Source: Pagrus major (lineage: Eukaryota > Chordata > Actinopteri > Spariformes > Sparidae). Taken from it: 64,000 bases of DNA. Shown piece by piece: positions 1 through 64,000 of the stretch. Position 1 is the stretch's first letter. Each line of letters starts with the position of its first letter. The position numbers and the translations under genes are program-made. The notes beneath the pieces are model-generated. The model was not told the origin of the DNA. It was given only the letters and a program-made list of their open reading frames with translations, and did not search any database. Where the stretch lies: NCBI RefSeq assembly GCF_040436345.1, contig NC_133236.1, positions 14,004,443 through 14,068,442 on the forward strand, written 5' to 3'.

Positions 1-121
1 AGGGGCCATCACAGCACTCCTGGCTCGGACCACATCCATCTTTGAACTCGGCCTTCATTTTGTTCTCATCTACACACCTGAGATGTTTTATGGCTGCATC
101 TAACACAGTTGTGATGCTATC
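1..121 (-). pseudogene. Module C terminal exon, cut by window edge
   Basis: Minus-strand open frame with an AG acceptor at 123-122 and exon start at 121. The C-terminal part reads KAEFKDGCGPS then ECCDGP, matching the copies at 23.7, 33.7 and 56.0 kb, where it ends in CLTV and a stop. The stop of this copy lies outside the window. I do not recognise the family. The Cys pattern (one Cys, 14 residues, Cys, a CC pair, Cys) suggests a secreted disulfide-containing peptide, which is inference. Confidence 0.45.
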
Positions 122-173
122 CTATTGTCTTTGCGTTTATTAAAATAACATCAGGATTAAATTGACTTCTCAC

Positions 174-228
174 CTTTCCACAGCTTGTTTGTCAGAACCA
201 AAACAAAAACTGGTGTCACAGACAGCAG
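174..228 (-). pseudogene. Piscidin-like exon 1 remnant, TATA deleted
   Basis: Matches the 5' non-coding exon of the complete genes, including the AAAG/GTGAGAAG donor at 174/173. About 85 bp that in complete copies carry the transcription start and the TTATAAAG box are missing: the sequence jumps from CACAGACAGCA straight to GGATGGAGATGG. The same deletion occurs at 33.9 kb. The exon sits directly upstream of a module C exon, separated by an intron-like gap of about 50 bp. Confidence 0.6.
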
Positions 229-455
229 GATGGAGATGGAATAATCTTATCCAGTCATTCTGTATTTCTCAATGTGTTTTTCAAAGTCAAGTTCTCCACA
301 TGGATGACAAGATGTTGATCTAATCTCACTTTGTCATGACGGGACATTTCACTGTCCTCACAGTCACACAAAGTTACACAACACTACTTATCATCCCCTG
401 GCTCTATGGCCTCACAAAATGTGACCATTAGAAGTTCTGTCCTATAACTGTTTAT

Positions 456-1590
456 ATGACTAAAAAGACAATGCATGATGTTTTTGCTAAGACAAGAAGT
501 AATTTATTTGTTATATCAGCAAAATATCATCATCTAAAACAACAGGCACAAAACAGAGACAGCTTATTTGTAGTGCACCTTTTAATTGAGCAGGAATGTT
601 TTCAACATCAAGCAATTTTACATTTTTCTAAATCAATGGGAGCTGTTCCTGAGATCACAACACACATCTCAAGGGCTTCATGTTTACCCATCCAATTATT
701 TCTTGCTTTGCAAAGCACAAAGATGTAGCTGAATCAATATTTTCAAAAAGAACATTGTTCACTCAAAAGAGCCGTCATTATAAAGCTGAGACTGATCGTT
801 GTCCACTGTAAGTGGGGATCTTTCCACTCTTCTTTACCAAGTTACAGAAGAGAAAAACAAAACATTAGATCAGAAAAAAGTAGTCAAATTATCAACAGAG
901 AGGGTCAAAAATACAGCTTGATGCTTTTGTTAAAAGTCACAGTGACACTGACTAACAGCAAGACAACAGCAGCCTGCCACACAATGCAAATACACATGAC
1001 TGCACGACTTTAAAGCCACTGCATGTGTTTGAATGTTGCTTAATTGGACCTCCTTTCAAACCGGTGGGGACGTGTACAAACTGACTGACACCTCCCTCAT
1101 CCTCCTGTTAGGTTGGGACAACTTTCCCTGTGATCATTTTTATTAGCACTTTAAGTTCTGAGGACATCATAGAAGTCAACTTACACCTGACTGAAGGTCT
1201 TATCAACCACATCAATTAGAGACACCTGTGTGGATGGACAAAGAGTGTCATCTGTACTAGAGCTGCAGAGATTAGCTGGTTACTCACCACTGAGTTTTTT
1301 TGTCAAATTTCAAGCAAAATGTGATGAGTGCAGCTTGTCAAGTGAAGGAATTAGCTATTTTTCCCTCATTTTACATTTTATTACCTTAAATGTCTTTGTC
1401 TCTTTTGGAAACAGCAAACAGTACGAATGTCATTTACACAATGATCATCTTGGCTCTCATAAAATTGTTATTTTGATTGTTTTTCTGATGCTTTATAGAC
1501 CAAATGATTCATCTATTGATGGAGGAAATGCCAGAAGACACAAGTACATTCAGAAACAGAAAGAAATAGGAAGAGTGTTCATTTAATAAA
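456..1590 (-). other. Module B, copy 0
   Basis: Second half of the array unit. Near 759-828 the minus strand has an open terminal-exon-like stretch starting GTGGAAAGATCCC, the same bases that begin exon 4 of the complete piscidin-like genes, and ending in NDGSFE and a stop at 761-759. No leader exon was found. At the other end (about 1490-1562) the minus strand has a TATA-like TCTATAAAGC and an ISRE-like GAAACAGAAA at 1553-1562 (given as plus strand). This copy has the 32-bp deletion described under Findings. It is either a decayed paralogue or a gene whose first exons I cannot see. The conserved plus-strand reading frames here have no recognisable product. Confidence 0.4.
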
Positions 1591-1924
1591 CTGATCCCAC
1601 CAACACACATTATTTAGATCTGCTTAATATAAACATTTACATCTGTCTTAATGAAAAACAATGTTCTTGATCATCATCACCAATAAAATTACAAGCACAT
1701 GTTCACTTAAATAATACCACAAAACAGAGACGGTCTTTTGTAATGCAGCTTTATTCAGCAGGATAGTTTTCACTATCGAGCAATTTTACATTTTTCAACA
1801 TCAGTTGGAGCTGTGACTAAAGTCACTACATCTCAAATACTTCATGTTTACTCATCCAATTATTTCTTGCTTTGCAAAGCACAAAGATATAGCTCAAACT
1901 ATATCTTCAAAATCAAGAACAGAC

Positions 1925-2805
1925 TCAGTCTTGATCGTATCGCCTCAATTTGTCGTCGGCCACTTCATCTTGGGATCTTTCCACACTGTTTGCATACCAA
2001 GTTAGAGAAGGGGGAACAAAAGAGAGGAATCAGTTAGTTAAATTATCAACAGAGGTTGATCAACAGAATCTTAATTGACAAATATTCAATAATTGAATAA
2101 TTTTGCAATAATTTTTCAAGCAAAATCTGACAGAAATTCACTGATTCCAGCTTCTGAAATGTGTCGACTTGCTTCTTTACCCTCTATTATATCATCGTGA
2201 ATTTAAATGGGTTGGACAAAATAAGGTAATTGAAGACATCATCTTGGGATCTGGTTAATACTGATGCTTTCTATGTTTGACAGGTTTGAGGCATTTCACA
2301 GACTTTTTATTTCTTTTATTCGTCTGTTTGAAATCAACAGAAAATATTCAGTAATACTTACCTTTTACGTCCGTTTCCTAAAGGGACAAAAAGATGAAAA
2401 TGACATAAATAAACATTAGCATAATATTATCACATTTGAAAATCTTTACATTTAGAACATTAATGATGCTCTCTTTACTAGTATAAGGTTTATTATCTGA
2501 GATGCCAGGACTACATAAAAGATTTTAGCTAAACACAGAACTAAATGAAGTTGTATGTAGTCAGTTAGTACAGTCAAGTGTGATTTGTTGATCTCAGACT
2601 AAAGTAGCCTGCTGTTTGTGTAAATCAGAGGTCAATCTGTTAACATCAACACAGTATGTAGGAACAGTTGTGACTTGCCGCCTCCACTGCCACCACCGCA
2701 ATTACTGTTAGCGCCACTACAACCGCCAGTTTGAGGAGCACTCTCCCCAGGTTCAGCCATGAGGACGACCAGCGTCAACACCAGAAAGATCATAACACAC
2801 TTCAT
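1925..2805 (-). CDS. Piscidin-like secreted peptide precursor, Gly-rich (A1)
   Basis: Predicted secreted host-defence-type peptide precursor. Exons on the minus strand: non-coding exon 1 about 3034-2940; exon 2 2806-2679 with ATG at 2805; a 16-nt exon 3 at 2377-2362; exon 4 from 1985 with stop at 1927-1925. Coding total 204 nt, 67 residues. Exon 2 encodes a hydrophobic leader beginning MKCVMIFLVL and ending MAEPGE, close to piscidin/moronecidin leaders, then a Gly/Ser/Asn-rich stretch with two Cys. Exon 4 ends in QDEVADDKLRRYDQD, like the C-terminal propiece of that family. Known piscidin genes also have four exons. Odd points: the exon 2 donor is GC (GCAAGT), and the middle part has none of the Phe/His-rich amphipathic helix of true piscidins. 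Poly(A) signal AATAAA at 1755-1750. The splice pattern is inferred from consensus sites and an unbroken frame. Confidence 0.72.
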
Positions 2806-2939
2806 CCTGAGGAACAAATCACAATGGCCACATCCAGAATCATTCACTGCCTTCATTCACCAGTGTCAAAGCTCATCACATCTCATCTAAAAGACTTTGC
2901 ATTTATTAAAGTAACATCAGGATTAAATTGACTTCTCAC

Positions 2940-3130
2940 CTTTCCACAGCTTGTTTGTCAGAACCAAAAAAAAACTGGTGTCACAGACAGCAAAGTGAGC
3001 ACTGTGAGATCTAGAGGTGATGTGGACGTCTTTGCTGAGCAGTCGTGAGTTACCCGTCTCTTTATAAGGATGGAGACGGAATAATCTTATCCAGTCATTC
3101 TGTATTTCTCAATGTGTTTTTCAAAGTCAA
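2940..3130 (-). promoter_or_regulatory. Promoter and exon 1 of piscidin-like gene A1
   Basis: Minus-strand TATA box TTATAAAG (core at 3066-3061) lies about 30 bp before the expected start of non-coding exon 1, whose donor AAAG/GTGAGAAG is at 2940/2939. Further upstream is ATTGAGAAAT, a loose C/EBP-like match. The whole block is nearly identical in the other complete units. Confidence 0.65.
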
Positions 3131-3295
3131 GTTCTGCACATGGATGACAAGATGTTGATCTAATCTCACTTTGTCATGACGGGACATTTCACTGTCCTCA
3201 CAGTCACACAAAGTTACACAACACTACTTATCATCCCCCGGCTCTATGTCCTCACAAAATGTGACCATTAGAAGTTCTGTCCTATAACTGTTTAT

Positions 3296-4346
3296 ATGAC
3301 TAAAAAGACAATGCATGATGTTTTTGCTAAGACAAGAAGTAATTTATTTGTTATATCAGCAACATATCATCATTTAAAACAACAGGCACAAAACAGAGAC
3401 AGCTTTTTTGTAAAGCACCTTTTTATTGAGCAGGAATGTTTTCAACATCAAGCAATTTTACATTTTTCTAAATCAATGGCAGCTGTTCCTGAGATCACAA
3501 TACACATCTCAAGGGCTTCATGTTAACCCATCCAATTATTTCTTGATTTGCAAAGCACAAAGATGTAGCTGAATCAATATTTTCAAAAAGAACACTGTTC
3601 ACTCAAAAGAGCCGTCATTATGATGCTGAGACTGATCGTTGTCCACTGTAGTTGGTGGTCTGTCCACTCTTCTTTACCAAGCTGGAGAAGACAAAAACAA
3701 AACATTAGATCTGAAAAAATAACAGACAGAGAGAGTCAAAAATGCAGCTTGATGCTTTTGTTAAAAGTGACCAAAAACATCTCAGACTTCACACAGTTGA
3801 GCAACCTAGATACAATGTTTGGCGGGGAGTCTTGTTCTGACTGACACCTCCCTCGTCCTCCTGTTAGGTTGGGACAACTTTCCCTGTGATCATTTTTATT
3901 AGCACATTAAGTTCTGAGGACATCATAGAAGTCAACTAACACCTGACTGAAGGTCTTATCAACCACATCAATTAGAGACACCTGTGTGGATGGACAAAGA
4001 GTGTCATCTGTACTAGAGCTGCAGAGATTAGCTGGTTACTCACCACTGAGTTTTTTTGTCAAATTTCAAGCAAAAATGCCAAAAATGTGATGATTGCAGC
4101 TTGTCAAATGAAGGAATTAGCTATTTTTTCCTTATTTTACATTTTAATACCTTGAATTTCTTTGTCTCTTTTAGAAACAGCCAACACTACAAATGTCATT
4201 TACACAATGATCATCTTGTTTCTCATAAAATTGTTACTTTGACTGTTGTTCTGATGCTTTATAGACCGAATGATTCATCTATTGATGGAGGAAATGCCAG
4301 AAGACACAAGTACATTCAGAAACAGAAAGAAATAGGAAGAGTGTTC
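3296..4346 (-). other. Module B, copy 1, split by the 13-kb element
   Basis: Same layout as copy 0: terminal-exon-like frame near 3600-3690 ending NDGSFE, ISRE-like GAAACAGAAA at 4319-4328. The Merlin-type element inserted 11 bp beyond the ISRE-like site, duplicating GAGTGTTC, so the last few bases of the module continue at 17379. Confidence 0.4.
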
Positions 4347-6190
4347 GGTAACCCTTTCTTTTACGGTACAGTAATTACTGGGTATTTACCCAGTAATTAG
4401 ATGGTAACAAAAACACGTTACCAGGTAATTACAACTGGTAACAAGAAGGTAAGTACAATGAAACTATGGACAAATTGCTGGGTATTTACCTTGTAACTGT
4501 TTGGTAAATTTTAGTGTGTTATTGGGTTATAAGCTGGTAATAAGCAGGTAGCTACAGTCCCCTAATTACTAGCTACTTACCCAGTGAATATATGGTAACA
4601 AAAAGATATTACTAGGTATTAACCACTCTAATAAGAAGGTAAGTACAATGAAACTATGGGCAAAGTACTAGGTATTTACCCACTAAATTATAAAGCATTC
4701 TTGGTAATCACTACTGGTAATAAGTGGGTAAAAACAGCAAATCTACGGCTGAAATACTCGGTACACTAGGTAAATTATACTTAAGATTGTAGATATTTTA
4801 CCTTTGCCATTGAATCAACACAAACTTGTACCATGTAGGTTCAGATATATTACTATGTAATACATGATCATTTACCTGGTAAGTAAACTGAAACTGTACT
4901 GTAAAAGAAAGCCTTGTTTGTTTGTACGTAATTACCATGTTCTTACACATATAATTTGTAATAGATAACTCATCTCACTGGTAAATAAACACTAACGTGT
5001 ACCATGTAGGTTCAGATATATTACTATGTAATACACGATCATTTACCTGGTAAGTAAACTGAAACTGTACTGTAAAAGAAAGCCTTGTTTGTTTCGACGT
5101 AATTACCATGTTCTTACACATATAATTTGTAATAGATAACTCACCTCACTGGTAAATAAACACTAACGTGTACCATGTAGGTTCAGATATATTACTATGT
5201 AATACACGATCATTTACCTGGTAAGTAAACTGAAACTGTACTGTAAAAGAAAGCCTTGTTTGTTTCCATGTAATTACCATGTTCTTACACATATAATTTG
5301 TAATAGATAACTCACCTCACTGGTAAATAAACACTAACGTGTACCATGTAGGTTCAGATATATTACTATGTAATACACGATCATTTACCTGGTAAGTAAA
5401 CTGAAACTGTACTGTAAAAGAAAGCCTTGTTTGTTTCCATGTAATTACCATGTTCTTACATCTATAATTTGTAATAGATAACTCACCTCACTGGTAAATA
5501 AACACTAACGTGTACCATGTAGGTTCAGATATATTACTATGTAATACACCATCATTTACCTGGTAAGTAAACTGAAACTGTACTGTAAAAGAAAGCCTTG
5601 TTTGTTTCCATGTAATTACCATGTTCTTACACATATAATTTGTAATAGATAACTCACCTCACTGGTAAATAAACACTAACGTGTACCATGTAGGTTCAGA
5701 TATATTACTATGTAATACACGATCATTTACCTGGTAAGTAAACTGAAACTGTACTGTAAAAGAAAGCCTTGTTTGTTTCCATGTAATTACCATGTTCTTA
5801 CATCTATAATTTGTAATAGATAACTCACCTCACTGGTAAATAAACACTAACGTGTACCATGTAGGTTCAGATATATTACTATGTAATACACCATCATTTA
5901 CCTGGTAAGTAAACTGAAACTGTACTGTAAAAGAAAGCCTTGTTTGTTTCCATGTAATTACCATGTTCTTACACATATAATTTGTAATAGATAACTCACC
6001 TCACTGGTAAATAAACACTAACGTGTACCATGTAGGTTCAGATATATTACTATGTAATACACCATCATTTACCTGGTAAGTAAACTGAAACTGTACTGTA
6101 AAAGAAAGCCTTGTTTGTTTCCATGTAATTACCATGTTCTTACACATGTAATTTGTAATAGATAACTCAACTCACTGGTAAATAAACACA
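4347..6190. repeat. Left inverted terminus with eight 171-bp repeats
   Basis: The outer ~480 bp is unique and rich in GGTAA/TTACC motifs. From about 4829 the block starting GTACCATGTAGGTTCAG recurs about every 171 bp, eight times (about 4829, 4999, 5170, 5341, 5512, 5683, 5853, 6024). The whole terminus is the inverse complement of 14984-17378. Single-base variants between repeats, such as TTTCCATG versus TTTCGACG, occur in both termini. Confidence 0.9.
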
Positions 6191-6645
6191 AACTTGAAAC
6201 TTATAACTCCACAACATTACTAAGTAAAACATGTCAAATTACCCAGTGAGTAAGATGCCACTGTACCATACAAAATGGAATGTTTAATCGTTTAAATGCA
6301 TAACAAAGGCACAGTAGAATGCAACAAGGTGTGCAAAAGTTTAAATTGTTGAAAACATGAGCAATATTAAATAATATAATAATAATACTTATTACGGCAG
6401 ATTTGGGATTCAAAGACAACACAACACCAAAAAAACAAACAAACATACAAAAAAAAAACAGAACTTTAAAATCTTAAATAAAGTATCCTGCTGTACACAA
6501 GTAGAGGTACTCTAAAACTGTAATTTCTGCACTTTCACCAGAACAGAACTGGCAGAACTGGCTTCAACTTCCTACAATAGCGAAAAACACATAACCCTTC
6601 CTAACATTGTAGAAGTGTCTACGACTCAGTGAGTAGTGTGAACCC

Positions 6646-9490
6646 TCACTTTCTGAATTTACATTTTATGGGTAGCAGCTCAGACTTTTTTTTCATTTGT
6701 TTAATTTTTTCTTCAAGAGGTGTATTACCCTCCAGGAAGGTCTTGCAGGTTTTGGCATACTTTCCTAAAGTGTCCTCCTCAGTGAACTCTGGCAGAAGCC
6801 CGAAGTCTTCACCCTCTGCAGCAATCAGTACTTCTGCAATGATTGCTGTCAAGGCGATTGTGTTTCTGTCCACGCTCAGCGATTCACAGCTGAGGCTGAC
6901 GCTCCTTTTACGCCTAAATTCTTTCAGAACAGCTCTGTATCGGTGTACGACGTCCTCTGGAGTATTAACTGCAAGACAGATTATAAAATATGATCTATTA
7001 ACATTATATCATGATCACAAATACATACATTGTATCATGTATATGATAATCCATCAATCCACTGATTGATTATCAAAGGCTTCAATGAAAACAAGTGCAC
7101 ACAACCGAGAAGGGTGAGCAAAACAGCGGAGAAGTGACCGGACGTACAGATTCACTTAATGATGCAATTTATAAATCAATAAAAGTCGTATTTTGACCAA
7201 CATTTGTGATACGTATGAAATAGGGATGTAAACAATTAATCAACTATCGATTAATTGTCGGTAAGAATTTAATAGATTAAATTAAATTAATTGCAGTTAA
7301 TTTATCCTTTCCACAGGAGTTTTTCTGTGAAATGTAAACAAGCAAAGCTGACATAATGTAGTGGGATCTCTGTTTAAAACATGTGCATAGCACACTGATC
7401 ACACAAGGGAGAGAGAGACAAAGCTGTTGTAGCCTACCTACTGGCCTCAGACATGTAGATCGCTAAAACACCAACAGCCAGTGAGTAACGAGTCAAAAAG
7501 CCACCGCCAGTACTCACTGCTGCCTGCAGTAGCCTGTTAATTCATGAACGCAGCTCAAGCTGACCTGGTGCCTCAGCACGGCGCCCACGCTTTGGTGAAG
7601 ACACCGAATCCCTCATTTTAGCCGGGTCGCTACCGAAGCTAAATTTAAAATTTAAAAAAATTTAAAAAAATTTAAAAACGCTCGTCACAGTGGAGCTGAG
7701 AACAGCGGAGTTTCCTCTACTACAGCTGAACAGATGACATCTGGTCAAGACATAAGGACCTGTCATAGTCTCATGGTGCATTTCATTATTATAAACTTAA
7801 ACCTCAAAGCTGTCAGTCCTCAGACTGTCCTGACCTGTCCCTGAACATCACACAGGGACAACATGGAGCTGTGTGATTTGTTACTGAGTCTTATTAATGT
7901 TTATATCAAGCTGGGTTCAACAAATCAGTTTATGCTAGTTTGATTTAAGCCTAGTGGCAGGAAAGACCAATTCACCTGTATGTATTGTGTATGGCCCATG
8001 CTTGGTCATGTTAGAAGTCAAGTTAGAGGAAAAATGTTTAGGGTGTTTTTACTGTTCTCAATTGTAAAAATGGGTCACATTGGACCCTCTGCATTATTAA
8101 AGGGTTAAATAACGTGTTACTTAAACATTTTTATTGTGCTCTTAAAGTAAACAAATAAATATTAGTGTAGAGCCCTGTATAACCAATGTTCAGCTTAAAT
8201 TTTCCTTCTAACAAACCTAAATTTCCCAGTGGAAAATTTAGGTTTCTCAGGAAAATGGCGGGAATAAGCGCTAAAGAAACAAGAATGGGCCTTACTTCTT
8301 CTGTTTAACTAATATACAGTGTTTCTAATAAATAGCTGTCATATTCATTTCTGCGTAGGACATGGTCAATATTGAAAATCAGTTTCTATCATAGTTGTTG
8401 ACAATACTCTGTCCTTGGCAATGCCCTGAACGATGAACTACAATGACTGTATTATACAATATAAGATGATTGTGTGTTTTATAATGATTAAAGTTACCTC
8501 TTTTCCCAAATTTTGCAGGGTTTTGCTTGTTATTCTTCCTCTTCTTCTTCCTCTTTTCTTCTTCTGAGGAGGAGTCTGACCCAGAGTCTGATGAGTCAGA
8601 CTCTGAGGAATCCATTAGCTTCCTTTTATCTGAGTCATTAACAGAGTACCAAAATTAGAAAATAATTATTCTTATTCTTTTTTCTGATTTTCCACCTAAA
8701 AAATGATCTTGTTGAGTTTTCTTATATTATTTGTGTGATATGGATACAAAATCCGGAATTCATTTAGAATATAGAAATAGCCTTCCATGTTGTTTTTGGT
8801 AAGAACACTGTCTGGATACCTTTAGAAGAAGTTGAGGGTCTGGTCTTAAGTTTCTCCTTAATGAAATCCCGCTCCTGTTTGAGTAGTCGGTTCTCCTCTT
8901 TGAGTAGTCGATTCTCCTCTTTTAAGAGTCTATAATCCTCCTGTAGGTTAGCCATGGTTGGGGCAGTGGTTGGAGCAGAGAGATGCGTAATCTCTTCAAC
9001 TAAAAAAGATGCAAAGGAAATTATTACATATTGATATATATATTAGGGCTGCAATGAGCTGCATAATAATACTGTCATTATCTGGAAGTGGTGGAGGGGC
9101 CAGAGAACAGGTTCTTGGAGTTAGTGTTTCAATTATCAACCAGAGGAGGGTGCATGATAACAATTTTACACCGGGTGGCCATTATACACTTAATGTTTTT
9201 ACTTTACATTTGCAGTATAATATATTATTGTCAGAACCTGTCTGGATAAACTGCACAGTACAGGCCATTAAATGTCAACCAAGGGAAGTACTCCTCATGA
9301 CTGGGGCAGTACCCCTTTTGAGCAAGGAAAACCCTATCTTGCCACCACACAAAATACTTTTGTAGTATTTACATCCTTTCCCATATAAAATTAAGTTACC
9401 TTCATTGCCAGACTGCAGCAAGTCTTCATCTGGTGGGTTGTTGTTTCTTTTTGATGTGTTGGTTCGTCTCTTACCCCGTGTGGATGGCAT
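6646..9490 (-). CDS. CCDC106-like coiled-coil protein carried by the transposon
   Basis: Four coding exons on the minus strand: 9490-9400, 8999-8820, 8629-8498 and 6968-6646 (stop TGA at 6648-6646). All junctions are GT-AG and phase 1, giving 726 nt, 241 residues, with no internal stop. Exon 1 is basic (PSTRGKRRTNTSKR). Exon 2 has a strong leucine coiled coil with repeated LLKEENR. Exon 3 has a Ser/Asp/Glu run followed by a Lys/Arg-rich nuclear-localisation-like stretch. Exon 4 has VDRNTIALTAIIAEV and ends near MKKKSELLPI, matching the C-terminal domain of vertebrate CCDC106 as I remember it (VDRNT ... IAEL ... LLPI). CCDC106 is a nuclear protein reported to bind p53. Its role in a transposon is unknown; regulation of transposition or nuclear targeting would be guesses. 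It is divergent from the transposase gene and about 3 kb from it. Confidence 0.75.
7224..8173. repeat. Probable hAT-derived fragments in CCDC106-like intron 3
   Basis: TAGGGATGTAAACAATTAATC at 7224 and the complement of CAGGGCTCTACACTAA near 8160-8173 both resemble fish hAT termini, but they do not match each other and no target duplication is visible. I read this as a composite or truncated pair of non-autonomous elements. The rest of the 1.5-kb intron shows no coding sequence. Confidence 0.3.
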
Positions 9491-10165
9491 GACTATATGT
9501 AAAAGAAAGAAAGAAAAAAAAAAAGACTAACATTGTGTTAGTGTCCTTTAGCACATGGACTGTAGCTAATGTTCTTAAGAAAACAAGAAGATTATTGATT
9601 CTTCTTTGGAGGAGGGTCTGGCGAGCGAGACTATTCATTAGGAGACAGCACAGCAGCCTTTGCTTGCTATTAAGCTATATCTAGCTCACCAAAAGACAGA
9701 AAAAAAACAAGAAACAGGCCGTATAAAAAGAAGTGGAAGTGTCAGAGACTCTGACAGCTTCAGGACCTCAGTGAGGATGGAAAATCTGATGAGGGAGAAA
9801 TATCACTGTGACTGTCCCCTCATTTCCACCTCATCAATCGTCTTCAACTGATAAAAGAGTAATTAGCATAAACACGAATGATTTTGTGTGCTGGCTCTAT
9901 GAAATAGCATCTCAGGCTGCAGAGTTGCTATGGCTCCAACACTGTACAGCGGGTTTTTCCTTGGCAGTGTGGGACGGAGAGAAATAATCCGCTCAGCACG
10001 TGGCTGCCAAAAAAAAAAGTCCCGAAAGCAGATATCAGCAGAATGTTTTTGTTAATATAAGTCCTAAATAGTCCTATTTTCCGTCAGCAATCACTTACAT
10101 GGAGTGTTTCAGCCGAAACACGAGTCTCTCCGTCACTCTGCTCTGCTGTAAACAGAGGAGAAAAA
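9491..10165. other. Spacer upstream of the CCDC106-like gene
   Basis: Lies between the start of the CCDC106-like gene and the nested hAT element and should hold its promoter. I see no clear TATA box and no convincing coding sequence. Confidence 0.4.
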
Positions 10166-10173
10166 CTTATATA

Positions 10174-11795
10174 CAAGGGCGTAGGTTTGGTCTCAGCTTT
10201 GGTAGTGACATTACCAGGGGTGGACTGGGACAAAAATTCAGCTCTGGCATTTTCTGTCCAGACCAGCCCACTATATTATCAGCGGACACCACGAAGAAGT
10301 CCACAAATCTCGTGGCGTCCTTTCTCACACATACTACAAAGGAGAGTCATATTCCTTGATAGCAGTTAACAAATAAAGCACGTAGCTATGAACTCAAGGA
10401 CTAAAACTGACAGCTATAGCAATCAACCAATCAATCTTTGTTCATTATAGTGTCAAATCACAACAGAAGTTATGTTATGACCAGGGGTGGGACGAGACTA
10501 ACGGGAAGAACCCAAAACCAGAGACGGGGTGGAGTTTTTCTCACATCATTACTTACATTTGCACAACAGTTGGTGCATTTCTCAAAACAATTAGTACAAA
10601 CTGCAAAACCTTGTTGATAACCTGCAAAAGCATGTCACATGCTCAAAATAGAGGTCATTCCTCAAAACCAAGTATTCCTATCAATGAAAGTGTGTGTGTC
10701 ATAAAAAAAAGTCCTGACACCATCATTTATGAACAAGGTAGTCAAATGGCTTTGTCGTGTTTTCATTAGGACACTTTACTAGTGTTTCCCAATGCAAAAA
10801 AGCCAGATCTTTGTGACCTGAAAATGCTCAAGACTATACACTAACACTATACACAGCCATTTGAAAACTACAGTAAAAGTAACACATTTACACACAAATT
10901 ATACCTATTAGATAGTTATCACCTCAGTAAACAATAAATGAATTGAAAGATTACAATAAATTCAATGGTAAATATTGCAAATTAAATGTATTATTTGCTA
11001 TAGGTTTACTTGTGTTTTGTATCTCTGTTTACAGCTCATCAGGCCACGTGAATGTTTACTGTTGCTATGGCAACAAGAGACCGCTGACGTTAGCATCTGT
11101 TAGCTAGCTTAGCTAAATCATCTGAACAATAATAACCCATAATATCACAATTCGGCGTATTTGAACAAAATCAACCACAACTACCAACAGTCACAGCCCT
11201 TTAACTCTGGGCTGATGTGCTGCCACATGTTAGATTGTCAAAGTTAGAAAATAACGACTTCAGTCCCTGAGGAGCTACGTTAGCATTAGCGGCAGCTACG
11301 TTAGCATTAGCGGCAGCTGCATTCATCAGTATGTTAGTGAGGTCGCATCACATTCAATGTAAAAACGTTTTTTTACTTTGTTTTGGACATGTCTCAAACA
11401 TTTAGCCGAGCCAGCCCCAGGCTGACGTTACTGACCCTGTCTGCCTCCACTCGCTCATCATCGTCAGGTCCTCCTCCCTCGTCTCCCGGCACAGCAGCAC
11501 CTGTGGCTGCTGGCGGGTCGGTGTCACTGGTCCCGGCACCAAAAAGCTCCGTCAACTTCGCACATTTAGCAGCCTCCACCTCCAGAGACTTCAACTTTTT
11601 AATCGCTGTTTCTCAGCTGTTTCTTCCTCTTATCCATTTCAAGTAGCGGACACAGTTTGGAAGATGCTCACTACTACCACTCACTAACGTTACTACTGGC
11701 TCAGCAGCAGACAAATATTGGTAGTGACTATTTTGCAATCCTCTAACATTGGTTGTGACATGTCACGACCATCTATATAGAAACCTACGCCCATG
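10174..11795. mobile_element. Nested hAT element with 8-bp duplication CTTATATA
   Basis: Starts CAAGGGCGTAGGTTT and ends with the complement of CATGGGCGTAGGTTT, flanked by CTTATATA at 10166-10173 and 11796-11803. An 8-bp duplication and CA-GGGCG termini are typical of hAT. It carries no full transposase. The minus strand near 11.4-11.65 kb has a relic frame (EAAKCAKLTELFG) like the N-terminus of hAT/TTF-type transposases, preceded by a stop. It inserted between the two genes of the Merlin-type element. Confidence 0.82.
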
Positions 11796-12539
11796 CTTAT
11801 ATATATATATTAACTTATATGCATCCCAAAGCCATGGAGAGAATCCATTGCTCTGGTTAAGTTTGTTCCCCGTTGCGTTACGTTGTTACTGAATTTTGGT
11901 AGTCAAAATGCAGTAGGCTACAACGAAGGAAAAACGTTATGCATCTAAATTTTCACAAAACAGTTCACTGTATCTTGCACAATCAACATACCTTAGCAAA
12001 ATGCTCCTTGAAGGGCGCTTTATTCACTCCCCGCCGTCTTCTTTTCTCATCAAATTTGACAGAGCAGCACCACAGGTCTGACGCATCTTCCGGTCTACAC
12101 AGAGAGCGCCAGCAAGTAAAAGACATTTCTGTTTAACAATCTACGTAGGTGTGACAGTACAAATTACATGTGAATGAATGGACTTGAAAATGTTAAATAA
12201 ATGTTACGTAATGAAAGTGACTTATGAAAGACTGGTGCTTTGGTGCACTCGTACAGTTTTTTTTTCACCAGCGACACTCTTATTGTGAAGTATTTCCGTT
12301 GTTGTACTCGGTGCATTGGTGCTGATTTTATTAAAGTGAAAAGGCCGGGAAATTCAGCAGGAACTGAGGACTGAAGAAGAGGAGAACGTTGCTGATATCT
12401 ATGAGGAGTTTCGAACCTGGTAAAAGTAGGTTGAAACTATTAAGCTAAATCAATATATAAAGGCAACACGATGATATTACAAATGCATTTAATGTTACAT
12501 CCGTTATATTTTGAATTGTTTTTTTTTCTTTCCAGTAAA

Positions 12540-14789
12540 ATGACACTGACAAGAACATTACTGCAGAAGTCAGCACAAGGTGGTAAAAACCTGATAAGAT
12601 GGCTTCAGAAGAACAGGCTGTTGGCAAGAAAAAAGCGATGCCCTGTCTGCAACAGCAGAATGAAACTGAAAAGAACAGACACAACAAAAGATGGATATAG
12701 GTGGTAAGGTCGACACATCATTGCTACACACAATCATATAAGTGTACTGTATCTTTAGCCTTCTTAAAATTGATCAGGTTTCAAAAGAAAATAAGCATTT
12801 TGTCATTCAGAATATTGAAATACCAACCAGACCTAAGTGGGATTATTGATATCTAGATCTGTCTGTGTTTTTTGGTCTATACTTAGGGTTAGTGGTTGAG
12901 GGTAATTACATGTAGAATGGCATTCAAGCATATTTTGTCTGCACAATCTCTTGACTAGAGTGGTGACTACAAGTCACCCACTTGAGATGTGCTGTAATCA
13001 ATGGATATGCAACCACGGACTTAATATGACAACTGTGCCCAATACTACACTTAGAAATAAGTAAAAATGCAATATTATTTATTGGTGAAAATGACTCTCT
13101 CCACACAAATATTTTAGGTGCACACACATGTATTTGGCATTTCATATAATATTAATAAATAAAATATCTAAAAATACATATATTTGTGTGTGCATCAGAA
13201 ATACATTTGTGAAACTTTTTTGGTTATTTGTGGATTTTTTTTACATTTATATTAAATATCAAATATATGTGTGTGCACTGAAAATATTTGTGTGGAGAGA
13301 GTCATTTATATAAATCTTAACATGTATTTGTGAATCTTTTTGTGTGCATTTATTAATATTGAGACTAATCTAACTACACTAAATCCTTCAAACGCATCAT
13401 GTTGAAGCATAAAACCAAAATAATGAAACAAGTCACTTTTCAAAGACTTTTAGAGGTCATTATGAATGAACAATAGTGTTTTGCCTTCAAAAACACATAA
13501 GAAACATGGTAAATTTAATTTATCAAGTCAACACATTGAATTAATGCTTATTTCTCTGTGCCATCTGCAAATTTTGTTACAGGATCTGTAGAAAGACAGC
13601 CCATAAGAGCAGGGGCATCACAAGATCCATCAGGGAGGGCTCCATATTCTCTGGGTCACACATTCCGTTGCCAAGTTGGCTGACAATCATGCACAGGTCA
13701 GGGTCCTTCTCCGTGTCTGTCTCTCAGTGTATTTTTTTTTATGCTGTACGAATGTGGCCTATTATTGCTGACCTGTTAAGACCACATTAGCAAATTTTAT
13801 GTAAAAATCTAATTAGATTCTTCATTGTTGTTTTGTGATTATAATCAGGCTGATCAGTTGCTAATATACTTTTTTTTGTCTTAGTTTGTCACAGGGTTTG
13901 CGAAAGCGGCAAATCGACCTGATAGAGGATGGATGTGGGAGCAGCAAGTCACTGACTCGGGTGACAACACTCTTACGAAAAATATGCGTTAAAGCTGTCA
14001 GGCGACTGGAGAGAAGACGAGGAATGCGCATTGGAGGGAGGAGAGCTTTTGTCGCAATTGATGAGAGCAAATTCAGACACAAGAGAAAGGTACTGTTTGT
14101 TTTAGTAAAATTGCAATTTATGCTTTGAATAGTAGATTACATGTGAATTACCATGGCAATATAAATACCTATCATCAGTCATTGGTATTGTGATATAAAA
14201 ATTTCATACTGTTTCATCTCTAGTTTGTACCATGACCATGAGGGTGAATCTAACGTACATCATCATCCAACATCAAATGATACATTTTCGGTGGAATACC
14301 TTTATATATGACATGCTTATTTTTCAGTACGGACGTGGACGACGAGGACACACCTGGCAAAGGCGCTCATGGGTCTTTGGCATGCTGGAGGTGAAGAGGT
14401 CCAGACGACGTCCCATCTTGAAATTGGTGAAAAATCGGTCAAGAAGGCGATTACTGCCAATAATACAAAAGTATATTAGACCGGGCACTGAGGTGATCAG
14501 TGATTGCTGGAGGGCCTACAATAGTTTGTCTAATCGAGGGTACATTCACTATCAGGTGAATCACCAAAGATATTTTGTCCACCCTGGGACTGGTGCGCAT
14601 ACGCAACACATTGAACGGGCATGGCGGAATTATAAAGAGGACATCTACAGATACCGGGGCAACTTTTCAGAGGAGGCTTTGAGGATGAACCTAAGGTTCA
14701 TTGAATGGAATCACTGGCTTGGAAAAAAACACAAAGAGGGCATTCTTGGACGCTTGTTTGAAGATATCCAAGCATGTTACAAAGTGTAA
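12540..14789 (+). CDS. Merlin/IS1595-type DDE transposase
   Basis: Four coding exons: 12540-12703 (after a candidate non-coding exon ending 12419 and an acceptor at 12535), 13583-13696, 13885-14089 and 14328-14789. Total 945 nt, 314 residues, GT-AG junctions, no internal stop. The N-terminus has WLQKNRLL then CPVC, and after the first junction CRKTAH with SIREGSIF, which is the zinc ribbon of IS1595-type transposases. The catalytic core is FVAIDESKF (first Asp), WVFGMLEV, EVISDCWRAY (second Asp), the signature VNHQRYFVHP with GAHTQHIERAW (Glu), then NYKEDIYRYRG. All three acidic residues and the zinc ligands are present, so it could be active. Family length is about 270-320 residues. An upstream ATG at 12401 gives only a short peptide. 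A poly(A) signal follows at 14976. Confidence 0.9.
13091..13306. mobile_element. Palindromic MITE in transposase intron
   Basis: About 216 bp with near-perfect inverted arms of about 46 bp beginning ATGACTCTCTCCACACAAAT. It lies in the intron between the first and second coding exons of the Merlin-type transposase. No coding sequence. Superfamily not assigned. Confidence 0.65.
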
Positions 14790-14975
14790 CAAACATACAT
14801 AATGTTTCAGCGTTTTTTCAGACTATTTGGTCTGTGTTTTTAGTTCCTGTTTTATTTTGAAGTTCTGTGCCCTGTTTTCCTGTGTCATGGTCTGTGTCTT
14901 TTGGTCTGTCTCAAGTTCCTGTTTTATTTTGAAGTTTCGTGTCCTGGCTTCCTCTGTGCTCCCTGCTCGTGATGA

Positions 14976-14981
14976 AATAAA
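14976..14981 (+). terminator. Poly(A) signal of the Merlin-type transposase
   Basis: AATAAA about 190 bp after the transposase stop codon and just before the right inverted terminus begins. Confidence 0.55.
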
Positions 14982-14983
14982 GA

Positions 14984-17378
14984 ATGATCATGTATTACAT
15001 AGTAATATATCTGAGCCTACATGGTACATGTTTGTGTTTATTTACCAATGAGGTGAGTTATCTATTACAAATTATAGATGTAAGAACATGGTAATTACAT
15101 GGAAACAAACAAGGCTTTCTTTTACAGTACAGTTTCAGTTTACTTACCAGGTAAATGATCGTGTATTACATAGTAATATATCTGAACCTACATGGTACAC
15201 GTTAGTGTTTATTTACCAGTGAGGTGAGTTATCTATTACAAATTATAGATGTAAGAACATGGTAATTACATGGAAACAAACAAGGCTTTCTTTTACAGTA
15301 CAGTTTCAGTTTACTTACCAGGTAAATGATCGTGTATTACATAGTAATATATCTGAACCTACATGGTACACGTTAGTGTTTATTTACCAGTGAGGTGAGT
15401 TATCTATTACAAATTATATGTGTAAGAACATGGTAATTACATGGAAACAAACAAGGCTTTCTTTTACAGTACAGTTTCAGTTTACTTACCAGGTAAATGA
15501 TGGTGTATTACATAGTAATATATCTGAACCTACATGGTACACGTTAGTGTTTATTTACCAGTGAGGTGAGTTATCTATTACAAATTATATGTGTAAGAAC
15601 ATGGTAATTACGTCGAAACAAACAAGGCTTTCTTTTACAGTACAGTTTCAGTTTACTTACCAGGTAAATGATCGTGTATTACATAGTAATATATCTGAAC
15701 CTACATGGTACACGTTAGTGTTTATTTACCAGTGAGGTGAGTTATCTATTACAAATTATATGTGTAAGAACATGGTAATTACGTCGAAACAAACAAGGCT
15801 TTCTTTTACAGTACAGTTTCAGTTTACTTACCAGGTAAATGATGGTGTATTACATAGTAATATATCTGAACCTACATGGTACACGTTAGTGTTTATTTAC
15901 CAGTGAGGTGAGTTATCTATTACAAATTATATGTGTAAGAACATGGTAATTACATGGAAACAAACAAGGCTTTCTTTTACAGTACAGTTTCAGTTTACTT
16001 ACCAGGTAAATGATGGTGTATTACATAGTAATATATCTGAACCTACATGGTACACGTTAGTGTTTATTTACCAGTGAGGTGAGTTATCTATTACAAATTA
16101 TAGATGTAAGAACATGGTAATTACATGGAAACAAACAAGGCTTTCTTTTACAGTACAGTTTCAGTTTACTTACCAGGTAAATGATCGTGTATTACATAGT
16201 AATATATCTGAACCTACATGGTACACGTTAGTGTTTATTTACCAGTGAGGTGAGTTATCTATTACAAATTATATGTGTAAGAACATGGTAATTACATGGA
16301 AACAAACAAGGCTTTCTTTTACAGTACAGTTTCAGTTTACTTACCAGGTAAATGATGGTGTATTACATAGTAATATATCTGAACCTACATGGTACACGTT
16401 AGTGTTTATTTACCAGTGAGGTGAGTTATCTATTACAAATTATAGATGTAAGAACATGGTAATTACATGGAAACAAACAAGGCTTTCTTTTACAGTACAT
16501 TTTCAGTTTACTTACCAGGTAAATGATCATGTATTACATAGTAATATATCTGAACCTACATGGTACACGTTAGTGTTTATTTACCAGTGAGGTGAGTTAT
16601 CTATTACAAATTATATGTGTAAGAACATGGTAATTACGTCGAAACAAACAAGGCTTTCTTTTACAGTACAGTTTCAGTTTACTTACCAGGTACATGATCG
16701 TGTATTACATAGTAATATATCTGAACCTACATGGTACACGTTAGTGTTTATTTACCAGTGAGATGAGTTATCTATTACAAATTATATGTGTAAGAACATG
16801 GTAATTACGTACAAACAAACAAGGCTTTCTTTTACAGTACAGTTTCAGTTTACTTACCAGGTAAATGATCATGTATTACATAGTAATATATCTGAACCTA
16901 CATGGTACAAGTTTGTGTTGATTCAATGGCAAAGGTAAAATATCTACAATCTTAAGTATAATTTACCTAGTGTACCGAGTATTTCAGCCGTAGATTTGCT
17001 GTTTTTACCCACTTATTACCAGTAGTGATTACCAAGAATGCTTTATAATTTAGTGGGTAAATACCTAGTACTTTGCCCATAGTTTCCTTCTTATTAGAGT
17101 GGTTAATACCTAGTAATATCTTTTTGTTACCATATATTCACTGGGTAAGTAGCTAGTAATTAGGGGACTGTAGCTACCTGCTTATTACCAGCTTATAACC
17201 CAATAACACACTAAAATTTACCAAACAGTTACAAGGTAAATACCCAGCAATTTGTCCATAGTTTCATTGTACTTACCTTCTTGTTACCAGTTGTAATTAC
17301 CTGGTAACGTGTTTTTGTTACCATCTAATTACTGGGTAAATACCCAGTAATTACTGTACCGTAAAAGAAAGGATTACC
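14984..17378. repeat. Right inverted terminus with twelve 171-bp repeats
   Basis: Inverse complement of the left terminus. The block marked by CATGGTAC recurs near 15019, 15191, 15361, 15531, 15702, 15873, 16044, 16215, 16387, 16557, 16730 and 16901, twelve units against eight on the left. The outer ~480 bp matches the left end with few differences, one being a short deletion near 17080 that lost GTACTTA. Confidence 0.9.
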
Positions 17379-17732
17379 GAGTGTTCATTTAATAAACTGA
17401 TCACACCAACACACACATTATTTAGATCCACTTAATATAAACATTTACCTCTGACTTAATGAAAAACAATGTTCTTGATCATCATCACCAATAAAATTAC
17501 AAGCACATGTTCACTTAAATAACACCACAAAACAGAGACAGTCTTTTGTAATGCAGCTTCATTCAGCAGAATAGTTTTCACTATCAAGTAATTTTGCATT
17601 TTTCAACATCAGTTGGAGCTGTGACTAAAATCACTTCATCTCAAGGGCTTCATGTTTACTCACCCAATTATTTCTTGCTTTGCAAAGCACAAAGATATAG
17701 CTCAAACTATATCTTCAAAATCAAGAACATAC

Positions 17733-17825
17733 TCAGTCTTGATAGTAAAGCTTCCATTTGTCGTCGGCCACTTCATCTCCGGGTGTTCTACATGTGCAAT
17801 TGCAGTTTAATCTGCACTGGGATCT
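17733..17825 (-). pseudogene. Piscidin-like exon 4 relic with lost acceptor
   Basis: Exon 4 of a module A copy with stop at 17735-17733. It has the Cys-rich insertion RLNCNCTCRTP also seen in the gene at 27.6-28.6 kb, followed by DEVADDKWKLYYQD. Two bases are deleted at the 3' splice site (GCAAAC-TGTGG instead of GCAAACAGTGTGG), removing the AG. The poly(A) signal is changed from AATAAA to AATGAA near 17555. Exons 1-3 are gone; a hAT composite starts at 17879. Confidence 0.65.
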
Positions 17826-17878
17826 TTCCACAGTTTGCATACCAAGTTAGAGAAGGGGGAACAAAAGAGAGGAATCAG

Positions 17879-20575
17879 CAGGGCCGGCTCATAGGCGATA
17901 TAGGCGGTCGCCTAGAGCGCCATTTGCTGGACGGTCGCCACCAGTCACCCTCGAGGGAGAAAAAAAAAATCAATAATAATTTTCGATGCCCATTGGTGCC
18001 CTCCCTTCGTGTTCTGTCTTGAAAACGGCCTGGTCCTAGGCATGGGCCCTGGGGGGAATGCACCCCCAAATGCTTCGACTGCCCCACCACCAAAACGACC
18101 CCGCTTCATTCCGAAAATCCCAAGAAAAAAAGAAAAGTATATTCAAATATATTATATTGTAATTTATTCCCATAAATGCTGCTCAGAGTAATCACAGTCC
18201 ACAGCTCTTCTGCCAACAGAGTCGGGGTCTCTCTCTCTTGAGCCGTGCATACAGTCAGTAGCAGCTTCTCTCGGTTAGCATCACATTAGATACCACGGGC
18301 GCTCCAGATAGTTTTAGCCACAGGCTTGTTAGTTGTTACCATGCCTGCTAGCAACTGCTAGTAGTAGCATAGTCCCATCGACAGCTGCTGCAGAGTTTGT
18401 CTCTGTCCCGCTCCGCGGCATGGGAAGCCTCACAAGGGCAGGCTACGTACATACGGTTGTGAAGCAGGTTTCAACTTTCAACCCTTGCTGGCCTGCTGTT
18501 AGTCCTGTTGGCCCGCGAGCCTCCCCCAACCCCGCCAACAGGATTAAACAACACACGTTAGTGATAGGGGACTCCATTACCCGTAAATTCAGGTTAGCGC
18601 CGCCGGCCACTGTTTACTTCCTGGGGCCAGAGCCTCCGACAGTGGCTAATCTGAGGGTGCAGGGAGAAACAGGGAACCCAGGCAGGCACACACGACTTTC
18701 CGAAGCGCAAGCAAGTGGTGCACAATAATATAGCATCAATCAATCAGTCAAGACTTATTTTTATAGCGCTGATAACAAAATTGCATTGTCACAGATTACT
18801 TCACAGATTACAAAGAAACCTACATTTTGCCCCACCATCAAATTTCCCATCCTCCTTTCACATCTACCACCACCCACCCACCGGTAGGCTATCTGAACGA
18901 GAGAGCTGCAACTAATATACAGTAAAAACTACTATAAAACAATAAATTCTAAACTTTCCATTTTCATAGTCCCATTACAGTCTAGACCTTTCTAACAATT
19001 AGATATAACATTAAAAAAGTTGTCCTCCTATAAGAGGGGGAGTGGAGGTGTGTTTAAAATGTAAAATTGACAATGCCAATTACATCGTAACTTCACATTT
19101 AAATAGAAAATATTGTAGTGACTGGAGGAGTACCAGTTACGGACAGTGAGGGCTAGGTGGTGCAATGACTCATGGGAGTGTAATGTCAGACACTCATGAG
19201 GCTGTTATTGTTCAGATATGTTGCGTTTGATTACTTTCTGTAAATGTCCTGAGTGTTGTGGTTGTGTCCTGTTATGTTCTAAGGATGTGTGTGTTAAATT
19301 AGCATAAATATAAGTTTTACATTGTGCCACCATGGCCGAATAAAATATAGCGGGTAATGATGTTCATCAAATGTTTGTGTGTAAGGGGCGTGTCTAATAT
19401 TAATAAATCTGCATCGTACTGAAGGGTCTGTCTGGTCAGGCTGTTTTCATACTAAGCTCATCTCAATTTATTAGTAGACTGACATCAAGAATTTGTTGCC
19501 CACAGACTTTGTTTTTTACGACAATCTAGAAAAAAAAATCCCACTAGAGCTTTATCGATTAAATCATGGCAAATAGGTGATGCTTATGTCTGGGTTGGCA
19601 TCACAGACTGGTAGGCAGACTAAAAAACGTCATCCCTATGGCACTCAACACAGTAGCATTTGGTGACCATCAACATTTCTTACTGCCCCCCCCAATCAAG
19701 GCAGTCTAGAACCGGGCCTGCTTGAAAATAATAAATATTAACAAAATAAAGAAACAGATAAACAATTACATGTTTCTCACTTGTGGTGCTGAGTCACGTG
19801 ACGTGTGGTCATTGGCTGCGCACCTCAGAGGGTCAGATAGGTGTCACGTCAAGTGACAGACAGATTATGTTTTCAACAGTTGTTTGTCCTATTCTGTCTG
19901 CTGTAGTTTTTTTTGTTGTTGTTGTTTGTACAGTAATAAGTGAATCTACTCTACATCTGTCTAGATGCGCTCAAAAAATATTTCTAGAAGCCCGTAACAG
20001 CTGCTGGAGAGGGGCCTTCTGATGCAACATCCACACAACTCTCTGAAGCATGTAAGTTTAGCCAATTGTTTGTGGTCTCTTATGCACTGCTATGTTGTTG
20101 TTGTTGTTATGATTATTATTATCATTATTGTTGTTGTTGTTGTTGTGACTGAATGGTACAAGCTTGTTAGCAATTACAGTAAATTTAGGTTTTAGGCAAA
20201 TAAAATAAAGTTTATTTGTACAGTACCTACTTTATATCAAACCTTATTAATGAATTTATTAAATGAAATAGAATGACACAACAAACTTAACAGTATTGGA
20301 TGTTTGAATACAGCTACAAGTCAGGCATCATGCAGCGCTACCACATCAACCACACCACCCACCTCTGAAAGTCAGCTTGAAGCAGATGAGTTATGTAATT
20401 GCATGTTACAGCTGCAGTCACATTACTGAACCATACTATGTTTATTCATAATGTATGCTGGAAAGAGTGACTTGAAAGCTCATTGTTGTTGTTCAAATAA
20501 CATTTTTTTTGGGGGGGTGGGGGTGTGGGGGAAGTAATCTCCCCTGGGGCACCAAATGGGCTAGAGCCGGCCCTG
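17879..20575. mobile_element. Composite hAT region with CAGGGCCGGCTC termini
   Basis: Begins CAGGGCCGGCTC (17879-17890) and ends with its complement (20564-20575). No matching 8-bp flanks: the left flank is array sequence and the right flank is a foldback repeat, so at least one end was rearranged. Inside are a LINE-like relic (18.3-18.7 kb), a short-repeat stretch beginning CAATCAATCAATCAG near 18737, a second hAT-like end (complement of CAGGCCCGGTTCTAGACT near 19703-19720) and low-complexity TTG runs. No transposase frame of any length. Confidence 0.6.
18333..18728 (+). pseudogene. LINE ORF1-like relic with GDSI motif
   Basis: Open frame whose middle reads HTLVIGDSITRKFRLAPP. The GDSI block resembles the SGNH esterase-like domain in ORF1 of several fish CR1/L2-type LINEs. 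Upstream and downstream residues are Pro/Ser-rich and unrecognised, and no reverse transcriptase follows. I treat it as a fragment inside the composite hAT region. Confidence 0.35.
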
Positions 20576-20680
20576 GTAGGTCGGGTTGGCCTCCATTTCA
20601 ACGTGTCGGTATTTGACGAGTTGGGATTTAGACTCAAAAATCTACCTTTTTTACAAATGGGATTTATGAAGACAATGATC
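20576..20680. repeat. Half of a foldback element
   Basis: GTAGGTCGGGTTGG followed by one arm ending GACGAGTTGGGATTTAGACTCA. A complete copy with both arms is at 56391-56545. Here the left arm is replaced by the end of the hAT composite. Confidence 0.5.
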
Positions 20681-20759
20681 AGTAGAAATTATTACTGCTA
20701 AAGCTCCTCCAACATTTGATGGTTCCAGCTTCTCAATTGTAGGTATAAGCTGATTTTAT

Positions 20760-22500
20760 TTTACTCATTTTATATTTTAATACCTTGAATGTCTTTGTCT
20801 CTTTTGGAAACAGCAAACAGAACAAATGCCATTTCCACAATGATCATCTTGGCTCTTGTAAAATTGTTATGACTGTTTTTCTGATGCTTTATAGACCAAA
20901 TGATTCATCTATTGATGGAGGAAATGCCAGAATTGAATCATTTCCAAAGTGCTGCTTTACCAGAGACACAAGTACATTCAGAAACAGAAAGAAATAGGAA
21001 GAGTGTTCATTTAATAAACTGATCACACCAACACACACATTATTTAGATCTACTTATTATAAACATTTAACTCTGACTTACAGTCTTGATAGTAAGAACA
21101 GACTCAGTCTTTACTTAGTTTAGGTTTATTAGCTGAGATGCCAGGACAGAAAATGTACTTTTTTTGTGTTTGAGCCTCACATGTTTGTAATGACAATGCT
21201 TGATGTTTCCTAAGAAAGGAAGTGATTTATCAGTTTTATCAGCAAAAGAAGAACAAACAAGGTATTTCAAAACTCACACACAATGGCTGATCGAACAATT
21301 GGACTCAGGTCCAAGATGGTGAATCACCACTTGTTTCTTTGATAGGAGAGGACAAAGAAACAATGGTGAATCTCAAAAGAGCCGTCATTATGATGCTGAG
21401 ACTGATCGTTGTCCACTGTAGGTGGTGGTCTTTCCACTTTTCTTTGCCAAGTTACAGAAGAGAAAAACAAAACATTAGATCTGAAAAACTTACAGACAGA
21501 GAGTCAAAAATGCAGCTTGATGCTTTTGTTAAAAGTGACGAAAACATCTCAGACTTCACTTCACACAGTTGAGCAACCTAGATACAATGTTTGGCGGAGA
21601 GTCTTGTTCTGACTGACACCTCCCTCGTCCTCCTGTTAGGTTGGGACAACTTTCCCTGTGATCATTTTTATTAGCACATTAAGTTCTGAGGACATCATAG
21701 AAGTCAACTAACACCTGACTGAAGGTCTTATCAACCACATCAATTAGAGACACCTGTGTGGATGGACAAAGAGTGTCATCTGTACTAGAGCTGCAGAGAT
21801 TAGCTGGTTACTCACCACTGAGTTTTTTTGTCAAACTTCAAGCAAAATGTGATGATTGCAGCTTGTCAAATGAAGGAATTAGCTATTTTTTCCTCATTTT
21901 ACATTTAAATACCTTAAATGTCTTTGTCCATTTTTGAAACAGCCAACAGTACGAATGCTATTTACACAATGATCATCTTGTTTCTTATAAAATTGTTATT
22001 TTGACTGTTTTTCTGATGCTTTATAGCCCAAATGATTCATCTATTGATGGAGGAAATGCCAGAATTGAATCATTTCCAAAGTGCTGCTTTACCAGAGACA
22101 CAAGTACATTCAGAAACAGAAAGAAATAGGAAGAGTGTTCATTTAATAAACTGATCACACCAACACACACATTATTTAGATCTACTTATTATAAACATTT
22201 AACTCTGACTTACAGTCTTGATAGTAAGAACAGACTCAGTCTTTACTTAGTTTAGGTTTATTAGCTGAGATGCCAGGATAGAAAATGTACTTTTTTTGTG
22301 TTTGAGCCTCACATGTTTGTAATGACAATGCTTGATGTTTCCTAAGAAAGGAAGTGATTTATCAGTTTTATCAGCAAAAGAAGAACAAACAAGGTATTTC
22401 AAAACTCACACACGATGGCTGATCGAACGATTGGACTGAGGTCCAAGATGGTGAATCACCACTTGTTTCTTTGATAGGAGAGAACAGAGAAACAATGGTG
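20760..22500 (-). repeat. Tandem duplication of degraded array sequence (modules B2, B3)
   Basis: A ~1.14-kb block is present twice: the stretch from about 20.78 to 21.36 kb recurs at about 21.92-22.50 kb. Each carries the ISRE-like GAAACAGAAA (20981-20990 and 22113-22122). Between them is one B terminal exon near 21.37-21.46 kb. Each copy also carries a piscidin-like relic in which the 3'UTR is fused directly to intron 2 sequence, so exons 3 and 4 are lost (near 21080-21160 and 22215-22295). Confidence 0.6.
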
Positions 22501-22559
22501 AATCTCGCATCATGTGCCCACTGATATCACATTTGGGTGTGATATGCTCCAGGCTGAAG

Positions 22560-22561
<2 letters not shown>

Positions 22562-22605
<44 letters not shown>
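22562..22605. repeat. (TG)n microsatellite
   Basis: Uninterrupted GT dinucleotide run of about 44 bp. It lies in a 600-bp stretch (22.5-23.1 kb) in which I find no coding sequence. Confidence 0.95.
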
Positions 22606-22606
<1 letters not shown>

Positions 22607-23096
22607 AAGTGATGCCAAGTTAGAGAAGATGGTTAGTTGCATACAAAGACCCTCAGTCTGTGTGACGCATAATTCGACTAATGTGAAATTAGTCGCGTAG
22701 CAAAGCAAACTACCAATAACCTGACTACACAGAGATCACAATAACACCCAAACAGTGAACCCATGTGCGTTACATCAACAAGAGCTAAAAAGTCCTGTGC
22801 TTAGCCATGTTATGCTATGCTGTGTGCTATCTAGGCCCAGTTCAAAGTTACCAGTCTTTGAAGAAAAGGTGTTGGTGGTTCCTTGGCTGATGAGCCAAGA
22901 AGGTGAAGGTTGTAATTCCAATGTTGAACAATGAATGACAATAATGTAATGTAATGACAATGAATGATGTTTCCTAAAAAGGAAGTGATTTATCAGTTTT
23001 ATCAGCAACTGAAGAACAAACAAGGTATTTCAGAAGTCAGAGGTAAAAGAGTCAACTTCCTCTTTGTAAAGTCAAAAGAAATATACAGTATATAAG

Positions 23097-23779
23097 TTTA
23101 TTGTTAAGTCTTGTAACATAACAGTACATCCTGAAATTAAATGTAAACTAGAGACCATCTTGTGATGGCAGGCCCGTAAACATGATCACGTTCCGACCCA
23201 TGACTACTCAGTATTGATTACTACATTGTCACAGGAGTACTCAGTACTGTCATAACCCGGCTCTTAGGCCATGACAAATACGGGATGGACACAATAGATG
23301 ACTGAGAATTAAAGTGTTAATTATGATGAAGCATATAACTGGAAATAAATAACTACAACTGTGGAGTGTGTGAGTCAGTATTATCAGTATTGTAAATGTG
23401 AATATGTGAGCATTATGAGGTGTGCAGTGCTGTAGCGTGAAAACAAAACCAAAACCAAACAAAGCAAAGGCGTGTGGACGGTGGCTGGGTCCAGACCAAG
23501 TGAGAGAGAATGCAGAGCTGGGCTTTTATCATGTGGGAGCGCTTAGCCCAGGTGCTCCAAACCTGGCTGGCTACTGCTACGTCCTCCTCAACACCTTCAA
23601 AGAGAAACAGTACCACACAGTAACTTGTCCACATCACCCAAATATCACACAGTTAGGCAGGGGCCGTCACAGCACTCGTGGCTTGGACCACATCCATCTT
23701 TGAACTCAGCCTTCATTTTGTTCTCATCTACACACCTGAGAAGTTTTATGGCTGCATCTAACACAGTTGTGATGCTATC
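23097..23779 (-). other. Module C terminal exon and 3'UTR, copy 1
   Basis: Minus-strand frame with KMKAEFKDGCGPSHECCDGP then CLTV and stop at 23647-23645. The 3'UTR runs to an AATAAA at 23102-23097, interrupted at about 23.25-23.56 kb by inserted sequence starting TGTCATAACCCGG. The usual AATAG acceptor has changed (ACACGATAG), which may shift the splice site. Upstream lies an intact TATA box and exon 1 of the piscidin-like type (23832-23958). No leader exon is visible. Product unrecognised; six nearby Cys in 44 residues suggest a small secreted peptide, which is inference. Confidence 0.45.
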
Positions 23780-23831
23780 GTGTTGTCTTTGCATTTATTA
23801 AAGTAACATCAGGATTAAATTGACTTCTCAC

Positions 23832-23958
23832 CTTTCCACAGCTTGTTTGTCAGAACCAAAAAAAAACTGGTGTCACAGACAGCAAAGTGAGCACTGTGAG
23901 ATCTAGAGGTGATGTGGACGTCTTTGCTGAGCAGTCATGAGTTACCCGTCTCTTTATA
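23832..23958 (-). promoter_or_regulatory. Piscidin-like promoter and exon 1 upstream of module C
   Basis: TATA core at 23958-23953 and exon 1 with donor AAAG/GTGAGAAG at 23832/23831, as in complete genes. The next downstream feature on this strand is the module C exon, not a piscidin leader exon. This is the only C copy whose TATA box survives. Confidence 0.6.
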
Positions 23959-24024
23959 AGGATGGAGATGGAGGATGGAGATGGAATAATCTTCATCCAA
24001 TCTTCATCCAGTCATTCTGTATTT

Positions 24025-26015
24025 GGGTCAGTGACATATACACCAGAAAAAAGTGTTTTTTCAAAAACTTCAAATAACAGGCATAAAAATGATTGACTTT
24101 TGTTCTACTAACTCTCATCTTTATAGAAACATATATTATTTTTAGATTTTCAATTGGAATCAGAATTTATGTGACAATTTGTTGTATTAGTGCCTAAAAT
24201 CGTCATATGGTGTGACATGAAAATAATTGTATATAAAATGAAAATGGATTATACCTTTCTTAAGTTACTCACTTTATCAAAGTCCTTTATCATAACTAAA
24301 CTGTGATCCATTATAGTTTTGTGAAAATTAATTAAATTTGTGTATTATTTTCTAAATCATTGCTCAATGTGAGACCTATGTCGTCAGTCTTTCAACTTAT
24401 TTTCTATTTATTGTGACAAACCTTGCTATAAAATTATAAAAATATTTGTGACTCTTGCTCATACTATTTTCTATGTATTCCATGAACATTTTCACATTTT
24501 ATCATTAATAAAGGTATGTTATTTTCACAATTTGGAATGTCACACCACATGATATAGTGTCACACCATATGATCATGTCGCCATGTGTCACTGCAAAACA
24601 TGTAATAACCTACCTATTGGTGAGTACTGATCACTCATATGGCAGGAAATATTAATTAGGGTTGAGATGTGATGAGATTCTCTGCATTTCATAACTGCGT
24701 TCCTCTTAGTTGCACTGCCTACAGTGTTCTAGTCCAATGATATTTTAGATATCATGTATTGCCAGGCTTCAAGAAATCTGCCCCAAGGCCTTTTGAATCA
24801 ACAATGAAGGCACCCTCTAAAACCCTCCCTCAGACCTTCCTATTGGTCAGCGAATGGAAACAGACAGTTGTCGTTTACTTTTCTTTTCTTTGCCTCAGCA
24901 ACTCCTCTCTCCTCACAGGGTGTCATTATTTGCCTCAAGCTGACAAAAAAAAAGGGACTGTATGGTTTAAGACGAAGACAAAACATTGTTTAGACTTAAA
25001 CAGCATTCTAAGGTTTCTGTGAAGGGGTCTGCTGTGTCTGTCTGATAAACTAGAAATCTGTATCACCGAATAAAACTAAACTAAACTAAACACAATCTAT
25101 TGTGGATAATTACAGCTTTTATGTGATGATGGATGCAAACAAATGTTTAAAAGGACAAAACATACATTGGACTTTGTTATTTATTGTTATATCTGCAGGA
25201 AATTACAATTCGTATCATATGGTGTGACAATCAAAATCATATGGTGTGACAGGCAGACATGTCACACCATATGATAAAGTGTCACACCATATTATGTTTT
25301 CTGCACTTAGCACAACCTTGAGTCTTGTAGCTACACATTAACATGCTAACAAGATGCTAGCTATAACAAAGCAACATAGATTTACATGTAATTATGACAA
25401 AAAAAAAATAATTTCTTTTGCATTTCTATGAAAAATGTGCCACACCAAAAGACATCTGGAAGTGGGACTTTTGTCAGAGTGCCAACAAAATCTGATTTAT
25501 TGAAAATATAAAAATGATAGCTCACCTCAGAAACCTGTCATGGTCTGGTATTAATAGTACTAAACAACCTTGCTGAAGAAGGACCTCTCATTCCCAAGGA
25601 TGTCAAAACAGTTGCCCGTTGAAATATCCCAAAATAGTGTCACACCATATGATTTTGATTTGTGTGACAAAATCTTTTTGATCAGAACTGACTCAAAACA
25701 TTATGCTTGGACTTTGAAAAGAGTAGGCTCACAAATAGACATCTGTATTATTTTTCTGTATTGTTTTGAGAATTTTTGCATTTATTTTTCTTAGCTTTAT
25801 TCAAGTTCTTACTTTGAGAAACAAGTGCCGGACAGTCACACCATATGAGTTTTGTTATGTTTGGTTGAAAATTCTGAAAAAATGAGTGATGAACTGTTTC
25901 AATGTTGAGTATGTTCACATAAAGCACAATCTTCTGCACAATATTGAGAAGGTTTTTTTTTTTATACATGTTTGACACTGAAGACAGCAAAACTGCCATG
26001 TCACGTCACACACCC
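24025..26015. mobile_element. Non-coding insertion studded with GTCACACCATATGA
   Basis: Splits array sequence that is continuous in other units, between CTGTATTT and TTTCTTAATGTG. Ends are loosely inverted (GGGTCAGTGACATAT; complement of right end GGGTGTGTGACGTGACATGG). Exact GTCACACCATATGA or its complement at 24203-24216, 24559-24572, 25215-25228, 25237-25250, 25261-25274, 25639-25652 and 25835-25848, with one-mismatch copies at 24539-24552 and 25281-25294. No long coding frame. A non-autonomous transposon is likely; the superfamily is unclear because the flanking duplication is imperfect. Confidence 0.65.
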
Positions 26016-26214
26016 GTTTCTTAATGTGTTTTTCAAAGTCAAGTTCTGCACATGGATGACAAGACGTTGTTCTAATCTCACTTTGTCATGACGGGACATT
26101 TCACTGTCCTCACAGTCACACAAAGTTACACAACACTACTTATCATTCCCCGGCTCTATGGCCTCACAAAATGTGACCATTAGAAGTTCTGTCCTATAAC
26201 TGTATATATAATTA

Positions 26215-27290
26215 AAAAGACAATGCATGATGTTTTTGTTAAGACAAGAAGTAATTTATTTGTTATATCAGCAAAATATCATCATTTAAAACAACAGGCA
26301 CAAAACAGACACAGCCTTTTTGTAATGCACCTTTTTATTCAGCAGGAATGTTTTCAACATCAAGCAATTTTACATTTTTCTAAATCAATGGGAGCTGTTC
26401 CTGAGATCACAACGCACATCTCAAAGGCTTCATGTTTACCCATCCAATTATTTCTTGCTCTGCAAAGCACAAAGATGTAGCTGAATCAATATTTTCAAAA
26501 AGAACACTGTTCACTCAAAAGAGCCGTCATTATGAAGCTGAGGCTGATCGTTGTCCACTGTAGGTGGGGATCTTTCCACTCTTCTTTACCAAGTTACAGA
26601 AGAGAAAAACAAAACATTAGATCTGAAAAACTTACAGACAGAGAGAGTCAAAAATGCAGCTTGATGCTTTTGTTAAAAGTGACCAAAAACATCTCAGACT
26701 TCACACAGTTGAGCAACCTAGATACAATGTTTGGCAGAGAGTCTTGTTCTGACTGACACCTCCCTCGTCTTCCTGTTAGGTTGGGACAACTTTCCCTGTG
26801 ATCATTTTTATTAGCACATTAAGTTCTGAGGACATCATAGAAGTCAACTAACACCTGACTGAAGGTCTTATCAACCACATCAATTAGAGACACCTGTGTG
26901 GATGGACAAAGAGTGTCGTCTGTACTAGAGCTGCAGAGATTAGCTGGTTACTCACCACTGAGTTTTTTTGTCAAATTTCAAGCAAAAATGCCAAAAATGT
27001 GATGATTGCAGCTTGTCAAATGAAGGAATTAGCTATTTTTTCCTCATTTTACATTTAAATGCCTTAAATGTCTTTGTCCATTTTGGAAACAGCCAACAGT
27101 ACGAATGCTATTTACACAATGATCATCTTGTTTCTTATAAAATTGTTATTTTAAATGTTTCTCTGATGCTTTATAGACCAAATGATTCATCTATTGATGG
27201 AGGAAATGCCAGAATTGAATCATTTCCAAAGTGCTGCTTTACCAGAGACACAAGTACATTCAGAAACAGAAAGAAATAGGAAGAGTGTTC
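26215..27290 (-). other. Module B, copy 4
   Basis: Terminal-exon-like frame near 26513-26580 beginning GTGGAAAGATCCCC and ending NDGSFE. A GTGAGT donor-like site at 26955 lies 375 bp upstream of it, the same spacing as exon 3 to exon 4 in the complete piscidin-like genes, which supports common origin. This copy keeps the 32 bp missing from copies 0, 1, 5 and 7. Confidence 0.4.
27170..27272 (-). promoter_or_regulatory. Candidate interferon-type promoter of module B
   Basis: On the minus strand: an ISRE-like element (plus strand GAAACAGAAA, 27263-27272, followed by GAAA), then an NF-kB-like GGCATTTCC (27210-27202) and a TATA-like TCTATAAAGC (core 27175-27170). Order and spacing (about 90 bp from ISRE to TATA) fit an inducible promoter reading toward the B terminal exon. 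The same GAAACAGAAA is at 1553, 4319, 20981, 22113, 30145, 33010, 50087, 53914, 56865 and 63263. No transcript is shown by the sequence itself. Confidence 0.4.
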
Positions 27291-27636
27291 ATTTAATAAA
27301 CTAATCACACCAACACACACATTATTTAGATCTACTTATTATAAACATTTACATCTGACTTTATAAAAAACAATGTTCTTGATCATCATCACCAATAAAA
27401 TTACAAGCACATGTTCACTTAAATAAGACCACAAAACAGAGACAGTCTTTTGTAATGCAGCTTTATTCAGCAGGATAGTTTTCACTATCAAGCAATTTTA
27501 CATTTTTCAACATCAGTTGGAGCTGTGACTAAAGTCACTACATCTCAAGGGCTCCATGTTTACTAATCCAATTATTTCTTGCTTTGCAAAGCACAAAGAT
27601 ATAGCTCAAACTATGTCTTCAAAATCAAGAACATAC

Positions 27637-28557
27637 TCAGTCTTGATAGTATAGCTTCCATTTGTCGTCAGCCACTTCATCTTCGGGTGTTCTACATGTG
27701 CAATTGCAGTTTAATCTATTCTGGGATCTTTCCACACTGTTTGCATACCAAGTTAGAGAAGGGGGAAGAAAAGAGAGGAATCAGTTAGTTAAATTATCAA
27801 CAGAGGTCAATCAACAGAATCTTAATTGACAAATATTCAATAATTAAATAATTTTGCAATAATTTTTCAAGCAAAATCTGGCAGAAATTCACTGATTCCA
27901 GCTTCTGAAATGTGTCGACTTGCTTCTTTACCCTCTATCATATCATCATGAATTTAAATGTGTTGGACAAAATAAAGTAATTGAAGACATCAACTTGGGA
28001 TCTGGTTAATACTGATGCTTTCTATGTTTGACAGGTTTGAGGCATTTCACAAAGTCTTTTTATGTCTTTTATTCGTCTGTTTGAAATCAACAGAAAATAT
28101 TCAGTAATACTTACCTTGTACCTGCGTTTCCTAAAGGGACAAAAAGATGAAAATGAGATGAATAAACATCAGTATATTATTATCACATTTGAAAATCTTT
28201 ACATTTAGAACATTAATGATGCTCTTTACTTAGTATAAGGTTTATTATCTGAAATGCCATGACTACATAAAAGATTTTAGCTAAACACAGAACTAAATGA
28301 AGTTGTATGTAGTCAGTTAGTACAGTCAAGTGTGATTTGTTGATCTCAGACTAAAGTAGCCTGCTGTTTGTGTAAATAAGAGGTCAATCTGTTAACATCA
28401 ACTCAGTATGTAGGAACACTTGTGACTTGCCGCCTCCACTCCTACCACTGCAATCACTGTTAGCGCTGTTACAACCGCCAGTTTGAGGAGCACTCTGCCC
28501 GGGTTCAGACATGAGGACGACCAGCATCAACACCAGAAAGATCATAACACACTTCAT
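27637..28557 (-). CDS. Piscidin-like precursor with Cys-rich exon 4 (A3)
   Basis: Exon 1 about 28793-28699, TATA at 28825-28820; exon 2 28558-28431 with ATG at 28557; exon 3 28130-28115 (16 nt, GAAACGCAGGTACAAG); exon 4 from 27736, stop at 27639-27637. Coding total 243 nt, 80 residues, 13 longer than its neighbours. The extra length is an in-frame block in exon 4, NRLNCNCTCRTP, placing three closely spaced Cys before EDEVADDKWKLYYQD. Exon 2 encodes the usual leader (with MSEPGQ instead of MAEPGE) and a Ser/Gly/Asn-rich stretch with two Cys. Exon 2 has a GC donor. Poly(A) signal at 27477-27472. Five Cys in the putative mature part could form disulfides, which is inference. Confidence 0.7.
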
Positions 28558-28819
28558 CCTGAGGAACAAATCACAATGGCCACATCCAGAATCATTCACT
28601 GCCTTCATTCACCAGTGTCAAAGCTCATCACATCTCATCTATAAGACTTTGCATTTATTAAAGATTTATTAAACATCAGGATTAAATTGACTTCTCACCT
28701 TTCCACAGCTTGTTTGTCAGAAACAAAAAAAAACTGGTGTCACAGACAGCAAAGTGAGCACTGTGAGATCTAGAGCTGATGTGTATGTCTCTGCCGAGCA
28801 GTCGTGAGTTACCCGTCTC

Positions 28820-28825
28820 TTTATA
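28820..28825 (-). promoter_or_regulatory. TATA box of gene A3
   Basis: TTATAAAGAG on the minus strand about 120 bp upstream of the exon 1 donor. Exon 1 differs slightly from A1 (ATGTGTATGTCTCTGCCG), a variant shared with the gene at 58 kb. Confidence 0.6.
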
Positions 28826-29059
28826 AGGATGGAGATGGAACAATCTTATCCAGTCATTCTGTATTTCTCAATGTGTTTTGCAATGTCGAGTTCTCCACAT
28901 GGATGACAAGATGTTGATCTAATCTCACTTTGTCATGACGGGACATTTCACTGTCCTCACAGTCACACAAAGTTACACAACACTACTTATCATTCCCCGG
29001 CTCTATGGCCTCACAAAATGTGACCATTAGAAGTTCTGTCCTATAACTGTTTATATGAC

Positions 29060-30175
29060 TAAAAAGACAATGCATGATGTTTTTGCTAAGACAAGAAGTA
29101 ATTTATTTGTTATATCAGCAAAATATCATCATTTAAAACAACAGGCACAAAACAGAGACAGCCTTTTTTGTAATGCACCTTTTTTTTCAGCAGGAATGTT
29201 TTCAACATCAAGCAATTTGACATTTTTCTAAATCAATGGGAGCTGTTCCTGAGATCACAACACACATCTCAAGGGCTTCATGTTTACCCATCCAATTATT
29301 TCTTGCTTTGCAAAGCACAAAGATGTAGCTGAATCAATATTTTCAAAAAGAACACTGTTCACTCAAAACAGTGAAGAGAAGCTGAGACTGATCGTTGTCC
29401 ACTGTAGGTGGGGGTCTTTCCACTCTTCTTTACCAAGTTACAGAAGAGAAAAACAAAACATTAGATTTGAAAAAAGTAGTCAAATTATCAACAGAGTCAA
29501 AAATACAGCTTGATGCTTTTGTTAAAAGTCACAGTGACACTGACTAACAGCCAGACAACAGCAGCCTGCCACACAACGCAAATGCACATGATTGCACAAC
29601 TTTAATGCCACTGCATATGTTTTAATGTTGCTTAACTGGACCTCCTTTCAAATCAGTGTGGACGTGTGCAAACTGACTGACACCTCCCTTGTCCTCCTGT
29701 TAGGTTGGGACAACTTTCCCTGTGATCATTTTTATTAGCACTTTAAGTTCTGAGGACATCATAGAAGTCAACTTACACCTGACTGAAGGTCTTATCAACC
29801 ACATCAATTAGAGACACCTGTGTGGATGGACAAAGAGTGTCATCTGTACTAGAGCTGCAGAGATTAGCTGGTTACTCACCACTGAGTTTTTTTGTCAAAC
29901 CTCAAGCAACATTTGATGATTGCAGCTTGTCAAATGAAAGAATTAGCTATTTTTTCCTCATTTTACATTTTAATACCTTGAATGTCTTTGTCTCTTTTGG
30001 AAACAGCCAACACTACAAATGTCTTTTACACAATGATCATCTTGTTTCTTATAAAATTGTTATTTTAACTGTTTTTCTGATGCTTTATAGACCAAATGAT
30101 TCATCTATTGATGGAGGAAATGCCAGAAGACACAAGTACATTCAGAAACAGAAAGAAATAGGAAGAGTGTTCATT
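29060..30175 (-). other. Module B, copy 5, with altered terminal exon
   Basis: The terminal exon near 29370-29430 has a rearranged end (AACAGTGAAGAGAAGC in place of AAGAGCCGTCATTATGAAGC), so the usual NDGSFE end is lost and the frame runs on. The ISRE-like site is at 30145-30154. Has the 32-bp deletion. Confidence 0.4.
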
Positions 30176-30508
30176 TAATAAAGTGATCCCACCAACACAC
30201 ACATTATTTAGATCTACTTAATATAAACATTTACCTCTGACTTAATGAAAAACAATGTTCTTGATCATCATCACCAATAAAATTACAAGCACATGTTCAC
30301 TTAAATAAGACCACAAAACAGAGACGGTCTTTTGTAATGCAGCTTTATTCAGCAGGATAGTTTTCACTATCAAGCAATTTTACATTTTTCAACATCAGTT
30401 GGAGCTGTGACTAAAGTCACTACATCTCAAAGACTTCATCCAATTATTTCTTGCTTTGCAAAGCACAAAGATATAGCTCAAACTATATCTTCAAAATCAA
30501 GAAAAGAC

Positions 30509-31389
30509 TCAGTCTTGATCGTATCGCCTCAATTTGTCGTCGGCCACTTCATCTTGGGATCTTTCCACACTGTTTGCATACCAAGTTAGAGAAGGGGGAA
30601 CAAAAGAGAGGAATCAGTTAGTTAAATTATCAACAGAGGTCGATCAACAGAATCTTAATTGACAAATACTCAATAATTGAATAATTTTGCAATAATTTTT
30701 CAAGCAAAATCTGACAGAAATTCACTGATTCCAGCTTCTGAAATGTGTCAACTTGCTTCTTTACCCTCTATTATATCATCGTGACTTTAAATGGGTTGGA
30801 CAAAATAAGGTAATTGAAGACATCATCTTGGGATCTGGTTAATACTGATGCTTTCTATGTTTGACAAGTTTGAGGCATTTCACAAAGTCTTTTTATGTCT
30901 TTTATTCGTCTGTTTGAAATCAACAGAAAATATTCAGTAATACTTACCTTCTACGTCCGTTTCCTAAAGGGACAAAAAGATGAAAATGACATAAATAAAC
31001 ATTAGTATAATATTATCACATTTGAAAATCTTTACGTTTAGAACATTAATGATGCTCTTTACTAGTATAAGGTTTATTATCTGAGATGCCAGGACTAAAT
31101 AAAAGATTTTAGCTAAACACAGAAATAAATGAAGTTGTATGTAGTCAGTTAGTACAGTCAAGTGTGATTTGTTGATCTCAGACTAAAGTAGCCTGCTGTT
31201 TGTGTAAATCAGAGGTCAATCTGTTAACATCAACACAGTATGTAGGAACACTTGTGACTTGCCGCCTCCACTGCCACCACCGCAATTACTGCCAGCGCCA
31301 CTACAACCGCCAGTTTGAGGAGCACTCTCCCCGGGTTCAGCCATGAGGACGACCAGCGTCAACACCAGAAAGATCATAACACACTTCAT
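30509..31389 (-). CDS. Piscidin-like secreted peptide precursor, Gly-rich (A4)
   Basis: Exon 1 about 31619-31524 with TATA at 31651-31646; exon 2 31390-31263, ATG at 31389; exon 3 30963-30948 (16 nt, GAAACGGACGTAGAAG); exon 4 from 30569, stop 30511-30509. Coding 204 nt, 67 residues. Differs from A1 by only a few residues (for example Gly for Asn before SNC, and Arg for Lys in the micro-exon). Leader and QDEVADDKLRRYDQD tail as in A1; GC donor after exon 2. Poly(A) signal 30349-30344. If the GC donor is skipped, reading into intron 2 adds KSQVFLHT and stops shortly after, giving a leader-plus-mature product without the acidic tail. Confidence 0.72.
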
Positions 31390-31645
31390 CCTGAGGAACA
31401 AATCACAATGGCCACATCCAGAATCATTCACTGCCTTCATTCACCAGTGTCAAAGCTCATCACATCTCATCTAAAAGACTTTGCATCTATTAAAGTAACA
31501 TCAGGATTAAATTGACTTCTCACCTTTCCACAGCTTGTTTGTCAGAACCAAAAAAAAAACTGGTGTCACAGACAGCAAAGTGAGCACTGTGAGATCTAGA
31601 GGTGATGTGGACGTCTTTGCTGAGCAGTCGTGAGTTACCCGTCTC

Positions 31646-31651
31646 TTTATA
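31646..31651 (-). promoter_or_regulatory. TATA box of gene A4
   Basis: Minus-strand TTATAAAGAG, same context as A1. Confidence 0.6.
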
Positions 31652-31889
31652 AGGATGGAGACGGAATAATCTTATCCAGTCATTCTGTATTTCTCAATGT
31701 GTTTTTCAAAGTCAAGTTCTGCACATGGATGACAAGATGTTGATCTAATCTCACTTTGTCATGACGGGACATTTCACTGCCCTCACAGTCAAACAAAGTT
31801 ACACAACACTACTTATCATCCCTCGGCTCTATGGCCTCACACAATGTGACCATTAGAAGTTCTGTCCTATAACTGTTTATATGACTAAA

Positions 31890-33030
31890 AAGACAATGCA
31901 TGATGTTTTTGCTAAGACAAGAAGTAATTTATTTGTTATATCAGCAAAATATCATCATTTAAAACAACAGGCACAAAACAGAGACAGTCTTTTTGTAATG
32001 CACCTTTTTTTCAGCAGGAATGTTTTCAACATCAAGCAATTTTACATTTTTCTAAATCAGCTGGAGCTGTTCCTGAGATCACAACACACATCTCAAGGGC
32101 TTCATGTTTACGCATCCAATTATTTCTTGCTTCGCAAAGCACAAAGATGTAGCTGAATCAATATTTTCAAAAAGAACACTGTTCACTCAAAAGAGCCGTC
32201 ATTATGAAGCTGAGACTGATCGTTGTCCACTGTAGGTGGGGATCTTTCCACTCTTCTTTACCAAGTTACAGAAGAGAAAAACAAAACATTAGATCTGAAA
32301 AAAGTAGTCAAATTATCAACAGAGAGAGTCAAAAATACAGCTTGATGCTTTTGCTAAAAGTCACAGTGACACTGACTAACAGCCAGACAACAGCAGCCTG
32401 CCACACAACGCAAATACACATGACTGCACGACTTTAAAGCCACTGCATGTGTTTGAATGTTGCTTAACTGGACCTCCTTTCAAATCAGTGTGGACGTGTA
32501 CAAACTGACTGACACCTCCCTCGTCCTCCTGTTAGGTTGGGACAACTTTCCCTGTGATCATTTTAATTAGCACTTTAAGTTCTGAGGACATCATAGAAGT
32601 CAACTTACACCTGACTGAAGGTCTTATCAACCACATCAATTACAGACACCTGTGTGGATGGACAAAGAGTGTCATCTGTACTAGAGCTGCAGAGATTAGC
32701 TGGTTACTCACCACTGAGTTTTTTTTGTCAAACCTCAAGTAAAATGTGATGATTGCAGCTTGTCAAATGAAGGAATTAGCTATTCTTTCCTCATTTTACA
32801 TTTTAATACCTTGAATGTCTTTGTCTCTTTTGGAAACAGCCAACAGTACAAATGTCATTTACACAATGATCATCTTGGCTCTCATAAAATTGTTATTTTG
32901 ACTGTTTTTCTGATGCTTTATAGCCCAAATGATTCATCTATTGATGGAGGAAATGCCAGAATTGAATCATTTCCAAAGTGCTGCTTTACCAGAGACACAA
33001 GTACATTCAGAAACAGAAAGAAATAGGAAG
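31890..33030 (-). other. Module B, copy 6
   Basis: Terminal-exon-like frame near 32185-32250 with GTGGAAAGATCCCC. ISRE-like site at 33010-33019. Keeps the 32-bp segment. To its right the next A unit is collapsed: the 3' flank jumps directly into intron 2 sequence near 33107, so exons 3 and 4 are absent. Confidence 0.4.
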
Positions 33031-33446
33031 AGTGTTCATTTAATAAACTGATCACACCAACACACACATTATTTAGATCTACTTAATATAAACATTTACA
33101 TCTGACTGGTTAATTTAGTACAGTCAAGTGTGATTTGTTGATCACAGACTAAAGTAGCCTGCTGTTTGTGTAAATCAGAGGACAATCTGTTAACATCAAC
33201 ACAGTATGTATGTACAGTTGTGACTTAAATGTTCTTGGGCGTAATATTGAGCCTGTAGGATTCCTGGGCTGGGTACGAAAATAACGACAATAATGTAATG
33301 TAATGACAATGCATGATGTTTCCTAAGTCAGGAAGTGATTTATCAGTTTCATCAGCAACTGAAGAAAAAACAAGGTATTTCAGAACTGAGAAGTAAAAAG
33401 ATCAACTTCCTCTTTGTAGAATTAAAAGACAGATACAGTATATAAG

Positions 33447-33785
33447 TTTATTGTTAAGTCTTGTAACATAACAGTACAATCTGAAATGAAATGTAAACTA
33501 GAGACCATCTTGTGATGGCAGGCCCGTAAACATGATCACCTTCGGACCCATGACTACTCAGTAGTGATATGGCTGGCTACTGCTACGTACTCCTCAACAC
33601 CTTCAAAGAGAAACAGTACCACACAGTAACTTGTCCACAACACCCAAATATCACACAGTCAGGCAGGGGCCGTCACAGCACTCGTGGCTTGGACCACATC
33701 CATCTTTAATCTCGGCCTTCATTTTGTTCTCATCTACACACCTGAGATGTTTTATGGATGCATCTAACACAGTTGTGATGCTATC
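33447..33785 (-). other. Module C terminal exon and 3'UTR, copy 2
   Basis: Best-preserved copy. Acceptor AATAG/GATAGC with exon start at 33785; frame ends in KDGCGPSHECCDGPCLTV, stop at 33653-33651; uninterrupted 3'UTR to AATAAA at 33452-33447. The upstream exon 1 remnant (from 33838) lacks its TATA region, exactly as at 0.2 kb. No start codon followed by a leader is visible, so whether it is translated is open. Confidence 0.45.
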
Positions 33786-33837
33786 CTATTGTCTTTGCAT
33801 TTACTAAAATAACATCAGGATTAAATTGACTTCTCAC

Positions 33838-33895
33838 CTTTCCACAGCTTGTTTGTCAGAACCCAAACAAAAACTGGTGTCACAGACAGCAGGAT
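33838..33895 (-). pseudogene. Piscidin-like exon 1 remnant, TATA deleted
   Basis: Donor AAAG/GTGAGAAG kept at 33838/33837, then the same ~85-bp deletion as at 0.2 kb removes the start site and TATA box. Confidence 0.6.
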
Positions 33896-34077
33896 TGAGA
33901 TGGAATAATCTTACCCAGTCATTCTGTATTTCTCAATGTGTTTTTCAAAGTCAAGTTCTCCACATGGATGACAAGATGTTGATCTAATCTCACTTTGTCA
34001 TGACGGGACATTTTACTGTCCTCACAGTCACACAAAGTTACACAACACTACTTATCATCCCCCAGCTCTATGGCCTC

Positions 34078-34540
34078 TGTCATATTTCCCCAGCTAAGTG
34101 CTTATTTTGTCAGTTTCTGTCTTGTGGTTTCTGTGTTTTATTTTGTTACTCACCCTGTTGTCTCTGTTCTAGGTCCGTCACTTCCTGCCCCTGTGTCCTT
34201 ACCTCCTGTGTGATTACCTGTCCCCACCCTGATGTGTTTCACCTGTGTCTCATCGTCTCACCCCCTGTGTGCTTTAAGTAGTCTGCCTTCCCCAACTCCT
34301 GTGCCACTTCGTCTTAGCTTGTCTTGCATTCCAGCCCTTTTCCTAGTGTTCCGAGTGTGTTTTGATAGCCCGACTTTTGCCTGTTTCTCCGACCCTGTCT
34401 CTGCCTGACCCCCTCTGGATTTGTTTGCCTGCCTTGGACTGATTATCTGTGTACCGTACCCGTTTTTGGAATAAAGTTTTTTTGTGTTCTCTGAGGCCTG
34501 TGTCCTGCATTTTGGGTCCACCCTCTGCTCGGCCGTGATA
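34078..34540 (+). repeat. Left LTR of the Gypsy element
   Basis: 463 bp. Contains CTTTAAG and GAATAAAG (near 34469), a likely poly(A) signal. It has about 50 bp (CCGACCCTGTCTCTGCC onwards) absent from the right LTR. Confidence 0.85.
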
Positions 34541-34557
34541 GTACGAACTGGCCAGTA

Positions 34558-34815
34558 TGGACCCAGCGGACGCTGGCTCTGTGCTGTAGGCGCATGCACA
34601 GAAGATTCAGAGTCAAGATGACCACATCAGCACCCTGAGACATGAGATCGGGGACTCTCTGACAGACAGGAGAGCTTCATGTCGTCAATGAGTGCACAGA
34701 TTACCTTTTTAGTTGATAAGTTGCAGCAGACACAGTCGCCACCATTGCCTCCCACCACCAGTGCCGCGGCGTCTCCGGCTGGATACACCGCTCCTTTGTC
34801 TTCTGTCACACCCAT
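34558..34815 (+). pseudogene. Gypsy gag N-terminal fragment
   Basis: Starts MDPADAGS just after the primer-binding region, a typical start for this class of fish Gypsy gag. Broken by a stop within about 11 codons, then a legible QSQDDHISTLRHEIGDSL. Continues after the nested insertions at 42340. Confidence 0.6.
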
Positions 34816-35636
34816 GAGGGCGGCTAGACATTAAGATTCCTTTAGAAACTCTACTGGGGAGATTCACCGACTCAAAACAACACACAGACGCCAGTTACAG
34901 GGAACAAGTTATATTTTAAAAAGAATAAATAAATGATAAAAACAGTAAAAATGTAATATAAAACGAAATGGTAAAATAAGATTAAAAAAACAGTCCAAGG
35001 TGTGTCCACAATATCCCAGGGTCCAATGGGCAAGGCGCCTAAAAGTCCAATCTGTGAGGTGGTTGCTACTTCGGGAGGCCTGGCGTCCACTGCCACGTGG
35101 CATCCGGCTCTAGCAGGTACAGGAGGGAAAGGAGAAGGAGAACCCAAATCAACAGACCCTTCAGTTCTCACTCGTTCGTCTTCAGATGAAGAAATAGCCT
35201 AATAGAAATATTAAATCAAGACAAAATTATATACACTAAACAAAACAAACAGAGCAAAAATCAAAAGAAATTCGTCACACAAACTTAAGCAAATTAATGG
35301 AAAAATCACAAATAAAATACACCAAAGTAAACATGCGAATAACTAGCAGCCTTCCCCTTTTAGTCTCGGTTCGGTAGATACACTCTTCTGACGAAATCAG
35401 TAGTCCTATGAACTAGACATAGCCAGCGGTAGAATAAAGGATGAGTGAAGAGGGAGACTTAACTGAAGGAGGGGTGAAGCGTGCATTCACCCCTCCGCTT
35501 TCCCACGTGGCGTGTCTCCCTCTCGGTAGCAGTCGGACGTCTTATAGTCTCTCCGCTGCTGCTCTTTCCTGGTGTGGTCGAGCTGTCAGGACTCTTCTCG
35601 TTCTCTTGGAGCTCAGTCAATCCGGCCGTAGGCTGG
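34816..35636. other. Unassigned insertion inside Gypsy gag (left part)
   Basis: Separates the start of gag from its continuation at 42340; the right part is 42093-42330, with an (AC)n run at about 42290-42316. I find no coding domain. Exact borders are unclear. Confidence 0.35.
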
Positions 35637-36311
35637 CAGGGTACCCACGGGGTCTTAAAAACTTGAAAAAGTCTTAAATTTGATAACCGTAAATTAAGGC
35701 CTTGAAAAGGTGTAGGAACACATGTCCATCGCCTCTGCATTCCATTGAGGTTCTGTTCTTGCATTAATTACTCCTCTCATCTGCAAGAGGACTGTTTTCA
35801 AGAAAGAGACGCCATGAAGTCTCTCACCTCTTCACCTGACTTGTTTTGCTTTCAATGAAACCGTCAGATGGACGCTTCACAGGAGAACCCCCCTCATTTA
35901 TTTACAGCTTTGGATAACCATTTGTCCTCTTTCCCCACTCAAGATATTGACACTCCTTTCTCTCAGGTTGGTCGAGGTCATCATCAAATGAATCCACTCT
36001 CCAGAGTAAAAGTACTCTGGGCCTCTTCTCTGTTTTTCTAGCCCTCCTGCCCAAATGGTTTACGACTATGCTTCTCTTATCACACATTCCAACCTATAAT
36101 GGTTTCTGCACTCATCCCGATTTCAAGCAAGTTCTAAAATACCATTAAACCAGGAACTCATCCTCTTAATTTTAACAGGTTAGGAAACAGTAAAAGAAGT
36201 TCATAAAACTGATCGTTTTCCCGTTTCTCTACGATTAAGATAACTAAGGCAGAAGGCCGCATTAACTGACTTGAGTCTCAGTTTAAAGCACAAAAGGAGG
36301 AACAGGCTGAA

Positions 36312-36797
36312 ATGCAGGAAGGAAACTCAGAGCTCAAACAAGTCCTTCATGCCCAAGGGCTAGAGCTAGATAAAACAGAATATGAACTTGGAAAAGTAAC
36401 TAAACATCTTGAAGATGCTAACAAAGACCTTGGAAAAGCAACCGAGGAAAATAAGGAGCTAAAATTTAAGCTCGAAGTCTGGGACAGGGCCAGACAAAGA
36501 GAAAGGAAATGTCTACAAGACATGCAACAGGCACTAAAGGAAGCCAGGGACCAAGTTAACGAATCCCATCTTGAACAGATGGAGCAAGAGCCAGAGCTTG
36601 AAGAGGTTAAAAGGGAATTAAAGCACTCCCTTGAGTATAGTTCATTCCCAAAAGCGCCTGAGGGTGCAAACTCTCATGAGGAAAGGAAAGAGAGCAGATT
36701 CCACAGGAACGCTCAATTAGGCATGTCCTCGCCACGAACTATGTCGCCCATAGACCCCACTGTCCACTCTCGGACTGACAGGGACCTGCGTGACTGA
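36312..36797 (+). pseudogene. Coiled-coil gag-like frame of the long-LTR element
   Basis: 161 residues, rich in Glu/Lys/Leu with heptad-like spacing over the first ~110 residues, then a Ser/Pro-rich end. It sits where gag is expected, just after the truncated left LTR. A further frame fragment follows after the stop (HFEPKPGAFDE near 36900). No zinc knuckle seen. Confidence 0.45.
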
Positions 36798-36999
36798 GAT
36801 AAAAGGTCTCCCTCCCCTCAGCCTCTCCCTCCTCCAAGCGCGCAATATTCGCGAGGCCCCTCTGACAGGGACCTAGATAAAATAGCTCGAAACATAACCC
36901 ATTTCGAACCCAAACCTGGTGCCTTTGATGAAACTTCCTGGCAATTCGACCCTGAATTTCTTCCCAACCCTCCCACCCAAATGATCGGCGTTGCCGCTT

Positions 37000-37631
37000 G
37001 ACCTCAGGCAGTAGCCAATACTCCTGCCGACTCTTCAGAACCGAGACGTTCCGGTCCTGACTTGAAATACTTGCATGACGCACGCACTGCCCTGCGCATT
37101 GTCGAGGGGCCCCTTGTACATGTCTCCGATGCTCTCACTTCCCTTGCATTCGTGGTGCCTCAGAGCCACAGGGGGGTGATGCTAATGCAGGCCCATAACT
37201 CTCCGTGCGCAGAACATAGAAAAGCCAAAGCAACATACCAGGCACTCCAACAAGTAGCCTATTGGCCACACATGCAGGAAGATGTAGCAAACTACATCAA
37301 AGACTGCTCGATTTGCCGTCAGGCCCAACTGTCAAACCTGCTTCACAGAGCTCCCTTCCCACGAAGGGGCTGCAGAGCCTACTATGACCAAAAAGTGTCC
37401 CATGACAAAGTCCAAGTGGGGGACAAGGTGTGGTACTACACCTCTGCTCCCCTGACTAGAAAGGCCAACCAAAACACCAGAAGGCTTGACCACAAGCTTC
37501 TGCCCCAAAAGATCAAAGTAAACAAAGGCCAGAAAGAGCAGACGCTTAAGTGGGTCCATCGCAACCAGATGAAACCACACAAGAACCCCATGGGACTTGA
37601 CAGGGATGCAAACTTCTCTGTTAGGTCATAA
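37000..37631 (+). pseudogene. Integrase zinc-binding fragment of the long-LTR element
   Basis: Open frame with a His-His-Cys-Cys pattern: AHNSPCAEHRKAK, then YWPHMQEDVANYIKDCSIC, the N-terminal zinc-binding domain of retroelement integrases. The catalytic DDE core is missing; the frame jumps to a short C-terminal-like part (DKVWYYTSAP). Not functional. Confidence 0.65.
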
Positions 37632-38051
37632 ATGAGGATAAAACCCTTAAAGCACTTAAAAGTGCCAATCGCGAGTAGAATTATTTTTTTTGCCAACAAA
37701 GGTCACTGTTGTTCGCGTCATTTACAAAAGTTGAATTGAGAAACAGGCTTTGCAAATCAACCTGCTAACTTAACCTGCTTAACTAAATACAGTCATTTGA
37801 TTCACCCAAACTAATTGATCCCAAGTGGGGGTTAATCTAACACGTTTGCCTTTGGTCCAAAGTGTATAATAAATTGACAAGTAGTATCAAACCAAACTCT
37901 GAATGTATGTGAATTTCAAGCTGAAATCCCAGACATCAGAGCACAGATCAACCAACAACAGCAGGTGCTACAAACATAAGCCAGTCATTGTAGAGCATCA
38001 TTTTGGTGGTCAATACCCATAGTGAAGTTCTGAACAAAACTCTCCTTGCTA

Positions 38052-38200
38052 TAATCAGAATTAGAATCAGAAATACTTTAGTGATCCCTGAAGGGATATT
38101 GCTTGTGTTACAGCTGCTCCCATTCAGTCTTAGAAAATAAGCAGAAATGTACATCTATATGAACAGTGTAATAAATATTTACATAAGTAAACATTCTCCT
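38052..38200 (-). repeat. LINE 3' end fragment
   Basis: AATCAGAAATACTTTAGTGATCCCTGAAGGGATATTGC matches, in part, the 3' tail common to fish CR1/Rex-type LINEs and related SINEs, in minus orientation, ending in an AGAATTAGAATC-type tail. It lies inside the long-LTR element. Confidence 0.5.
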
Positions 38201-38214
38201 TTCGGTAGTCTCGG

Positions 38215-38472
38215 TTGATTATGCTCACACACAACTGGTCAGTCGTTATGGCAGACACGCTGAGAGACATTGGATCCTCAGTGAACAGCTTAGCCATAAA
38301 TAAGATTCTTCTGCATCTTATCCCGCTGTTTCTGGTGAAGGAAGTTTTATCCACCATCACCAGAGCACGTTATCCTATACATTGGAAATTTAGCTCTATC
38401 ATTTGGACACAAACCAATATGAAAGCGAAATCAAGACATCTAAATTTTTCGACAAACACACACTCGAGTTAG
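38215..38472 (+). pseudogene. Env-like hydrophobic frame of the long-LTR element
   Basis: 85-residue frame with a hydrophobic stretch (LLHLIPLFLV) lying just upstream of the purine tract and right LTR, where env is found in retroviruses. This is position-based inference; no diagnostic env motif is visible. Confidence 0.3.
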
Positions 38473-38808
38473 AGCAAAACACTCTTACTCAAGTGCAGTG
38501 ATCAGTTAGTGATAGCGACTCTTACAGCTAGTTGATAACAGTTACTAGTGACAGCTTTATAATAGGCTCCTTAATCCTAGAAGATTAAGATTAGAACTTT
38601 CCACTAACCAAGTTAGTATTATCAGTATCGTTTTCCCTTATTCTTTCTTTACTATATGATTAGACCTTAGCACATGCCAAAGACAGACACCATCTCTGAT
38701 CATAAAGTGGGCCACCTGTGCTCCTCGACGATGGACATCATGACTTCATCGATCCAAAGTTCCCGCTACTACGGTCATTCAGATCGAAGTGGGGGATATG
38801 TAGGAACA

Positions 38809-40539
38809 CATGTCCATCGCCTCTGCATTCCATTGAGGTTCTGTTCTTGCATTAATTACTCCTCTCATCTGCAAGAGGACTGTTTTCAAGAAAGAGACGC
38901 CATGAAGTCTCTCACCTCTTCACCTGACTTGTTTTGCTTTCAATGAAACCGTCAGATGGACGCTTCACAAGAGAACCCCCCTCATTTATTTACAGCTTTG
39001 GATAACCATTTGTCCTCTTTCCCCACTCAAGATATTGACACTCCTTTCTCTCAGGTCGGTCGAGGTCATCATCAAATGAATCCACTCTCCAGAGTAAAAG
39101 TACTCTGGGCCTCTTCTCTGTTTTTCTAGCCCTCCTGCCCAAATGGTTTACGACTATGCTTCTCTTATCACACATTCCAACCTATAATGGTTTCTGCACT
39201 CATCCCAATTTCAAGCAAGTTCTAAAATACCATTAAACCAGGAACTCATCCTCTTAATTTTAACAGATTAGGAAACAGTAAAAGAAGTTCATAAAACTGA
39301 TCTTTTTCCCGTTTCTCTATGATTAAGATTGACTGAGATCAAGTTTTAATGTTTAATGTGTCCTGTGATCGGTGGAACCACAGCACCTCCTGATGGTGAG
39401 TCCTGGTACAGTTGGATGAGCTGTTTAAGAACTATTCTGTTTAATATGTTTATTGTTATCACCAGTAAATGTCTCTGATATGTTTTTGTTTTAACAAGTA
39501 TTAAGCTAGAACTAGGAGAAATATGTATAAGTGATCAATTCTACCAGTTCTACCTATTGTATATTCAAGTGTGTTTTTCTTTTACGATTTTAATTATGTC
39601 ATAATCCTTTTTCATGATAGACAAAGTACATCTATTGAGCCATGGTGAGATTCTGTGAAAGGTGAAGCACGGTTTTGAAACGTTTAAAACTATAGTTTAG
39701 CTTAGTGAGTTCCTGTGAATTTTCACACTTACTACTTGGAGACAAAAAGCCAGCAGTCCTGCCCCCAGGGACGCCCGACTCTTTGACAAGCCCCCAGCGC
39801 TTGCTAGCGGTACCACCCCGCTGGGCATTGAGCCAAGATCTGCACCGGATCGGTACGGGACCAGCTGCCCTCTTCCTAAGACATCGGACCAAGGTGTCCA
39901 ACCGGCTGATACCGGACGAGCTGACCCTCGGCCACTGGACCGGGACTGCCAGCTAGAGTCGCAAACCACCTGCTAAGAAAGTAGGCTCTCCATCACTCAT
40001 AATAGCTGGATTCACACATGATACATGAGATGGTGTCTGTGGCTCTGATTCATATCTTTTAGCTTAAGAGAAATTCGGTTAGGGTCTCGTTAGTATTAAA
40101 ATTACTCCTGTAATATTTAAATGCTTCAACCTAACTCATGATCTCACCATCAGCCCATATTCCACTAATAACCCATTAATTAGTTATCCCACATCTCCTG
40201 TTACCTGTTGTTATTCATTTAAATTGCCATTTCATTTATTTAATCTGAATTATTTAGTCAATAAACATATTTAACCATATGTCGTTGTCTGTGCAGGTTT
40301 GTTTTTAATGTGGAGAACCGATGGATCTGTGTAGAATTCACTAATTCATTTATGAGATTGAATAAATTTATCTGAAATTGATTAGAATTGTTACAAGTTA
40401 ACCTTGTCCAGTCGAATTTGATTAATTGCCTCCGGATTATTCAAATAGACAAAACAACGGAGGTGGTGCCCCATTAACGAGTGTTTTATTAATCGCCAGT
40501 GATTAATAAATTACATTTATTATTAGTGTATCTCCTACA
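38809..40539 (+). repeat. Right LTR of the long-LTR element
   Basis: 1731 bp, TGTAGGA to TCCTACA. Its first ~525 bp are nearly identical to 35711-36242. Confidence 0.8.
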
Positions 40540-40862
40540 AAGGTCTTAAATTTTGTTTACAAGTCTTAAATTTCATTCTCAAAGGTCTTAATTTTTCCCT
40601 TTCTTATCTGCATGATACAGCTCAACAACATAACTGCATACTAAGTAAACTAACAAAAACAAATCATGGAACGTTGCGTTGTAAAATGATTTTTTTCTCC
40701 AACTTTATCGATCTCCAACATGAGGTGGCGTTCCAATGCACTGTTTCAACTAGGAGGTCTGAAAATCCTGATTTCCGAGTTTTCTAGAACGCAGCATTAC
40801 GTTGGAGCGTGCACAGTCAGTCGCTGACCCACCGAGGTCGTCGCTCGCGCAGCAACTTTGGG

Positions 40863-41597
40863 ATGGGCAAGTACAGAATTAATCCATTGTGGCTAAGTGA
40901 CTCAAAATATGACTGGGTTCAGGCTGTACCAGGGAATGAGTGGGAGGCTCAGTGCAGCCTGTGCCGTAAAAAATTCAAGCTCGGCACAATGGGACATATG
41001 GCCTTGGAGTCGCACATGAAGAGTGCTAAACATTTAGCATGCTCAGCAGCTACACGGAGGCAGGCACCCATATCCCAGTTCTGCGCGGCAAACCCGACAC
41101 TAACCTCAACAGTCACCTCGGCTGCCAGCAGCACTGAGCCCACACAGCCAGGTAACATACGAGCTCTTTGTGGCTCGACGCCAACGCTTAAGGCAGAGGT
41201 GACGTGGACACTAAAGACGATATCGGACCACCACTCGTATACGTCAAATGATAATATAAGCGAGCTCTTCAAAGTCATGTTCCCTGACTCAGAGATCGCG
41301 GCTACATGTGGGAGCAACAAGACTGCCTATATTACTAAGTTTGGTCTGGCCCCTTTCATCACCAAACAACTGACCGAGCAGGTCAATAAGGCGTCTGGAT
41401 TTGTGGTCATGCTTGACGAAAGTCTAAACAAAAGTACAAAAACTAAACAGCTGGACATTCATCTGCGCTACTGGGTTGGTGACCGCGTCCACTCAAGATA
41501 TTTTGGCTCTGAGTTCATGGGCTATGCTACGGCGGTGCACACACAGGTGCATGCACACACTTCTCACACTGTAGTTGTGTTATTTTTATGGTTTTGA
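40863..41597 (+). pseudogene. hAT transposase N-terminal fragment with BED-type finger
   Basis: ATG at 40863. Reads MGKYRINPLWLS, then CSLCRKKFKL with HMKSAKH, a BED-type zinc finger; later FVVMLDESLNKSTKTKQLDIHLRYW, the first part of the hAT RNase-H fold with its Asp. It runs into CA-repeat sequence after GYATAV, losing the catalytic remainder and dimerisation domain. Confidence 0.7.
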
Positions 41598-41664
41598 TTG
41601 TTAATACAGTGTTGACACTGTTCCAGCTCCATTATAATACATGCGCACACAGACGTTCACTCAC

Positions 41665-41697
<33 letters not shown>

Positions 41698-42285
41698 TTC
41701 CTTGCAGTTAGTGTTTTGTATATGATTGTGTCTAATATGTTAAGACATTGTTCTTTTGTGTAATGTATCTGCACACACACACTCCTCACACAGTTGTTTT
41801 GTTTCTTACAGTGTTGAGAGATTGCAGCAGAGTTTTATAGGGCTGTATGCTCCATTTGTAATACTTTTGCACACAGGCGTGCGCACGCACACACTGTATT
41901 GTTTATTAAAAAAGTGATTGTTATTTGTTCCTGTGCTGTTATTTTTAGTTATTCTGACAGATTTTTTTTTGCATTATTTCATAAATGTATGCCAGAATAG
42001 GTGCGAGGTTGGTCTTAAATTTCATTGGACGTGGTCTTAAAAAGGTCTTAAAAAGTCTTAAATTTGAGTGGAAAAATCCTGGGGGGACCCTGGGCTGGTT
42101 GGGACCCCGTGGTTCTCTCGAGCTCTTTTCTCCCGTTGCCGTCTTCCCCGCTGCCTTTTGGCGTCTGTCTTCTCCTTTTTTTCACCCACACCTGGCTCGC
42201 ATTTTCTCAATCACCTGGCTGGAGGTGGGTTGGGCTCGCCGCTCCAAGCTGCAGACGCCAATCAGCATCTCCCTGTGACACACAT

Positions 42286-42319
<34 letters not shown>

Positions 42320-42339
42320 ACACCCTGTGACACTTCTCC

Positions 42340-43143
42340 CATGCCTCTTCACCTCTCCAAGCCTGCCATGTTCTCCGGGGACTCGGGGGATTGCTCCGCC
42401 TTCCTCACGCAGTGTGAACTCCACTGCGAGCTCCAGGCGGCGATATTCCCTCCGACCGATCCAGGGTGGCGTATATTATCTCCCACCTGACGGGTAGAGC
42501 CGAGGCTTGGGCTACAGCCGAATGGAGCCGAGGTACCGCCATCTGCAATTCTTTGGCTCAATTCACTAAGGCATTTTCCCAGATCTTTCAGTCGATTTCC
42601 CCTCAGCCGGGAGGCGGCGCGGGCTCTGGTGCGATTGCGGCAGGGAGGACGCCGGGTTTCTGATTACGCCATCGAGTTCAGGGCGCTCTCCTGGCAGCGG
42701 AGAGCGGCTGGAATCAGGAAGCCTTGTTCGACACATTCATCGAGGGCCTTTCTGACCCCCTCAAGGATCAACTCACCCCACTCGACTTGCCTGCAGACTT
42801 TGACTCTCTCATCGCCCTGACTATTAAGATAGACAAGCGTCTATTTGAGAGGGAACGGGATCACCGCAGGTCAACATATTCTCCGCCCCTCCAGCAGAGG
42901 CGCCAGTTTTCCCGGGGAAGATCTCCGTCTTCGTCATGGCGTCGCCCTTCTCCTCCCAGGACTACTTCCTCTCCACCGACGGAGGAGCCCATGCAGGTGG
43001 GACGCACCCGCCTCTCTCCGGAGGAACGACAGCGCCGTATGGTAGATGCGAGGTGCATTTACTGTGGGCAGAATGGACATTATATCGCCACCTGCCCTCT
43101 GAGAAACTCCGCAAAATCCAGCAAGATCACTAGCAGTACCTGA
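42340..43143 (+). pseudogene. Gypsy gag, main part
   Basis: Legible in three frames joined by frameshifts near 42460, 42660 and 42720: MPLHLSKPAMFSGDSGDC; AYIISHLTGRAEAWATAEW; then [16 protein letters not shown] to a zinc knuckle [14 protein letters not shown] (CX2CX4HX4C) near 43055-43100 and a stop. Not translatable as one protein. Confidence 0.8.
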
Positions 43144-43199
43144 TCCATTTCTAATCCTGCTAAACTGCAAGTCTCAGTTACCCCTAACCTCTCCCTCAC

Positions 43200-44167
43200 A
43201 AACTGTAGTTACCCCAGTGTTTATCGACTCAGGCTCAGATGCTAATTTCATGGACTTTTCTCTTGCTAGTTCTCTCAGGCTAAAGACTTATCGGCTCCAG
43301 AGACCCATAGAGGCCTTCGCACTGGACGGCAGACTTATCTGTAAGGTCACCCATCACACTCAGTCTCTCCTCCTCTCCTTTCCAGACTCCCACACGGAGA
43401 GAATTAGTTTTCATGTTTTCAAGGCTCCTCAGCACTCATTAGTTTTAGGTCACCCCTGGCTCTCCTCACATAACCGACACATAGACTGGAACACTAGTCA
43501 AGTAATATCTTGGGGAAAGGACTGTATGGGAAATTGTTTTCCCACCACCAAGGCTCTGACCCCCTCACTTGACGCTAATTATCCCGACCTCTCCAAGGTT
43601 CCCTCCTGTCACCACCAGCTAAAGGAGGTGTTCAATAAGGCCCGAGCCCTTTCCCTTCCTCCACATCGCTCTTATGACTGTGCTATTGAGCTCCTTCCAG
43701 GAGCTGCTCCGCCTAAGGGGAGGCTATACTCCCTGTCCGGACCAGAAACCTTGGCCATGAGGAGGTACATTGAGGAATCCCTCACCACTGGAATCATCCG
43801 TCCCTCCTCCTCACCTGCCGGAGCAGGGTTCTTCTTTGTTGACAAGAAGGATAAATCTCTACGGCCCTGCATTGATTACAGAGGACTTAATGACATCACC
43901 ATTAAGAACAGGTACCCCCTCCCTTTGATCTCTTCTGCTTTTGAACTATTACAAGGAGCCAAGTGGTTCACCAAATTAGATCTCCGCAATGCCTATCATT
44001 TGGTCAGAATCAGGGAGGGGGATGAGTGGAAAACTGCTTTTAACACCCCCAGCGGCCATTATGAGTATCTGGTGATGCCTTTTGGCCTAACTAACTCACC
44101 AGCAGTTTTCCAGGCACTGGTTAATGATGTCCTTAGAGACTTTTTGAATGACTTCCTGATATCCTGA
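43200..44167 (+). pseudogene. Gypsy pol: protease and reverse transcriptase
   Basis: Aspartic protease motif [10 protein letters not shown] near 43215, then RT blocks [24 protein letters not shown] and [19 protein letters not shown]. The frame breaks just before the catalytic YxDD box: a deletion and frameshift fuse FLNDFL to a stop at 44167. RT sequence continues in another frame to about 44390, where a further stop lies in the [10 protein letters not shown] block. Confidence 0.88.
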
Positions 44168-44394
44168 TCTTCTCTCCCGACGAGCAGTCACATATCCAGC
44201 ATGTCAGCCAGGTCCTACAGCGTCTCCTCCAGCACCAGCTCTATGTCAAGGCCGAGAGTGTGAATTTCACGTTGACTCATGTGTCCTTCCTCGGCCTCAT
44301 GATCACCCAAGGAAAAGTGGCGATGGATCAGGAGAAGGTGAGGGCGGTGGCTGGATGGCCGATTCCCACCTCAAGGAAGGAGGTACAGTGATTT

Positions 44395-45183
44395 TTGGGC
44401 TTCGCTAATTTCTATAGGAAGTTTATCAGGAATTTTAGCTCTATTGCTGCACCTTTACATGCTCTAACCTCTCCTAAGACTCTTTTCCAGTGGACTAGCC
44501 ATGCCGACACCGCCTACACTTCCCTCAAGAAAAGTTTCTCGTCTGCTCCCATACTCACTGTGCCAGATCCTGAACGCCAGTTTATTGTGGAGGTGGATGC
44601 CTCAGATGTGGGCATAGGGGCAGTCCTTTCCCAGAGGTCTGCAGCAGACGGTCGTCTGCACCCCTGTGCTTATCTCTCCAAAAAACTTTACCATGCAGAG
44701 AGAAATTACGATGTGGGAAACAGAGAACTGCTGGCGGTGAAGGTGGCGCTGGAGGAGTGGCGGCACTGGCTGGAGGGAGCACAGAGCCCTTTTCTTGTAT
44801 GGACTGATCACAAGAACCTTGAGTACCTGAAGAAGGCCAAGAGACTTAATGCTCGTCAAGCAAGGTTGGCTCTTTTCCTTACCCGCTTTAATTTCACCCT
44901 GTCTTACCGTCCTGGCTCCAAGAACACAGAACCTGATGCTCTGTCTCGTCTGTATTCAGCTGAGAGTTGTGATCATTCTGACTCCATGATTCTCCCTCCG
45001 TCCTGTGTGGTGGGGGCTGTTTCCTGGGGAATAGAAGACCAGGTCTTACGAGCTAATGTTAATAATCCCCCACCAGTCTGCTGTCCGCCGAATCGTTTAT
45101 TTGTCCCTGATCATCTTTGTTCACAGGTCATTCACTGGGCCCACGCTTCCCGACTCTCCTGCCACAACAAACCCTCTTTGTGA
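44395..45183 (+). pseudogene. Gypsy pol: RNase H and integrase start
   Basis: [14 protein letters not shown], RNase H motifs [32 protein letters not shown] and [11 protein letters not shown], then the start of the integrase zinc finger ([12 protein letters not shown]). A frameshift ends the frame; residual sequence reaches the solo LTR at 45254. Confidence 0.88.
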
Positions 45184-45253
45184 CAAGACAAAGATTTTGA
45201 TGGCCCGCCATGGAAGGGGACATCACGGACTACGTCACTGCCTGCCCTATGTG

Positions 45254-47660
45254 TGTGTAGGAACACGTGCCTGTGTTCCTTTCTCTCTGATGCTGAGGCC
45301 CTGTTTTTGTTATCACCTCTGTTTTTCTGGATGAAGCAATTCTACAGGAAGAGGGGCGCCATCTTATCGCCTGGCAGAGAGGACAGTGTTTTTCTTGGTT
45401 GTAAATACTTCGTATGAAGACACTTTTAATTAATTTACAACCCAAAGCCTGTGGATGAACTTTCTCTCCCTTTCAAGCACACAAATCCTCTTTCACAGGT
45501 CATGTTGAGGCCTCTGCCAGTTCACCAGGAGGGACGAACGAACTGGTCATCAGAAGGTGTCAATACAGAGTCTTTATATATGTAAATTAACTCACACATC
45601 AAATGGTTTTTTTCCTTTGTTTTAGAGTATCTCTCTCTACCTGTGTCTCTCTCCTCACCTCTAACTTCTAAAGCACACGTCAGAAGAGAAGACACTGGAA
45701 ACCTTCTGATTTGTTCTATGCCCTCACTCCCAGGTCTGTGATTTATGACACGTCTGGATGCTATCTGTGGTCACATTCCACACAAATGGTCTCTGTGTTC
45801 CTCCAGATTTCAGACCATTTCTAATTAACCATTAAGTCAGGATCTCATTCTCTTAATTCCAACAGATTAAGGGTCAGTAAGAGAAGCTCATAAAACTGAT
45901 CTTTCTCCCGTTTCTCTGTGATGAAATTTGGCTAAAATCAAATTTAATGTTTAATTGTGTCATGTGTTTGGTGGAACCACAGTGCCCTCCAGTGGTGAGT
46001 CCGGGTACAAAGGAATCAGACTGTTAAGATATCTATGTTTTAATACGTTTTCCTGATTAAAAGTCTGTAATATGTTTCTTCATTTACAGGTATTAGAACT
46101 ATAAGAAATGCTTATATGTGGTCAGATTCTATCAGTTCTACTGAATCTTTAAGTGTTTTCATGTTTGATCCAGTGTTAATTTCTTTTAGTCGTTCAGCGA
46201 ATTTAATCAGGTCATATTATTTCATTAAGTCCATTTATTTTGCCATGGTAAGGTCCTGAGAAAGGTGAAGCACGATCGCGAAACATTAAATCGGTTTAAT
46301 TTAATTCAAGTTTCGTAAGTGTAGGCGATATGATACACAGTGAGAATCGTCAGCCCTCCCCTTAGGGACCGCCTGCCGATTTGGACTACAAATACCAAGA
46401 GACAACTGCTCACTCGCTCTCTTGCTGTAACCTCTTGCTGTAATCTCTTGTTGTAACTCTTTTTGTAACTCTCTTCTAAATTTTTCTTCACTTCTAAATC
46501 TTTACTTTTTGTATTTTTGCGACACTCTCTTAGGCAGAAATCTCCGCACAATTGACCACGTGCGATTTTTACCTCAATACCCTAATTTGAGGATGCACTG
46601 ACTCTAAGTGCTTTCGTTTCGTTTTGTTAAGTATCAGTATTTTACTCAGTAGAAGTTAATTTGACTTAATTCGTCTTGTTTTGAGTAATAACTGAGGACT
46701 CGCCCGGCCAGCGTTATTCTCTAGTTATTTTCGTCAAGAAAGTTGAATTAGTTCGATCAAAAGTTCAGAGTCATCACTACATGCAAGAAGAAGACTTTTA
46801 ATCCGACCACCAGCGTTGTGCAGTAATTGCCTGCATCAACAAACCGTGTGAACGGTTTGCAACGAACAGACATTTTGCCAAGCCGACCGGCCTGCCTTCA
46901 ACGCTCACAAGCGGTGCCATTCCGCTGGGCAGCGGACCGGGACCTTCCTGCCGAGTACTGGACAGACGGCGTTCTCCCTCCGACACCGGGACGGGAGAAA
47001 CCCACTGCAAGCCGCAGACGCTCTGCGACATCCCTCCGGCCAGCGGACCGGCACCTCAAGCCGAGGTCAAGCTATCAGCTCCGGAGAGGTCCAAAGTGGT
47101 GAACATCTCCCAGTCTTCAGGCAAAGTAGGCTAAACACCCACGCACACTGCTGGAGTCACACGCATGTTCTTGAGTTGGTGATGTCTCTTTTCTTTTGAT
47201 TCATAGTACTCTTTAATTAATAAGAAATCCGGTTAGGGTCTCGTTAGTGTCAAAATTACTATAGTAATCTTTGAATGCTTCCCAGACTCGCGACTTTACC
47301 ATCCGCTCATCTCCATCCATTCATTACCATGATCATTTAGTCTCTACATTTTATGTTATCAATATCGTTTGTTTGAATCATCCTTTCATTTATTCACCTT
47401 GATTTATTTAGTAAATAAACATATTTAACCGTACGTCGTTGTCTGTGCAGGTTTGTTTTAATGTGGAGAACCGATGGATATGTGTAGAATTCATTTCTTC
47501 ATGTGTGAGATTGAATAAATTGTTCTGAAATTGATTAGAATTGATACAAGTTAACCTTGTTTAGTCGAATTTGATTAATTACCTCCGGATTATTCAAATA
47601 GATAAAACATTGGAGGTGGTGCCCCATTAACGAGTGTTTATTATTAGTGTATCTCCTACA
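45254..47660 (+). mobile_element. Solo LTR, 2.4 kb, in Gypsy integrase
   Basis: TGTAGGA to TCCTACA with 4-bp duplication TGTG (45250-45253 and 47661-47664), splitting the integrase reading between CPYV and ARCKTSC. Same family as the LTR at 38809-40539, with shared blocks such as GGTGGAACCACAG and the last ~230 bp, but about 680 bp longer. Confidence 0.85.
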
Positions 47661-48551
47661 TGTGCACGGTGCAAAACCTCCTGTCGCCCCACTTCAGGCC
47701 TGCTTCGCCCTCTCCCCGTGCCAGGACGGCCCTGGTCGGACATTTCTTTGGACTTTGTCACCGGACTCCCACCTTCGGAAGGTAACACAACCATTCTCAC
47801 AGTTGTAGATCGTTTCTCTAAAATGGTTCACTTTATTCCCCTGCCGAAGCTGCCCTCAGCCAAGGAGACGGCGGAGGTAATGCTGCAACATGTGTTTCAT
47901 CTCCATGGTCTGCCTAAGGATATTGTCTCCAACCAGGGTCCCCAGTTTGTGGCACAGTTCTGGCAGACTTTTTGTTCGCTCCTGGGAGCCACGGCCAGCC
48001 TGTCCTCAGGTTATCACCCACAATCCAAAACAGTCAGACGCTCTCTACTGTGCCACTCGGACCAGTATAAGGTGGCGGCAGACAGGTGACACTCCAAGGG
48101 ACCCAGTTATCAGGAGGGACAAAAAGTGTGGCTTTCTACAAAGAACCTGCCCCTCCGTGTGGAAGCCAGGAAGCTTGCCCCCAGGTTTGTGAGTCCATTT
48201 CCTATTTCAAAAGTTATTAACCCTGTTGCTGTGAGGCTTAGACTCCCCAGGACCATGAGGGTACACCCGACATTCCACATCAGCCAGGTGAAACCCTCCA
48301 GAGAAAGCACTCTGGTCCCTGCCTCCAGACCCCCGCCTCCCCCCCGGTTTGTGGACGGGGGCCCTGTCTTCACTGACATCTGGCTGTTCGCCAACGGGGA
48401 CGTGGGTTCCAGTACATGGTTGACTGGGAGGACTACGGTCCGGAGGAGCACTCCTGGGTGCATGCTAGACGCATCATAGACCCTGACCTTATCCGAGAAT
48501 TCCACCGTGAGCATTCAGGGGAGCCGAGGCCGCCAGGTGTCGGCCGTTGAG
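47661..48551 (+). pseudogene. Gypsy integrase core and chromodomain
   Basis: [17 protein letters not shown] with [15 protein letters not shown] and [13 protein letters not shown] form the integrase core; the usual Asp in SDRGPQF is replaced by Asn, and the third-acid block is frameshifted after SGYHPQSK. Further on [13 protein letters not shown] and, in another frame, [19 protein letters not shown], a chromodomain, near 48418-48480. The chromodomain identifies the element as a chromovirus. Confidence 0.85.
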
Positions 48552-48561
48552 GGGGGGGTAC

Positions 48562-48975
48562 TGTCATATCTCCCCAGCTAAGTGCTTCCCTCTTATTTTG
48601 TCAGTTTCTGTCTTGTGCTTTCTGTGTTTTATTTTGTTACTCACCCTGTTGTCTCTGTTCTAAGTCCGTCACTTCCTGCCCCTGTGTCCTTACCTCCTGT
48701 GTGATTACCTGTCCCCACCCTGATGTGTTTCACCTGTGTCTCATCGTCTCACCCCCTGTGTGCTTTAAGTAGTCTGCCTTCCCCAACTCCTGTACCAGTT
48801 CGTCTTAGCTTGTCTTGCGTTCCAGCCCTTTTCCTAGTGTTCCGAGTGTGTTTTGATAGCCCGACTTTTGCCTGTTTCTTCTGATGTACCGTACCCATTT
48901 TTGGAATAAAGTTTTTTTGTCTTCACTGAGGCCTGTGTCCTGCATTTTGGGTCCACCCTCTGCTCGGCCATGATA
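48562..48975 (+). repeat. Right LTR of the Gypsy element
   Basis: 414 bp, TGTCATATCTCC to CCATGATA; followed by GCCTC duplication. Confidence 0.85.
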
Positions 48976-48979
48976 GCCT

Positions 48980-50120
48980 CACAAAATGTAACCATTAGAA
49001 GTTCTGTCCTATAACTGTTTATATGACTAAAAAGACAATGCATGATGTTTTTGCTAAGACAAGAAGTAATTTATTTGTTATATCAGCAAAATATCATCAT
49101 TTTTGTAATGCACCTTTTTATTGAGCAGGAATGTTTTTAACATCAAGCAATTTTACATTTTTCTAAATCAATGGGAGCTGTTCCTGAGATCACAACACAC
49201 ATCTCAAGGGCTTCATGTTTACGCATCCAATTATTTCTTGCTTTGCAAAGCACAAAGATATAGCTGAATCAGTATTTTCAAAAAGAACACTGTTCACTCA
49301 AAAGAGCTGTCATTATGATGCTGAGACTGATCGTTGTCCACTCTAGGTGGGGGTCTTTCCACTCCTCTTTACCAAGTTACAGAAGAGAAAAACAAAACAT
49401 TAGATCTGAAAAATTTAGTCAAATTAATAACAGAGAGGGTCAAAAATACAGCTTGATGCTTTTGTTAAAAGTCACAGTGACACTGACAACAGCCAGACAA
49501 CAGCAGCCTGCCACACAACGCAAATACACATGACTGCATGACTTTAAAGCCACTGCATGTGTTTTAATGTTGCTTAACTGGACCTCCTTTCAAATCAGTG
49601 TGGACGTGTACAAACTGACTGACACCTCCCTCGTCCTCCTGTTAGGTTGGGACAACTTTCCCTGTGATCATTTTTATTAGCACTTTAAGTTCTGAGGACA
49701 TCATAGAAGTCAACTTACACCTGACTGAAGGTCTTATCAACCACATCAATTAGAGACACCTGTGTGGATGGACAAAGAGTGTCATCTGTACTAGAGCTGC
49801 AGAGATTAGCTGGTAACTCACCACTGAGTTTTTTTGTCAAACTTCAAGCAAAATGTGATGATTGCAGCTTGTCAAATGAAGGAATTAGCTATTTTTTCCT
49901 CATTTTACATTTTAATACCTTGAATGTCTTTGTCTCTTTTGGAAACAGCCAACAGTACAAATGTCATTTACACAATGATCATCTTGTTTCTTATAAAATT
50001 GTTATTTTGACTGTTTTTCTGATGCTTTATAGACCAAATGATTCATCTATTGATGGAGGAAATGCCAGAAGACACAAGTACATTCAGAAACAGAAAGAAA
50101 TAGGAAGAGTGTTCATTTAA
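48980..50120 (-). other. Module B, copy 7
   Basis: Resumes right after the Gypsy element. Terminal exon-like frame near 49300-49370; one base change (CTCTAGGTGG) alters the middle of it. Carries the 32-bp deletion; ISRE-like site 50087-50096. Confidence 0.4.
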
Positions 50121-50434
50121 TAAAGTGATCCCACCAACACACATATTATTTAGATCTGCTTAATATAAACATTTACCTCTGGCTTAATGAAAAACAATGT
50201 TCTTGATCATGATCACCAATAAAATTACAAGCACACATTCACTTAAATAATACCACAAAACAGAGACGGTCTTTTGTAATGCAGCTTTATTCAGCAGGAT
50301 AGTTTTCACTATCAAGCAATTTTACATTTTTCAACATCAGTTGGAGCTGTGACTAAAGTCACTACATCTCAAAGACTTCATGTTTACTCATCCAATTATT
50401 TCTTGCTTTGCAAGCACAAAGATATAGCACAGAC

Positions 50435-51317
50435 TCAGTCTTGATCGTATCGCCTCAATTTGTCGTCGGCCACTTCATCTTGGGATCTTTCCACACTGTT
50501 TGCATACCAAGTTAGAGAAGGGGGAACAAAAGAGAGGAATCAGTTAGTTAAATTATCAACAGAGGTCGATCAACAGAATCTTAATTGACAAATATTCAAT
50601 AATTGAATAATTTTGCAATAATTTTTCAAGCAAAATCTGACAGAAATTAACTGATTCCAGCTTCTGAAATGTGTCGACTTGCTTCTTTACCCTCTATTAT
50701 ATCATCGTGAATTTAAATGGGTTGGACAAAATAAGGTAATTGAAGACATCAATTTGGGATCTGGTTAATACTGATGCTTTCTATATTTGACAGGTTTGAG
50801 GAATTTCACAAAGACTTTTTATGTCTTTTATTCGTCTGTTTGAAATTAACAGAAAATATTCAGTAATACTTACCTTCTACGTCCGTTTCCTAAAGGGACA
50901 AAAAGATGAAAATGACATAAATAAACATTAGTATAATATTATCACATTTGAAAATCTTTGCATCGAGAACATTAATGATGCTCTCTTTACTAGTATAAGG
51001 TTTATTATCTGAGATGCCAGGACTAAATAAAAGATTTTAGCTAAACACAGAACTAAATGAAGTTGTATGTAGTCAGTTAGTACAGTCAAGTGTGATTTGT
51101 TGATCTCAGACTAAAGTAGCCTGCTGTTTGTGTAAATCAGAGGTCAATCTGTTAACATCAACTCAGTATGTAGGAACACTTGTGACTTGCCGCCTCCACT
51201 GCCACCACCGCAATTACTGCCAGCGCCACTACAACCTCCAGTTTGAGGACCACTCTCCCCGGGTTCAGCCATGAGGAGGACCAGCGTCAACACCAGAAAG
51301 ATCATAACACATTTCAT
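50435..51317 (-). CDS. Piscidin-like secreted peptide precursor, Gly-rich (A5)
   Basis: Exon 1 about 51547-51452 with TATA at 51579-51574; exon 2 51318-51191, ATG at 51317; exon 3 50889-50874 (16 nt, same as A4); exon 4 from 50495, stop 50437-50435. Coding 204 nt, 67 residues. Near-copy of A4: leader has VLLMAEPGE instead of VVLMAEPGE and the next residues are SGPQT rather than SAPQT. GC donor after exon 2. The 3'UTR lacks about 25 bp present in A4 (CTCAAACTATATCTTC), and the poly(A) signal is at 50291-50286. Confidence 0.72.
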
Positions 51318-51573
51318 CCTGAGGAACAAATCACAATGGCCACATCCAGAATCATTCACTGCCTTCATTCACCAGTGTCAAAGCTCATCACATCTCATCT
51401 AAAAGACTTTGCATTTATTAAAGTAACATCAGGATTAAATTGACTTCTCACCTTTCCACAGCTTGTTTGTCAGAACCAAAAAAAAAACTGGTGTCACAGA
51501 CAACAAAGTGAGCACTGTGAGATCTAGAGCTGATGTGGACGTCTTTGCTGAGCAGTCGTGAGTTACCCGTCTC

Positions 51574-51579
51574 TTTATA
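51574..51579 (-). promoter_or_regulatory. TATA box of gene A5
   Basis: Minus-strand TTATAAAGAG, context as in A1. Confidence 0.6.
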
Positions 51580-51814
51580 AGGATGGAGACGGAATAATCT
51601 TATCCAGTCATTCTGTATTTCTCAATGTGTTTTTCAAAGTCAAGTTCTGCACATGGATGACAAGATGTTGATCTAATCTCACTTTGTCATGACGGGACAT
51701 TTCACTGTCCTCACAGTCACACAAAGTTACACAACACTACTTATCATCCCCCGACTCTATGGCCTCACAAAATGTGACCATTAGAAGTGCTGTCCTATAA
51801 CTGTTTATATGACT

Positions 51815-53940
51815 AAAAAGACAATGCATGATGTTTTTGCTAAGACAAGAAGTCATTTATTTGTTATATCAGCAAAATATCATCATTTAAAACAACAGGC
51901 ACAAAACAGAGACAGCTTTTTTGTAATGCACCTTTTTATTGAGCAGGAATGTTTTCAACATCAAGCAATTTTACATTTTTCTAAATCAATGGGAGCTGGT
52001 CCTGAGATCACATCACACATCTCAAGGGCTTCATGTTTACGCATCCAATTATTTCTTGCTTTGCAAAGCACAAAGATGTAGCTGAATCAATATTTTCAAA
52101 AAGAACGCTGTTCACTCAAAAGAGCCGTCATTATGATGCTGAGACTGATCGTTGTCCACTGTAGGTGGTGGTCTTTCCACTCTTCTTCACCAAGTTGGAG
52201 AAGAGAAAAACAAAACATTAGATTTGAAAAAAGTAGTCAAATTATCAACAGAGAGAGTCAAAAATACAGCTTGATGCTTTTGTTAAAAGTCACAGTTCAG
52301 TTCAGTTCAGTTCAGCTTTATTTATATCCCGAGGGAAATTGAATTTGCAGCAGGCATCAAAAACACAATAGACAGAAGACAGCACCAAAACATCAACATA
52401 TCACTGGCCACAACATAGTGCAGTAGTACATAAAAACAGGTAGTACAAATAATAAAACATACTACTAATAATAAATTACTGTTAATAATAATGCATAATG
52501 CTCTCAGTGCATAGTAAAAATGTAAACAGTCCACACAATGCGTTAAAGTGCATAGTGCTGCAAGAATTAAAGAAAACACTTTAATACTTTAATACCAAAG
52601 TGCACATAAGTGCAGAGGCCTGAGAGTATAGGCAAGCCTAGCCCGGGAGATTAAGCCTGTTCTGGTCTTAGGCATCCTAAAACGGCGTCCAGATGGGAGG
52701 AGGTCAAACTCCTTATAAAGTGGGTGGTCAGGACAGTCGAGGATAAGTTTTGCCTTGGTCCATACTCGCTTGAGATATGTATCCTGAAGCTGGGCTTGCT
52801 GCACCCCAATCACCTTGCTTGCCACTTTGGTAAGCCTTGCTAGCCTGTTTTTGCTGGACAGGGTGAGGAATCCAAACCAAGCCACACAGCAATAAGTAAG
52901 AACAGACTCGATAAAACACTGGTAAAATAAGGTCATTAAAATTTGATCAGACTTTGAATGAATTTAGTTTTCTTAAGAAGAACAAGCGCTGCTGAACCTT
53001 TTTACATACTGCATCTATGTTTGCTTCAAAGCTCAGCTTATTGTCAATGACAGTCCCTAAGTATTTATATTCTGATACAATCTCAACCTCCTTGTCCTGA
53101 ATGATTGTCCGAGGAGTACTGCTAGGTTGGGATTTTCGGAAATCAATAAGCATGTCTTTTGTTTTTAACACACTGATTAACAGGAAGAAGTCATTGCACC
53201 ATGTTATAAAATCATCTACCACAGCACCATGCTCAGTTTCACTGTCCTTTAAAAGACTTATTATAACACAGTGACACTGACTAACAGCCAGACAACAGCA
53301 GCCTGCCACACAACGCAAATACACATGACTGCACGACTTTAAAGCCACTGCATGTGTTTTAATGTCGCTTAACTGGACCTCCTTTCAAATCAGTGTGGAC
53401 ATGTACAAACTGACTGACACCTCCCTCGTCCTCCTGTTAGGTTGGGACAACTTTCCCTGTGATCATTTTAATTAGCACTTTAAGTTCTGAGGACATCATA
53501 GAAGTCAACTTACACCTGATTGAAGGTCTTATCAACCACATCAATTAGAGACACCTGTGTGGATGGACAAAGAGTGTCATCTGTACTAGAGCTGCAGAGA
53601 TTAGCTGGTTACTCACCACTGAGTTTTTTTGTCAAACGTCAAGCAAAATGTGATGATTGCAGCTTGTCAAATGAAGGAATTAGCTATTTTTTCCTCATTT
53701 TACATTTTAATACCTTGAATGTCTTTGTCTCTTTTGGAAACAGCCAACAGTACAAATGTCATTTACACAATGATCATCTTGTTTCTTATAAAATTGTTAT
53801 TTTGACTGTTTTTCTGATGCTTTATAGACCAAATGATTCATCTATTGATGGAGGAAATGCCAGAATTGAATCATTTCCAAAGTGCTGCTTTACCAGAGAC
53901 ACAAGTACATTCAGAAACAGAAAGAAATAGGAAGAGTGTT
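51815..53940 (-). other. Module B, copy 8, split by a LINE
   Basis: Terminal-exon-like frame near 52118-52185 ending NDGSFE; the rest continues after the LINE at 53267. ISRE-like site 53914-53923. Keeps the 32-bp segment. Confidence 0.4.
52297..53266 (-). mobile_element. 5'-truncated LINE (CR1/Rex1-type)
   Basis: 970 bp, flanked by CACAGT (52291-52296 and 53267-53272). Minus strand encodes the C-terminal part of a reverse transcriptase: VVDDFITWCNDFFLL, KTKDMLIDFRKS, EYKYLGTVIDNKLSF, VQQRLFFLRKLNSF, then after a frameshift near 52940 FYQCFIESVLTY and FDLLPSGRRFRMPKTRT. The 3' end has a (CTGAA)n-type tail at 52297-52315, as in CR1/Rex-like LINEs. Nonfunctional fragment. Confidence 0.85.
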
Positions 53941-54280
53941 CATTTAATAAACTGATCACACCAACACACATTATTTAGATCTGCCTAATATAAACATTTA
54001 CAGCTGACTTAATGAAAAACAATGTTCTCGATCATCATCACCAATAAAATTACAAGCACATGTTCACTTAAATAAGACCACAAAACACAGTCTTTTGTAA
54101 TGCAGCTTTATTCAGCAGGATAGTTTTCACTATCAAGCAATTTTACATTTTCAACACCAGTTGGAGCTGTGACTAAAGTCACTACATCTCAAAGGCTCCA
54201 TGTTTACTCATCCAATTATTTCTTGCTTTGCAAAGCACAAAGATATAGCTCAAACTATATCTTCAAAATCAAGAACAGAC

Positions 54281-54734
54281 TCAGTCTTGATAGTATTGCC
54301 TCAATTTATCGTCGGCCACTTCATCTTGGGATCTTCCCCATCTGTCTCCATACCAAGTTAGAGGAGGGGGAACAAAAGAGAGGAATCAGTTTGTTAAATT
54401 ATCAACAGAGGTCGATCAACAGAATCTTAAATGACACATATTTTAATGATTGAATAATTGTGCAATAATTTTCAAACATAAATGACAGAAATTTACTGAT
54501 TCCAGCTTCTGAAATGTGTCGACTTGCTTCTTTACCCTCTATTATATCATCGTGAATTTAAATGGGTTGGACAAAGTAAGGTAGTTGAAGACATCAACTT
54601 GGGATCTGGTTAATACTGATATTTGCTATGTTTGACAGGTTTGAAGCATCTCACAAAGTTTTTTTATTTCTTTTATTCGTCTGTTTGAAATCAACAAAAA
54701 ATATGCAGCATTACTTACATTCTATCTGTGAGTA
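54281..54734 (-). pseudogene. Piscidin-like gene lacking leader exon
   Basis: Exon 4 (54341-54281, tail QDEVADDKLRQYYQD) and the 16-nt exon 3 (54734-54719, TACTCACAGATAGAAT) are intact with AG acceptors and a GTAAGT donor, in frame with each other. Exon 2 should lie near 55.03 kb but is replaced: the sequence continues from the old donor position (CTTAAGTCACAA, donor lost) into unrelated sequence also present at 33.2 kb. Poly(A) signal at 54112-54107. Micro-exon starting TAC groups it with the gene at 58 kb. Confidence 0.65.
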
Positions 54735-55221
54735 CTGAAGGGGAAAAAAACAGAAAATGAGATAAGTAAACATTAGTATATTATTATCATATTTGAAAAT
54801 CTTTGTATTTAGAACATTAATGATGCTCTCTTTACTTAGTTTTAGGTTTATTATCTGAGATGCCAGGACTAAATAAAAGATTTTAGCTAAACACAGAACT
54901 AAATGAAGTTGTATGTAGTAAGTTAGTACAGTCAAGTGTGATTTGTTGATCTCAGACTAAAGTAGCCTGCTGTTTGAGTAAATCAGAGGTCAATCTGTTA
55001 TCATCAACACAGTATGTATGTACAATTGTGACTTAAGTGTTCTTGGGCGTAATATTGGACCTCTAGGGTTCTTGGGCCGGGTACGAAAATAACGACAATA
55101 ATGTAATGTAATGACAATGCATGATGTTTCCTAAGTAAGGAAGTAATTTATCCGTTTCATCAGCAACTGAAGAACAAACAAGGTATTTCAGAACTGAGAG
55201 GTAAAAAGGTCAACTTCCTCT

Positions 55222-55748
55222 TGTCATGGCCAAGAAAGCTGGTGGTGTTTAGTTGTCTTGTGTCTATGTTGTCTTATGGTTTCCTGTTTTATTTTGAAAT
55301 TCTACTCTCCTCTCGTTTCAGGTAACTTGCCCCTGCCCCTTGTGTTTTTCCCGCCAGTCTGATTGTCTTCTCTGCCCTGATTGTTTCCACCTGTTCCCCA
55401 TTACCCTGTGTATATATGGTCTGCGTCTCCCTTTGTCTGTTGCCAGTTCGTCTTGTCTTGTGTGCCAGTGAACCAGCTCCGTGCCGTCATCTCATCAAGA
55501 ATTGTCAGCGTTTGTTCCATGCCTGTCTTGTCAGGTTTTGTACTTTTATTTGATACTTTTTCAAGCCCTTGGTTTTGTTAGTAGGTTTTCCCTCTTGTGA
55601 GTGTTTTTTTGTTTATTAGCTGTTGTAGTGATTTTTTTCCTCCTTGTGAGTGATTTTCTGTTGCACTTTTATAATAAAAGATTTGTTTATTTTCTACTTT
55701 GCCTCCTGAGTCGTGCATTTGGGTTCAAGTCCTAGTTCAGTTGTGACA
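55222..55748 (+). mobile_element. Solo LTR, 527 bp
   Basis: TGTCATGGCC to GTTGTGACA with 5-bp duplication CCTCT (55217-55221 and 55749-55753). Contains a TATATATG box near 55412 and ATAATAAAAG near 55670. It interrupts the module C 3' flank. Confidence 0.85.
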
Positions 55749-55786
55749 CCTCTTTGTAGAATTAAAAGAAATATGCAGAATATAAG

Positions 55787-56130
55787 TTTATTGCTAAGTC
55801 TTGTAACATAACAGTACATTCTGAAATGAAATGTAAACTAGAGACCATCTTGTGATGGCAGGCCCGTAAATATGATCACCTTCGGACCCATGACTACTCA
55901 GTAGTGATATGGCTGGCTACTGCTACGTACTCCTCAGCACCTTCAAAGAGAAACAGTACCACACAGTAACTTGTCCACAACACCCAAATATCATACAGTA
56001 AGGCAGGGACCGTCACAGCACTCATGGCTTGGACCACATCCATCTTTGAACTCGACCTTCATTTTGTTCTCATCTACACACCTGAGAAGTTTCATGTCTG
56101 CATCTAACACATTTGTGATGCTATTGTGTT
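55787..56130 (-). other. Module C terminal exon and 3'UTR, copy 3
   Basis: Frame reads KMKVEFKDGCGPSHECCDGPCLTV with stop at 55993-55991, and AATAAA at 55792-55787. Upstream, the piscidin-like exon 1 is replaced by CTGTCTGTC-rich sequence. The frame stays open through it and includes a hydrophobic run (LLLFSICLSVLFVC) after an ATG at 56245, which could by chance serve as a leader. Confidence 0.4.
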
Positions 56131-56390
56131 GGCAAAGTCTGCCCACGGACGGACAGACAAACAAGACAGACAGACATATTGAAAATAATAACAGTTGTAC
56201 TCGAGCAGATGGGGATGACTGGAACTGGGTTACACTGACATGCAACTTAAAATGTGAAACAGTTAATCACCAACAATGACTTTTGCTGTTTTCTATTTCA
56301 TAAATTCCACAACCTCACACTATTATAAAGTGGCCAGTTGTGTCATCTAATGTAATGGTAGCACTGCAGCAACAGCTAAAAGATTTAAAG

Positions 56391-56545
56391 GTCCTATTTG
56401 TAAGAAAAGTAGATTTTTGAGTCTCATTCCCAACTCGTCAAGTACTGACACTTTGGGATGTAGGTCGGGTTGACTACCATCCCAAAGTGTCAGTATTTGA
56501 CGAGTTGGGATTAAGACTCAAAAAATTACTTTTCTTACAATGGGA
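56391..56545. repeat. Foldback (long inverted repeat) element
   Basis: Arms of about 70 bp: GTAAGAAAAGTAGATTTTTG through CTGACACTTTGGGATG on the left, mirrored on the right, around a loop TAGGTCGGGTTGACTAC. RNA from it would form a near-perfect hairpin. A half copy is at 20576-20680. Confidence 0.8.
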
Positions 56546-56639
56546 TTTTTAAAGACAATGATGAAAATAAATGCTTACTGCTAAAGTTCCTCCCAACATT
56601 TGATAGATCCACCTTCTCAATTGTGGGTATTAGCTGATT

Positions 56640-56890
56640 TTTTAAACTCATTTTACAAAATAGTACCTTGAATGTCTTTGTTTATTTTGGAAACAGCCAA
56701 CAGTACGAATGTCATTTACACAATGCTCATCTTGGCTCTTATGAAATTGTTATTTTGACTGTTTTTCTGATGCTTTATAGCCCAAATGATTCATCTATTG
56801 ATGGAGGAAATGCCAGAATTGAATCATTTCCAGTGCTGCTTTACCTGAGACACAAGTACATTCAGAAACAGAAAGAAATAGGAAGAATGC
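56640..56890 (-). other. Module B, copy 9, promoter part only
   Basis: Only the TATA/ISRE-like end remains (GAAACAGAAA at 56865-56874); the terminal exon is gone. To the left is the foldback element. Confidence 0.4.
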
Positions 56891-57238
56891 TCATTTAATA
56901 AACTGATCACACCAACACACACATTATTTAGATCTACTTAATAAAAACATTTACCTCTGACTCAATGAAAAACAATGTTCTTGATCATCATTACCAATAA
57001 AAATACAAGCACATGTTCCCTTAAATAACACCACAAAACAGAGATGGTCTTTTGTAATGCAGCTTTATTCAGCAGGATAGTTTTCACTATCAAGCAATTT
57101 TACATTTTTCAACATCAGTTGGAGCTGTGACTAAAGTCACTACATCTCAAGGGCTTCATGTTTATTCATCCAATTATTTCTTGCTTTGCAAAGCACAAAG
57201 ATATAGCTCAAACTATGTCTTCAAAATCAAGAACAGAC

Positions 57239-58116
57239 TCAGTCTTGATAGTATCGCCTCAATTTATCGTCATCCACTTCATCTTGGGTTTTTCCAATTT
57301 TACCTCTGCATCCGAATCTATACCAAGTTAGAGAAGGGGGGCGGGGGGAAATAGAGAGAAATAAGTCAAATTATCAACAGAGGTCATTCAACTGAATCTT
57401 AATTGAGGAATATACTAATAATTGAATATTTTTACAATAAATTTTCAAGCAAAATCTGACAGAAATTCACTGATTCCAGCTTCTGAAATGTGTCGACTTG
57501 CTTCTTTACCCTCTATTATATCATCATGAATTTAAATGGGTTGGACAAAATAAGGTAATTGAAGACATCAACTTGGGATCTGGTTAATACTGATGCTTGC
57601 TATGTTTGACAGGTTTGAGGCATTTCACAAAGTCTTTTTATGTCTTTTATTTGTCTGTTTGAAATCAACAGAAGATATTCAGCATTACTTACCTTACACC
57701 TCCAAGTACTAAAGGGACAAAAAGATGAAAATGACATAAATAAACATTAGTATAATATTATCACATTTGAAAATCTTTACATTTAGAACATTAATGATGC
57801 TCTCTTTACTTAGTTTTAGGTTTATTATCTGAGATGCCAGGACTACATAAAAGATTTTAGCTAAACACAGAACTAAATGAAGTTGTATGTAGTCAGTTAG
57901 TACAGTCAAGTGTGATTTGTTGATCTCAGACTAAAGTAGCCTGCTGTTTGTGTAAATCAGAGGTCAATGTGTTAACATCAACTCAGTATGTATGAACACT
58001 TGTGACTTACCACACGGGGGACGTCTGGGGACAGGGCGACGTCGAGACTGACTCTCCCCGGGTTCAGCCATGAGGACGACCAGCGTCAACACCACAAAGA
58101 TCATAACACACTTCAT
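57239..58116 (-). CDS. Piscidin-like precursor, Arg/Pro-rich with Cys pair (A6)
   Basis: Exon 1 about 58345-58251, TATA 58377-58372; exon 2 58117-58011, ATG at 58116; 16-nt exon 3 57708-57693 (TACTTGGAGGTGTAAG); exon 4 from 57317, stop 57241-57239. Coding 201 nt, 66 residues. Leader matches the others (MKCVMIFVVL ... MAEPGE), but exon 2 then encodes SRRRPVPRRPPC in place of the Gly-rich stretch, 21 nt shorter. Exon 4 begins FGCRGKIGKT before the tail QDEVDDDKLRRYYQD. The middle is strongly cationic with two Cys, a composition typical of Pro/Arg-rich antimicrobial peptides. Exon 2 has a normal GT donor (GTAAGT), unlike the Gly-rich genes. Poly(A) signal 57069-57064. Function as a host-defence peptide is inferred. 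Confidence 0.72.
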
Positions 58117-58371
58117 CCTGAGGAACAAATCACAATGGCCACATCCAGAATCATTCACTGCCTTCATTCACCAGTGTCAAAGCTCATCACATCTCATCTA
58201 AAAGACTTTGCATTTATTAAAGTAACATCAGGATTAAATTGACTTCTCACCTTTCCACAGCTTGTTTGTCAGAACCAAAAAAAAACTGGTGTCACAGACA
58301 GCAAAGTGAGCACTGTGAGATCTAGAGGTGATGTGTATGTTTCTGCCGAGCAGTCGTGAGTTACCCGTCTC

Positions 58372-58377
58372 TTTATA
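58372..58377 (-). promoter_or_regulatory. TATA box of gene A6
   Basis: Minus-strand TTATAAAGAG. Promoter and exon 1 nearly match those of the Gly-rich genes, so expression could be shared although the peptides differ. Confidence 0.6.
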
Positions 58378-58609
58378 AGGATGGAGATGGAATAATCTTA
58401 TCCAGTCATTCTGTATTTCTCAATGTGTTTTTCAATGTCAAGTTCTGCACATGGATGACAAGATGTTGATCTAATCTCACTTTGTCATGACGGGACATTT
58501 CACTGTTCTCACGGTCACACAAAGTTACACAACACTACTTATCATTCCCCGGCTCTATGGCCTCACAAAATGTGACCATTAGAAGTTCTGTCCTATAACT
58601 GTATATATA

Positions 58610-59339
58610 ATTAAAAAGACAATGCATGATGTTTTTGCTGAGACAAGAAGTAATTTATTTGTTATTTCAGCAAAATATCATCATTTAAAACAACAGGCAC
58701 AAAACAGAGACAGCCTTTTTGTAATGCACCTTTTTATTGAGCAGGAATGTTTTCAACATCATTATTTCTTGCTTTGCAAAGCACAAAGATGTAGCTGAAT
58801 CAATATTTTCAAAAAGAACACTGTTCACTCAAAAGAGCCATTATTATGAAGCTGAGACTGATCGTTGTCCACTGTAGGTGGGGGTCTTTCCACTCTTCTT
58901 TACCAAGTTGGAGAAGAGAAAAACAAAACATTCAATTTGAAAAACTTACAGACGGAGAGAGTCAAAAATAGAGCTTGATGCTTTTGTTAAAAGTCACAGT
59001 GACACTGACTAACAGTCAGACAACAGCAGCCTGCCACACAACGCAAATACACATGACTGCACGACTTTAAAGCCACTGCATGTGTTTTAATGTTGCTTAA
59101 CTGGACCTCCTTTCAAACCAGTGTGGATGTGTACAAAATGACTGACACCTCCCTCGTCCTCCTGTTAGCTTGGGACAACTTTCCTTGTGATCATTTTTAT
59201 TAGCACTTTAAGTTCTGAGGACATCATAGAAGTCAACTTACACCTGACTGAAGGTCTTAGCAACCACATCAATTAGAGACACCTGTGTGGATGGACAAAG
59301 AGTGTCATCTGTACTAGAGCTGCAGAGATTAGCTGGTTA
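58610..59339 (-). other. Module B, copy 10 (left part)
   Basis: Terminal-exon-like frame near 58840-58915; about 75 bp of its 3'UTR is deleted (AACATC joined directly to ATTATTTCTTGC). Interrupted at GGTTA by a solo LTR and resumes at 62934-63290, with ISRE-like site 63263-63272. Confidence 0.4.
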
Positions 59340-59754
59340 TGTCACAATCTCATTTTGTGGGGGATTATTTGTGTTTTGGTGCTTGGTGCTGTTTTCTGTT
59401 TTGCATGCAGAGGTGCACTGTGGCTGGGCGGAGTTTGCTGTCCCTGGAGTAGGGTTGCCAACTTTGTCACAATGAAATAAGGGACAAAAGGTAGCCTGCA
59501 GCAGCAATGCGAGTATGGTTTTGTGTGAATATACAGTGTATTGTTTTAAGGCATTTGTCATAATGATAGCAGTTTTGCAGAGGAATAAAATAGCAGAGAC
59601 TCAGAACGTGCACCCTCTGTGTACACAAACAGTGGTGGGGAATAAATGCTTCACATTCTTATTCACTCAAACTATATATAAGTTGGAAAACAAAACATTT
59701 AAAAAAAAATAGAGGAAAAGAGGGGCTTACCTCTGCTCACCAACTCTACTTTTT

Positions 59755-62112
59755 CTATGGATATTTTTGGCTGCTCTTGACCGATTCAAGCAGTCTTTTG
59801 TCCTTTTGTGCAGCCAGAGAAAAGTCCTTACATGACAAGTCAGAGTTCACAGATATTTGAAGTTCATTTTTGATCAGCTCTGTGCTGCATCTGTTTCTTG
59901 AGTCTGACCATTTAATGGTCATCAGAGAGAAATTTCTCTCTACAAAGGCATTTGAGCTTGGCACACTGAGGACAAATGAGACAATCCTGAACATGTTGAT
60001 CAAGTTGGCTTTCTCTAGGTTTTGGAAAACTGCAACCCACTTCTCACTGGTGGATTTTGTGGTATCCTGTGTGGCTTTCTTTATTTCCTCCCTGCTAGCA
60101 CAAAACTCTTCATAGAGTTGGTCCATACTCACCGTCTCTGTCATTTCGAGGGCAACCACCACCTGCTCCAGGTCAGTGAAGGAGATCTCCTTGTGTAGGC
60201 CGATCGGTTTAAGTTTCATCATCACATTTTCTGATGAGAAATCAAACCATTTGTCAATGTATGCAATGACAGAGTCATAGAACGTCAGAAAGTCCTTTTA
60301 TTGAGTTATTATAACTGAGGTTCAGGAACTGGACCATGCCGCCCCTTCTCGCTGATCTGCCACCCAGGCCCAGCCAATCCAACCGCCTGCGTCTCAACCA
60401 ATTACCTGAGTCTCATCAACCTAACCACCTGTGTCTCATTAACTCAACCACCTACGTCAACCTGATTCAATCACCTGCAACTCATATAAGCATGCCTAAC
60501 CAGTGTTCTCCCGTTCGTCTCAAGTTCTGATAACCCTCCCCCCCAGACCCTCTCCTTTTCACTATCCTCTCTCACAGGATCGCCAGCAGCCCAGCCTTCG
60601 ACATCGCCATCCCATGGCAAGAAGATCCTCCAGACCAGACACCCAGGCCCCCCCCCCTTCATCCACCTACCTCGACCCCTTTCCCTCACCCAACGACCCC
60701 TAACCCCTTCCTATCCTTTCCAAATCTTCCACCAATTCAATAAACTACCTTAAACGTTAAACAGCGGCATGGTCTTGTTAGTGAAGCTGCTTTGATCTCT
60801 GTGCTGACAATTGTTTGTCCATTAGCTGCTTGGTCTGGTATCCAAAAAAGCTGTCTTCTTTCCGCTGAAGCATCTTCGCTTTGAATTTTCCCACCTCCCC
60901 GTACACATCTGTGATGCAGAGCTTTGTTTCCTCCAGCTTTTTAATGAGTGTGTCAAAAACACACCCCACGTTGTGGAAAAAGCACAGATAAATCTCAGCA
61001 GCTGCAGTTTTTTCTTCATCCTCAAAAATCCTCCTCAGATACACAGGACAGGTCCCCCCAAGGGCCCTGAAGTATGAGGTGAGAGCTGGCCAGCTCTGCA
61101 GGAGACGATCAACAGCTGGATGGAGAGACAGCCATCGTGTGCAAACATGACACAGAATTTCACGCCACTCAATGTCAACAAAAGCAAAACATGCACGCAG
61201 TTCCTCTCTTCTGGAAGCAGATACTGAGAAGTGGCTGTAGATCTTTAAAACCAGTGACTCAATATCCACTGACAGCTGATCACAGGCGTGCTTGCAGGTG
61301 TTATGAGCTATGTGAGCCGGGCAATTAGCTTTCAAAATGCTACTGTTGGCACTGCTCAATAACTGGTTAACAGAGTGGTGTTTTCCAAAGTTTACATTGG
61401 CATTATCTGCCGCATAGGCAGTGATGTGTTTTATATCCAATTCATACTTTTTCAGACAGTTCATCAGAGCTTGATGAATACCATTTGCAGTTTCATCACT
61501 ATCTTCATAAAAGTCAAGTAACTTGCACCGCACTCCATCAGACACAGAAAAATATCTCACACACACTGGAAACATTTTTCTATTTCCCTTGTTTGAGGCA
61601 TCGGAGGCAACCGAGTAAAACACAGGCTCACCTTCAGTCGGGGATAGATCATTCAGGATATCCTGCACAGTCTTTGGTCCTAAAACATTCATTGTGATCA
61701 TCTCAGCTTTCGTTCTTCCCATGTGCATCTTCTTCACAACATTTGAGTCATGAAACAACGCTCCGTTTAGCTTAACAAGACAGTCGGCGCTGTTGTAGCC
61801 AAGTCCATGTTTGACAGTGTGATACACGTACGAGGCTTCACTTGCCGCTATTTTGTCAGTTTCCACAGTAGCCGCCCCGAAGAATGCACCGATATTGCTT
61901 GCACCTTTAGCTAGTGTGGCCTTCTTGTGCATTTCTGTGGAAGCATGTTGGGTCAAGTCATTCTCACCTCCATAGCCAACTGAAAATTCCTGGCATCATA
62001 AAGTACAGAAGGCTTTCATTGAGTCACCGCTGACGGGCTTAACCCATGTCTTTTTAACTTCCCATAGTTTGTTGTTGCTGCACAGTCTTTTCTTTTTTGC
62101 AGGTTTATCCAT
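59755..62112 (-). pseudogene. hAT transposase, broken
   Basis: Starts at ATG 62112 (MDKPAKKKRL). A BED-type finger begins FCTL, but the second zinc Cys codon is TGA (61998-61996). The 392-residue frame to 60778 contains FYSVASDASNKGNR (first catalytic Asp), AYAADNANVNFG (second Asp), CPAHIAHNTCKHA and RWLSLHPAVDRLL. After the insertion it resumes upstream of 60225 (FLTFYDSVIAYIDKWF) and ends with the dimerisation block SSNAFVERNFSLM (59755 stop). Otherwise the family domains are all present. Confidence 0.88.
60300..60775 (+). mobile_element. LTR-like or SINE-like insertion in the hAT transposase
   Basis: C-rich, with a TATA-like CATATAAGCA near 60483 and AATAAA at 60739-60744, arranged like an LTR promoter and poly(A) site. 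Short inverted ends GACCATGCCG and CGGCATGGTC lie near its borders. No clear target duplication. Confidence 0.45.
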
Positions 62113-63636
62113 TTTAGTTAATCCGTAGCCTATTTACATATTCCAAGTCGACTCAGTAGCGTCACACACTGCTGTAATTTTCTTTTCTTTTTTTGGAGGA
62201 ATTGACGCATTTACTTAACGTATACCGATGCGTGAGGTGGGGCTGTGATTGGATGGTGACAGGTGTCGTCGATGATTCTCAAGTGTCGTGATCAGCACTG
62301 CTGCTGTTGTTGTTGTATCAGTCAGTGTTTAGATCAGCGTAGCAGTCAATAAACGGGACAAGAGAGGTCACGTACGGGACAAATAAATTAGGCCCAATAT
62401 ATGGGACGTCCCGGCTAATACGGGACAGTTGGCAACCCTACCCTGGAGTCGCTGACACACACGCCCCTCCAGCACGTTGGCAATCAGCGCCTGCTGATAA
62501 GCCCTGCTCTCAACGCTACCTGCTGCCAGATGATTGCGTCATTCACATGCGGTAGATGGCTCAGTCGAAGTTTACTAGCTTGTCTCTAGTGTACCCGTGT
62601 TCTCAGTCTCAAGACTTAACTTTGTTTTTTTCTGCCTGTGGTGTTCTCCTGCATGCTTGCCTGCCTGTGTCTCCGTTCCCAGCGAACCAACTCTCTGCAC
62701 ATCTGCGACATGATGCCCTTGCCCTGCATTCTCAGGAGCGTCTGCACACCGCGCAGCACACCAGCGCCACTGTGAGCCACCGCTCCCCCTCCCTTCACCT
62801 CTCGGACCTAGACCGCAGCCTGAACAGCTTCCCTCACCTGCTGAAACCCTGTACTTTTCAATAAATTGCCTGAAGTATCTGATCCTGCCTCGTGTCTGCT
62901 TTTGAGTTCTGTAAGACTTCATTCGTTGTAACAGGTTACTCACCACTGAGTTTTCTATCTTACATTTTTGCCAAATTTCAAGCAAAAATGCCAAAAATGT
63001 GATGATGCAAGCTTCTCAAATGAAGGAAATAGTAAATTTTTCCTCATTTTACATTTTAATACCTTAAATTCCTTTGTCTCTTTTGGAAACAGCCAACAGT
63101 ACAAATTCCATTTACACAATGATCATCTTCTTTCTCAAGAAATTGTTATTTTGACTGTTGTTCTGATGCTTTATAGACCAAATGATTTGTCTTTTGATGG
63201 AGGAAATGCCAGAATTGAATCATTTCCAAAGTGCTGCTTTACCAGAGACACAAGTACATTCAGAAACAGAAAGAAATAGGAAGAGTGTTCATTTTATAAA
63301 GTGGTCCCACCAACACACACATTATTTAGATCTACTTAATATAAACATTTACATCTGACTTAATGAAAAACAATGTTCTCAATCATCATCACCAATAAAA
63401 TTACAAGCGCATGTTCACTTAAATAAGACCACAAAACAGAGACGGCCTTTTGTAATGCAGCTTTATTCAGCAGGATAGTTTTCACTATCAAGCAATTTTA
63501 CATTCTCTAACATCAGTTGGAGCTGTGACTAAAGTCACTACATCTCAAGGGCTCCATGTTTACTCATCCAATTATTTCTTGCTTTGCAAAGCACAAAGAT
63601 ATAGCTCAAACTATATCTTCAAAATCAAGAACAGAC

Positions 63637-63715
63637 TCAGTCTCGATAGTATCGCCTCAATTTATTGCCGTTCCATTCACCTGGGGGTTTTCCGCCGCTC
63701 AGTCTGCATCCGACG
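63637..63715 (-). CDS. Piscidin-like gene, exon 4 only (A7, cut by window edge)
   Basis: Exon start at 63715 after a TATAG acceptor, stop at 63639-63637; 79 nt, same length and phase as A6 exon 4. It encodes VGCRLSGGKPPGEWNGN then KLRRYYRD: the acidic QDEV...DD part of the tail is replaced by neutral residues. AATAAA at 63477-63472. Exons 1-3 would lie beyond 64000. Confidence 0.6.
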
Positions 63716-64000
63716 CTATACCAAGTTAGAAAAGGGGGGAAATAGAGAGAAATCAGTTAGTCAAATTATCAACAGAGATCAATCAACAGAATCTTAATTG
63801 ACAAATACTTTAATAAGAAATTCACTGATTCTAGTATCTGAAATGTGTCGACTTGCTTCTTTACCCTCTATTATATCATCATGAATTTAAATGGGTTTGA
63901 CAAAATAAGGTACTTGAAGACATCAACTTGGGATCTGGTTAATACTGATGCTTTCTATGTTTGACAGGTTTGAGGCATTTCACAAAGTCGTTTTATTTCT

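Follow-up and report, generated by a model that had tools for sequence, protein, structure and literature searches.

A duplicated piscidin frame in Pagrus major that probably secretes diversified and exchanged peptides, partly as tandem cassettes

Introduction

Piscidins, moronecidins and pleurocidins, among them the dicentracin-like protein and piscidins 1 and 2 of Sparus aurata, are the closest described relatives of the genes considered here, with which they share the signal peptide, four exons with a tiny exon 3, a C-terminal prodomain, tandem clustering and a fast-changing mature part. Already known, from passages in two studies, are the fast mature part of piscidins, which evolves under positive selection beside a slow leader (PMC2830478), and their four-exon genes, which have an exon 3 of 19-49 bp and show three- and five-exon exceptions (PMC7369796). 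Three length classes are distinguished, of which the longest (class III) is, by prediction, not purely helical (PMC4995043). A review states in one passage that piscidins lack cysteine and in another that they are arginine- and cysteine-rich (PMC10215159). A further point of reference is provided by the alpha-hairpinins. Their motif is XnC-X3-C-Xn-C-X3-C-Xn, which according to a passage of the source is insufficient alone to classify a peptide (PMC7191063), and modular alpha-hairpinin precursors are described in plants in part of another article (PMC11591084).

The window, a stretch of 64,000 nucleotides of Pagrus major DNA (C22:14004443-14068442; assembly of 786 Mb in 25 contigs), had been read in a preliminary description as carrying a reused secretion scaffold with new peptides. 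This reading is supported, more strongly genome-wide than in the window alone. From the sequences compared below, a duplicated piscidin frame probably secretes new peptides that have been diversified and swapped among copies, partly as tandem cassettes.

Gene Models in the Window

Five complete genes lie in the window, all on the minus strand and every one open from ATG to stop, with exon-2 ATGs at 2805, 28557, 31389, 51317 and 58116 and with identical splice phases. In each of them a TATA box and a short untranslated exon 1 precede exon 2, which encodes the 22-residue leader and the first part of the middle; exon 3 measures 16 nt, and exon 4 supplies the remaining middle and an acidic tail (Table 1). 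Leader, promoter and tail are nearly constant across the five genes and the middle is variable, as the preliminary description had stated. Its middle types are likewise borne out by the gene models: A1, A4 and A5 are Gly/Ser/Cys-rich, A3 is the same with an added NCNCTC block, and A6 is Arg/Pro-rich with a Cys pair. A further gene, A7, had been placed at about 63715; its exon 4 is there, and the whole gene is not within the window, its leader lying at C22:14068914.

Cys pairs are found in all five complete genes. A6 resembles a one-module version of the multi-cassette genes described below (RRPPC-VLGGVR-FGC). A second in-frame AG occurs 12 nt into its exon 4 and, if used, would drop the second Cys. 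The charge of A1 is low, at +2 over everything before QDEV; such a low charge of the Gly-type middle is unusual for an antimicrobial peptide.

Table 1. Positions of gene parts and gene remnants in the window.
Feature	Positions	Strand	Remarks
A1 exon 2	2679..2805	-	Leader 2805-2740 and Gly/Ser/Cys middle start; GC donor
A1 exon 3	2362..2377	-	16 nt
A1 exon 4	1925..1985	-	Constant tail DEVADDKLRRYDQD
A1 TATA region and untranslated exon 1	2938..3077	-	Near-identical across the five complete genes
A3 exon 2	28431..28557	-	Gly/Ser/Cys type; GC donor
A3 exon 3	28115..28130	-	16 nt
A3 exon 4	27637..27736	-	Long type with NCNCTC
A4 exon 2	31263..31389	-	GC donor
A4 exon 3	30948..30963	-	16 nt
A4 exon 4	30509..30569	-	
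A5 (14055759) exon 2	51191..51317	-	GC donor
A5 exon 3	50874..50889	-	16 nt
A5 exon 4	50435..50495	-	
A6 exon 2	58011..58116	-	Leader and QSRRRPVPRRPPC; GT donor
A6 exon 3	57693..57708	-	16 nt; VLGGV
A6 exon 4	57239..57317	-	FGCRGKIGK and tail; start resembles hybrid exons of multi-cassette genes
A7 exon 4	63637..63715	-	VGCRLSGGKPPGEWNGN...; only this exon in window, leader past right edge (C22:14068914)
Leaderless gene remnant, exon 3	54719..54734	-	
Leaderless gene remnant (54.7-54.3 kb), exon 4	54281..54341	-	Open frame
Orphan exon 4	17733..17831	-	NCNCTC type; acceptor AG lost

Family Membership

The leader is recognized by PF08107, which scored above its cut-off in 9/9 precursors given to Pfam. 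The match covers residues 1-22 only, and in the five window genes the alignment takes in model positions 1-22 of 42. The conserved signal peptide MKC...VVLMAEPGE is present, and the five window genes have the four exons, untranslated exon 1 and tiny exon 3 of the family; the four-exon layout is absent from 3/22 genes of the surrounding array and from 6/6 genes of a cluster on C23, which have extra exons. Some genes here thus carry extra internal micro-exon cassettes, unlike the exon counts given for piscidins in the relevant passage of PMC7369796.

The preliminary description had also noted the absence of an amphipathic helix. This agrees with a crude index, the maximal 18-residue helical moment, which was computed for A1 (0.29), A3 (0.42, tail included) and A6 (0.39); two helical paralogues from this genome score 0.51 and 0.74 over exon 2, and C23 middles go up to 0.48. 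An ordinary helical piscidin array was considered and rejected on the grounds that the Pfam match stops at residue 22 and that Cys pairs are present; with moments of 0.29-0.42 in A1, A3 and A6, no Cys-free amphipathic alpha-helix was found. The window genes belong to the piscidin family, yet their predicted mature peptides are not classical piscidins. Unlike the latter, the middles here have Cys pairs, Gly/Ser-rich, Pro-rich or hairpin-like stretches and lack an evident amphipathic helix.

The top-scoring named proteins for the window genes come from Sparus aurata. The dicentracin-like protein P0001 of this species has the same kind of tail, SQDEVEYDKSKLSYQD, and a middle that, judged by eye, is basic and helix-like. 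Another Sparus aurata protein, the 'Piscidin' P0008 (C-KGNPPI-C), has the same leader and a non-helical C-x6-C loop, the sequence of which differs from that in the window; it is the sole one of this kind among the 27 of 54 homologues examined. No internal cassettes are visible in its record, unlike the multi-cassette genes, and its relatives in Pagrus major are found at C22:12.246 and 12.250 Mb (L032 and L033).

No homologue was returned for the middle of A6 (residues 23-66) or that of A3 (residues 23-80) by a method that is insensitive, as it needs three shared 5-residue words and similar length. The A6 precursor had no match in a PDB sequence search, and one C23 middle had none up to an E value of 10. 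A family search with one C23 precursor gave only PF08107 and a sub-threshold match of the leader to DIM. Three middles had no match in NCBIfam, a weak result given its bacterial and archaeal library, and the window had no match in Rfam.

Array and Genome Context

A PF08107 profile search of the contigs gave 44 leader matches genome-wide. The window sits within a 200-kb array (C22:13.878-14.080 Mb) that holds 22 of them; the others lie at C22:12.228-12.285 Mb (11), C23:25.015-25.103 Mb (6), C15 (2), C18 (1) and C21 (2). With intron 2 as query, at least 40 genome copies were found (40 of 73 candidates scored), and the array contains dead units, intron 2 starting with TT rather than GT in 12 copies.

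In the main array, every one of the 22 leaders opens a reading frame, and a non-standard splice site at exon 2 or exon 3 is required in 3 of these genes. A 7-nt exon 3 is needed in 14068914 and 13891504 because the usual AG is lost, and in 13878310 the donor has been moved by a small deletion. Of the 22 leaders located elsewhere in the genome, the 6 on C23 were fully modelled and 6 more were attempted: 12261 and 12271 have open frames, C15_20155 has a stop within the tail, and modelling of 12246, 12250 and 12243 gave no complete in-frame gene. The 10 exon-2 and 7 exon-3 lengths on a hand-made list are all 1 mod 3; two mis-modelled lengths, 117 (later 121, also 1 mod 3) and 18 in L033, were left off this list.

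Helix-like family members (L001-L005) are present in the same genome, and L001 and L002 resemble gilthead piscidins 1 and 2 as printed in part of one article (PMC12255565). The 12.2-Mb cluster on C22 contains helix-like middles (L003-L005) and also Cys middles, for example INCKGNPPICFQ (L032) and VKKVCHIIVCRGSGLGRTC (L007).

Divergence of Leader, Middle and Introns

The comparison of A4 with A6 illustrates how differences are distributed along a gene. The 5' region with intron 1 (7/284) and intron 2 (8/297) are only 2.5-2.7% apart, and differences are few in the leader (1/65), the tail (4/45) and the 3' UTR (5/199). The exon-2 middle differs at 22/43 aligned sites (51%) with 18 gap columns, exon 3 at 7/16 (44%) and the start of exon 4 at 6/16 (38%) with 10 gap columns. 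Intron 3 differs at 42/378 positions, mainly in the final 150 nt beside exon 4, so it is the 5' region and intron 2 that contrast most sharply with the variable coding stretches.

Rates were estimated from 12 near-identical paralogues with the same exon types, out of 16 Gly-type genes; the 4 with other exon 3 or exon 4 types were left out. The middle has pN 0.101 and pS 0.110, compared with pN 0.0125 and pS 0.043 for the leader and pN 0.007 and pS 0.052 for the tail. Non-coding divergence is 0.0227 in intron 2, 0.0153 in intron 3 and 0.0085 in the 5' 270 nt. Variable sites number 22/75 in the middle, compared with 5/66 in the leader (Fisher p 0.001), 5/60 in the tail (p 0.002) and 53/646 in introns 2 and 3 (p 9e-7), where the p values are rough because paralogue sequences are not independent. 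The unequal rates of leader and middle expected in the preliminary description are therefore present (22/75 vs 5/66), and a middle ratio above 1 is not: pN/pS is 0.92, so that the signal is a fast-changing segment rather than a ratio >1. At this value, pN/pS alone was rejected as proof of positive selection. Both kinds of site are fast in the middle, a pattern that segment replacement would explain no less well than codon-level selection.

A middle pN/pS near 1 would also be expected if the copies were relaxed, decaying duplicates in which the middle drifts with no need for function, and the dead units of the array and a stop in the last exon 3 of gene C23_25032 point the same way. This explanation is very unlikely, since the rate of change in exons exceeds that of the adjoining introns about 4-20-fold, for which drift alone is insufficient, and since open frames, Cys codon, leader and tail have all been preserved. 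Neutral drift of the middles was rejected on the slower change of the introns.

Multi-Cassette Genes and Hybrid Exons

Extra cassettes, 1-7 per gene, between a single leader and a single tail are found in nine genes, all outside the window: 3/22 array genes and 6/6 C23 genes. In the C22 array there are 7 extra modules in 14080154, 3 in 13919250 and 2 in 13903324, and each C23 gene has 1 or 3. A module in the C22 array consists of a hybrid exon, with an exon-4-like start and an exon-2-like end, followed in frame by an exon 3. The C22 hybrid exon has 32 nt and encodes [F/Y][G/I]CxHxxPxC; the exon 3 that follows has 16, 22, 28 or 40 nt. In the models, cassettes range from 30 to 72 nt, with 48 the commonest length. 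The predicted precursor of 14080154 has 195 residues and contains repeats, among them FGCIHRRPPCGNGLGG and FICMHIPSPCGLPLPPPPPP. The usual AG is missing from the first two hybrid exons of this gene, and the models of both use a substitute in-frame acceptor AG 18 nt downstream.

Five of the six C23 frames are open, and in C23_25032 the stop falls just past the final Cys unit. One hybrid exon of C23_25026 lacks the usual acceptor AG, and an in-frame substitute exists. The middles of all six C23 genes contain C-x3-C-x(10-11)-C-x3-C, twice in two of the genes. In C23_25032 the two Cys units are split by NRREAQEAQRRQ, which has dibasic sites, and in C23_25026, where the frame is open, by LNEGPEAQLQQ, which has none. 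The alpha-hairpinin Cys motif is hence present in 6/6 C23 genes, and it is absent from the five window genes.

Modules were compared for 21 of 22 (12 from C22 and 9 from C23). Within C23 the distance is 0.444 for the hybrid exon vs 0.033 for intron 2 (exon higher in 36/36 pairs), and between clusters 0.693 vs 0.082 (108/108 pairs); within C22 it is 0.172 vs 0.047, with the exon higher in 55/66 pairs and not in 11/66. For the final 150 nt of intron 3 the values are 0.046 in C22, 0.044 in C23 and 0.114 between clusters. The exon/intron distance ratio in C23 is about 20 (JC). A Cys codon, TGC, near the end of the hybrid exon is kept in 22/22 modules (one C23 module added), and the six C23 leaders differ from that of A4 at 0-2 of 66 sites. 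Transition/transversion ratios are 0.49 in exons and 1.90 in introns of C23, and 2.03 in exons and 0.57 in introns of C22.

The repetitive nature of the array raises the question of an assembly artefact, in which collapsed or mis-joined repeats mimic cassettes. Such an artefact is barely credible here, given that the module copies differ from one another, that the same architecture occurs in frame on a second chromosome with other exon sequence, and that splice sites and frames fit.

As modelled, a hybrid exon and its exon 3 together have a length that is a multiple of 3, and a whole module can therefore be skipped without a frameshift. Together with the strong conservation of introns between modules, this property would also be compatible with cassettes that serve as alternatives, the spliceosome selecting one or few per transcript and each gene giving many peptides in a Dscam-like manner. 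That the C23 hairpin spans four exons speaks for the joining of all cassettes instead, as does the even count of C-x3-C units in 6/6 C23 genes, which yields complete hairpins only when all exons are joined; this parity is weak evidence because the six genes share ancestry. Cassette choice is considered rather unlikely. Splicing into a polyprotein would be favoured by the even counts and by the one dibasic linker, with the qualification that module skipping also keeps the frame.

Exchange between Genes

Within the array, a Gly-type exon 2 is followed by NGRR/NGRK and a short exon 4 in 12 genes, and by NAGT and an NCNCTC/NCDCTC exon 4 in 2 genes. In 13984927 it is followed by a polyproline exon 3 and a long NCNCTC/NCDCTC exon 4, and in 14080154 by polyproline and many modules.

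Gene 13984927 has a mosaic structure. At the start of intron 2 (first 150 nt) it is closest to the 12 NGRR/NGRK genes (1.5%, vs 4.4% for 6 polyproline modules), and so it is at the end of intron 3 (last 150 nt; 1.1% vs 7.5%). Between these, the second half of intron 2 is closest to polyproline (3.3%, vs 6.6% for NGRR/NGRK and 4.1% for NGLGG modules), and its last 60 nt likewise (5.6%, vs 12.1% and 9.7%); in all these comparisons unit 13891504 was counted as polyproline through a wrong guess of its exon 3. Positions 1-200 of intron 3 do not discriminate between module classes. The simplest reading would be a conversion tract that includes exon 3, in this one gene. An exchange of middles is supported directly by this mosaic gene and by the differing combinations of exon types.

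A rival account, in which point mutations under ordinary positive selection alter the mature peptide and no exchange takes place, would agree with the fast mature part and slow leader published for piscidins in a passage of PMC2830478, and the changes in C22 hybrid exons are mainly transitions (ratio 2.03). However, a whole exon 3 is carried in the mosaic tract of 13984927, the same exon types recur in different combinations, the exon/intron distance ratio in C23 is about 20 and the middle pN/pS does not exceed 1. Point mutation as the sole source of the new middles is judged improbable.

Discussion

The preferred reading, that of a duplicated and reused frame, can be set out as a series of steps. 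The piscidin frame, comprising promoter, 22-residue signal peptide, introns and acidic tail, has been duplicated many times and was probably reused for secretion. As the sequences show, three short coding segments that lie between leader and tail are diversified and swapped among the copies, so that the middle is replaced and Cys positions and splice phases are preserved. The sequences also show that in some copies an internal duplication has brought the acceptor of an exon 4 and the donor of an exon 2 together in one exon and so produced the tandem micro-exon cassettes. The most likely product would be a single precursor in which every cassette is included in its genomic order, so that Cys-loop or hairpin peptides, perhaps closed by disulfides, recur along it. 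Once the signal peptide is cleaved and the tail removed, these peptides would, judging from piscidin ancestry, act in host defence at epithelia and in granulocytes.

Frog-skin peptide precursors, which form gene families with a conserved leader and a changing mature peptide, have another leader family; here it is three short coding segments, flanked by conserved introns, that are swapped. An action like that of frog-skin defence peptides is conceivable by analogy. The alpha-hairpinins of plants and the potassium-channel toxins of scorpions and cone snails share the Cys spacing of the C23 middles and differ in gene frame, which is that of a piscidin here. The likeness between the C23 middles and alpha-hairpinins is likely a case of convergence. 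In the portions of the open-licence PMC literature consulted, no report was found of internal cassette arrays or hairpinin-like middles in piscidin genes.

More tentatively, this vertebrate family of antimicrobial genes may have turned into a cassette platform, in which tandem micro-exon modules under a piscidin leader, their introns conserved and their coding parts replaced, give polyproteins of Cys-loop and alpha-hairpinin-like peptides and cassettes are passed between genes by conversion. If multi-cassette polyproteins are indeed made, a fish would have reached a modular precursor design and a Cys spacing known from plant alpha-hairpinins. How animals quickly invent new defence peptides is an open question, and the mutational routes at issue are point change and conversion. 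Because exons here change many times faster than the adjoining introns within one genome, both the mutational route and the role of splicing would be directly testable in this family.

Splice Sites of the Array Genes

In 16 of the 22 leaders in the array, exon 2 is of the Gly/Ser type, and every one of these exons ends at a GC donor (g|GCAAGT); among the window genes it is found at intron 2 of A1, A3, A4 and A5. A GT donor is used in the remaining six array exon 2s and in all 22 hybrid exons, the extra micro-exons of multi-cassette genes that begin like exon 4 and end like exon 2. The usual exon-3 acceptor has been lost in two array genes (C22:14068914 and C22:13891504, on the chromosome of the window), where TTAC is present instead of TTAG. 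A 7-nt exon 3 keeps the frame open in both genes; alternatively, AC could serve as a putative exon-3 acceptor.

Mobile Elements Between Units

One spacer between piscidin units is interrupted by a large insertion flanked by an 8-bp target duplication, GAGTGTTC. Its long inverted ends, made up mostly of 171-bp tandem repeats, are 99% identical over the outer 0.3 kb and 98% over 1.6 kb, and an open frame inside it encodes an IS1595-like transposase domain (E 1e-19). By these features the insertion is Merlin-like. Pieces of an LTR-type retroelement also sit between array units.

Features outside the complete piscidin-frame genes
Feature	Location	Details
Transposon-like insertion	window 4347-17378	~13 kb; target duplication, inverted ends, transposase domain
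LTR-type retroelement, pieces	window about 37000-48100	reverse transcriptase, RNase H, integrase domains
Diverged exon-4 copies, examples	window 32360-31960; 29528-29134; 26679-26287; 3767-3375	
Dead companion units	window 33891-33166 and elsewhere in array	TT for GT at intron-2 donor
L031, lone gene copy	C18:8831800-8833800	middle QRGRQPPRGIVFPSRC

Diverged, Lone and Dead Copies

A diverged exon-4 copy lies 0.5-1 kb upstream of every complete gene in the window, five in all, and like motifs lie upstream of two genes (L005 and L008) in the 12.2-Mb cluster. These copies may stem from a gene end that was co-duplicated long ago, or they may be regulatory pieces. Judged by eye, intron 2 of the lone copy L031 gives way to unrelated sequence about 230 nt in. 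A sequence scan of the array located 12 intron-2 starts with TT in place of the donor GT, and the same scan found no leader before them. These dead companion units are read as birth-and-death of array units.
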